DNA of 41,992 bases. Origin: Candidatus Galloscillospira stercoripullorum (GTDB taxonomy: Bacteria; Bacillota; Clostridia; Oscillospirales; Oscillospiraceae). Every line of letters begins with the position of its first letter. Positions within the stretch are counted from its first letter, which is position 1. The position numbers were made by a program, and so were the translations under genes. The stretch lies in contig DVLB01000062.1 in the NCBI GenBank assembly GCA_018715695.1, forward strand, positions 1-41,992, written 5' to 3'. The notes under the pieces are model-generated. The model saw only the letters and a list, made by a program, of their open reading frames with translations, did not search any database and had not been told where the DNA came from. Positions 1 to 41,992 of the stretch are shown here, in pieces.

Positions 1-780
1 GTTGCGCACGATGTTGAACACGGAGATGGCCAGCACCAGCAGCTGCACGGCGTTGAAGGCCTTCTCCACCGTCTCTTCCTTGCACTTCTTGTTCAGGCTG
101 GCACCGATGAAGCCGCCTGCGATGGCTCCCACCACCATGACAGGGGCCATGGACAGGTCGAAGCCGCCGAAGCTGGTGGTGAGCGCCACGGTGGTGAGCT
201 TGGAAATCTGGGCGAAGAGGATGGTCACCAGGGAGCAGACCGTGGCGGTCTTGGTGTCGAAGGAGAACAGGTAGATGATGAGGGCCACGTTGATGGGCCC
301 GCCGCCGATGCCCAGGAAGGAGGAGCAGATCCCCAGGAACGCGCCCACCAGCAGGGAAACCACCAGTCCCCGCAGCTGCTTGCTGGGGATGCGGCTCTTG
401 TTCTTCATATAGAGGAACACGGCCAGGATGAGCAGGGACAGTGCCACATTCTGCACCACCGTGACGGCGGCGTTGGCCTGCAGGGCGTCCACGATGAGCT
501 GGAGCAGCTTCTCCCCCGCCAGACCGCCCACCACCGAGCCCAGGGCCAGGGGGATGGCGGTATCAAAGGGGATCTTGGTCTTGGAGAGCATCTGCTTGCC
601 GATGGAGACCACCGACATGGAGAACACGGTGATGGAGGAGAGGACCCCGATGGTCTGCACGTCGAAGCCCTGGAGCACGTCCATCAGCGGCTTGATGATG
701 ACGCCGCCCCCCATACCGGTGAGGGACCCCACCGTGGTGGCGCCGATGGCGATGAGAAAATAGAGTATGTACTGGAACAA
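1..780 (-). CDS. Sulfite exporter TauE/SafE family permease (3' end beyond window)
   Basis: Minus-strand reading from TTG at 780 (FQYILYFLIAIGATTVGSLTGMGGGVIIKPLMDV...) is open to the window edge; hydrophobic, with GMGGG/GIGGG motifs typical of TauE/SafE; GAGGGGG RBS upstream. Confidence 0.85.
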   Translation of the reverse strand, partial: MFQYILYFLIAIGATTVGSLTGMGGGVIIKPLMDVLQGFDVQTIGVLSSITVFSMSVVSIGKQMLSKTKIPFDTAIPLALGSVVGGLAGEKLLQLIVDALQANAAVTVVQNVALSLLILAVFLYMKNKSRIPSKQLRGLVVSLLVGAFLGICSSFLGIGGGPINVALIIYLFSFDTKTATVCSLVTILFAQISKLTTVALTTSFGGFDLSMAPVMVVGAIAGGFIGASLNKKCKEETVEKAFNAVQLLVLAISVFNIVRN

Positions 781-830
781 AGGTATTCCCCCTCAAGTTT
801 GCTTGCGCACACGGCGCGGAAGCAAGGCCC

Positions 831-1205
831 TCAGCGGACGGCCACGGCCTCGATCTCAAAGAGGCCGCCCTTGGGCAGCTCCTTCACCGCCACGCAGGAG
901 CGGGCGGGCGCCTCGCCGGGGAAGAACTGGGCGTAGATCTGGTTGATGGCGGCAAAGTCGGCCATGTCGGCCAGGAACACGGTGGTCTTGACCACGTCGG
1001 AAAAGTCCATGCCGGCGGCCTTAAGGACGGCGCCCAGGTTCTCCAGGGCCTGACGGGCCTGGGCCTCCACGCCCTGGGCCAGGGCGCCGGTCTCGGGGTG
1101 GAGCCCCAGCTGACCGGAGGTGTAGAGGGTGTTGCCCGAGAGCTTGGCGTGGCAGTAAGGTCCCACGGCGGCAGGAGCGCCGGGGGCGGTGATGGTCTTA
1201 TTCAT
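831..1205 (-). CDS. ridA: RidA family reactive intermediate/imine deaminase
   Basis: 124 aa, AAVGPYCHAKLSGNTLYTSGQLGLHPETG...ARSCVAVKELPKGGLFEIEAVAVR is characteristic of RidA/YjgF. Confidence 0.92.
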   Translation of the reverse strand: MNKTITAPGAPAAVGPYCHAKLSGNTLYTSGQLGLHPETGALAQGVEAQARQALENLGAVLKAAGMDFSDVVKTTVFLADMADFAAINQIYAQFFPGEAPARSCVAVKELPKGGLFEIEAVAVR

Positions 1206-1344
1206 AGAAGTTCCCTCCTTGATCGATTTTCCTTATTATAATCCATTCCGCCGCAAATTCCAAGGCCTTCTCCCCGCCCCCGGCGGCAAGAGCAGGAAAA
1301 GGGCCGGCGTCCCGGTGGTGACGCCGGCCCTCGTCTGGCTTTGG

Positions 1345-1719
1345 TTACGCCTTCCAGAGGCCGTGGAGGTTGCAGTAGGCGTAGACGCCCTCCACCTGCT
1401 CGCCCTGGGCAAGGGCGAAGGAGGCGGCGGGAGCCTGGCCGGGCTGCAGGTACTTGAGCTGATAGCCCTGGCCGGTCTGCACGGCGATCCACTCGATGAA
1501 GTGCTCAGGGAGCATGGGGTGCTCCACAGAGCCCACCTTCACGCTCACCACGCCGTCCTTCACCTCATAGACGGGCACATGCTTCTCGGTGGCGGCGTCG
1601 GTGGTGCCGGGGATCAGCTCCTCCATCTTCTCCCCGCAGCACATCACGCTCACCTTCGCGTCCTTGACCTTGGTGATGATGTTGCCGCAGTGGCGGCAAA
1701 TATAGAACTTCAGATCCAT
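1345..1719 (-). CDS. dfx: Desulfoferrodoxin / superoxide reductase
   Basis: N-terminal desulforedoxin-like CxxC..CC (FYICRHCGNIITKV...VMCCGEKMEEL) plus SOR domain EHPMLPEHFIEWI...YCNLHGLWKA. Confidence 0.95.
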   Translation of the reverse strand: MDLKFYICRHCGNIITKVKDAKVSVMCCGEKMEELIPGTTDAATEKHVPVYEVKDGVVSVKVGSVEHPMLPEHFIEWIAVQTGQGYQLKYLQPGQAPAASFALAQGEQVEGVYAYCNLHGLWKA

Positions 1720-1814
1720 GCTTATTCTCTCCTTTATCCTTATATTGGGGTCTTCTAGGGGGCATTATACCACGCCGGGGCCGCCATGTATAGCGGCAGG
1801 AAAACTTTTTCCAC

Positions 1815-2303
1815 TCACTGTCCGGCCAGGGTCTCGGGCTCCAGTCCGCACAGCAGCAGTACCCCCACCGCCGCCAGCCACGTCTTGGGCGGGAAGCGGG
1901 CGGAAAAGGGCAGCACCAGCTCCTGCTCCTCCACCACCCTGCCCTCCAGGGTCACCAGCTCCCGCTGGAGCGCCAGGGAGGCCCGGTCCCCCTCCAGACT
2001 GGAGAAGGTAAGGGTATCCTTGGGTGAGGTGCCGTAGCTCACGGCGTACTCCGACTCGATCTGCCGGCCCAGAGGTCCCGCGTCCCCGGGCAGCAGCAGG
2101 CAACGGCACCGAGCGCTGCCCTGGGGCCGCTGCTCCTCCCCCGCCAGGGGCGAGACCACCAGCAGGTCCAGTCTCATGGTCTCAAACTCCGCCAGGTACC
2201 GCCCCGACACCATGTGAGGATAAGGTCGCCCGTTCCCCTCCCAGGCCCCCCGCACCGCGCGAAAGATCCCCTCGTCTTTCTCCCAAATCCCGATGTGTAC
2301 CAC
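1815..2303 (-). CDS. Hypothetical protein
   Basis: ORF 1815-2444; GTG at 2303 preceded by AAGAGGTGG is a plausible start ([19 protein letters not shown]...); divergent from proS. No family recognised. Confidence 0.6.
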
Positions 2304-2365
2304 GCCAAACCACCTCTTGCCATACAGTTTGCGCCCTTTCCTCCATTCTATACCAGCCGCGGCCC

Positions 2366-2394
2366 TTGACTTTTCCCCCCCGGGTGCATAGAAT
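2366..2394 (+). promoter_or_regulatory. Sigma-A-like promoter for proS
   Basis: TTGACT (2366-2371), 17-nt spacer, TAGAAT (2389-2394). Confidence 0.65.
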
Positions 2395-2437
2395 AAGGGA
2401 CGATACGGACAAATTTCGTTGCAAAGGATTGAGATAC

Positions 2438-3877
2438 ATGGCACAGGACAAAAAGCAGGTGGAGCAGATCACCGATATGGAGGTGGACTTCGCCAAGTGG
2501 TACACCGACGTGTGCACCAAGGCCGAGCTCATCGACTACTCCAGCATCAAGGGCATGTTCATCTACCGGCCCTACGGCTACGCCATCTGGGAGAACATCC
2601 AGAAGGCGCTGGACGAGAAGTTCAAGGAGACCGGGCACGAGAACGTGTACCTGCCCATGCTCATCCCCGAGAGCCTCTTGCAGAAGGAGAAGGACCATGT
2701 GGAGGGCTTTGCCCCCGAGTGCGCCTGGGTCACCCAGGGCGGCAGCGAGAAGCTGGAGGAGCGCTACTGCATCCGGCCCACCAGCGAGACGCTGTTCTGT
2801 GAGCACTATAAGAACATCATCCACTCCCACCGGGACCTGCCCAAGCTCTACAACCAGTGGTGCAGTGTGCTGCGCTGGGAGAAGACCTCCCGCCCCTTCC
2901 TGCGTCACCGGGAATTCCTGTGGCAGGAGGGCCACACCATGCACGCCACCGAGGATGAGGCCCGCTCCGAGACCCAGCAGATGCTGAACATCTACGCCGA
3001 CTTCCTGGAGAACGTGCTGGCCATGCCGGTGGTCAAGTGCCGCAAGACCGACAAGGAGAAGTTCAACGGCGCCGAAGAGACCTACACCGTGGAGTGCATG
3101 ATGCACGACAAGAAGGCCCTCCAGGCCGGCACCAGCCACTACTTCGGCGACGGCTTCGCCCGGGCCTTCGACATCACCTTCACCGGCTCGGACAACCAGC
3201 TCCACCACCCCCACCAGACCTCCTGGGGCGTGTCCACCCGGATGATCGGCGGCCTTATCATGACCCACGGGGACAACTCCGGCCTGGTGCTGCCCCCCCG
3301 CATCGCCCCCATCCAGGTCATCGTCATCCCCGTGGCCCAGCACAAGGAAGGGGTCATCGAGGCCAACCAGGCCGTGGTGGACCGGCTGAAAGCCGCCGGC
3401 TTCCGGGTGAAGATGGACGCCTCCGAGCAGTCCCCCGGCTGGAAGTTCGCCCAGTACGAGATGAAGGGCGTCCCCCTGCGCCTGGAGCTGGGTCCCAAGG
3501 ACATGGAGAAGAACCAGTGCGTGCTGGTGCGCCGGGACAGCGGCGAGAAGAGCTTTGTGTCCCTGGACGACATCGAGAGCACCGTGGCCGCCATGCTGGA
3601 CTCCATCCACGACGGGCTCTACGCCAAGGCCAAGCGCAACCTGGAGGAGAACACCTACGCCTGCTCCACCCTGGAGGAGGTCAAGGAGAAGATGGCCTCC
3701 CGGGGCGGCTTCGCCAAGACCATGTGGTGCGGAGACGAAGCCTGCGAGATCGCCATGAAGGAGCAGGCCGGGGTCACCTCCCGCTGCATCCCCTTCCACC
3801 AGGAGCACCTGGGAGACGTTTGCCCGGTGTGCGGAAAACCGGCCAAGCACATGGTCTACTGGGGCGTGGCGTACTAA
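2438..3877 (+). CDS. proS: Prolyl-tRNA synthetase
   Basis: [52 protein letters not shown]...RPTSET...[21 protein letters not shown]; ProRS type 3 (short form). Confidence 0.97.
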
Positions 3878-3897
3878 ATTTCTTTTCCCGAGATTAC

Positions 3898-3927
3898 GGG
3901 GACCGGCCTTGCGCCGGTCCCCTTTCC
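3898..3927 (+). terminator. Rho-independent terminator after proS
   Basis: GGGACCGGC-CTT-GCGCCGGTCCCC followed by TTT. Confidence 0.7.
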
Positions 3928-3938
3928 CCCGCCCCTCT

Positions 3939-3955
3939 TATCTTAAAATAAGATA
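3939..3955. promoter_or_regulatory. Perfect palindrome upstream of XRE regulator (putative operator)
   Basis: TATCTTA-AAA-TAAGATA, 7-bp perfect arms, 24 bp before the start codon. Confidence 0.5.
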
Positions 3956-3978
3956 TTGCTGGAAAGTGCGGTGATGGC

Positions 3979-4224
3979 ATGAAGCTGGAACCTCTGCGCT
4001 ATGAGCGGATCAGAGCTCTGCGGCTCGACCGGGACCTGACCCAGGAGGCGGTGGCCGCCTTTCTCCACGTCAAGCAGAATACCTATTCCCAGTATGAGAC
4101 CGGCACGCTCAACTACCCGCTGGAGGTGGTGGCGGCGCTGGCCGTCTTTTACGGCACCAGCGTGGACTACCTCCTGGGTCTTACCGACGAGAAGGCCCCC
4201 TATCCCCGCCGGGGGGAGCGGTGA
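3979..4224 (+). CDS. XRE family HTH transcriptional regulator
   Basis: LRYERIRALRLDRDLTQEAVAAFLHVKQNTYSQYETGTLNYPLEVVAALAVFYGTSVDYLLGLTDEK is a Cro/C1-type HTH. Confidence 0.92.
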   Translation: MKLEPLRYERIRALRLDRDLTQEAVAAFLHVKQNTYSQYETGTLNYPLEVVAALAVFYGTSVDYLLGLTDEKAPYPRRGER

Positions 4225-4233
4225 AATTTTCGG

Positions 4234-4262
4234 TTGCAATTCCATCGCCGCGGGGGTATAAT
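4234..4262 (+). promoter_or_regulatory. Sigma-A promoter for the aroF leader/shikimate operon
   Basis: TTGCAA (4234-4239), 17-nt spacer, TATAAT (4257-4262). Confidence 0.75.
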
Positions 4263-4293
4263 GTACCCAAATCTATCCCGTATGAGGTATCTT

Positions 4294-4386
4294 ATGAAGG
4301 CTTCCGCCCTCACAACTGCATCCTTCTCCTTTACCTTTGGCTGGGCCCGATTTATGGGCGCCGGCTATTTTGGCATGGGTAAATAA
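4294..4386 (+). CDS. Putative aromatic-amino-acid leader peptide (MKASALTTASFSFTFGWARFMGAGYFGMGK)
   Basis: 30-codon ORF with GAGGT SD 5 nt upstream, just downstream of the promoter; 5 Phe, 1 Trp, 1 Tyr; followed by a terminator and then aroF. Confidence 0.8.
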   Translation: MKASALTTASFSFTFGWARFMGAGYFGMGK

Positions 4387-4390
4387 GAGG

Positions 4391-4490
4391 GATGAAATGA
4401 ATGTCCGGCCCCCCTTGGGTGCCGGAGCCCCCTTCCGTAGGAAAAGCGGAGGGCACATTGATTTCATCAATGTGCCCTCCTTTTTATTTT
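4391..4490 (+). promoter_or_regulatory. Transcription attenuator (antiterminator plus intrinsic terminator) upstream of aroF
   Basis: Terminator GGAGGGCACATTGAT-TTC-ATCAATGTGCCCTCC-TTTTTATTTT (4448-4490); upstream GATGAAATGAATGT (4391-4404) is complementary at 13/14 positions to ACATTGATTTCATC (4455-4468) in the terminator 5' arm/loop. Confidence 0.8.
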
Positions 4491-4522
4491 GTTTATCTTC
4501 AAGAGAGAAAGGATCGAGAATT

Positions 4523-5542
4523 ATGGTCGTCATCATGAAGCCGGGCACGAAGCCCGAACGCATCCACGCCCTGGTGGAAAAGCTGGAACAGGACTACGGC
4601 GTGAAGGTGGGCATCACCAACGGCGTGGGCTGCTCCATCCTGGGTCTGGTGGGCGACACCACCGAGATCGACATTAACAAGCTCTCCATCAACGAGGATG
4701 TGGAGCGGGTCATGCGGGTGCAGGAGCCCTACAAGAAAGCAAACCGCAAGTTCCACCCGGAGGACACGGTGGTGGACGTGGGCGGCGTGAAGGTGGGCGG
4801 CGGCAGCTTCACGGTCATCGCCGGGCCCTGCTCGGTGGAGAGCGAGGAGCAGATCATCGAGGTGGCCCGGGACGTGAAGGAAGCGGGAGCCTCCCTGCTC
4901 CGGGGCGGCGCCTTCAAGCCCCGCACCTCCCCCTACTCCTTCCAGGGCATGGGCACGCCGGGTCTGGATCTGCTGCTGGAGGCCAAGGAGGCCACAGGTC
5001 TTCCCATCGTCACCGAACTTATGAGCCCCAAGTTCTGCGAGCTCTTCGAGGAGAAGGTGGATCTGGTGCAGATCGGCGCCCGGAACATGCAGAACTTTGA
5101 CCTGCTCAAGGAGGCGGGCAAGATGACCAAGCCCATCCTCCTCAAGCGGGGCCTGGCCAACAGCTACGAGGAGTGGATCATGTCGGCGGAGTACATCATG
5201 GCCGCCGGCAACGAGAACGTGATCCTCTGCGAGCGGGGGGTGCGCACCTTCGAGACCTACACCCGCAACACCCTGGATCTGTCCGCCATCCCCGCCATCC
5301 GGCGCATGAGCCATCTGCCCATCGTGGTGGACCCCTCCCACGCCGCGGGCATGTACTGGATGGTGGAGCCCCTGGCCATGGCCGCCGCCGCCGTGGGGGC
5401 CGACGGTCTCATGGTGGAGGTCCACAACGACCCGCCCCACGCCAAGTGCGACGGGCAGCAGTCCCTCACGCCGGAGAAGTTCCAGCGTCTGATGGACCGC
5501 ATCACCCCCCTGGTGGACCTAATGGGCAAGAAGCTCTCCTGA
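4523..5542 (+). CDS. aroF: 3-deoxy-7-phosphoheptulonate (DAHP) synthase
   Basis: MVVIMKPGTKPERIHALVEKLEQDYGVKVG...VIAGPCSVESEEQI...RGGAFKPRTSPYSFQGMG...PIVVDPSHAAG; single-domain DAHP synthase with N-terminal ferredoxin-like domain. Confidence 0.97.
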   Translation: MVVIMKPGTKPERIHALVEKLEQDYGVKVGITNGVGCSILGLVGDTTEIDINKLSINEDVERVMRVQEPYKKANRKFHPEDTVVDVGGVKVGGGSFTVIAGPCSVESEEQIIEVARDVKEAGASLLRGGAFKPRTSPYSFQGMGTPGLDLLLEAKEATGLPIVTELMSPKFCELFEEKVDLVQIGARNMQNFDLLKEAGKMTKPILLKRGLANSYEEWIMSAEYIMAAGNENVILCERGVRTFETYTRNTLDLSAIPAIRRMSHLPIVVDPSHAAGMYWMVEPLAMAAAAVGADGLMVEVHNDPPHAKCDGQQSLTPEKFQRLMDRITPLVDLMGKKLS

Positions 5543-5582
5543 CCCCTCCGGGCCGGGAAGCGCACAGAAAGGAGTTACGGCT

Positions 5583-5915
5583 ATGGCCATGCTGGAACGA
5601 AACCTCACCGGCAATTTCGACGCGGTGCTCCGCGCTCTCCACGACGGCGTGATGAACGGCAGCATGTCCGCCTCCTTTGAGGACGGCGCAGAGTTCACCA
5701 CGGGCACGGCCCGCTGCGCCGTGCGGATGTATGAGCGGTACAGCTGGTCAGGGGGCAACCGGGTGGCCCTCTCCCTGACCCTGACGGGCTGCGGAAATAA
5801 CCTGCACCTGGTGGCCATCACCGCCGGGGGCAGCCAGGCCACCTTCTTCAAGATCAACACCTGGGGCGAGGAGGCCTTTCTGGACACCCTCTCCCAGGTG
5901 GTGGACAACCTGTAA
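5583..5915 (+). CDS. Small uncharacterised protein inside the shikimate operon (DUF6054-like, tentative)
   Basis: MAMLERNLTGNFDAVLRALHDGVMNGSMSASFEDG...ITAGGSQATFFKINTWGEEAFLDTLSQVVDNL; RBS GAAAGGAG upstream; family label from memory. Confidence 0.7.
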   Translation: MAMLERNLTGNFDAVLRALHDGVMNGSMSASFEDGAEFTTGTARCAVRMYERYSWSGGNRVALSLTLTGCGNNLHLVAITAGGSQATFFKINTWGEEAFLDTLSQVVDNL

Positions 5916-5932
5916 AAAAAGGAGTGACGGCC

Positions 5933-6997
5933 ATGAAGCGCCTCACGGTGGACCTGCCCGGCAGGGCATACGACATTCTCATTGAGCGCGGTCTCCTCTC
6001 CCGGGCGGGAGAGCTGTGCCGCGCCGCCGTGCCGAAAGCCTGCCGGCTGTTCGTGGTCACCGACAGCCATGTGGGCCCCCTGTACCTGGACAGGCTCCTC
6101 CCCTCCCTGGAGCGCGCCGGGTTTGAGACCGCCGCCTACACCGTCCCCGCCGGGGAGGGCGCCAAGTGCGCGCAGCAGCTCTCGTCGCTGTGGGAGGCCA
6201 TGATGGACGCCCGCCTCACCCGCACCGACGCTGTGGTGGCCCTGGGCGGCGGCGTGGTGGGGGACCTGGCGGGCTTTGCCGCCGCCACCATCCTGCGGGG
6301 GGTGGACTTGATCCAGATCCCCACCACCCTTCTCTCCCAGGTGGACTCCTCCGTGGGGGGCAAGGTGGCCATTGACCTTGCCCATGGCAAGAACCTGGCG
6401 GGGACCTTCTGGCAGCCCCGGCTGGTGCTCATGGACCCGGCGGTACTGGGCACGCTGGACGACTCCACCTTCGCAGACGGCATGGCGGAGGTCATCAAGT
6501 ACGGCTGCATCAAGGACGCCGCCTTCCTCTCCTGGCTGGAGCAGCGCCCCTCCCGGAGAGAGATCATGGAAGAGATCGAACACGTTTTGTATACCTGCTG
6601 CGACATGAAGCGCGCCGTCGTCATAAAGGACGAGCGGGACACCGGGGAGCGGATGCTCCTCAACTTCGGCCACACCCTGGGCCACGCTTATGAGCTGGCG
6701 GGACACTACGAGAAGTGGACCCACGGCCAGGCGGTGGCCGCGGGGATGGTAAAGGCGGCGGCGTTGGGGACGGCCCTGGGCATCACCCCTGCCGGGGTGG
6801 CAGAGCGCATCGCCGCCCTGCTGGGCTGTTTCGGTCTGCCGGTGGCCATCCCCTGCGCAAGGGAGGACTACACCGCCGCCATCGGTCTGGACAAGAAGGG
6901 GGCCGGCGGCTCCATCTCGGTGATCCTGCTGGAGCAGGCGGGGAAAGCCATCGCCTACCCCATGGAAAAATCCCGTCTGTTGGAGGAACTGGCATGA
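5933..6997 (+). CDS. aroB: 3-dehydroquinate synthase
   Basis: RTDAVVALGGGVVGDLAGFAAATILRGVDLIQIPTTLLSQVDSSVGGKVAIDLAHGKNLAGTFWQP; AAAAGGAG SD before ATG 5933. Confidence 0.97.
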   Translation: MKRLTVDLPGRAYDILIERGLLSRAGELCRAAVPKACRLFVVTDSHVGPLYLDRLLPSLERAGFETAAYTVPAGEGAKCAQQLSSLWEAMMDARLTRTDAVVALGGGVVGDLAGFAAATILRGVDLIQIPTTLLSQVDSSVGGKVAIDLAHGKNLAGTFWQPRLVLMDPAVLGTLDDSTFADGMAEVIKYGCIKDAAFLSWLEQRPSRREIMEEIEHVLYTCCDMKRAVVIKDERDTGERMLLNFGHTLGHAYELAGHYEKWTHGQAVAAGMVKAAALGTALGITPAGVAERIAALLGCFGLPVAIPCAREDYTAAIGLDKKGAGGSISVILLEQAGKAIAYPMEKSRLLEELA

Positions 6998-8244
6998 ACG
7001 TCACCATCACACCCACCGCCCTGTGCGGCGCGGTCACCCCGCCGCCCTCCAAATCGCAGTCTCACCGGCTCCTCATCGCCGCCGCCCTGGCGGAGGGGGA
7101 GAGCTTTGTGGACAATCTTGCCCACTCCCAGGACATCGACGCCACCATCTGCTGTCTGAAAGCGCTGGGGGCGCAGTTCACCCCCGAGGGCGGCGGAATG
7201 CGGGTGAAGGGCCTGGGGGCCGGGACCGCGTCCCGCCGCTTCGCCCAAGATCTGCCCCATCTGGACTGCGGGGAGAGCGGGTCCACCCTGCGTTTCCTCA
7301 TCCCGGTGGCTCTGATGCTGCGGGGAGGCGGGGTGTTCACCGGCCGGGGCCGGCTCATGGAGCGGCCCCTGGAGCCCTACTTCCAGCTGTTCCAGGAGAA
7401 GGGGATCTCCTACGAGCTCAAGGACGGCGTCCTCACGGTGCGGGGGGAGCTCACCCCCGGGGAGTACCGTCTGCCCGGGAATGTGTCCAGCCAGTTTTTT
7501 ACCGGGCTGCTCTTTGCCCTGCCCTTTTTGCCGGGGCCGTCGAACCTCATCTCCACCACGCCGCTGGAGAGCGGGGACTACATCGCCATGACCCTGGAGG
7601 CCCTGGGGGCCTTCGGCGTCGTCTTCCCCACCACCCTCTCCCGGCCGCCCCAGTACCTCCTGCCCGGCAATCAGGTCTGCCGCAGCGCCCGGGTGGCGGT
7701 GGAGGGAGACTGGTCGGGCGCCGCCTTCTGGTACGCCGCCGCCTTTCTGGGCTGCGACGTGGACGTCCGGGGTCTCAATAAAGCCTCCCTCCAGGGGGAT
7801 ATGCGCATCCTCTCCTTCTGCGAGAAGCTGCGGGGGGAGGGTCCGGTGGAGCTGGATGTGAGCGAGTGTCCCGACCTGGTGCCCCCCTTGGCGGCCATGG
7901 CGGCCCTGCGCGCCGGGGAAGCCACCCGCATCGTCAACGCCGAGCGGCTGCGCATCAAGGAGAGCGACCGGCTCTCCGCCGTCACCGACGTGCTGAGCGC
8001 CCTGGGCGCCCAGGTGGTGGAGCGTCCCGACCGTCTTCTCATCCAGGGGCAGCGCCTGCTGCGGGGCGGCGCGACGGTGGAAAGCCACAACGACCACCGC
8101 ATCGCCATGATGGCTGCCATCGCCGCCATCGGCTGTCTGGAGTCGGTCACCATCCTGGGCGGGGAGTGCGTGAAAAAGTCCTACCCCACTTTCTGGGAAG
8201 AGTACGCCGCCCTGGGCGGCCGGTTTGAGGTGAGTGAGCCATGA
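6994..8244 (+). CDS. aroA: 3-phosphoshikimate 1-carboxyvinyltransferase (EPSP synthase)
   Basis: MNVTITPTALCGAVTPPPSKSQSHRLLIAAALAEG...LDCGESGSTLRFLIPVAL...RLRIKESDRL; ATG overlaps aroB stop. Confidence 0.97.
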   Translation: MNVTITPTALCGAVTPPPSKSQSHRLLIAAALAEGESFVDNLAHSQDIDATICCLKALGAQFTPEGGGMRVKGLGAGTASRRFAQDLPHLDCGESGSTLRFLIPVALMLRGGGVFTGRGRLMERPLEPYFQLFQEKGISYELKDGVLTVRGELTPGEYRLPGNVSSQFFTGLLFALPFLPGPSNLISTTPLESGDYIAMTLEALGAFGVVFPTTLSRPPQYLLPGNQVCRSARVAVEGDWSGAAFWYAAAFLGCDVDVRGLNKASLQGDMRILSFCEKLRGEGPVELDVSECPDLVPPLAAMAALRAGEATRIVNAERLRIKESDRLSAVTDVLSALGAQVVERPDRLLIQGQRLLRGGATVESHNDHRIAMMAAIAAIGCLESVTILGGECVKKSYPTFWEEYAALGGRFEVSEP

Positions 8245-9284
8245 AATACACCATTTTCGGCGAGTCCCACGGCATGGCCATCGGCGTGGTGCTGGAGGGG
8301 GTGCCCCCCGCTCTGGAGCTGGACCTGGAGCAGGTGCAGCGGGAGCTGGACCGCCGCGCTCCCGGAAAGAACAGCCTTTCCACCGCCCGGAAGGAGAGCG
8401 ACACCGTCCACGTCCTCTCCGGCCTCTTCGAAGGCAAGACCACCGGCGCGCCCCTGTGCATGGTCATCTACAACTCCGACCAGCACTCCACCGACTACGA
8501 CTCCATCCGCTACACCCCCCGGCCCAGCCACGGGGACTACGCCGGGTTTCTCGCAAGCCTGGGGTGCAATGACTACCGGGGCGGCGGCCATTTCTCCGGC
8601 CGGCTCACCGCCCCCCTGGTGGCCGCCGGAGCGGTGGCCAAGCAGCTGCTGGCCGGGCGGGGCGTGTGGGTAGGCGCCCACATCAGCGCTGTCTACGGCA
8701 TCCTGGACCGGGCCATGGACGACCCGGAGGAGCTGCGCGCCCTGGCGGGCAGTTCCTTCCCCGTGCTGGACGAGGCCAAGGGCGAGGAGATGCGCCAGGC
8801 CATTCTGGAGGCCAAGGAGGCGCAGGACAGCGTGGGCGGGAGCATCGAGTGCGCGGTGGTTGGCCTTCCGGGGGGCCACGGAGGGCCCGACTTCGGCCGC
8901 AACGCCGAGGGCATCTTCTCCCAATACCTCTTCGCCGTACCCGCGGTGAAGGCGGTGGGCTTTGGCGCGGGGGTGAGCTTCGCCTACCTGCGGGGCAGCG
9001 AGGCAAACGACCCCTTCACCGTGGAAAACGGGCAGATCCGCACCAAGACCAACCTTTCAGGCGGCGTCAACGGCGGCATCACCAACGGCATGCCGGTGGT
9101 CTTTGAGGTCACCCTCCGACCCACCCCCTCCATCGCCCTGCCCCAGGAGAGCGTGGACCTGCGCACCGGGGAGGAAGTGGAGATCGAAATCAAGGGCCGC
9201 CACGACCCCTGCATCGTGCAGCGGGCGGTGCCCGTCATCGAGGCCGCTGCCGCCCTGGCCGCCTGCGAAGTATTGGGCATCTGA
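8241..9284 (+). CDS. aroC: Chorismate synthase
   Basis: MKYTIFGESHGMAIGVVLEGVPPALELD...RPSHGDYAGF...GGGHFSGRLTAP...LSGGVNGGITNGMP...RHDPCIVQRAVPVIEAAAALAACEVLGI. Confidence 0.97.
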   Translation: MKYTIFGESHGMAIGVVLEGVPPALELDLEQVQRELDRRAPGKNSLSTARKESDTVHVLSGLFEGKTTGAPLCMVIYNSDQHSTDYDSIRYTPRPSHGDYAGFLASLGCNDYRGGGHFSGRLTAPLVAAGAVAKQLLAGRGVWVGAHISAVYGILDRAMDDPEELRALAGSSFPVLDEAKGEEMRQAILEAKEAQDSVGGSIECAVVGLPGGHGGPDFGRNAEGIFSQYLFAVPAVKAVGFGAGVSFAYLRGSEANDPFTVENGQIRTKTNLSGGVNGGITNGMPVVFEVTLRPTPSIALPQESVDLRTGEEVEIEIKGRHDPCIVQRAVPVIEAAAALAACEVLGI

Positions 9285-9295
9285 GGGGGCGTGGC

Positions 9296-9376
9296 GGCCC
9301 GCCGCGCCTTTGGCGCGTACAAGCGTTTTGCCGTCGGCAAAACCTTGGCGCAGGCGGGATTCACTCCCGCCGAGCA
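9296..9376 (+). repeat. REP-like dispersed palindromic element, copy a
   Basis: GCGCCTTTGGCGC / GTTTTGCC-GTC-GGCAAAAC / GGCGGGA-TTCAC-TCCCGCC serial hairpins; homologous to elements near 22.1, 23.4 and 29.1 kb. Confidence 0.8.
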
Positions 9377-9394
9377 TGTGAAATGGACAGGGCT

Positions 9395-9420
9395 CCCGGG
9401 AAATGCGGGCATTTCCCGGG
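9395..9420. repeat. 12-bp perfect palindrome between REP-like element and displaced aroC tail
   Basis: CCCGGGAAATGC-GG-GCATTTCCCGGG. Confidence 0.75.
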
Positions 9421-9424
9421 ACTG

Positions 9425-9511
9425 CGCCACGACCCCTGCATCGTGCAGCGGGCGGTGCCCGTCATCGAGGCCGCCGCCGCCCTGGCCGCCTGCGAAGTGC
9501 TGGGCATTTGA
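9425..9511 (+). pseudogene. Displaced duplicate of the aroC 3' end (29 codons incl. stop)
   Basis: Aligns to 9198-9284 without gaps; 4 differences in 87 nt, all synonymous (GCT/GCC, GTA/GTG, TTG/CTG, ATC/ATT). Confidence 0.92.
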
Positions 9512-9538
9512 GACAGAAAAAACAGGAGTGAGCGTTCC

Positions 9539-10708
9539 ATGTCTGAACTGGAGGAGTACCGAGACCAAATCGACGAGGTAGACAAGGCCCTTTCGGAGCT
9601 GTTTTTGCGCCGCATGGCCATCACCGAGCAGGTGGGCCGCTACAAGCTGGAGCACCGGCTGCCCGTGCTGGACGCGGCGCGGGAGCGCCGCGTGGTGGAA
9701 ATGCGTACCGCCGCGACGGAGGACCCCGAGCGCAAGGCGGACCTCTCCGCCCTCTACGAGAGCATCATGGCCATCTCCCGCCGCCAGCAGCGGCGGCTGG
9801 TCCACGAGGGGGCGGAGGACCCGGGCTACGCCGCGTGGCTCTCCGACCAGTCCCACGCCCGCTCGCCGGTCCATGACCCCCGGGTGGTCTATCAGGGGGA
9901 GCCGGGCTGTTACAGTGAGGAGGCCGCCGTGGGCTTCTTCGGCCAAGCGGTGAAGAGCCGGGGACTTCCCTGGTTCACCGACGTGTTCGCCGCCCTGGAG
10001 CGGGGCGAGGCTGACTACGCCGTTTTGCCGGTGGAGAACTCCTCCACCGGCTCCATCCGGCAGGTCTACGACCTGCTCTCCCAGTACCGCTACCACATCG
10101 TGGGAGAGTGGCAGGTGAAGGTGGAGCACTGCCTCATGGCCCTGCCCGGGGTAACCCTGGAGGACATCCGCACGGTCTACTCCCACGAGCAGGGGCTCAT
10201 GCAGAGCGAGCGCTTTCTGGACACGCACCGGGACTGGAAGCGGGTGCCCACCCTGGACACCGCGGGCTCTGCCAAGCAGGTGGCCGCCGACGGAGACCGC
10301 ACCGCCGCCGCCATCTGCTCCCGCCGGGCCGCCGCCATCTACGGCCTCAACATCCTGGCCGAGAAGGTCAACTACAACAACACCAACACCACCCGCTTCG
10401 TGGTGGTCTCCCCGGTGCCCGAGCGCCGCTCCGAGCGCAACAAGATCAGCGCCCTCTTCACCCTGCCCCACCAGAGCGGCTCCCTCCACGAGATCCTCAC
10501 CGTCTTCGCGGTGCAGGGCCTCAACCTGCTCAAGATCGAGTCCCGGCCCATCCCGGGGCGCAACTGGGAGTACCTCTTCTTTCTGGAGTTCACCGGCGAT
10601 CTGGAGGCCCCCGGCATGGACGGCGTGCTCCACGAGCTGAGCCAGCTGGCCGCCGAGGTGCGTATCCTGGGCAACTTCAAGGCCTATGAGCCGGAGGAGA
10701 AGCCATGA
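9539..10708 (+). CDS. pheA: Bifunctional chorismate mutase / prephenate dehydratase
   Basis: N-terminal AroQ mutase (LEEYRDQIDEVDKALSELFLRRMAITEQVGRYK) plus PDT (VYQGEPGCYSEEAAVGFFG...) and ACT (HQSGSLHEILTVFAVQGLNLLKIESRPIPG). Confidence 0.96.
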   Translation: MSELEEYRDQIDEVDKALSELFLRRMAITEQVGRYKLEHRLPVLDAARERRVVEMRTAATEDPERKADLSALYESIMAISRRQQRRLVHEGAEDPGYAAWLSDQSHARSPVHDPRVVYQGEPGCYSEEAAVGFFGQAVKSRGLPWFTDVFAALERGEADYAVLPVENSSTGSIRQVYDLLSQYRYHIVGEWQVKVEHCLMALPGVTLEDIRTVYSHEQGLMQSERFLDTHRDWKRVPTLDTAGSAKQVAADGDRTAAAICSRRAAAIYGLNILAEKVNYNNTNTTRFVVVSPVPERRSERNKISALFTLPHQSGSLHEILTVFAVQGLNLLKIESRPIPGRNWEYLFFLEFTGDLEAPGMDGVLHELSQLAAEVRILGNFKAYEPEEKP

Positions 10709-11205
10709 ATCTGGTGCTCATCGGTATGCCGGGCAGCGGCAAGTCTACCGTTGGAAAGATCCTCTCCCAGCTGCTCCATATGCCCCTGGCGGACACCGAC
10801 GATTTGGTGGAGCGCTCCGCTGGGAAAACCATTCCGGAGCTCTTTGCCTCGGAGGGAGAGGCGGCCTTCCGGGATCGGGAGACCGCTGCCGCCCGTGAGG
10901 CGGCTTCCCTTGACGGCGCTGTCATTGCAACGGGCGGCGGCATCGTCCTGCGAGAGGAGAACATGCGCATCCTCGCGGCCACGGGGCTCATCTTCTTCCG
11001 GGACCGGGACCTTGAGGACATTCTGGGCGAGGACCACATGGGCCGCCCCCTGGTGGGCAAGGACCCGGAAAAGCTGCGCGTTCTCTATGCGCAGCGTATA
11101 GACCTCTATCGAAAATACGCTCAGTATACCATCTCCCACACGAAAACAGCGGAGGAAGCGGCGGCGCGCATCGCCGCGCTCTACAAGGAGGCGTGCCAGA
11201 AATGA
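10705..11205 (+). CDS. aroK: Shikimate kinase
   Basis: [59 protein letters not shown]...[12 protein letters not shown]. Confidence 0.96.
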
Positions 11206-11627
11206 AGTTTCTCATCTTAAACGGCCCCAACCTGAACCTGCTGGGCTCCCGGGAGCCGGGCATCTACGGCGAGAACAGCTATGAGGCCCTGTGTGAGCGG
11301 CTGCGTGCCTTTGCCGCCGCCCACGGCTCCACCGCCGACTGCTTTCAGTCCAACCACGAGGGGGCCCTCATCGACGCCATCCACGCCGCGGCGGGTGCTT
11401 ACGACGCCATCATCATGAATCCCGGCGCCTTCACCCATTATAGCTACGCCATTCTGGACGCCCTCAAGGCGGTGGACGTGCCCTGCGTGGAGGTGCATAT
11501 CTCCAACGTCCACCAGCGGGAGGAGTTCCGCCACAAGAGCGTCACCGCCCCGGCCTGCGTGGGTCAGATCTGCGGTCTGGGCCTCTACGGGTATGAGGCC
11601 GCCATCTCCTATTTCCTGAGCCTGTAA
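11202..11627 (+). CDS. aroQ: Type II 3-dehydroquinate dehydratase
   Basis: [23 protein letters not shown]...[14 protein letters not shown]...[17 protein letters not shown]...[19 protein letters not shown]. Confidence 0.97.
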
Positions 11628-11639
11628 AGGAGGAGGGCC

Positions 11640-12500
11640 ATGCAGGTCAACCTGGAAAACACCACGAAAAAGCTCTGCGTCATCGGTGACCCGGTGCTCC
11701 ACTCCAAGTCCCCCCTGATCCACAACACCATGCTCTCCGCCCTGGGGCTTGACTACATCTACCTGTGCCAGAGCGTGCCCCGGGGGCAGGCGGCGGAGTG
11801 GCTCAAGTGCGCCAAATGCGCCGCTTACGCCGGCTTCAACGCCACCATGCCCCACAAGGAGGAGCTCTTCCCCCTGATGGACGAGACCGACTCTGACGCC
11901 GCCCTCTTCCGCTCGGTCAACACGGTCTGCATCCGGGACGGCAGAGCTTACGGCTACAACACCGACGGCCGGGGCTTTATCCGCTCCCTGGTGGACCTGG
12001 GCACCTCGCCGGAGGGAAAGACCGTGCTGCTGCTGGGAGCGGGGGGCGCCGCCCGGGCGGTGGCCCTCAAACTCGCGCAGCAGGGGGCCCTTAAGGTATT
12101 GGTGTGCAACCGGACGGTGGAGAAGGCCGCCGTCCTGTGCGCGTCCGACCCCTTGGACCGCCTCATCCCCGCCCCCTTCGACGGCGGCACCCTGCGCCGC
12201 CTGGCAGAAGAGGCCGACCTGGTTGTCAACTGCACCAGTCTGGGCATGGCGGGCACCTCCGGGCAGTTTGAGGACTTCTCCTTCCTGGAGGCCCTGCGTC
12301 CCGGTGCACCGGTCCTGGACCTCATCTACGCCCCCGCCGAGACCGAGCTGCTCCGCCGGGCCAAGGCCCTGGGCCACCCCACTGCCAACGGCCTGGGCAT
12401 GCTGGTCTACCAGGCGGTGTTCGCCTTGGAGCACTTTACGGACACCCCCATAGACCCCGCCGCCATGCTGGCGCTGCTGCGCCCCGTCCTGGGGCTTTGA
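11640..12500 (+). CDS. aroE: Shikimate dehydrogenase
   Basis: KKLCVIGDPVLHSKSPLIHNTMLSALGLDYIYL...GFNATMPHKEEL...GRGFIRSL...VLLLGAGGAARAVALKLA. Confidence 0.96.
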   Translation: MQVNLENTTKKLCVIGDPVLHSKSPLIHNTMLSALGLDYIYLCQSVPRGQAAEWLKCAKCAAYAGFNATMPHKEELFPLMDETDSDAALFRSVNTVCIRDGRAYGYNTDGRGFIRSLVDLGTSPEGKTVLLLGAGGAARAVALKLAQQGALKVLVCNRTVEKAAVLCASDPLDRLIPAPFDGGTLRRLAEEADLVVNCTSLGMAGTSGQFEDFSFLEALRPGAPVLDLIYAPAETELLRRAKALGHPTANGLGMLVYQAVFALEHFTDTPIDPAAMLALLRPVLGL

Positions 12501-12509
12501 GGCCCGCGC

Positions 12510-12557
12510 GGGTCGATCGACAGTCTCTGCCGGACGGACAAAAGTGTCCGTCCGGCT
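12510..12557 (+). repeat. 48-nt direct repeat, copy 1 (contains 12-bp stem hairpin A)
   Basis: GGGTCGATCGACAGTCTCTGCCGGACGGACAAAAGTGTCCGTCCGGCT, identical to 12703-12750. Confidence 0.97.
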
Positions 12558-12686
12558 CGGCTTGACGAAAAGGTCTTTTCGTCAAGCCGACGGACTTTTG
12601 AGCCCTTCAAAAACAGGGTTCAAAAGTCATTTGATCAGACGCGAAAGACAACCCTGACGGTTTTCTTTCACACTATCTTTCCCTCC
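12557..12686 (-). repeat. Structured repeat copy 1: hairpin C, hairpin B, 57-nt core
   Basis: C: CGGCTTGACGAAAAG-GT-CTTTTCGTCAAGCCG (12558-12589); B: 12593-12628; core 12630-12686 is the exact reverse complement of 15640-15696. Confidence 0.95.
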
Positions 12687-12702
12687 GAGCCCTTGGGCAG
12701 GT

Positions 12703-12750
12703 GGGTCGATCGACAGTCTCTGCCGGACGGACAAAAGTGTCCGTCCGGCT
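12703..12750 (+). repeat. 48-nt direct repeat, copy 2
   Basis: Identical to 12510-12557. Confidence 0.97.
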
Positions 12751-12778
12751 TCTCTTGGAGTGAAGAAAGGCAGAGCGT

Positions 12779-15169
12779 ATGAGCAAATCACTTTTCTGTA
12801 AAAACTGGACTGTCTCCGCCCTGGGGGAGGAGGACCGGGCCGTCCCCGTCACCCTTCCCCACGACGCCATGCTCTCTGAGCCCCGCACGGCGCAGTCCGC
12901 CGGCGGGATCAACACGGGGTGGTTCATGGGCCGGGACTATGTCTATCAAAAAACCTTTGCGGCCCCGGCAGAGTGGGCGGATCGGGCGGTGTTCCTGGAG
13001 TTTGAAGGCGTATACCGAAACGCGGAGGTCTTTGTCAACGGCCATCGCGCCGCCTTCCAGCCCGGCGGCTACACCGGCTTTTTCGTGGCTTTGGAGGGTC
13101 TAATCCGTCCGGGCGGGGAAAACCACGTCAAGGTCATCGCCCGCAACGCCGACCAGCCCAACTCCCGCTGGTACTCCGGCGCAGGCATCTACCGCCCGGT
13201 GTGGCTCCACGTTCTTCCTCCAAACCACATCGCCCTCAACGGTCTGAAGCTCCAAACCCTGGGCCACGTCTCCCCTGCCGTCCGGGTGTCGGTCACCCTG
13301 TCCTGCTGCGGCACCGCCCAGGTTCAGATTCTGGACGGCGGCAGGGAGCTGGCCCGGGCGGAATGCCATTGCCAGCCCGAGGGCACGGCGGACATCCCGC
13401 TCCCCGGCGCCCAGCTGTGGAGCCCCGATCACCCCAAGTGCTACACCTGCCGCCTCACCTTCGGGGAGGATGTGCGGGAGACCTCCTTTGGGGTGCGCAC
13501 CGTCTCCTGCGACAGCAAGAGCGGCCTGTGCATCAACGGAGAGCGGGTCATACTCCGGGGCGCCTGCATCCACCACGACAACGGCCTTCTGGGGGCGGTG
13601 GCCCTCCCCGAGGCGGAGGAGCGGAAGGTGCGTCTGCTCAAGCAGGCGGGCTACAACGCCATCCGCTGCGCCCACAACCCCTGCTCCAAGGCCCTGCTGG
13701 ACGCCTGCGACAATCTGGGCATGCTGGTGCTGGACGAATACACCGACATGTGGTACATCCACAAGACCCGCTTTGATTACGCCCAGTACATGCCCGACCG
13801 CTGGCGGGAGGACCTGTCCGCGCTGGTGGACAAGGACTTCAACCACCCCAGCGTGATCATGTACTCCATCGGCAACGAGGTGTCCGAGACCGCCCAAAAG
13901 CGGGGCATTGAGCTGACCGGGCAGATGACGGAGTACCTCCACCAGCTGGACACCCGCCCGGTGACCTGCGGCATCAACATTTTCTTTAACTTCCTCAGCT
14001 CCCTTGGGCTGGGGGTATACAGCGACAAAAAGGCGGAAAAAGCCGCGTCTGCCGGCGGCACGCCCTCCAAAAGAAAGGCGGTGGGCAGCGAGTTTTTCAA
14101 CAACCTGACCGGATTGCTGGGTGCGGACTTTATGAAGTTCGGGGCCACCCTCCACGGCAGCGACGTGAAGACCCGGGACGCCTTTGCGCGGCTGGATGTG
14201 GCCGGATACAACTACGGGGAAAAGCGCTATGAGCGGGACCTGAGGCGCTATCCTCACCGGGTCATTCTGGGCAGCGAGTCCTTCTGCGGTGACTGCGCCC
14301 GGTTCTGGGACCTGGCCAAGCGTCACCCCGCCCTCATCGGCGATTTCATGTGGGCGGGCATGGATTACCTGGGCGAGGTGGGCATCGGGGCCATGGAGTA
14401 CAGAGACTACGCGCCCGACTTTAGCCACGGTCCGGGCTGGCTCACCGCCGGTGTGGGCGTTCTGGATGTGACCGGCGCCTCCACCGGCCAGACCGCTTAT
14501 GTTCAGGCGGCCTTTGAGCTGTCCCCCATCCGCATGGGCGTGGTCCCCGCCCACCGCGCCCGGGAGGCCCACTCCCCCTCCGCCTGGCGCATGAGCAACG
14601 CCCACGAGAGCTGGGCCTGGAACGGCTGCGAGGGGAAGGAAACCCGGGTGGAGGTCTACGCCAGGGGCGCCAAAGCGGCTCTCTTTCTCAACGGCAAGCC
14701 CGTGGGGGAGAAAAGGCTGGACCGGAACAGCCGGGCAGCCTTCCGGGTGGTTTGGCAGCCGGGGGAGCTGACCGCCGTGGCCTACGGCTCAGATGGGGCC
14801 GAGCTGGGCCGCACCAGCCTGAAGAGCGCCGGAGAGGAGACCCGTCTCTCCGTCGAGCCGGAGCAGCCCCAGGCCCAAGCCGGGAAAGCGTGCTACATCC
14901 GGCTGCGCTACACCGATCAAAACGGTCTGCTCAAGCCTCTGGCCCGGGGGGAGATCCGCGTGGCGGTGGAGGGCGGTGAACTGCTGGCCCTGGGAAACGC
15001 CTGCCCTTACAACCAGCAGGGCTACCTGACCGACGCCACCGACACCTACTATGGCCAGGCCCTGGCCATCATCCGGCCCGACGGTCCCGGAGCGGTCACC
15101 TTCCGGGCGGAGAGCCCCTACGGCAGCGCCCAGATCACCATACCCTGCCCGCAGGAAGAGATCGGGTAA
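12779..15169 (+). CDS. Glycoside hydrolase family 2 protein (beta-galactosidase/beta-glucuronidase-like)
   Basis: GH2 architecture: VTLPHDAML...GINTGWFMGRDYVYQKTF...SRWYSGAGIYRPVWLHV...LRGACIHHDNGLLGAV...AIRCAHNPCSKALLDACDNLGMLVLDEYTDMW...SIGNEV...ILGSESF. Confidence 0.93.
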   Translation: MSKSLFCKNWTVSALGEEDRAVPVTLPHDAMLSEPRTAQSAGGINTGWFMGRDYVYQKTFAAPAEWADRAVFLEFEGVYRNAEVFVNGHRAAFQPGGYTGFFVALEGLIRPGGENHVKVIARNADQPNSRWYSGAGIYRPVWLHVLPPNHIALNGLKLQTLGHVSPAVRVSVTLSCCGTAQVQILDGGRELARAECHCQPEGTADIPLPGAQLWSPDHPKCYTCRLTFGEDVRETSFGVRTVSCDSKSGLCINGERVILRGACIHHDNGLLGAVALPEAEERKVRLLKQAGYNAIRCAHNPCSKALLDACDNLGMLVLDEYTDMWYIHKTRFDYAQYMPDRWREDLSALVDKDFNHPSVIMYSIGNEVSETAQKRGIELTGQMTEYLHQLDTRPVTCGINIFFNFLSSLGLGVYSDKKAEKAASAGGTPSKRKAVGSEFFNNLTGLLGADFMKFGATLHGSDVKTRDAFARLDVAGYNYGEKRYERDLRRYPHRVILGSESFCGDCARFWDLAKRHPALIGDFMWAGMDYLGEVGIGAMEYRDYAPDFSHGPGWLTAGVGVLDVTGASTGQTAYVQAAFELSPIRMGVVPAHRAREAHSPSAWRMSNAHESWAWNGCEGKETRVEVYARGAKAALFLNGKPVGEKRLDRNSRAAFRVVWQPGELTAVAYGSDGAELGRTSLKSAGEETRLSVEPEQPQAQAGKACYIRLRYTDQNGLLKPLARGEIRVAVEGGELLALGNACPYNQQGYLTDATDTYYGQALAIIRPDGPGAVTFRAESPYGSAQITIPCPQEEIG

Positions 15170-15194
15170 ACCCGGGCGGGTCCGGCGGCAGGCT

Positions 15195-15228
15195 CAGGGC
15201 CGGCGCTGCAAAAGCAGCGTCGGCCCTG
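15195..15228. terminator. Bidirectional terminator between GH2 gene and spoIIID
   Basis: CAGGGCCGGCGCTGC-AAAA-GCAGCGTCGGCCCTG; convergent genes. Confidence 0.75.
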
Positions 15229-15229
15229 T

Positions 15230-15478
15230 TCATTCTCCCCTGTATTTGCGCTGGGTGGCGATGCCGCCCCGGATATGCCGCTGGGCCTTGTTTTCGTCCA
15301 GCACCGGCTTGACCTGGTCATATAGGGTCTTGTGGAAGGCGGGCAGCCGCTCGGAGAGGTCCTTATGTACGGTGGACTTGGAGATGCCGAACCGCTGGGC
15401 CGCCTTGCGCACCGTCGCCTTGTTCTCTATCATGTAAAGCGCGATCTGACAGGCGCGCTCCTCGATGTTCTTCTTCAA
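15230..15478 (-). CDS. spoIIID: Sporulation transcriptional regulator SpoIIID
   Basis: (M)KKNIEERACQIALYMIENKATVRKAAQRFGISKSTVHKDLSERLPAFHKTLYDQVKPVLDENKAQRHIRGGIATQRKYRGE; TTG start at 15478 after GGGGAG. Confidence 0.95.
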   Translation of the reverse strand: MKKNIEERACQIALYMIENKATVRKAAQRFGISKSTVHKDLSERLPAFHKTLYDQVKPVLDENKAQRHIRGGIATQRKYRGE

Positions 15479-15578
15479 AAGACAACACTCCCCGCACTTG
15501 ATTTCCGCTGGCCTATCTATATGCGCCGCGGCGCGGGGATATGTGGCGCTCCGGCCCTCCGGAGGCAAAAGAAAACGC

Positions 15579-15768
15579 CGGGCGTCCCCCCAGTGGGGAC
15601 GCCCGAGCCTGTCGATAAACCCTCCTGGCCAAAGAATCCGGAGGGAAAGATAGTGTGAAAGAAAACCGTCAGGGTTGTCTTTCGCGTCTGATCAAACCAC
15701 TTTTTGAAACCTTCTTTAGGGTTTCAAAAAGTGCCTCAGCCTGTCGAAAAGACTTTTTCGACAGGCTG
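15579..15768 (+). repeat. Structured repeat copy 2: hairpin A', 57-nt core, hairpins B' and C'
   Basis: A' CGGGCGTCCCC-CCAGT-GGGGACGCCCG (15579-15605); core 15640-15696; B' CACTTTTTGAAACC..GGTTTCAAAAAGTG (15698-15733); C' CAGCCTGTCGAAAA..TTTTCGACAGGCTG (15737-15768). Confidence 0.95.
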
Positions 15769-15801
15769 GCCCGGCGTTTTTATGGGAAGTTTCTTTGCTC
15801 C

Positions 15802-17514
15802 TCAGCCCTTGACTGCCGAGCTGAGGTAGCCCTCCACCCCGGCGGCGGTGGACAGGCCCATGGCCTCCTGGGCCACCTGGCGGGCCTCCTCCGCTCTCCA
15901 GCGGTGGATCTGGGCACGGGTAGCCAGCACCGCCGAGGCGCTCACCGAAAACTCACTCAGGCCCCAGGAGAGGAGCAGGGGGATGAGCCGGGGGTCGGCG
16001 GCGGCCTCGCCGCACATGCCCACCGGGATACCCGCCGCCCTGCCGGCGGCGATCACCGAGCGGATGGAGCGCAGCACCGCAGGGTGGAAGGTGGTGTAGA
16101 GCTTCTCCACCTTGGCGTTGCCCCGATCCACCGCCATGGTGTACTGGGTCAGGTCGTTGGTGCCGATGGAGAAGAAGTCGCACTCCTGGGCCAGCAGATC
16201 GGCGATGAGGGCGGCGGCGGGAGTCTCCACCATGACGCCCAGGGCCATGTCCTTGTCGTAGGGCAGCCCCTCGCTCTCCAGCTCGGCCTTGCACTTCTCC
16301 AGCAGTCCTCTGGCCGTGCGTACCTCCTCCAGGGAGGTGACCAGAGGCAGCATGATCTTGATGTTGCGCCCCTCAGCTCCGGCCCGGAGCAGGGCCCGGA
16401 GCTGGACCTTATAGAGGTCGGGCCGGTCCAGGCAGTAGCGGATGGCCCGGTGGCCCAGGAAGGGGTTTTCCTCCTTCTCCATGCCCAGGTAGTCGATGGC
16501 CTTGTCGCCGCCCACGTCCAGGGTGCGGATGATGACCTCCTTGCCCGCCATGGCCCGGGAGACCGCCAGGTAGGCCTCGTACTGCTCTACCTCGCTGGGG
16601 AGGCTGGTGCGGTCCATGAAGAGAAACTCGGTGCGAAACAGCCCGATCCCCTCGGCCCCCGCCTCCGCTGCGGCCGCGGCCTCAGCCGGAGAGCCGATGT
16701 TGGCGTAAAGGCCGAAGCGCCGGCCCTCGGCGTCCACCGTCTCTTTACCCCGGTAGACCTCCAGGCGCTCCTTTTCCGCCCGGAGCGCCTCCTGGCGCCC
16801 CAGGTAATCGGCCCGGGTGAGCTGGTCGGGGGCCACGATGACGGTTCCTTCGGTGCCATCCACGATGACGCTCTCCCCGTCCTTCACCTGCTCCAGGGCC
16901 TTGGCCACGCCCAGCACCGCCGGCAGCTCCATGGCCCGGGCCAGGATGGCCGAGTGGCTGGTGCGGCCTCCCACCTCGGTGAGGATGGCCGCCACGTTCT
17001 CCTTCTTGAGCCCCACCGTCATGGAGGGGGTCAGGTCGTGGGCCACCAGCACGCTGCCCTCGGGCAGGGCGCTCACGTCCACGGCGCCCACTCCCAGTAA
17101 AATGGAGAGCATACGGGCGCGGATGTCCCGCACGTCGGTGGCCCGCTGGCGCATGAGCTCATCGTCCACGCCGGCGAACATCTCGGCGTACATGGTGCAC
17201 ACCTGATCCACCGCCGCCTCGGCGCAGGCGCCGCCGTCGATGGCGTCGCCCATCTGGCTCTGGAGGAAGGGGTCGGCGAGCATGGCGATCTGGCCGGTGA
17301 GGATCTCCGACTCCTTCTGCCCCACCTGGGCGCGGAGGTGCTCGGCCATGGCGGCGGTCTTTTCGGTAAACTGGCCGATGGCCTCCTGGAGCCTGCCCTT
17401 CTCCACGTCCTTGCCGCCGTAGCGCACGGCGGAGTAGTCCAGGTTCTGCTCCCGCACGCAGACCGCCTTGCCGATGCCGATGCCGGCGCTGGCGCCGATG
17501 CCGTGTAAGATCAT
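15802..17514 (-). CDS. ptsI: Phosphoenolpyruvate-protein phosphotransferase (EI)
   Basis: GGRTSHSAILARAMELPAV (active His), GIGLFRTEFLFMDR, IMLPLVTSLEEV, FFSIGTNDLTQYTMAVDRGN. Confidence 0.97.
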   Translation of the reverse strand: MILHGIGASAGIGIGKAVCVREQNLDYSAVRYGGKDVEKGRLQEAIGQFTEKTAAMAEHLRAQVGQKESEILTGQIAMLADPFLQSQMGDAIDGGACAEAAVDQVCTMYAEMFAGVDDELMRQRATDVRDIRARMLSILLGVGAVDVSALPEGSVLVAHDLTPSMTVGLKKENVAAILTEVGGRTSHSAILARAMELPAVLGVAKALEQVKDGESVIVDGTEGTVIVAPDQLTRADYLGRQEALRAEKERLEVYRGKETVDAEGRRFGLYANIGSPAEAAAAAEAGAEGIGLFRTEFLFMDRTSLPSEVEQYEAYLAVSRAMAGKEVIIRTLDVGGDKAIDYLGMEKEENPFLGHRAIRYCLDRPDLYKVQLRALLRAGAEGRNIKIMLPLVTSLEEVRTARGLLEKCKAELESEGLPYDKDMALGVMVETPAAALIADLLAQECDFFSIGTNDLTQYTMAVDRGNAKVEKLYTTFHPAVLRSIRSVIAAGRAAGIPVGMCGEAAADPRLIPLLLSWGLSEFSVSASAVLATRAQIHRWRAEEARQVAQEAMGLSTAAGVEGYLSSAVKG

Positions 17515-17548
17515 GGTGCTGCCACCTCTCCTTCTTTTCTCGCCGCGC

Positions 17549-17812
17549 TTACTCGCCCAGGCCGGACTCGATGAGATCCACGGCAGCCTTCAGGGCCTCC
17601 TTCTCCTGGGGGCCGGAGCACTGGATCTCGATCTCGCTGCCCTGCTTGATGCAGGCGGACATGAGGAACATGATGCTCTTGGCGTTGATGCTCTTGCCGT
17701 TGTAGACGATGGTGACCTCGCTGTCGTAGGGGGTCATGGTGCTCACGAAGAGCTGGGCGGGACGCATGTGCATTCCCTGGGGATTGACGAGCTTAGTGCG
17801 GGCGGATACCAT
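17549..17812 (-). CDS. ptsH: HPr family phosphocarrier protein
   Basis: TKLVNPQGMHMRPAQLFVSTMTPYDSEVTIVYNGKSINAKSIMFLMSACIKQGSEIEIQCSG. Confidence 0.93.
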   Translation of the reverse strand: MVSARTKLVNPQGMHMRPAQLFVSTMTPYDSEVTIVYNGKSINAKSIMFLMSACIKQGSEIEIQCSGPQEKEALKAAVDLIESGLGE

Positions 17813-17862
17813 ATTGATTCCTTCCTTTCTGATCTAATGTGGTTGTATTTCTTCCAAATTGG

Positions 17863-19821
17863 TCAGGCTTTCTTTTTCTTGAGCACGCCCAGCAGCACCA
17901 TGCCCACCAGGGAGCCCACCACCAGGGCGACGATATAGCCCAGAACGTTGGTCATGACGGGGAAGACGAAGATTCCGCCGTGGGGAGCGGGGAGAGCGCA
18001 ACCGAAGGCCATGGACAGGGCGCCGGCCACGCCGGAGCCCACGATGCACGCGGGCAGCACATGGAGGGGATCACTGGCGGCGAAGGGGATGGCGCCCTCG
18101 GTGATGAAGCACAGGCCCATGATGTAGTTGACCACGCCGGACTTGCGCTCATCCGCGGTGAAGCGATTTTTGAAGAAGGTGGTGGCCAGGGCGATGGCGA
18201 TGGGGGGCACCATGCCGCCCACCATGACGGCGGCCATGATGTCAGAGCCCTGTCCGGCGGTCATGGCGGCCAGGGTGGAGGTGCCGAAAACATAGGCCGC
18301 CTTGTTGAAGGGGCCGCCCATATCCACGGCCATCATGCCGGCCAGGACGATACCCAGGATGATCTTGCTGCCCTCGCCCATGGCCTCCAGGCCGGAGTAG
18401 AGCGCGGTGTTGATGGCGCCCACGATGGGGTTGATGAGGCACATGAAAAGGCCGATGATGAGAAGACCCACCACAGGGTAGATGAGGATGGGCTTGAGGC
18501 CCTCCAGGGCGCTGGGCAGCTTGTCGCACACCTTACGCATGCCCAGCATCAGGTAGCCCGCGGCGAAGCCGGCGATGAGGGCGCCCAGGAATCCGGCAGA
18601 TACCGCGCCGCCGGCGGGAGAGGTGAAGGTGGCCCCGGACACGGCCAGGGCGCCGCCCACGAAGCCCACCATCAGGGCCGGCCGATCGGCGATGGACATG
18701 GCGATGAAGCCGGCCAGGATGGGCAGCATGAAGTTGAAGGCCACGCCGCCGATGTTCTTAAACCAGGCGGCGACAGGGGTGTTGGTACCGAAGTTGGCGT
18801 AGTCGATGGAGGCATCGTCCAGCAGGAAAGCCAGGGCGATGAGGATGCCGCCGCCGATGACGAAGGGGAGCATATGGCTCACGCCGTTCATGAGCTGCTT
18901 GTAGAGCTTGCGGCCGAAGCTCTCGTTTAACACAGTCTCAGCCGCCGCACCGGTGTGGTGGTAGATGGGAGCCTGGGGGGCCTTGCGGATGAGCTCCTCG
19001 CACTTGTGAATGCCGTCGGACACGGGCACCCGCAGCACATGTTTGCCGTCAAAGCGGGCAAGGTCCACCTCCTTGTCGGCGGCGATGATGATGCCGTCGC
19101 AGGCGGCGATCTCCTCGGCGGTGAGGATGTTCTTGGCCCCGCCGGAGCCCTGGGTCTCAGCCTTGACGGAGATGCCCAGTTCGCGGCCCTTCTTCTCCAG
19201 GGCCTCGGCGGCCATGTAGGTGTGAGCGATGCCGGTGGGACAGGCGGTGACCGCCAGAATCCTGGGCAGAGCGTTTTCCTGGACGGGAGCGGGAGAGGCT
19301 TCGGACGCAGTCGGGGCGCTCTGGGCGGGAGAGGGAGCACTCTGCTCCTCTTCCTCCGCGCCGAACTTGGCGCTCTCGTAGCGGTCGATCACGTCCATGA
19401 AGGTCTTGGCGTCAGAGGCGGCGCGCAGCTCCCGGGTGAAGTCGGAGTCCATCATCAGCACCATCAGGTGGGAGAGAATGCGCAGGTGGAGCTCCCCGTC
19501 CATGGGGGCGGCGATCATGAAGAACAGGTTGGAGGGCTTGCCGTCCATGGCCCCGTAGTCCACCCCCTCCTTCAGGATGCAGGCGGCCAGGCTGGGGGCC
19601 TTGACGCAGTCGCTCTTGGCGTGAGGCACGGCGATGCCGCTCTCAATGGCGGTGCTGGACTGACCCTCCCGGGCCAGGATGGCCTTCTTGTAGGCCTCCC
19701 GGTCGGTGATGCTGCCGCTCTTCATCTGCAGGTCCACCAGCAGTTCGATGGCCCCCGCCTTGTCCGCAGCGGACGCGCCCAGGGCGATCTTCTCGGGGCT
19801 GAGCAGGTCGATGATACGCAT
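17863..19821 (-). CDS. fruA: PTS fructose transporter subunit IIABC
   Basis: EIIA (GIAVPHAKSDCVKAPSLAA), EIIB (LAVTACPTGIAHTYMAAEAL), EIIC (KQLMNGVSHMLPFVIGGGILIALAFLLDD). Confidence 0.96.
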   Translation of the reverse strand: MRIIDLLSPEKIALGASAADKAGAIELLVDLQMKSGSITDREAYKKAILAREGQSSTAIESGIAVPHAKSDCVKAPSLAACILKEGVDYGAMDGKPSNLFFMIAAPMDGELHLRILSHLMVLMMDSDFTRELRAASDAKTFMDVIDRYESAKFGAEEEEQSAPSPAQSAPTASEASPAPVQENALPRILAVTACPTGIAHTYMAAEALEKKGRELGISVKAETQGSGGAKNILTAEEIAACDGIIIAADKEVDLARFDGKHVLRVPVSDGIHKCEELIRKAPQAPIYHHTGAAAETVLNESFGRKLYKQLMNGVSHMLPFVIGGGILIALAFLLDDASIDYANFGTNTPVAAWFKNIGGVAFNFMLPILAGFIAMSIADRPALMVGFVGGALAVSGATFTSPAGGAVSAGFLGALIAGFAAGYLMLGMRKVCDKLPSALEGLKPILIYPVVGLLIIGLFMCLINPIVGAINTALYSGLEAMGEGSKIILGIVLAGMMAVDMGGPFNKAAYVFGTSTLAAMTAGQGSDIMAAVMVGGMVPPIAIALATTFFKNRFTADERKSGVVNYIMGLCFITEGAIPFAASDPLHVLPACIVGSGVAGALSMAFGCALPAPHGGIFVFPVMTNVLGYIVALVVGSLVGMVLLGVLKKKKA

Positions 19822-19848
19822 ACTACATACTCCTCTCTTCTCTCAACA

Positions 19849-20751
19849 TTAAAAGGCGTTTATCAGCGCCAGGATCTCTTCTCTTGTGGCCAGGCCGTCC
19901 TGGAAGGCGGTGGCGGAGCCTGCGGCAGCGCCCAGGCGCTGGGCGTAGGCGTAGTCACCGGTCTGGAGCCAGCCGGCCAGGAAACCGGCCACCATGGAGT
20001 CCCCTGCCCCCACCGAGTTGCGCACGGTGCCCTTGGGCACGCCCAGCCGGTGGCTCTCGCCGCTCTCGCTGAGCAGCAGCGAGCCGTCCCCGGCCATGGA
20101 TACCAGCACGTTCCGGGCCCCTCGCTCCTGGAGAGCGCGGGCGCACTCCAAAATTTCCTCGTCGTTTTTGAGCTCCCGGCCGAAGATCTCACCCAGCTCC
20201 AGGCTGTTGGGCTTGATGAGGAAGGGCCGGTAGGGCAGCACGTTGCACAGAAGGTCCCGGGTGGTGTCCACCACGAAGCGGATGCCCCGCCCATCCAGCC
20301 GGGAGAGGATGCGCTCATACACATCGTGGGGCAGGGCGGCGGGCACCGAGCCCGAGAGCACCAGCATATCTCCCTCGCCCAGCTTCTCCAGCTTGCCGTG
20401 GAGCTCCTCCAGCGCCTGGGGCGGGATGTCGGGACCCTGGCCGTTGATCTCGGTCTCACAATCGCCCTTGATCTTCACGTTGATGCGGGTGAGGCCCCGG
20501 GTCAGATGTACGAAGTCGGTGCGGATGCCGCTTTGCCGCAGGCCGTCTTCCAGAGCGCTGCCGGTGAAGCCGGCCAGGAAGCCCAGCGCCACACTCTCCA
20601 CGCCCAGCTGCCCCAGCACCGAAGAGACGTTGATGCCCTTGCCGCCCCACTGGATCTCCTCCGACTTGGTGCGGTTGAGCTCCCCGGGGGCGAAGCGGTC
20701 CATCCACACCACATAGTCCAGGGCGGGATTGAACGTCACGGTATAAATCAT
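19849..20751 (-). CDS. fruK: 1-phosphofructokinase
   Basis: MIYTVTFNPALDYVVWMDRFAPGELNRTKSEEIQWGGKGINVSSVLGQLG...GTVRNSVGAGDSMVAGFLAGW; PfkB family. Confidence 0.95.
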   Translation of the reverse strand: MIYTVTFNPALDYVVWMDRFAPGELNRTKSEEIQWGGKGINVSSVLGQLGVESVALGFLAGFTGSALEDGLRQSGIRTDFVHLTRGLTRINVKIKGDCETEINGQGPDIPPQALEELHGKLEKLGEGDMLVLSGSVPAALPHDVYERILSRLDGRGIRFVVDTTRDLLCNVLPYRPFLIKPNSLELGEIFGRELKNDEEILECARALQERGARNVLVSMAGDGSLLLSESGESHRLGVPKGTVRNSVGAGDSMVAGFLAGWLQTGDYAYAQRLGAAAGSATAFQDGLATREEILALINAF

Positions 20752-21497
20752 GGTTTAACCTCCTTGACCACGGTATGTTCCAGATATTCAGAGCCGGGCA
20801 GCGCCTCAGTGATGATGGTGGCCTTCTCCAGGGGCAGCACCGTGACGGCGGAAACCTTTTCAAACTTGCTGCTGTCGGTGAGCACGAAGGTCAGATAGGC
20901 CTGCTCGGCGGCCTTGCGCTTGATGGCAGCCTCCTCGGGGTCGGGGGTGGTGTAGCCCTGGCGAACGCTCACCCCGTTGATGCCCAGGAAGGCCTTGGTG
21001 AAGTTATAGCGGCCCAGCTCCTCCATAGCGCCGGCCCCCACCACCGCCCAGGTGCCCGGCTTGAGATAGCCGCCCACCATATAGGCCCGGAGCCCCAGCT
21101 CCATCATCCGGTGGGCGCAGGCGATGCCGTTGGTGACGAAGGTGGCGCCCGAGTCCTTCAGGTACTCCACCATGCGCACCGTGGTGGTCCCGGCGTCCAG
21201 GAACACCACGTCGTCGTCATAAACCAGGGTAGCTGCGTAGCGGGCGATGCGGTCCTTCTCCTCCTGGTGGAGAGTGGCCTTGACGGTCACATCGGGCTCC
21301 TCCCCCTGGAACTGGCCCCCCGAGAGCACCGCGCCGCCGTGGACCTTATTGACCCGCCCCTGCCGGGACAGGGTGTTCAGGTCCCGGCGAATGGTGGCTT
21401 CCGACGCCCCTGTCAGCTCGCACAGCCGCAGCACACTGGCCGCCCGGCTGTCCGTGAGCTCCCGGAGGATGGCCTCATATCTCTGTTCCGCCAGCAC
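20748..21497 (-). CDS. fruR: DeoR/GlpR family regulator of the fructose operon
   Basis: LAEQRYEAILRELTDSRAASVLRLCELTGASEATIRRDLNTLSRQGRVNKVHGGAVL; GTG at 21497 after AAAGGAG. Confidence 0.88.
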   Translation of the reverse strand: MLAEQRYEAILRELTDSRAASVLRLCELTGASEATIRRDLNTLSRQGRVNKVHGGAVLSGGQFQGEEPDVTVKATLHQEEKDRIARYAATLVYDDDVVFLDAGTTTVRMVEYLKDSGATFVTNGIACAHRMMELGLRAYMVGGYLKPGTWAVVGAGAMEELGRYNFTKAFLGINGVSVRQGYTTPDPEEAAIKRKAAEQAYLTFVLTDSSKFEKVSAVTVLPLEKATIITEALPGSEYLEHTVVKEVKP

Positions 21498-21537
21498 GCT
21501 CACCCGCTCCTTTCTCCGCTTTCCTTTGTTCGCCCTT

Positions 21538-21580
21538 ACTGTATCATCATATTTAATCAAAGTCAATCACATTCAATCAC
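21538..21580 (-). promoter_or_regulatory. fru operon promoter overlapped by four 10-bp phased repeats
   Basis: Minus strand: GTGATTGAAT-GTGATTGACT-TTGATTAAAT-ATGATGATAC; -35 TTGACT, 17-nt spacer, -10 TACAGT lie within/adjacent. Confidence 0.7.
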
Positions 21581-21695
21581 TTTGCCCGCCAAAAAACGCC
21601 GCCAGTTTTTGGATGTTTTGCCCAAAACTCCGCTGTCGGCCTCTTTTTACCCCCTCTTTTTGAGTTTCTTTTCCTCACTCCGTCAAAATCGGTCA

Positions 21696-21725
21696 AAAAA
21701 GGAGGGCGGCATCAGCCGCCCTCCC
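21696..21725. terminator. Terminator downstream of ychF locus / near fru promoter
   Basis: AAAAAAGGAGGGCGGC-ATCA-GCCGCCCTCC. Confidence 0.75.
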
Positions 21726-21744
21726 GGGAAATACCGTATTCTGT

Positions 21745-21786
21745 TTACACGTTGAACCGGAACGAAGCGATGTCCCCATCCTTCAT
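21745..21786 (-). pseudogene. Displaced, degenerate ychF 3' tail (copy 3)
   Basis: Minus-strand MKDGDIASFRFNV* versus MKDGDIVLFRFNV* in the intact gene. Confidence 0.85.
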
Positions 21787-21860
21787 CTCGGCGTCGCAAG
21801 CGCCGTATCCTTCGCCCCGCCGGTTTCGCCGGGGCTCACTCACTCTGCTGCTCCGCCTCT

Positions 21861-21889
21861 CCCCACAAAAGGCCCGGCCTTTTGCGGGG
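21861..21889. repeat. GGGGCCCC-associated hairpin, copy a
   Basis: CCCC-A-CAAAAGGC-CCG-GCCTTTTG-C-GGGG. Confidence 0.75.
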
Positions 21890-21899
21890 GCCCCGGTTA

Positions 21900-21978
21900 T
21901 CACACGTTGAACCGGAACAGAACGATGTCCCCATCCTTCATCACATACTCCTTGCCCTCGGAGCGGACCAGGCCCTTT
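21900..21978 (-). pseudogene. Displaced ychF 3' tail (copy 2)
   Basis: Matches 22135-22213 except the stop (TGA instead of TAA). Confidence 0.93.
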
Positions 21979-21980
21979 CT

Positions 21981-22007
21981 CCCCACAGAAGCGGCGCTTC
22001 TGCGGGG
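21981..22007. repeat. GGGGCCCC-associated hairpin, copy b
   Basis: CCCC-A-CAGAAGC-GGC-GCTTCTG-C-GGGG. Confidence 0.75.
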
Positions 22008-22025
22008 CCCCCGCCCTTTTCAACA

Positions 22026-22130
22026 GCTCGGGGCAAGTGAATTGCCCCTGCGCCAAGGTTTTCGCCTCATGCGAAAACGCTTGTACGGCGCGCTGCGCCG
22101 CCCCGCGCTGCGGGGCCCCAGGAAAAGGGC
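22026..22130 (-). repeat. REP-like dispersed palindromic element, copy b
   Basis: Plus strand: CTCGGGGCAAGTGAATTGCCCCTGCGCCAAGGTTTTCGCCTCATGCGAAAACGCTTGTACGGCGC...; reverse complement aligns with copy a. Confidence 0.8.
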
Positions 22131-22134
22131 CTTA

Positions 22135-23244
22135 TTACACGTTGAACCGGAACAGAACGATGTCCCCATCCTTCATCACATACTCCTTGCCCTCGGAGCG
22201 GACCAGGCCCTTTTCCTTGGCTGCGTTCATGGAGCCGCAGGCCTTCAGGTCTTCGAAAGAGACCACCTCCGCCCGGATGAAGCCCCGCTCGAAGTCGGTG
22301 TGGATCTTGCCGGCGGCCTGGGGGGCCTTGGTGCCCTTGCGGATGGTCCAGGCCCGGCACTCGTCCTCCCCACTGGTAAGGAAGGAGATGAGGCCCAGCA
22401 GGGCGTAGCTGGCCTTGATGAGCCGGTCCAGCCCAGACTCGGCCACCCCCAGCTCCTCCAGGAACATCTTCTTCTCGTCCTCGTCCAGCTCAGCGATCTC
22501 CGCCTCCAGCTTGGCGCACACAGGGAGCACCTGGGCCCCCTCCCGGGCGGCCAGCTCCTCCACAATCTTATAGTAGGGATTGCTCTGGCAGTCGGCGAAG
22601 CCCGCCTCGTCCAGGTTGGCGGCATAGATGATGGGCTTGAGACTCAGCAGCTCGGCGGTGGCGATGATAGCGGCGTCGTCCTCGTCACACTGGAAGGAGC
22701 GGGCCGAATTGCCGTCGTTGAGCCAGGAGCGCAGGGCGGTGAACACCTCCACCTCATGGAGGAACTTCTTGTCCCCCTTGGCGGCCTTCTGCGCCTTGTC
22801 GATGCGCCGCTCCACCATCTCAACGTCGGCCATGATGAGCTCGATGTCGATAACGCCGATGTCCCCGGCTGGGTCCACAGGCACGTTGGTGCTGGTGTCG
22901 GCCACCACATGCATGATATTCTCATCGTCGAAGCAGCGCACCACATGGACGATGGCGTCGCATGCGCGGATATTGGAGAGGAACTTATTGCCCAGGCCCT
23001 GGCCCTGGCTGGCTCCCTTCACAAGGCCGGCGATGTCCACGAATTCCACCACGGCGGGGGTGGTCTTCTTGGGCTGATAGAATTCAGAGAGCCAGGTGAG
23101 GCGGCTGTCGGGCACGGCCACCACGCCCACGTTGGGATCGATGGTGCAGAAGGGGTAGTTGGCGCTCTCAGCGCCGGCGTTGGTAATGGCATTGAACAGG
23201 GTGCTCTTGCCCACGTTGGGCAGGCCCACGATACCTAACTTCAT
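22135..23244 (-). CDS. ychF: Redox-regulated ATPase / Obg-like GTPase YchF
   Basis: MKLGIVGLPNVGKSTLFNAITNAGAESANYPFCTIDPNVGVVAVPDSRL...VDIAGLVKGASQGQGLGNKFLSNIR...FRFNV. Confidence 0.97.
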   Translation of the reverse strand: MKLGIVGLPNVGKSTLFNAITNAGAESANYPFCTIDPNVGVVAVPDSRLTWLSEFYQPKKTTPAVVEFVDIAGLVKGASQGQGLGNKFLSNIRACDAIVHVVRCFDDENIMHVVADTSTNVPVDPAGDIGVIDIELIMADVEMVERRIDKAQKAAKGDKKFLHEVEVFTALRSWLNDGNSARSFQCDEDDAAIIATAELLSLKPIIYAANLDEAGFADCQSNPYYKIVEELAAREGAQVLPVCAKLEAEIAELDEDEKKMFLEELGVAESGLDRLIKASYALLGLISFLTSGEDECRAWTIRKGTKAPQAAGKIHTDFERGFIRAEVVSFEDLKACGSMNAAKEKGLVRSEGKEYVMKDGDIVLFRFNV

Positions 23245-23394
23245 CGGAATTGACCTTCTTTCGCTGTTTTCATCCGAAATTATACCCGACCCCGCCGCAA
23301 AACACAAGGGAATCTTTCCGGCGGCCCAGGGGCAATTCATTTGCCACGAGCAGTTCAATCGTCGAGGGTGGAGGCAGCGCGTCTCCCCGCTGCA

Positions 23395-23505
23395 CCCATC
23401 GCAGGCCAAACCGGCCTTCTGGCCGGCGGCGCCTTTGCGCCGTACGAGTGTTTTGCCGCAGGCAAAGCCTCGGCGCAGGGGCAATTCATTTGCCCCGAGC
23501 ATTTC
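23395..23505 (+). repeat. REP-like dispersed palindromic element, copy c
   Basis: GGCGCCTTTGCGCCGTACGAGTGTTTTGCCGCAGGCAAAGCCTCGGCGCAGGGGCAATTCATTTGCCCCGAGC; a further partial hairpin CAGGGGCAATTCATTTGCC lies at about 23327. Confidence 0.8.
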
Positions 23506-23520
23506 AGGTTCTCACGGAAT

Positions 23521-23564
23521 CCAAAACAAAACGGCGCCCCGAATGGGGTGCTGTTTTGTTTTGG
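23521..23564. terminator. Long terminator-like palindrome attached to displaced tRNA tail
   Basis: CCAAAACAAAAC-GGCGCCCC-GAAT-GGGGTGCT-GTTTTGTTTTGG. Confidence 0.7.
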
Positions 23565-23592
23565 TGCAGGTGACGAGGCTCGAACTCGCTAT
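23562..23592 (-). pseudogene. Displaced tRNA-Gly 3' tail (T arm, acceptor strand, CCA)
   Basis: Plus strand TGG-T-GCAGGTGACGAGGCTCGAACTCGCTA matches the intact tRNA TGG-A-GCAGGTGACGAGGCTCGAACTCGCTA except the discriminator base. Confidence 0.9.
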
Positions 23593-23596
23593 CCCA

Positions 23597-23622
23597 CCCC
23601 GCAAAAGCTCGCTTTTGCGGGG
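23597..23622. repeat. GGGGCCCC-associated hairpin, copy c
   Basis: CCCCGCAAAAGC-TC-GCTTTTGCGGGG, 12-bp perfect stem. Confidence 0.8.
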
Positions 23623-23711
23623 GCCCCGGTACCTCTGGATTTTCAAAAAACGCGGCTACACCGCGTTTTTGGGTGGAGGCAGCGCGTTCGAGCCGGGAAA
23701 CCTTGCAGAAC

Positions 23712-23751
23712 ATAAGAAAAACGGACTGCAAAAGCAGTCCGTTTTTCTTAT
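23712..23751. terminator. Terminator after tRNA-Gly (18-bp perfect stem)
   Basis: ATAAGAAAAACGGACTGC-AAAA-GCAGTCCGTTTTTCTTAT. Confidence 0.85.
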
Positions 23752-23752
23752 A

Positions 23753-23828
23753 TGGAGCAGGTGACGAGGCTCGAACTCGCTACCTCCACCTTGGCAAGGT
23801 GGCGCTCTACCAGATGAGCTACACCTGC
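23753..23828 (-). tRNA. tRNA-Gly (anticodon GCC), CCA encoded
   Basis: GCAGGTGTAGCTCATCTGGTAGAGCGCCACCTTGCCAAGGTGGAGGTAGCGAGTTCGAGCCTCGTCACCTGCTCCA; 7-bp acceptor, TTGCCAA anticodon loop, GTTCGAGCC T loop. Confidence 0.97.
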
Positions 23829-23873
23829 AGCGACAGGGAGTATTATAACCACTTTCTCCCCGTCTGTCAAGGG

Positions 23874-25049
23874 TCAATTTTTATTTTCCACAAAAACGTC
23901 TGTCTCAGTCTGTTCCTCCGTCTGAACGGCGGGCTGTTCGCCGCACAGGGGGATATTGCTGTCCTCCCTATCCCAGGCGTAACCCTGGGAGAGCAGCTGG
24001 GCGTCAGAGAGGGCAAAGCCGTCGGCTCTGCTGGCGTCCACATGCCGGTACTCCCCGTTTTCCAGCCGGATAATGTTCCAGAAGTGGGGCAAACCGTCCA
24101 GGGTACCGCGCACCACCATGCACTCCCTTCCCTGCCTCTGACAGAGCAGGGCAAAGGCCAGAGCCATCCCCTCGCTGTCTGCCTCTCCGGCCACCAGGGC
24201 GTGCCAGGCGGTGTTGGCCGCCTCTCCCTGGTTCTCCGACAGGGCCGGAATATAGGTGGCCGTCCCCCGCAGGGCGTTGTACGCCGCCCGAAGGCTCTCA
24301 TCTCCTTCGCTGTACGCTGTCAGCGCCCCGGTCAGGGTCTCCGCCGCAGTGGCCAGCTCCACACTCAGCCGGCGCAGCTCGTCCGCCGGCCGGGAATAGG
24401 CCAGCCGGATCTCCACGATGCGCCGGTATCCAGTGGCCTGGTCCGGATAGAGGGTCACGGCGATACCCGGCTCCCCCAGAGCCGCCACCGGCGTCTCATA
24501 ATAGGCCTGCCGGGCCAGCTCCCGGATGTACTCCTCGTCTTCATTGAAATAACTGATTTGGAGCACCACCTCGCCCCGGAACTCCGCCAGCGCGGCGCGC
24601 AGCTCGGTACGGATGGCGCTGGAGCCGGTGACCTTGGCGATGGCAGCCACCTGCTCCTGGGTGCGGCGGTAGGTGATGTAAATGTTGGCCTCATAGTGGG
24701 AGATGACCCGCACATAGTCGTACTTGATGCTCTCCACGGCATAGGCGCCCAGGGGGTCCTCCTGAGCCACCTCCAGGCAGGCTCCCGCCAGGTCGCTCTC
24801 CACGTCGCCCCGGTAGTCCATGAGCCGTACCGTCCCCTGCTCCACCCCCTGGCGCACCAGGTTGAGCACGGCAGTGGTCAGTTCGGCGCGGCTGCTCACC
24901 TCCGCAGCGGAGCTACCCTCTCCCACGGAGAGCTGGTCCTCCGAGCGCTCCACCCGCACATAGGTCTGCTCCAGCATGGCCGCGCAGCCGCTCAGGACAA
25001 GCATTGCCGAGAGCGCCAGGGCCAGACAGGCGCGCGTTTTTCCCCTCAT
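23874..25049 (-). CDS. Lipoprotein with transglutaminase-like C-terminal domain
   Basis: MRGKTRACLALALSAMLVLSGCAAM lipobox; C-terminus NTAWHALVAGEADSEGMALAFALLCQRQGRECMVVRGTLDGLPHFWNIIRLENGEYRHVDASRA resembles Cys-substituted transglutaminase/peptidase fold. Confidence 0.75.
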   Translation of the reverse strand: MRGKTRACLALALSAMLVLSGCAAMLEQTYVRVERSEDQLSVGEGSSAAEVSSRAELTTAVLNLVRQGVEQGTVRLMDYRGDVESDLAGACLEVAQEDPLGAYAVESIKYDYVRVISHYEANIYITYRRTQEQVAAIAKVTGSSAIRTELRAALAEFRGEVVLQISYFNEDEEYIRELARQAYYETPVAALGEPGIAVTLYPDQATGYRRIVEIRLAYSRPADELRRLSVELATAAETLTGALTAYSEGDESLRAAYNALRGTATYIPALSENQGEAANTAWHALVAGEADSEGMALAFALLCQRQGRECMVVRGTLDGLPHFWNIIRLENGEYRHVDASRADGFALSDAQLLSQGYAWDREDSNIPLCGEQPAVQTEEQTETDVFVENKN

Positions 25050-25056
25050 ATCTCCC

Positions 25057-25656
25057 TCAGTAGCCCAGCTCCTGCTCCACGATGACCACCTCCGCGTGGG
25101 CAAAGCAGGTGGGCTTTTCCCATAGAACGGTGAGGGCCCGGCAGATGCGCTCGGGGCTTTGGCAGTCGTAGCACTTGTCGGCCTTGGCGGCGCAGGGGGT
25201 CTTTTTCCCCAGCCGCTGCGCGTTCTTGGGCGCGGCGATGTTCCGGGCCCGCCAGAGGGCGCCCTCGTAGTCTGGGGCGATCTTGTTGACGCCGATGATG
25301 ATGTACAGCTCCCGGTGGCCGAAGCAGGTGGAGGCCACCCGGTTGCCGGTGCCGTCGATGTTGACGAGCTCTCCGGTCTCCGCCACGCCGTTCATGGAGG
25401 TGAGATAGACCTCGGTGGCCATGGCGTCTGCAGGGGCTGCGGGCTTCTGGGCATCCCAGTGCCAGAGGACCTCATTGTGGGTGCGCAGCTTCTCCATCAG
25501 GCCCATGTCCCGCACGGTCACGGAGCCGCCGCAGCCCACGCTTTTCCCGTCGATCTTGCCGTCCAGATAGGCCACGGCCTCCTCCGCCGTGGCAAAGCAG
25601 GCGGTGGCGAAGCCCCGCCGTTCCAGGTTCTCCCGCAGTTTTGCAATGTCTGCCAT
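25057..25656 (-). CDS. LUD (lactate utilization, LutC/DUF162-like) domain protein
   Basis: AKLRENLERRGFATACFATAEEAVAYLDGKIDGKSVGCGGSVTVRDMGLMEKLRTHNEVLWHWD...ISP-type NKIAPDYEGALWRARNIAAPKNAQRL. Confidence 0.88.
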   Translation of the reverse strand: MADIAKLRENLERRGFATACFATAEEAVAYLDGKIDGKSVGCGGSVTVRDMGLMEKLRTHNEVLWHWDAQKPAAPADAMATEVYLTSMNGVAETGELVNIDGTGNRVASTCFGHRELYIIIGVNKIAPDYEGALWRARNIAAPKNAQRLGKKTPCAAKADKCYDCQSPERICRALTVLWEKPTCFAHAEVVIVEQELGY

Positions 25657-25702
25657 AAAGCTCGCTCCTTTCATTTTCCCCTCTGGCCGGGCCAGGGCCC
25701 GG

Positions 25703-26578
25703 TCAGAGATCGTTTTGCCTAAACTCCCGGAAGCCGTCCCCCAGCACCTCATGGGCGTCGCACACGATGACAAAGGCGGAGGGATCGATCTCCTTGACCA
25801 GTTTCTTGATGGGCACGATCTGCCGCTGCTTGAAGGCGCACATAAGCACCTTTTTCTCCGTCCCGGAGTAGGCCCCCTCGCCCTGGAGGATGGTCACGCC
25901 CCGGTCCAGGTCCCGCACCAGGGCGTCGGAAATGGTGCGGTAGGAATCGCTGATGATATAGGCCACCTTGGCGCTGTCCATGCCGTAGAGCATGCGGTCC
26001 ATGACGATGGAGGCGATATACAGGGCCACCAGGCCGTACAGGGCACTATACACGCTGCCGAAGGCCAGGGCCGTGGCCACGATGACCACCAGGTCGGTGG
26101 CCATGAGCAGGTTCCCCATGGGGAGCCACCCGATTTTCAGCTTGAGCAGCCGGGCGATGAGGTCGGTGCCGCCGGTGGTGGCACCCTGCCGGAAGACCAT
26201 GCCCAGGGAGGCGCCCATGAGCACGCCGCCGAAGATGCAGGCCAGCAGGGGGTCCATGGCCTCAAAGGTCCACAGGCTGTCGGTCAGGTCGATGAACACT
26301 GAGGAGATGAACATGGCATACAGGGAGGAGAAAAGCAGATGTCCTCCCAGCAGCCGCCAGCCCAGGATGAACAGCGGCACGTTGAGGATGATGACCACCG
26401 TGCCGATGGGGGCCCAGGGCAGGAAGAAGTTGATGATCTGGCCCACGCCGGTGATGCCGCCGAAGCCGATGTCGTTTGGCTTGTAGCACCAGTTGAAGCC
26501 CACGGCGTAGAAGGCCGAGGCCAGGGTGATCATCAGATAGGACCACCCCAGGGAAAAGATTTTGGATTTCAGTTTCAT
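25703..26578 (-). CDS. YitT family membrane protein
   Basis: MITLASAFYAVGFNWCYKPNDIGFGGITGVGQIINF...RQGATTGGTDLIARLL...GRGVTILQGEGAYSGTEKKVLMCAFKQRQI-like DUF2179 tail. Confidence 0.93.
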   Translation of the reverse strand: MKLKSKIFSLGWSYLMITLASAFYAVGFNWCYKPNDIGFGGITGVGQIINFFLPWAPIGTVVIILNVPLFILGWRLLGGHLLFSSLYAMFISSVFIDLTDSLWTFEAMDPLLACIFGGVLMGASLGMVFRQGATTGGTDLIARLLKLKIGWLPMGNLLMATDLVVIVATALAFGSVYSALYGLVALYIASIVMDRMLYGMDSAKVAYIISDSYRTISDALVRDLDRGVTILQGEGAYSGTEKKVLMCAFKQRQIVPIKKLVKEIDPSAFVIVCDAHEVLGDGFREFRQNDL

Positions 26579-26643
26579 GACTCCCTCTCACACTTGCCGC
26601 GGGGCGCGTGCCCCCGGCGGGTTTGGGCTGCGTGTCCGGCGTC

Positions 26644-28887
26644 TCAGAGCAGGGTGAGCTGCTCCTCTCCCCGGTCCTCCTCCCGCAGGAGCGCGCCGGC
26701 GATGGGAAGGGACCGGGCCCGGTAGCGGGCGGGATTGACGATCTGGGTCTGGGAGAGCGGCTTGACCCAGTCCACACGGTACTTGGGCTTGAGGGTCATC
26801 ACGTTGACTCCTTGGGTAGACCGGGTGGTCTTGGGGCTCAGGACGGCGGTGTGGAAGACGAGGCACCGGCCCTCGGTGGAGACCACTGCCAGCTCCAGGT
26901 CCTCCCGCAGCAGGAAGGCCGCGGCCAGAGGTGACTTGTCGCTGTATGCACCGGTGAGCTTCTTGCGCCGGGTCTGGGTCTGGTAGGCCGAGAGCTCCAC
27001 CCGGGCCGCCTTGCCGTTTTGGAAGAAGAAGAGCAGGTGCCCGGTGTAATCCCCGCTCAGGCAGGCCCACACCACGTTCTCCCCCGGCTCCATGCCCAGC
27101 TTGGTGGGCAGATAATCGCCCAGGACGCTGGCCTTGGCATCGTCGAAATCGCTTAGGCGGCTTTTGTAGCACTGCTGCTTGTCGGTGAAGACCAGCAGCT
27201 CGTCCCGGTTGGTACACTCCCACTCCAGCCAGCCGCCGTCTCCCTCCTTGTACTTCTGCTCGCTGTTCATGCGCAGAGAGGCGGGGGTGATCTTCTTGAA
27301 ATAGCCCTCCCGGGAGAGGAAGGCGGTCACCGGGTAGTCTGGGACCTTCTCGGCCTCATCGGTCTCGGCGGCGGTCTGGTACTCATAGACGATCTCGGTG
27401 CGGCGGGGCTGAGCGTATTTCTTCTTGACCGCCGCAAGCTCCTCTATGATGATCTTCTTGATGCGGCCGGGGGTTTCCACGATGTCCCTGAGGTCGGCGA
27501 TCTCCTCCTCCAGGGTTGAGGTTTCCTCAATACGCTTGAGGATATACTCCTTGTTGATGTTGCGCAGCTTGATGTCGGCCACATACTCGGCCTGGGTGGA
27601 GTCGATGCCAAAGCCGATCATCAGGTTGGGCACCACCTCGGCGTCCTCCTCGGTGTCCCGGATGATCTTGATGGCCCGGTCGATGTCCAGCAGGATCTTC
27701 TTGAGGCCCTTGAGAAGGTGGAGCTTGTCCTCCTTCTTCTTCATAACGAAGAAGGTACGCCGGCGCACCCCGTCCATCCGCCAGGCGCTCCACTCCTCCA
27801 GGATCTCGGCCACCCCCATGACCCGGGGCATACCGGCGATGAGAATGTTGAAGTTGCAGCCAAAGGAGTCCATAAGAGGGGTGGTGCGGAAGAGCTTGAG
27901 CATGAGCTTGTCAGGATCTGTGCCCCGCTTGAGGTCGATGGTCAGCTTCAAACCGTTCAGGTCGGTCTCATCGCGCATATCGGCGATCTCCTTGACCTTT
28001 CCGGTCTTAATGAGCTCGGAGACCTTGTCCATCACCGCCTCCACGGTGGTGGAGTAGGGGATCTCATAGATCTCGATGATGTTCTCGCTCTTGAGGTAGC
28101 GCCAGCGGGCGCGCACCTTGAAGGAGCCCCGGCCGGTGCTGTAGATCTGGGCCATCTCGGCGGCGTCGTAGAGCAGCTCGCCGCCGGTGGGGAAGTCAGG
28201 GGCCTTGAGGACGGTGGTGAGATCCACCCCCGGGTTCTTGAGGTATGCAGCCGCTGCGTCGCACACCTCCCCCAGGTTGAAGCCGCAGATATTGCTGGCC
28301 ATGCCCACGGCGATACCCATGTTGGCCGAGACCAACACGTTGGGGAAGGTGGTGGGCAGAAGGGCGGGCTCCTGCATGGAGCCGTCGTAGTTGTCCACAA
28401 AGTCCACGGTGTCCTGGTCGATGTCCCGGAAAAGCTCGGCGCAGATGGGGTCCAGTCGGGCCTCGGTGTACCGGCTGGCGGCCCAGGCCATGTCCCGGGA
28501 ATAGACCTTACCGAAGTTGCCCTTGGAGTCCACGAAGGGGTGGAGCAGGGCCCCGTAGCCCCGGGAGAGGCGGACCATGGTGTCGTAGATGGCGGCGTCG
28601 CCGTGGGGATTGAGCTTCATGGTCTGACCCACGATGTTGGCGCTCTTGGTGCGGCTGCCCGAGAGCAGCTTCATCTGATACATGGTGTAGAGAAGCTTGC
28701 GGTGGGAGGGCTTGAAGCCGTCGATCTCCGGGATGGCCCGGGAGACGATGACGCTCATGGCGTAGGGCATGTAGTTGAGTTCCAGCGTCTGGGTGATGGG
28801 CTGCTCCAGCACCTCGGGTCGCAGGCCCATGACGTTGGGGTTATTTACCTTTTTGGCCCCCTCCTCGGGGGCTTTCTTCTTGGCCAT
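26644..28887 (-). CDS. parC: DNA topoisomerase IV/gyrase subunit A
   Basis: LNYMPYAMSVIVSRAIPEIDGFKPSHRKLLYTMYQM...GDAAIYDTMVRLSRGY...AASRYTEARL (catalytic Tyr). Confidence 0.9.
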   Translation of the reverse strand: MAKKKAPEEGAKKVNNPNVMGLRPEVLEQPITQTLELNYMPYAMSVIVSRAIPEIDGFKPSHRKLLYTMYQMKLLSGSRTKSANIVGQTMKLNPHGDAAIYDTMVRLSRGYGALLHPFVDSKGNFGKVYSRDMAWAASRYTEARLDPICAELFRDIDQDTVDFVDNYDGSMQEPALLPTTFPNVLVSANMGIAVGMASNICGFNLGEVCDAAAAYLKNPGVDLTTVLKAPDFPTGGELLYDAAEMAQIYSTGRGSFKVRARWRYLKSENIIEIYEIPYSTTVEAVMDKVSELIKTGKVKEIADMRDETDLNGLKLTIDLKRGTDPDKLMLKLFRTTPLMDSFGCNFNILIAGMPRVMGVAEILEEWSAWRMDGVRRRTFFVMKKKEDKLHLLKGLKKILLDIDRAIKIIRDTEEDAEVVPNLMIGFGIDSTQAEYVADIKLRNINKEYILKRIEETSTLEEEIADLRDIVETPGRIKKIIIEELAAVKKKYAQPRRTEIVYEYQTAAETDEAEKVPDYPVTAFLSREGYFKKITPASLRMNSEQKYKEGDGGWLEWECTNRDELLVFTDKQQCYKSRLSDFDDAKASVLGDYLPTKLGMEPGENVVWACLSGDYTGHLLFFFQNGKAARVELSAYQTQTRRKKLTGAYSDKSPLAAAFLLREDLELAVVSTEGRCLVFHTAVLSPKTTRSTQGVNVMTLKPKYRVDWVKPLSQTQIVNPARYRARSLPIAGALLREEDRGEEQLTLL

Positions 28888-28935
28888 TGGCTTCCATCCT
28901 TTTCAAAGGGTTGTTTCTGGATATGCCGCCCGGTT

Positions 28936-28986
28936 TTACGAAATATCCGCCAGCTCCAGGTATTTATACCCGTTGTCGGCGATATG
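28936..28986 (-). pseudogene. Displaced parE 3' tail (17 codons incl. stop)
   Basis: CATATCGCCGACAACGGGTATAAATACCTGGAGCTGGCGGATATTTCGTAA = HIADNGYKYLELADIS*, same peptide as the intact gene end with five synonymous/stop-type codon differences. Confidence 0.93.
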
Positions 28987-29035
28987 CCTCCCCAGCCGGC
29001 CCAGGCCGGCCGGGGGCCCCGGATTTCACTTCCTC

Positions 29036-29140
29036 GGGGCGAGTGAATCGCCCCTGCGGCAAGGTTTTGGCCCAAAGGCCAAAACGCTTGACGCCGCTTG
29101 GCGGCGGCTCGCTTCCGCTCGCAAGGGCCATATCGCCCGG
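29036..29140 (-). repeat. REP-like dispersed palindromic element, copy d
   Basis: Plus strand CTCGGGGCGAGTGAATCGCCCCTGCGGCAAGGTTTTGGCCCAAAGGCCAAAACGCTTGACGCC...; same hairpin order as copies a-c. Confidence 0.8.
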
Positions 29141-29162
29141 CGGCTCGGCATAGTTGCAGGTC

Positions 29163-31145
29163 TCAGGAAATATCCGCCAGCTCCAGATACTTATACCCGT
29201 TATCGGCGATATGGTCCTTCCGCCCCTGGAGGTTGTCCCCCAGCAGCAGGTCGAAAACGGCGGCGGTGCGCTCCACGTCCTCGGGCATGACCTTGATGAG
29301 GCGCCTGGTCTCTGGGTTCATGGTGGTCAGCCACATCATGTCCGGCTCGTTCTCACCCAGGCCCTTGGACCGGGCGATGGTGTACTTTTTACCCTCCAGT
29401 TCCCGCACAATATCGTTTTTCCCCTTGTCGGAGTAGGCAAACCAGGTCTTCTCCTTACAGTTGATCTCGTAGAGGGGAGACTCGGCGATATACACATACC
29501 CCCGCTGGATAAGGGTGGGGGTGAGGCGGTAGAGCATGGTGAGGATAAGGGTGCGGATCTGGAAGCCGTCCACGTCGGCATCGGTGCAGATGACCACCTT
29601 ATTCCACCGAAGGTTCATCAGGTCAAAGGCGGCCAGGTCCTTGGCGCGTTTGTCGCTGACCTCCACACCGCAGCCCAGCACCTTCAAGAGGTCGGTGATG
29701 ATCTCGCTCTTGAAGATCTTACCGTAATCGGCCTTGAGGCAGTTCAAAATCTTGCCCCGCACCGGCATGATGCCCTGGAACTCGGCATCCCGGCTGAGCT
29801 TGACGGCGCCCATGGCGCTGTCGCCCTCCACGATGTAGAGTTCCCGCCGCTCGGTGTCCTTGGTGCGGCAGTCCACGAACTTCTGCACCCGGTTGGAGAT
29901 GTCCACGCTGCCCGAGAGCTTCTTCTTGATGTTGAGCCGAGCCTTCTCGGCGTTTTCCCGGGAGCGCTTGTTGATGAGCACCTGCTCGCCGATCTTCTGG
30001 GCGTCGAAGTGGTTTTCGATGAAGTAGACCTCCATCTGGCTCTTGAGGAAGTCGGTCATGGCCTCCTGGACGAACTTGTTGTTGATAGCCTTCTTGGTCT
30101 GGTTCTCGTAGGAGGTCTGGGTGGAGAAGTTGTTGCTCACCAGGATGAGACAGTCCTGGATGTCGTTCCAGGTGATCTTGCTCTCGCTCTTCTGGTACTT
30201 ACCTTGGGCTTTCAGGTAGCCGTCGATGGCAGAGACGAAAGCCGAACGCACGGCCTTTTCAGGGCTGCCGCCATGCTCCAGCCAGGAGGAGTTGTGGTAG
30301 TGCTCGATGATCTGCACCGTATTGGAAAAGCAGAAGGACACGCTCAGCTTCACCTTGTATTCCGGCTTGTCCTCCCGGTCCCGGCCACGGCGCTCGGTCT
30401 GCCAGAATACGCTCTGGGTGAGGGAATTCTCCCCGGCGAGCTCCTTAACATAGTCCTCAATGCCGTTTTCGTACTTGAACTCGGTGGTCTCGAACTTGCC
30501 CCCCACCTGGTTGCGGAATCGGAAGGTGACCCCGGCGTTGACCACCGCCTGGCGCTTCATCACATCCAGGAAATAGTCCACCGGGATATCGATGTCGGTA
30601 AAGACCTCCAAGTCGGGCTTCCAGCGGAATTTGGAGCCGGTCTTCTTGCCCGCGTAGGGCTCTTTCTTCAGCCCCCCGATATTCTCGCCCTTTTCAAAAT
30701 GGAGGGAATACTCAAAGCCGTCCCGGTGGATGACGGCGTCGAAGTACTCGCTGGCGTACTGCGTGGCGCAGGAGCCCAGACCGTTCAGGCCCAGGGAGTA
30801 CTCGTAGTTGTCGCCGTCGTTGTTGTTGTACTTGCCGCCGGCGTACAGCTCGCAGAACACCAGCTCCCAGTTGTACTTCTGCTCCGTCTCGTTCCAGTCC
30901 ACGGGGCAGCCCCGGCCGAAATCCTCCACCTCGATGGACTTATCCTCGTACCGGGTGACGGTGATGACGCTGCCGTGACCCTCCCTGGCCTCATCGATGG
31001 CGTTGCTCAGGATCTCAAAGACCGCGTGCTCGCAGCCCTCCAGACCATCGGAGCCGAAGATAACCGCCGGGCGCTTGCGGACCCGGTCGGCTCCCTTCAG
31101 GGAGGAAATGGATTCATTGCCGTAGGATTTGCTTGCTTTGGCCAT
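29163..31145 (-). CDS. parE: DNA topoisomerase IV/gyrase subunit B
   Basis: GADRVRKRPAVIFGSDGLEGCEHAVFEILSNAIDEAREGHG...LYIVEGDSAMGAVKLSRD...VICTDADVDGFQIRTLIL. Confidence 0.9.
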   Translation of the reverse strand: MAKASKSYGNESISSLKGADRVRKRPAVIFGSDGLEGCEHAVFEILSNAIDEAREGHGSVITVTRYEDKSIEVEDFGRGCPVDWNETEQKYNWELVFCELYAGGKYNNNDGDNYEYSLGLNGLGSCATQYASEYFDAVIHRDGFEYSLHFEKGENIGGLKKEPYAGKKTGSKFRWKPDLEVFTDIDIPVDYFLDVMKRQAVVNAGVTFRFRNQVGGKFETTEFKYENGIEDYVKELAGENSLTQSVFWQTERRGRDREDKPEYKVKLSVSFCFSNTVQIIEHYHNSSWLEHGGSPEKAVRSAFVSAIDGYLKAQGKYQKSESKITWNDIQDCLILVSNNFSTQTSYENQTKKAINNKFVQEAMTDFLKSQMEVYFIENHFDAQKIGEQVLINKRSRENAEKARLNIKKKLSGSVDISNRVQKFVDCRTKDTERRELYIVEGDSAMGAVKLSRDAEFQGIMPVRGKILNCLKADYGKIFKSEIITDLLKVLGCGVEVSDKRAKDLAAFDLMNLRWNKVVICTDADVDGFQIRTLILTMLYRLTPTLIQRGYVYIAESPLYEINCKEKTWFAYSDKGKNDIVRELEGKKYTIARSKGLGENEPDMMWLTTMNPETRRLIKVMPEDVERTAAVFDLLLGDNLQGRKDHIADNGYKYLELADIS

Positions 31146-31181
31146 TGGTGTTTCCTCGCAGTCCATAATTTTTCATGGTAT

Positions 31182-31211
31182 ATTTTAGCGCCAAAGGTCC
31201 TTGCCTGTCAA
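31182..31211 (-). promoter_or_regulatory. Putative promoter of parE
   Basis: Minus strand TTGACA, 18-nt spacer, TAAAAT. Confidence 0.5.
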
Positions 31212-31306
31212 GGAAGGCCGGGGGGCTGAGACACTGTCGCATAGAATAGTAGGTATGGCTAATAGAATACACACCCAAACAATAATTGGTGTTCTAAATA
31301 AATTTC

Positions 31307-31335
31307 TTGAAATTTTTTCAAAATAATTGTAAAAT
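31307..31335 (+). promoter_or_regulatory. Promoter of AT-rich secreted-protein locus
   Basis: TTGAAA (31307-31312), 17-nt spacer, TAAAAT (31330-31335). Confidence 0.6.
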
Positions 31336-31375
31336 ATAACTGTACCACACATAGAATGAAACGGAGGAGATTCCC

Positions 31376-31399
31376 ATGTACAGGGTACACACGGCATAA
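31376..31399 (+). CDS. Possible 7-aa leader peptide (MYRVHTA)
   Basis: GGAGGAG SD 6 nt upstream of ATG TAC AGG GTA CAC ACG GCA TAA, downstream of a promoter. Confidence 0.35.
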   Translation: MYRVHTA

Positions 31400-31470
31400 C
31401 ACAAATATAAATTGCATTATTTGAACGCGTGATAGCATACAGGTCTTTGAATTAAATGAAACGGAGGTTT

Positions 31471-32292
31471 ATGATGAAACGCAGGAGAAAAGCTATCGTG
31501 GCATTTGCGATTATTAGCATACTTCTGAACATTTGCTCATCTACCGCCGCCCAGAATTTCACAGACGTTTCTCACGCTCCCGAGGCCGTTGAATCGTCCA
31601 TACAAGCAACGGTAGAATATACTTCTGGCACAGTAAAAATCAATGAAATGAGTACCCCCTGCATTGTTAAAAATGAGGTTAATGTTACTGCTTCAGAAAC
31701 CCCAGGAACATATTTTGTCACGCACCACAGTACACTATATATACCTTTGACAGAAGAACAAAGGGCTAATACTGCCATCATACTTTCGCAAATGGAAAAT
31801 GGAAATCCTACTGTACTGTCGACCACTGCGCCACCACATATGATGGATCCATGGTATGAATGTGAATACCATATCGAAACAGTCGCAGAATATGAGACAA
31901 GATATAATGTTTCAATCGCTCCAGGTGAGTATGATACTATTACTTATGTGGGAATCACTGGTGTTCGTTTTGGATATTATACATATGAATATGGAGAAGG
32001 AAAAGTAAGTCTCCGAAATGCCAAAGTCGAAGTTCTACAAGCTGGATATGTCGGCGATATTCCTACCTCTGACTTTTTTGAAGACACATGGGTCGCAGAT
32101 CCTCCTAACGACAATTATCACTGTGGGGGCTTAGATGATTTAATTTACTGCGCTACCCCATCAAATTGGCCGAAAATAGCCATGACAGCTGCTGGATGGG
32201 CATTCGCAACTTTTTCTGGAACGGCTGTTAATAATTATGGTGATACATACGAAATCCTTGTACAATCAAACATTATCAATGGTTATGGTTAA
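31471..32292 (+). CDS. Secreted hypothetical protein, AT-rich gene
   Basis: ORF 31456-32292; likely start at 31471/31474 after ACGGAGG; Lys/Arg n-region plus hydrophobic core KRRRKAIVAFAIISILLNICSSTAA; codon usage unlike neighbours. Confidence 0.8.
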   Translation: MMKRRRKAIVAFAIISILLNICSSTAAQNFTDVSHAPEAVESSIQATVEYTSGTVKINEMSTPCIVKNEVNVTASETPGTYFVTHHSTLYIPLTEEQRANTAIILSQMENGNPTVLSTTAPPHMMDPWYECEYHIETVAEYETRYNVSIAPGEYDTITYVGITGVRFGYYTYEYGEGKVSLRNAKVEVLQAGYVGDIPTSDFFEDTWVADPPNDNYHCGGLDDLIYCATPSNWPKIAMTAAGWAFATFSGTAVNNYGDTYEILVQSNIINGYG

Positions 32293-32329
32293 TTAAAACA
32301 ACCCTTTCCTTGATAGGAGGTGTCAAGGC

Positions 32330-32752
32330 ATGAAGCGACTGCTGCCATACCGCACTCTGCTTGCTCTCCTCATCGCCCTCGTCCTCTTCGCTGCCTACTG
32401 GGGCTGGACCTACTGCTGGGAGTACGTCATCCTGCGCAACCCCGCCCTGCTTTACAGGACGATCCACACCTGGTCCCCCCTGCTGCCGTCCATCGGCGGG
32501 CTGCTGCTGGGGCTGTGCCTTACCCCGCCGCCCAAGCGCATTTGGCCCCTGGTGGTGGTACAGCTGCTGGTGGCCGTGTTCCTGCTCTGGCTGGCCTTCC
32601 ATTTTCTCAGCCTTCAGACCGTGGGGATGCTCTTCCCCTTCTATTACACCGCCTCCACCGCCCAGGGGGCCGCGGCGGTGCTGGGCGGAGCTTTGGTCGG
32701 ATTCAGCGTGACCTGTATCCTTCCGGGCCCCAAGGGGGACCACCCCGCCTGA
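32330..32752 (+). CDS. Small multi-pass membrane protein, hypothetical
   Basis: MKRLLPYRTLLALLIALVLFAAYWGWTYC...; AGGAGG SD upstream; several hydrophobic segments. Confidence 0.7.
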   Translation: MKRLLPYRTLLALLIALVLFAAYWGWTYCWEYVILRNPALLYRTIHTWSPLLPSIGGLLLGLCLTPPPKRIWPLVVVQLLVAVFLLWLAFHFLSLQTVGMLFPFYYTASTAQGAAAVLGGALVGFSVTCILPGPKGDHPA

Positions 32753-32781
32753 TCTCTCTCCCTCTCACGGCGCAAAAGGAG

Positions 32782-32818
32782 ACGCCGCCGGAGCGACTGC
32801 TCCGGCGGCGTCCTTTTA
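32782..32818 (+). terminator. Rho-independent terminator
   Basis: GCCGCCGGAGC-GACT-GCTCCGGCGGC-GTCCTTTT. Confidence 0.8.
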
Positions 32819-33155
32819 TCGCGGCGCACTCCGGTGTGCGGAGGCGGGCGGGACAGGTTGGGAGCGTTCTCCCGCGCTCATGGGTAGGAGGCTGCGTTTA
32901 CCTGAAACGTCCGTCCCTGCCCGTCTCCTTTCGCCTTTCGCCCGAAGGGCGGCCCTTTCGGCCTGCCCGTTCGGGCCAGCCGCAGGTGCTGCCTGGCACC
33001 GGCTTAAAAGGAGTGCGCTATGTCCTGTCCGAGGGTAGTATGTGCTCTGCGCGGCGCTCCATGCCTGGAAAGATCTGCCCGGGAGTGTATAGAAGCTGTC
33101 ATATTTGTCCACACTTTCCATACATTGAATTGAAAGGGCAAGGAGGCGGTCCAGG

Positions 33156-33413
33156 ATGGCATTACCGGTAAGAAAATCTGTCCCCGGCCGGGGTCGGGCA
33201 CGGGGCGAGGCGTGGGAGGAACGCCAGGCGCTGCTGGAAGGGCTCTCCCAGACCAGGGCGCTCATCGCCCAGGCTTACGCAGGCTTCAACGCCGCCAGCG
33301 ACGGCGATCTCATCGAGTCCTACGTCTTTGAGATCAACGCCCTCCAGGCCCGCTACTCCTATCTGCTCCGGCGCGTCAAGGAGCTGGAGGCACAGGAGGA
33401 GCAAGGGGCCTGA
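33156..33413 (+). CDS. DUF2508 (YaaL-like) family protein
   Basis: ALIAQAYAGFNAASDGDLIESYVFEINALQARYSYLLRRVKELEAQ; immediately upstream of bofA as is common in Firmicutes. Confidence 0.85.
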   Translation: MALPVRKSVPGRGRARGEAWEERQALLEGLSQTRALIAQAYAGFNAASDGDLIESYVFEINALQARYSYLLRRVKELEAQEEQGA

Positions 33414-33471
33414 GCACACCGAAGAAAGCCGGCCAGGGTCCTGGCAAAACCGAGCTTTGGAGGTGGAAGGC

Positions 33472-33738
33472 GTGGCGGAACTCTTGACCGCTCTGCCCTG
33501 GGTGCTGGGCGCTCTGGGGGCGCTGCTGGTGCTGGTTGTCCTGCGGCGGCCGGCGAAATGGCTGCTGGGCCTGGCGGGCCGCACGGGGCTGGGCTTGGCC
33601 GTTTTGTTTGCTTTGAGCGGCGTGGGTCCTTCCATCGGCGTGAGCCTGGGGGTAAACCTGTTCAACGCCCTGGTGCTGGGGGTGCTGGGGGTCCCCGGCC
33701 TGGGACTGCTCCTCCTGCTCAACTGGGCTCTGGTATAA
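33472..33738 (+). CDS. bofA: Pro-sigma-K processing inhibitor BofA family protein
   Basis: VLFALSGVGPSIGVSLGVNLFNALVLGVLGVPGLGLLLLLNWAL; GTG 33472 after GGAGG. Confidence 0.88.
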   Translation: MAELLTALPWVLGALGALLVLVVLRRPAKWLLGLAGRTGLGLAVLFALSGVGPSIGVSLGVNLFNALVLGVLGVPGLGLLLLLNWALV

Positions 33739-33739
33739 G

Positions 33740-33770
33740 GGGCGCGGCTAAAATGGCCGCGCCTCTTTTC
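33740..33770 (+). terminator. Terminator after bofA
   Basis: GGCGCGGC-TAAAATG-GCCGCGCC-TCTTTT. Confidence 0.7.
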
Positions 33771-33792
33771 CCGTGTCCGGTACGCTGATGTA

Positions 33793-33809
33793 AACATTCC
33801 GTGAATGTT
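33793..33809. promoter_or_regulatory. Palindromic operator candidate upstream of marR
   Basis: AACATTC-CGT-GAATGTT. Confidence 0.5.
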
Positions 33810-33821
33810 CCGTTATGTCGG

Positions 33822-33850
33822 TTGACAGGGAAAAAAGGGGGCGGTATGCT
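33822..33850 (+). promoter_or_regulatory. Promoter of MarR regulator
   Basis: TTGACA (33822-33827), 17-nt spacer, TATGCT (33845-33850). Confidence 0.7.
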
Positions 33851-33924
33851 TACCTTACGTTATATTTTGTCCGAAAAGACATGATCCACCCGGCCCGTCC
33901 AGGCCGGAGAAAGGAGCCTTTCCC

Positions 33925-34356
33925 GTGAACCGTTCCGACGAGATCCTCAAGCGTTACCTCCAGGTGACACAGCATATGTCCCATCATTTCCGCCGCCATT
34001 TCGGCAAGCTCAATCTCACCTTTCCCCAGGCCATGGTCCTCTCCGCCCTTGGCACCGACGGTCCGGTGCCCATCAGCACCCTGGCCCAGCGGACCGGCAG
34101 CGCCAACTCCACCATTTCCGGCATTGTGGACCGGCTGGAACGGCTGGGATTGGCCGTCCGGGAGCGGAGCGATACCGACCGCCGGGTCATCTATGTGAGC
34201 GCCACCGAGCGCTACCTCCAGCTGCGCTCCCAGGCCCAGACCAACGCGGGGGGATATTTCTCCTCCCTGATGGACACGCTGGAAGAGGAGGAGCAGGAAA
34301 AGATCCTCGCCGGGCTGGAGCTGCTGGACGCCGCCCTGGCAAAGGACGAGCCCTGA
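33925..34356 (+). CDS. MarR family transcriptional regulator
   Basis: LTFPQAMVLSALGTDGPVPISTLAQRTGSANSTISGIVDRLERLGLAVRERSDTDRRVIYVSATERY. Confidence 0.93.
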   Translation: MNRSDEILKRYLQVTQHMSHHFRRHFGKLNLTFPQAMVLSALGTDGPVPISTLAQRTGSANSTISGIVDRLERLGLAVRERSDTDRRVIYVSATERYLQLRSQAQTNAGGYFSSLMDTLEEEEQEKILAGLELLDAALAKDEP

Positions 34357-34468
34357 CGGCCCTCCCTTGCCATTTAGGGAAAAATGTGCTAATCTGACCT
34401 TATAGGCGGCAGCGCCGGCGCTGCCCCGGGGATGTGACGCCGGCAGTCTATCTATAAGAGGGTGCGCT

Positions 34469-35548
34469 ATGAAATCCTACGGATACGACTCCTATCGCGG
34501 GCGCTCCCGGCTGCGCTCCGCGCTCAAGGTCATCATCGTGCTGCTGCTGGTGGTCTTGGCCGTGCTGCTGGCCGCGTTTTTGTTCCTGCAGCGGTACATG
34601 GTCATCTCTGCCGACGGCATCCGCTTTGAGCCTCCCTTCTTCCAGGACGAGGATGCGCCCCCGTCCTCGGGCGGCCCCTCGGCCACCCCTCTGCCCGTGG
34701 TGACCACCCCCTCTCCCTCGCCCTCCGCTTCCCCTGTCCCGTCCCAGGAGTACCTCCACGCGGTGGCTCTGCCCCGGGAGGCCCTCTATGACGGCACCGC
34801 AGCTGAGCTTGTGGAACAGTCCGGCGGCAACGCCGCGCTCTTCGACATGAAGGCCGACGACGGCAGCCTGGGCTATGTCTCCGACCTAAAGCTGGCCATG
34901 GATATCCGCGCCTCAGCCTCCTCCCCCGACCTTAACGACGCCATCCGTACCCTCAACGAAGGGGAACTCTACACCATCGCCCGGGTCTCCTGCTTCCGGG
35001 ACAACGCCCTGCCCTACTACCAAAACGGCATGGCCCTGCGTTCAAACTCCGGCAATTATAAGGACGACGAGCGCATCCGCTGGGCAAACCCAGGCAGCGA
35101 GAGCGTGCGGGCCTATCTGGCCGGCGTGTGCGTGGAGCTGGCTCAGCTGGGCTTTGACGAGATCTTGCTGGACAACGCCGGCTACCCCACCCGGGGCGAC
35201 CTCTCCAAGATCCGCGTGGGGGAGGACAATTACGACCCGGACACGCTGGAGCAGGAGGTGGAGGCCTGCTACCAGGCCATCCGGGAAGCCCTGGAAGAGT
35301 ACGACGTGAAGCTGTCCATCGTCTCCACCGCCCAGGCCGTTTCCGAGGACAGCGACCCGCTCAGCGGCCAGAGCATTGCCCTGCTCACCCGCTATGCCGA
35401 CCGGGTCTGGCTCTCCGGCGACGGCGAGACCGATTACGCCGCTCTCCTGGAAGCGGCCGGTCTGGAGGAAAGCGGCGTGAATTGTGTGCAGATGGGGCCC
35501 AATCAGGGCGACATCCAGGGCAGCTGGGCTATGATACCGACTACTTGA
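34469..35548 (+). CDS. Membrane-anchored putative glycoside hydrolase (DUF4015-like)
   Basis: N-terminal TM and Ser/Pro/Thr-rich linker; ALFDMKADDGSLGYVSDLKLA...YTIARVSCFRDNALPYYQ...ELAQLGFDEILLDNAGYP TIM-barrel-like motifs. Confidence 0.8.
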   Translation: MKSYGYDSYRGRSRLRSALKVIIVLLLVVLAVLLAAFLFLQRYMVISADGIRFEPPFFQDEDAPPSSGGPSATPLPVVTTPSPSPSASPVPSQEYLHAVALPREALYDGTAAELVEQSGGNAALFDMKADDGSLGYVSDLKLAMDIRASASSPDLNDAIRTLNEGELYTIARVSCFRDNALPYYQNGMALRSNSGNYKDDERIRWANPGSESVRAYLAGVCVELAQLGFDEILLDNAGYPTRGDLSKIRVGEDNYDPDTLEQEVEACYQAIREALEEYDVKLSIVSTAQAVSEDSDPLSGQSIALLTRYADRVWLSGDGETDYAALLEAAGLEESGVNCVQMGPNQGDIQGSWAMIPTT

Positions 35549-35553
35549 ACATA

Positions 35554-35585
35554 CTAAGGGACGCAGGTTTTCCTGCGTCCCTTTT
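35554..35585 (+). terminator. Rho-independent terminator
   Basis: AAGGGACGCAGG-TTT-TCCTGCGTCCCTTTT. Confidence 0.85.
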
Positions 35586-35760
35586 CTGTTCCTCTCTCCC
35601 CTTTTTTGCCTCTTCCGCAGCTTTCACGCCAAATCCGCTCGTCTTGCATTTTTCATCTTATTCTTCTCGTATATCTCGGTTTTCCTTTTTATTTTTGCAA
35701 TCGAAAGTTTTTTGTCTTTCAACATGAATGTATATTCAGGTAAAAAACTCATGTTTCGCC

Positions 35761-35789
35761 TTGAAATTTCACAGGTCGTAGGGTATCAT
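35761..35789 (+). promoter_or_regulatory. Promoter of V-type ATPase operon
   Basis: TTGAAA (35761-35766), 17-nt spacer, TATCAT (35784-35789). Confidence 0.65.
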
Positions 35790-35833
35790 GATAAATAATC
35801 CGTGCGAAGATTTTCAGAAAGGCGGTGAACCCA

Positions 35834-36148
35834 TTGTCACTGGACGCGATCAAACAGGTGACCGAGACCGAGCGGGAGGCCCAAGAGAAAAAAGAGGCCG
35901 CCGCGGCACAGGCCAGACAAGTGGTCAGCGATGCCCAGCGTTCCGGCAAGGAGCTGCTCCAAGCGGCCCAGGCGGAGGCCGAGGCGCAGGCAAAAGTCCT
36001 CATGGCCCAGGCCGAGGAGCGCGCGGCGGCGCGGCGGCGGGAGCTTCTGGAGGAGAACGAGCGGGAATGCGACGCTCTGCGTCAGAAGGCCCGGACGCGG
36101 CTGGACGAAGCTGCGCAGCGCATTGTGAGAAGGGTCGTGAGCGACTGA
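35834..36148 (+). CDS. V-type ATPase subunit G/H-like coiled-coil protein
   Basis: LSLDAIKQVTETEREAQEKKEAAAAQARQVVSDAQRSGKELLQAAQAEAEAQA...; first gene of ATPase operon; TTG start after AAAGGCGG. Confidence 0.8.
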   Translation: MSLDAIKQVTETEREAQEKKEAAAAQARQVVSDAQRSGKELLQAAQAEAEAQAKVLMAQAEERAAARRRELLEENERECDALRQKARTRLDEAAQRIVRRVVSD

Positions 36149-36149
36149 G

Positions 36150-38120
36150 ATGGCTATCGTAAAAATGAAGCGCCTTTCCCTGGTAGGCATGGCGCCGGAC
36201 CGGGAGGAGCTGCTGCGGCGGCTCCAGAGCCTGGGCTGCGTGGAGGTGGAGGAGCCCGACGGTGAGGCGGACGAGGAGGCTCTGAGCCTTCTCACCCGGA
36301 CTGACGACGGCGCCCTCGCCGCCGCCAAGGCGGAGGCCGCGGCGCTGAGCGCGGCTCTGCGCATCCTGGACCGGTACGACAAGGAGAAGGGTGGGCTTTT
36401 GAAGACCCGGCCTCAGATCTCCGAGGGGGAGCTCTTCGACGAGGAGGCCGCCCTTGAGGCCCGCCAGGCCGCCCAGACCATTGACGAACAGGAGAGACGT
36501 CTGGCCGCCATCGCCGCAGAAGAGGGCCGTCTGCGCACCCAGAAGGAGGCTCTCTCCCCCTGGCTGGAGCTGGACGTGCCGCTGGAGAGTTCCTCCACCA
36601 AAGACGTGGCGGTGGTCTTCGGCACCCTGCCTGTGCGCACCGACTGGGACGCCCTGGGCGCCGAGCTGGGCGCCCTCACCGACCTCTACGAGCTGGAGCG
36701 GGCGGGCCGGGACCGGGACGCGCAGTATCTGCTGGCGGTATGCCACCGCAGTGTGGAGGAGCCCTTCTTCGCCCTGCTCAAGGAGCGTGGCTTCGTCCGC
36801 GCCACCCTGCGGGGGTGGACGGGCACCGCCAAGGAGAACACCGCCGTCATCGAAAAGAAGCTCCTGGAACTCTCCGGCCAGGCGGAGGACGCCCGCAATG
36901 TCATTCTCTCCCAGCGGGAGCACCGCTTCGCCATGGAGCGGTACCAGGACCGCCTCAGCCAGGACGTGCAGCGCCAGGAGGTCAAGGGGCGGCTGCTCTC
37001 CTCTCAGGCGGCCTTCTTCCTGCGGGGCTGGGTACCCGAGAGCGAGGTGCACTCCCTGGAGCAGGCTCTATCGGGCTATGTCTGCGCCTGGGAGACCGCC
37101 GACCCCGCCCCGGAGGATTACCCGGAGGTACCCGTCAAGCTGAAAAACAACCTCTTCACCCGGTCCATGAACGTCATCACCGAGATGTACTCCCTCCCCG
37201 CCTACGACGGGGTGGACCCCAACCCCCTGATGGCCCCCTTCTTCATCCTCTTCTTCGGGATGATGCTGGCCGACATGGGATACGGCATTCTGATGGTGGC
37301 CGCCTCCCTCTTCGTGCTGCTGCGGGTGCGGCCCAAAAACAGCGCCTTTATGGAGATGATCCTCTGGTGCGGCATCAGCACCTTTATCTGGGGCGCTCTG
37401 AGCGGCGGCTTCTTCGGGGACTTTATCCCGCAGCTCCTGTCCATCGTGGATCCGGGCAGCACCTTTGAGATGCCCGCCCTCTTCACCCCCCTGGACGACA
37501 TTGTGGTCATCATGATCGGCTCCCTGGTGCTGGGCTTTTTGCAGATCCTCACCGGCATGACGGTGAGCGTGGTGAAGAAGACCCAGGAGGGCGAGTTTTT
37601 GGACGCGCTGTTTGGGGAGATCTCCTGGTGGATCGTGCTGCTGGGCCTGGGTCTCATGGTCTCGGGCATGATGGTCGCCGGTGCGCCGGCGGTCCTCACC
37701 ACCGTGGGCCAGGGACTGCTCATCGTGGGCTTTCTGATGCTGGCCCTGGGTGGCACCCGGAAGGCCAGGGGCTTTGGCAAGGTCACCAGCTTCGTGGGTA
37801 TCCTCTACAACGGCGTCACCGGCTTTTTCAGCGACACCCTGTCCTATATCCGCCTGATGGCCCTCATGGTCTCGGGCAGTGTTATCGCCCAGGTCTTCAA
37901 CACCCTGGGCGCCACCTTCGGCAACGTGGTGCTGTTTCTCATCATCTCGCTGCTGGGCAACGCCCTCAACCTGGCCCTGAGCCTGCTGGGCGGCTACGTC
38001 CACGACCTCCGGCTGCAATGCCTGGAGTTCTTCGGACGTTTTTATAAGGAGGGCGGCAAGCCCTACAACCCCCTGTCCATTCAGACCAAATATGTGGATA
38101 TCATCAAGGAGGAGAATTGA
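36150..38120 (+). CDS. ntpI: V-type ATP synthase subunit I
   Basis: MAIVKMKRLSLVGMAPDREELLRRLQSLGCVEVEEP...MAPFFILFFGMMLADMGYGILMV...DTLSYIRLMALMVSGSVIAQVFN. Confidence 0.96.
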   Translation: MAIVKMKRLSLVGMAPDREELLRRLQSLGCVEVEEPDGEADEEALSLLTRTDDGALAAAKAEAAALSAALRILDRYDKEKGGLLKTRPQISEGELFDEEAALEARQAAQTIDEQERRLAAIAAEEGRLRTQKEALSPWLELDVPLESSSTKDVAVVFGTLPVRTDWDALGAELGALTDLYELERAGRDRDAQYLLAVCHRSVEEPFFALLKERGFVRATLRGWTGTAKENTAVIEKKLLELSGQAEDARNVILSQREHRFAMERYQDRLSQDVQRQEVKGRLLSSQAAFFLRGWVPESEVHSLEQALSGYVCAWETADPAPEDYPEVPVKLKNNLFTRSMNVITEMYSLPAYDGVDPNPLMAPFFILFFGMMLADMGYGILMVAASLFVLLRVRPKNSAFMEMILWCGISTFIWGALSGGFFGDFIPQLLSIVDPGSTFEMPALFTPLDDIVVIMIGSLVLGFLQILTGMTVSVVKKTQEGEFLDALFGEISWWIVLLGLGLMVSGMMVAGAPAVLTTVGQGLLIVGFLMLALGGTRKARGFGKVTSFVGILYNGVTGFFSDTLSYIRLMALMVSGSVIAQVFNTLGATFGNVVLFLIISLLGNALNLALSLLGGYVHDLRLQCLEFFGRFYKEGGKPYNPLSIQTKYVDIIKEEN

Positions 38121-38122
38121 CA

Positions 38123-38614
38123 ATGGAAGGTTTCTTTGCATCGTTCGGCGGGATCGGACTGGCCTATCTGGGCGCTGCCCTGGCGGTGGCGCTGTGCTGC
38201 ATCGGCTCGGCCAAGGGCACCGGCATGACCGGTGAGGCCGCCACCGGCGTTATTGCCGAGGCGCCCGAGAGCTTCTCCAAGTGCATGATCCTGCAGGTGC
38301 TCCCCGGCACCCAGGGCCTGTACGGCATCGTGGCCTGGTTCATGGTGCTCCTCAAGCTCAACGTGTTCGGCGGCTCCATGGTGCAGCTCACCGTTTCCCA
38401 GGGCCTGGCCATCTTCTGCGCCTGCCTGCCCATCGCGCTGGGCGGCCTGCTCTCCGCCATCGCCCAGGGCCGCGTGGCCGCCGCCTCCATCAACATCGTG
38501 GCCAAGCGTCCTGAGGAGTCCACCAAGGGTATCATCCTGTGCGGCATCGTGGAGTTCTACGCCATCTTGTCCCTGGTGGCCACCATCCTGCTGGTGCTGA
38601 TGTACCAGCTGTAA
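38123..38614 (+). CDS. ntpK: V-type ATP synthase subunit K (proteolipid)
   Basis: GIGLAYLGAALAVALCCIGSAKGTGMTGEAATGVIAEAPESFSKCMILQVLPGTQGLYG...; two-fold repeat. Confidence 0.97.
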   Translation: MEGFFASFGGIGLAYLGAALAVALCCIGSAKGTGMTGEAATGVIAEAPESFSKCMILQVLPGTQGLYGIVAWFMVLLKLNVFGGSMVQLTVSQGLAIFCACLPIALGGLLSAIAQGRVAAASINIVAKRPEESTKGIILCGIVEFYAILSLVATILLVLMYQL

Positions 38615-38648
38615 TGGTCCGGCACAGACCGGAGAAAGGCGGGAAGCC

Positions 38649-39341
38649 ATGAACGGAATTGAAAAAATCACCGAGCGCATCGACGCCGACGTCCGGCAGG
38701 AGATCGCCGATCTCACCGCCCAGGCTCAGGCCCAGGCCCAGGAGATCCTCGCCCAGGCTCAGGCCCAGGCCGAGGCGGAGAAGGCCGCCCGGCTCCAGCG
38801 GGCCCAGACCGAGGCGGCGCAGCGGCAGGAGCGGCTGGAGAGCGTGGCCGCCCTGGAGTGCCGCAAGCTGACCCTGGCCACCAAGCAGGAGATGGTGAGC
38901 GCGGCCTTTGACCGGGCCCTGGAGATGCTCACCACCATGGAGGACAGCGACTATATCGACCTGCTGGCCGGTCTGGCGGCAAAGGCCGCGGTGAGCGGAC
39001 GGGAGCAGGTGATCTTCTCCCCCAGGGACCGCAACCGCATCGGCAAGCAGGTGGTCACCCGGGCCAACGACATCCTGGCCCGCGCGGTGGCCCCCAAGCT
39101 GCCCGACGAGCTCACCGAGACCCGGGCGGGGGCCCTGCTGGACAAGGTGGTCACCGCCGGCTCCGCACTGCTCTCGGGCACCGGCATGCTCACCATGGCC
39201 GAGGAGACCCGAAGCATGTCCGGCGGCCTGGTGCTGCGCAACGAGCAGGTGGAGACCAACTGCTCCTTCGAGGCTCTGCTGCGTCTGGGCCGTGAAACCC
39301 TGGGCGCCGAGGTGGCCGGGGTACTCTTCGATGGAGAGTGA
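38649..39341 (+). CDS. ntpE: V-type ATP synthase subunit E
   Basis: MNGIEKITERIDADVRQEIADLTAQAQAQAQEILAQAQAQAEAEKAARLQRAQTEAAQRQERLESVAALECRKLTLATKQEMVSAAFDRAL. Confidence 0.93.
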   Translation: MNGIEKITERIDADVRQEIADLTAQAQAQAQEILAQAQAQAEAEKAARLQRAQTEAAQRQERLESVAALECRKLTLATKQEMVSAAFDRALEMLTTMEDSDYIDLLAGLAAKAAVSGREQVIFSPRDRNRIGKQVVTRANDILARAVAPKLPDELTETRAGALLDKVVTAGSALLSGTGMLTMAEETRSMSGGLVLRNEQVETNCSFEALLRLGRETLGAEVAGVLFDGE

Positions 39342-39364
39342 CCGGACGGAAAGGAGGGCGCCAG

Positions 39365-40360
39365 GTGGCGAAAAAAGCAAGCGAGTATGATTATCTCCAT
39401 ATCTCCGCCCGGGTCCGGGCCATGGAAAACCGGCTGCTGACCCGGGAGCGGATGGAGCGGATGCTGGACGCCCGCAGCGCCGACGAGGCCGCCAAGGTCC
39501 TCGCCGAGTGCGGCTACGGGGATCTGCCCTCCCTCACCCCCACCGTCATCGAGAGGGCGCTGTCCCAGGCCCGGCAAGGGCTGCTGGCCGAGCTGCGCAA
39601 GGTCGCTCCCGACCAGCGTCTGCTGGACGTGTTCTGCATCAAATACGATTATCACAACATCAAGGTCCTCATCAAGGCCGCTGCTCGGGGCGTGGACGGA
39701 GCCCAGCTGCTGCTGGACGCTGGCCGCTACGACCTGGCGCAGCTGCGGGAGGACTTTGAGAAGGGGGAGCTCTCCCACACCTCCCCTACCTTCCGCGCCG
39801 CCGCGGAGCAGGCCCGGGAGGTCCTCTCCCAGACCGGCGACCCCCAGAAGGCCGACTTTATCCTGGACCGGGCCTATTATGAGGAGCTACTCCAGGCCGC
39901 GAAAGATACCGGCAGTTCCTTCCTGCTGGAGTACGCCCGGGTCTCCATCGACGCGGCCAACCTGCGCGCGGTGGTCCGGGTACACCGGATGGGCGCCGGA
40001 GCGTCGGTGCTGCGGGAGGTGCTGGTACCCGGCGGCAGCGTGAGCACCGACCGGCTCCTCTCCGCCGGAGGCGGGGAGCTGAGCTCTCTCTTCCTGCGCA
40101 CGCCCCTGGAGGAGGCCGCGGCCATCGGCGCCTCCGCCCTGGAGGGCGGAAGCCTCACCGCCTTTGAGCGCGCATGCGACAACGGCGTGATGTCGGTGGT
40201 CCGCACCGGCCGGACGGTCCCCTTCGGCGAACAGGCCCTGGTGGGCTATCTCTACGCCAAGGAGGCGGAGTTCACCGCCATCCGGGTCATCCTCACCGGC
40301 AAGCTGGCGGGGCTGGACCGGAGCATCCTGGAGGAAAGGCTGCGTGATAGCTATGCCTAA
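39365..40360 (+). CDS. ntpC: V-type ATP synthase subunit C
   Basis: MAKKASEYDYLHISARVRAMENRLLTRERMERMLDARSADEAAKVLAECGY...DVFCIKYDYHNIKVLIKA. Confidence 0.94.
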   Translation: MAKKASEYDYLHISARVRAMENRLLTRERMERMLDARSADEAAKVLAECGYGDLPSLTPTVIERALSQARQGLLAELRKVAPDQRLLDVFCIKYDYHNIKVLIKAAARGVDGAQLLLDAGRYDLAQLREDFEKGELSHTSPTFRAAAEQAREVLSQTGDPQKADFILDRAYYEELLQAAKDTGSSFLLEYARVSIDAANLRAVVRVHRMGAGASVLREVLVPGGSVSTDRLLSAGGGELSSLFLRTPLEEAAAIGASALEGGSLTAFERACDNGVMSVVRTGRTVPFGEQALVGYLYAKEAEFTAIRVILTGKLAGLDRSILEERLRDSYA

Positions 40361-40667
40361 CTGGAAGATCGCAGTGCTGGGAGACCGGGACAGCGTCCTG
40401 GGCTTCCAGGCCCTGGGCCTCGACACCTTCCCCGCCGACACCGTGGAGGAGGCCAAGACCATCCTCCACCGCCTGGCCAAGGAGGACTACGCCGTGGTCT
40501 ATCTCACCGAGCAGTACGCCGCGCAGATGCAAAGCGAGGTGGACCGCTACAAGGACGCCCTCACCCCGGCGGTCATTCTCATCCCGGGCAAGAGCGGCTC
40601 GCTGGGCATCGGCATGGCCAACGTGAAGCGGTCGGTGGAGCGGGCCGTGGGCGCGGATATATTATAA
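40353..40667 (+). CDS. ntpF: V-type ATP synthase subunit F
   Basis: MPNWKIAVLGDRDSVLGFQALGLDTFPADTVEEAKTILHRLAKEDYAVVYLTEQYAAQM...PAVILIPGKSGSLGIGMANVKRSVERAVGADIL. Confidence 0.95.
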   Translation: MPNWKIAVLGDRDSVLGFQALGLDTFPADTVEEAKTILHRLAKEDYAVVYLTEQYAAQMQSEVDRYKDALTPAVILIPGKSGSLGIGMANVKRSVERAVGADIL

Positions 40668-40746
40668 GCGTCCGAGCCGTCGCGAGCAGCGGCACAGTGA
40701 ACCGCGCATCCCATTTCAAATTCAAACCTGAAGGAAGGTTGAGACA

Positions 40747-41992
40747 TTGAGCGGAAAAATCGTCAAGGTTTCCGGCCCCCTGGTGGTGGCCACCGGACTT
40801 TCCGACGCCAACATGGCCGACGTGGTCCGGGTGGGCGAGCAGCGGCTCATCGGTGAGATCCTCACCATGAACGGCGACTCCGCTTCCATCCAGGTCTACG
40901 AGGAGACCTCCGGCCTGGGCCCCGGCGCCGTGGTGGAGACCACCGGCGCCCCTATGTCGGTGGACCTGGGCCCCGGCATCATCGAAAATATTTACGACGG
41001 CATCCAGCGCCCCCTGGAGGGCATCATGCGCAAGGCCGGCTCCAACAACCTGCCCCGCGGCGTGGAGGTACCCGCCCTGGACCAGGAGAAGAAGTGGGAC
41101 TTCAACGCCGTGGTGGCCCCCGGCGCCAAGGTTATCGGCGGTGACGTGATCGGCACCGTCCAGGAGACCAGCGTGGTGCTCCACAAGATCATGGTGCCCC
41201 CCAACATGAGCGGCACCATCGAGTCCATCCAGTCCGGCTCTTTCACCGTGAAGGACACGGTGGCCGTGCTGGTGGACGGCAAGGGCGAGCGCCACAACCT
41301 GACCATGGTGCAGAAGTGGCCGGTGCGTGTGGGCCGCCCCTACAAGCACAAGTATCCCCCCAAGACTCCCCTGCTCTCCGGCCAGCGGATCGTGGACGCC
41401 ATGTTCCCCGTGGCCAAGGGCGGCACCGCCGCCATCCCCGGCCCCTTTGGCTCGGGCAAGACCGTCATGCAGCACGCCCTGGCCAAGTGGTCGGACGTGG
41501 ACATCGTGGTCTACATCGGCTGCGGCGAGCGTGGCAACGAGATGACCGACGTGCTGCGTGAGTTCCCCGAGCTGGTGGACCCCCGCACCGGCGAGAGCCT
41601 CATGAAGCGTACCGTTCTCATCGCCAACACCTCCGATATGCCCGTGGCCGCCCGTGAGGCCTCCATCTACACCGGCATCACCATCGCCGAGTACTTCCGG
41701 GACATGGGCTACGACGTGGCCGTCATCGCCGACTCCACCTCCCGCTGGGCCGAGGCCCTGCGCGAGATGTCCGGCCGTCTGGAGGAGATGCCCGGCGAAG
41801 AAGGCTACCCGGCCTATCTGGGCAGCCGCTTGGCGCAGTTCTATGAGAGAGCGGGCCGCGTGCGCACGCTCGGCAGCGAGCCGCGCGAGGGCGCTCTGTC
41901 CGTGATCGGGGCCGTATCGCCTCCCGGCGGCGATATCTCCGAGCCGGTCTCGCAGGCGACGCTGCGTATCGTCAAGGTGTTCTTGAGCCTCG
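40747..41992 (+). CDS. ntpA: V-type ATP synthase subunit A (truncated by window end)
   Basis: TTG-start frame [38 protein letters not shown]...[46 protein letters not shown]-loop present. Confidence 0.96.

What the first reader, a model, noticed from the sequence alone, without database searches (positions are those of the whole stretch)
9198..29213. Recurring architecture: intact gene end, palindrome-rich repeat, then a displaced second copy of the same gene's 3' tail (four loci, five tails)
Seen directly at aroC, ychF (two displaced tails), tRNA-Gly and parE. Each locus has a different target sequence, but displaced and intact tails are always separated by short palindrome-rich repeats: the REP-like family (copies a, b, d) at aroC, ychF and parE, and the GGGGCCCC hairpin at ychF and tRNA-Gly. 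The distal tail sits next to what looks like the native downstream junction (pheA RBS, parC RBS, a terminator). The gene-proximal tail therefore looks like the newcomer, like tRNA-targeting integrative elements that carry a replacement 3' end, but applied to protein genes. Differences in the aroC and parE tails are all synonymous, arguing for import of a diverged allelic tail rather than duplication plus decay. Inference: an undescribed gene-tail-replacing insertion or homology-facilitated illegitimate recombination process coupled to REP-like elements.
Basis: partly seen in the sequence, partly recalled or inferred. Interest (0 to 1): 0.88.

Follow-up and report, generated by a model that had tools for sequence, protein, structure and literature searches.

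The report
Guide-bearing RNA cassettes duplicating gene ends
In gut Oscillospiraceae, short folded elements of about 100-150 bases, each carrying a 12-23 base stretch that mirrors its own insertion site, sit behind genes together with a second copy of the gene's last 30-110 bases; no described mobile element or RNA family found here does this, and the machinery is unknown.

Summary
The "REP-like repeat" is one structured element family (hairpins P2-P5; no Rfam match), found in 91 of 300 genomes of the family, including complete genomes and isolates. 127 of 166 copies are flanked by a long direct repeat (median about 58 bp), against 2 of 153 control positions. In 90 of 113 clear cases the repeat is the 3' end of the adjacent gene, element in sense orientation.

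New finding: between gene end and element lies a 12-23 nt inverted copy of the target that straddles the start of the duplicated tail (about -5 to +8; 71 of 113 have at least 9 nt, about 2% when permuted). It follows the target as species diverge. Empty sites exist at parE and lepA; at lepA every filled species has an empty sister.

Tail differences are 238 synonymous to 41 nonsynonymous, so duplication followed by simple decay is excluded.

Best reading: site-specific, guide-matched cassettes gained and lost at gene ends, probably RNA-guided homing. The enzyme was not found: reverse transcriptase, Y1, TnpB and IS110 are each missing from element-rich genomes. No recent spread to new sites was seen. 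Mechanism is therefore inferred.

The parts
9198..9285 (+). aroC tail copy 1 (intact gene end)
   Evidence: 84/88 identical to copy 2, all differences synonymous
9290..9300 (+). guide CGTGGCGGCCC, reverse complement of target 9194-9204, spanning the start of copy 1
9300..9378 (+). element core (hairpins P2, P3, P4)
   Evidence: R1 91.9 bits
9395..9420 (+). terminal hairpin P5 next to copy 2
   Evidence: sequence; fold
9425..9512 (+). aroC tail copy 2, followed by the pheA junction
29159..29213 (-). parE tail copy 1 (intact gene end)
29128..29137 (-). parE guide GGCGATATGG
29029..29108 (-). element core
   Evidence: R1 79.0 bits
28990..29016 (-). terminal hairpin P5
28932..28986 (-). parE tail copy 2, followed by parC; single tail in the empty relative G020
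22132..22213 (-). ychF tail copy 1 (intact gene end)
22120..22131 (-). ychF guide GGCCCTTTTCCT
22023..22102 (-). element core
   Evidence: R1 86.0 bits
21897..21978 (-). ychF tail copy 2
21745..21786 (-). ychF third, short diverged tail behind another P5-like hairpin (older remnant, no guide seen)
23753..23782 (-). tRNA-Gly 3' part, copy 1 (within the intact tRNA 23753-23828)
23672..23694 (-). tRNA-Gly guide, 23 nt with 2 mismatches, complementary to tRNA positions 39-61 and spanning the copy boundary at 46/47
23562..23591 (-). tRNA-Gly displaced tail with the second terminator behind it
23425..23503 (+). class II copy of the element, antisense, behind the second tRNA terminator
   Evidence: R1 86.8 bits

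Best explanation
A family of small site-specific cassettes. One cassette adds, at a point f|A near the end of a gene: a gene tail (A...stop), a short spacer that may hold a terminator or RBS, a guide of 12-23 nt equal to the reverse complement of f|A, and a structured element E (hairpins P2-P5, sometimes P1) whose 3' end abuts the second tail. The gene stays intact because a complete tail is always on the gene side. SHOWN: this anatomy, its breadth, guide-target co-change, E structure conserved by compensatory change, empty sites, patchy gain/loss at one site within a genus, tail differences mainly synonymous, tandem arrays. INFERRED: E is transcribed; its guide base-pairs with the target at f|A and directs insertion there (homing into the same gene of other strains), most simply by a nick at f|A that is extended through E and the donor tail (target-primed copying). 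Since the target f|A is recreated, repeated insertion yields tandem arrays, and recombination between the two tails removes the cassette without a scar. The enzyme is unknown.
For: Direct repeats at 127/166 copies against 2/153 controls. Guide at least 9 nt at a fixed place (-5..+8) in 71/113 against about 2% permuted. Where targets differ between species, both guides match their own target at 41 positions; the guide stays unchanged at 12. Structure: 99.4% of cells paired, 214 double changes, 0/500 shuffles as high; G-U exceeds A-C 24:7. Empty site at parE; lepA filled in 4 of 17 Flavonifractor-group species, each with an empty sister, cassettes 86-92% identical while native downstream DNA is about 50%, and cassette divergence 8-14% against 17-26% at fourfold sites. 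E follows the target gene (0.83) rather than the genome (0.76). At truB, E is 93% identical between two species whose truB DNA around the site is only about 73% identical. 90/113 sense at gene ends. Tail differences 238 syn: 41 nonsyn. Tandem arrays.
Against: No enzyme is consistently present: RVT_1 absent from 9/22 element-rich near-complete genomes, Y1 from 7/22, TnpB from most, IS110 from complete G078, G128 and G205. No recent dispersal to a new target in any genome. Divergence of lepA cassettes follows the host gene, so vertical descent with many losses fits as well as homing. 42 of 113 copies have no guide of at least 9 nt. Most class II (tRNA) copies have no tail duplication. Transcription of E is not shown.
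Confidence: 0.42

Rival explanations
1. The cassette is a host-useful RNA element at gene ends (3' UTR regulator or intron-like unit): the guide pairs with the gene tail in the same mRNA, and tail 2 is kept because it is sometimes joined to the gene body. Conservation is selection on that function, not on mobility.
For: Strong structural covariation and conservation well above flanking non-coding DNA; guide co-changes with the coding target; arrangement rc(A)rc(f) resembles a splice-guiding internal guide sequence; in lepA and pgi tail 2 changed almost only at synonymous positions after the species split.
Against: In the truB cases gene and element face opposite ways, so the guide cannot pair with that mRNA, yet it is equally conserved. 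Tail 2 carries an in-frame stop in lepA of G327 and is frameshifted or lost its end in L158, L097 and L029. Terminators lie between the tails in L031, L039 and L075. Closest relatives lack the unit.
Confidence: 0.2
2. Single-stranded-DNA element of the REP/IS200-IS605 style: hairpins in one DNA strand are cut by a Y1 (HUH) transposase in trans, the guide pairs with the cleavage site, and a circle E|A1...Z1 x guide is excised and pasted at f|A.
For: Predicted product equals the observed junctions; IS200/IS605 and REP systems recognise subterminal hairpins (PMC6006769, PMC8266576); Y1 genes in 15/22 element-rich against 3/11 element-free genomes.
Against: Y1 absent from 7/22 element-rich near-complete genomes and from both genomes of this genus; guide of 12-23 nt is far longer than the short guides known to me for IS200/IS605 (own knowledge); G-U excess points to RNA; at truB the tail did not travel with E.
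Confidence: 0.14
3. No dedicated machinery now: ancient insertions, inherited vertically and often lost by recombination between the tails; tails kept alike by gene conversion and exchange with empty alleles, guide and hairpins kept complementary by palindrome-correcting template switching.
For: Cassette divergence follows the host gene; tails homogenised within genomes; no dispersal to new sites; no enzyme found.
Against: Does not explain the initial guide, its fixed position, or cassette conservation at 86-92% beside 50% identical flanks. G-U over A-C bias argues for selection on RNA rather than on DNA palindromes. E at truB is closer than the hosts allow.
Confidence: 0.2
4. Strain-mix misassembly of the metagenome bin.
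For: The window genome is a fragmented bin.
Against: Same architecture in complete single-contig genomes and isolates and in independent species.
Confidence: 0.01

Closest known systems
Mobile group II introns (retrohoming)
   Same: RNA with target-complementary guide spanning the insertion site; site-specific homing into the same gene site; target-primed copying is the mechanism proposed here.
   Different: No intron-encoded reverse transcriptase in the unit and none in 9/22 element-rich genomes; no Rfam match; about 100-150 nt of simple hairpins; creates a second copy of the target tail; gene works without splicing.
REP/BIME and REPIN repeats mobilised by RAYT (TnpA_REP)
   Same: Short, palindromic, non-coding, extragenic, many copies per genome, presumably acted on in trans.
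   Different: 12-23 nt locus-specific guide, long tail duplication, copies track their target gene rather than amplifying in the genome, Y1 protein not consistently present, structure leans to RNA.
tRNA- or gene-3'-end integrative elements and prophages that carry a replacement 3' end
   Same: Insertion at a gene 3' end with the gene restored by an element-side tail and the native tail displaced; differences between tails synonymous.
   Different: Unit of about 150-250 bp without integrase; each copy fits one target; inverted copy of the site inside the element; at truB the element moved without the tail.
IS200/IS605 (and TnpB/IscB guide RNAs), IS110 bridge RNAs
   Same: Hairpins plus short guides that pair with target/cleavage site.
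   Different: No such ORF in the cassette; family members missing from element-rich complete genomes; tail duplication of 25-140 bp is not produced by these systems as known to me.

Membership tests
REP/RAYT system | Y1 (HUH) transposase in the genome | tested here: not met
   Y1_Tnp absent from G000, G001 and 7 of 22 element-rich near-complete genomes
REP/RAYT system | 20-40 bp palindrome tagged with GTAG or CGTC | tested here: not met
   Elements are about 100-150 nt with four or more hairpins; in the aligned copies no such conserved tag is seen
REP/RAYT system | within-genome amplification of near-identical copies | tested here: not met
   Only tandem arrays exceed 0.95 identity within a genome, tRNA class II reaches 0.93
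Group II intron | Reverse transcriptase/maturase available | tested here: not met
   RVT_1 absent from 9/22 element-rich genomes, including complete G159, and from G000 and G001
Group II intron | Conserved intron RNA (domains known to Rfam) | tested here: not met
   No Rfam match to the element in the window or six other loci
Group II intron | Guide base pairing to the target | tested here: met
   (guide-like complementarity; pairing itself not shown)
Gene-3'-end integrative element | Gene restored by element-side tail, native junction behind distal tail | tested here: met
Gene-3'-end integrative element | Integrase encoded in the element | tested here: not met
   Inserts are 83-378 bp, typically about 150, with no room for one
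IS110 bridge-RNA element | DEDD IS110 transposase in the genome | tested here: not met
   Absent from complete G078, G128 and G205, which carry 32, 8 and 20 model hits
TnpB/IscB guide RNA | TnpB-like nuclease in the genome | tested here: not met
   PF07282 absent from most element-rich genomes; IscB not searched separately
Any described RNA family | Match to a curated covariance model | tested here: not met
   (4227 Rfam families)

The most novel reading that the evidence does not exclude
A natural RNA-guided rewriting system for gene ends: a small RNA with a self-renewing guide directs copying of itself, together with a functional gene tail, into the matching site of other alleles, by an enzyme not yet described, in a way that never breaks the target gene. 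In effect a naturally occurring prime-editing-like homing element without its own protein.
Probability: 0.25. Interest if true: 0.95.

Novelty: categorically new. Interest (0 to 1): 0.8.

Why it matters
It defines an abundant, apparently undescribed repeat/RNA family in common gut bacteria in which each copy carries a record of its own target. If the guide directs insertion, it is a new kind of site-programmed mobile element that spares its host gene, and its unknown enzyme would be worth finding. Even if it is only a conserved regulator, it explains a recurrent source of duplicated gene ends, patchy indels and assembly trouble in Oscillospiraceae genomes.

Tried and rejected
Misassembly (refuted by finished genomes and isolates). 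Plain long target-site duplication plus decay (rejected). Free transposon bursts within a genome (no near-identical copies at different targets). Dedicated reverse transcriptase, Y1, TnpB or IS110 partner: none universal. Larger autonomous versions with an ORF between the tails: none found in 8-kb loci of copies lacking a short repeat. Phage carriage: no exact pattern match in viral contigs. Known RNA family: none. Intron model: weakened by antisense truB cases and broken second tails. RNA-guided nuclease homing: judged unlikely because the filled allele keeps an intact f|A target. Literature searches found no description of such elements; the library is open-access only. Ordinary gene calling failed in this GC-rich DNA because of long antisense ORFs and was replaced by a GC3-weighted call. 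My regular expression missed the variant elements of another family of the order.
Full report
OBSERVATION. The window is contig 42 of a 1.88-Mb, 121-contig, 74% complete bin. A direct-repeat scan around every copy of the aroC repeat found in this genome and its one sister genome showed that most copies are flanked by direct repeats of 30-114 bp, with different genes involved each time.

BREADTH. A covariance model (R1, hairpins P3 and P4) built from 24 copies hits 91 of 300 genomes of the same family, 48 of 106 genera, including single-contig genomes (32, 8, 20 and 10 hits in four finished genomes). An exact pattern scan returned named isolates: Flavonifractor plautii ATCC 29863, Pseudoflavonifractor, Oscillibacter valericigenes and others. 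In a sample of the order, one other genus (four genomes) is equally rich and a few more genomes have single hits. No viral contig has the pattern and no Rfam family matches.

ANATOMY. Of 166 distinct copies, 127 are flanked by a direct repeat of score at least 16, against 2 of 153 shifted control positions. In 113 analysable cases the repeat is 25-210 bp (median about 58) and the insert is mostly 115-220 bp. Order: gene body f | tail 1 (A...Z) | spacer x | guide | element E | tail 2 (A...Z) | native downstream DNA. E consists of P2, P3 (CAAGCGTTTTGCC...GGCAAAACCTTG), P4 (around TTCAC) and the terminal P5 hairpin (GGGGYCCCC...GGGG), which usually ends 0-3 nt before tail 2. About half of the copies have a further P1 hairpin. 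The repeats lie at gene ends: in 90 of 113 the left gene runs into tail 1 in sense orientation, and homology between the tails stops at the stop codon (22 exactly, most within -9 to +10 nt), even when the tails are 100% identical. In about 17 cases the left gene is antisense and its start codon lies in or near the repeat (truB type). Tail 1 often brings its own terminator or RBS in x (L031, L039, L075, L145, L147).

GUIDE. The 5' part of the insert contains the reverse complement of the sequence around the start of tail 1. 71 of 113 have an exact match of at least 9 nt; when insert and target are exchanged between loci about 2% do. The pairing region is about -5 to +8 relative to the tail start, longer in some targets (about 20 nt at lepA; 23 nt with 2 mismatches at tRNA-Gly in the window). 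Between species with the same target gene, where the target base differs, both guides match their own target at 41 positions, while the guide stays unchanged at 12. So the guide follows the target. Two cautions: copies with weak guides exist, and the tail start is defined by the alignment, which can shift by a few bases.

STRUCTURE. On 114 distinct copies 99.4% of cells are paired, 14 of 17 pairs have double changes, and no shuffle or slid control comes near (the alignment was fitted to this structure). G-U exceeds A-C in stems 24:7, which leans to an RNA of the element strand.

EMPTY SITES AND DYNAMICS. In G020, parE has a single tail directly followed by parC. At lepA, in the genus of G181, five genomes carry the cassette and thirteen do not; G118, 96.6% identical in lepA, has a precise empty site. 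In the lepA tree of 17 species the four filled species are scattered and each has an empty sister. Their cassettes are 86-92% identical although native non-coding DNA downstream is about 50% identical and fourfold sites differ by 17-26%. This means repeated loss or horizontal homing plus strong constraint; the agreement between cassette and gene divergence favours vertical descent with loss, while truB (E 93% identical between hosts about 73% identical around the site) favours horizontal movement. E resembles E at the same target in other genomes (0.83) more than E at other targets in the same genome (0.76, equal to background). Within genomes the only near-identical pairs are tandem arrays, plus tRNA class II copies at 0.93. 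So this is not a freely jumping transposon; it is bound to sites.

TAILS. Codon differences between the two tails are 238 synonymous to 41 nonsynonymous; random change would give 22% synonymous. Both tails therefore descend from working coding sequence until recently. Within a genome tails are 0.94 identical, between genomes 0.81, and pairs group by genome 48:1. In lepA and pgi the tail split predates the species split and tail 2 still changed almost only at silent sites. Elsewhere tail 2 is broken (in-frame TAG in G327; L158, L097, L029), and no broken tail 1 was seen. I infer turnover: insertion, exchange with empty alleles, gene conversion and deletion between the tails.

MECHANISM. The fixed guide position, the fixed E|tail 2 junction, recreation of the target in tail 1, and tandem arrays fit copying from a nick at f|A through E and the donor tail (target-primed), directed by guide pairing. 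The enzyme was sought: RVT_1, Y1, TnpB-like and IS110 are each missing from element-rich near-complete genomes. A universal partner outside these families, or loss of activity in many lineages, remains possible. A nuclease-only homing model is unlikely because filled alleles keep the target intact. A host-function model and a no-machinery model remain open.

CLOSEST KNOWN. It works like retrohoming or gene-end integration in outcome, but defining features of group II introns, REP/RAYT, IS200/IS605-TnpB, IS110 and integrase elements were tested and not met. I rate it categorically new as an object, with the mechanism unproven.

Noticed in passing
window 12510-12564 and 12703-12757; 12622-12698 vs 15628-15704: A second, unrelated hairpin-rich repeat behind aroE: a 55-bp direct repeat with a hairpin in each copy, around a segment that recurs inverted 3 kb away.
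   Followed up: no
L010 (sister genome G001) versus window 9198-9512: The sister genome has a cassette in aroC too, but at a different site nearer the stop codon, matching the site used in L103 and L179: aroC is hit independently at two sites.
   Followed up: partly
window 23425-23503 (+) and loci L008, L020, L032, L034, L036, L037, L049, L052, L059, L060: Class II copies with another 3' module lie at a fixed distance behind tRNA genes, antisense to the tRNA, mostly without a detectable tail duplication.
   Followed up: partly
window 23288-23354 (+): Weak, degenerate element copy just upstream of ychF (R1 19 bits).
   Followed up: no
L007 (G000 contig 39, about 1600): An element followed by an rpsI tail but with no rpsI gene in front: a displaced tail away from its gene, or a contig join.
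   Followed up: no
L273 (G118) versus L269 (G181): The single lepA tail of empty G118 is a mosaic of the two tails of filled G181, as expected if the cassette was lost by recombination between the tails; not conclusive.
   Followed up: partly
L303-L320 (another family of the order): Same element plan with a different P3 sequence (GAAGTTGCTTGCC...); only some copies have tail repeats.
   Followed up: partly
G078 contig 1, 2934802-2935285 and 2855975-2856373: Three-unit tandem arrays of tail + guide + element; units in such arrays are 97-99% identical.
   Followed up: partly
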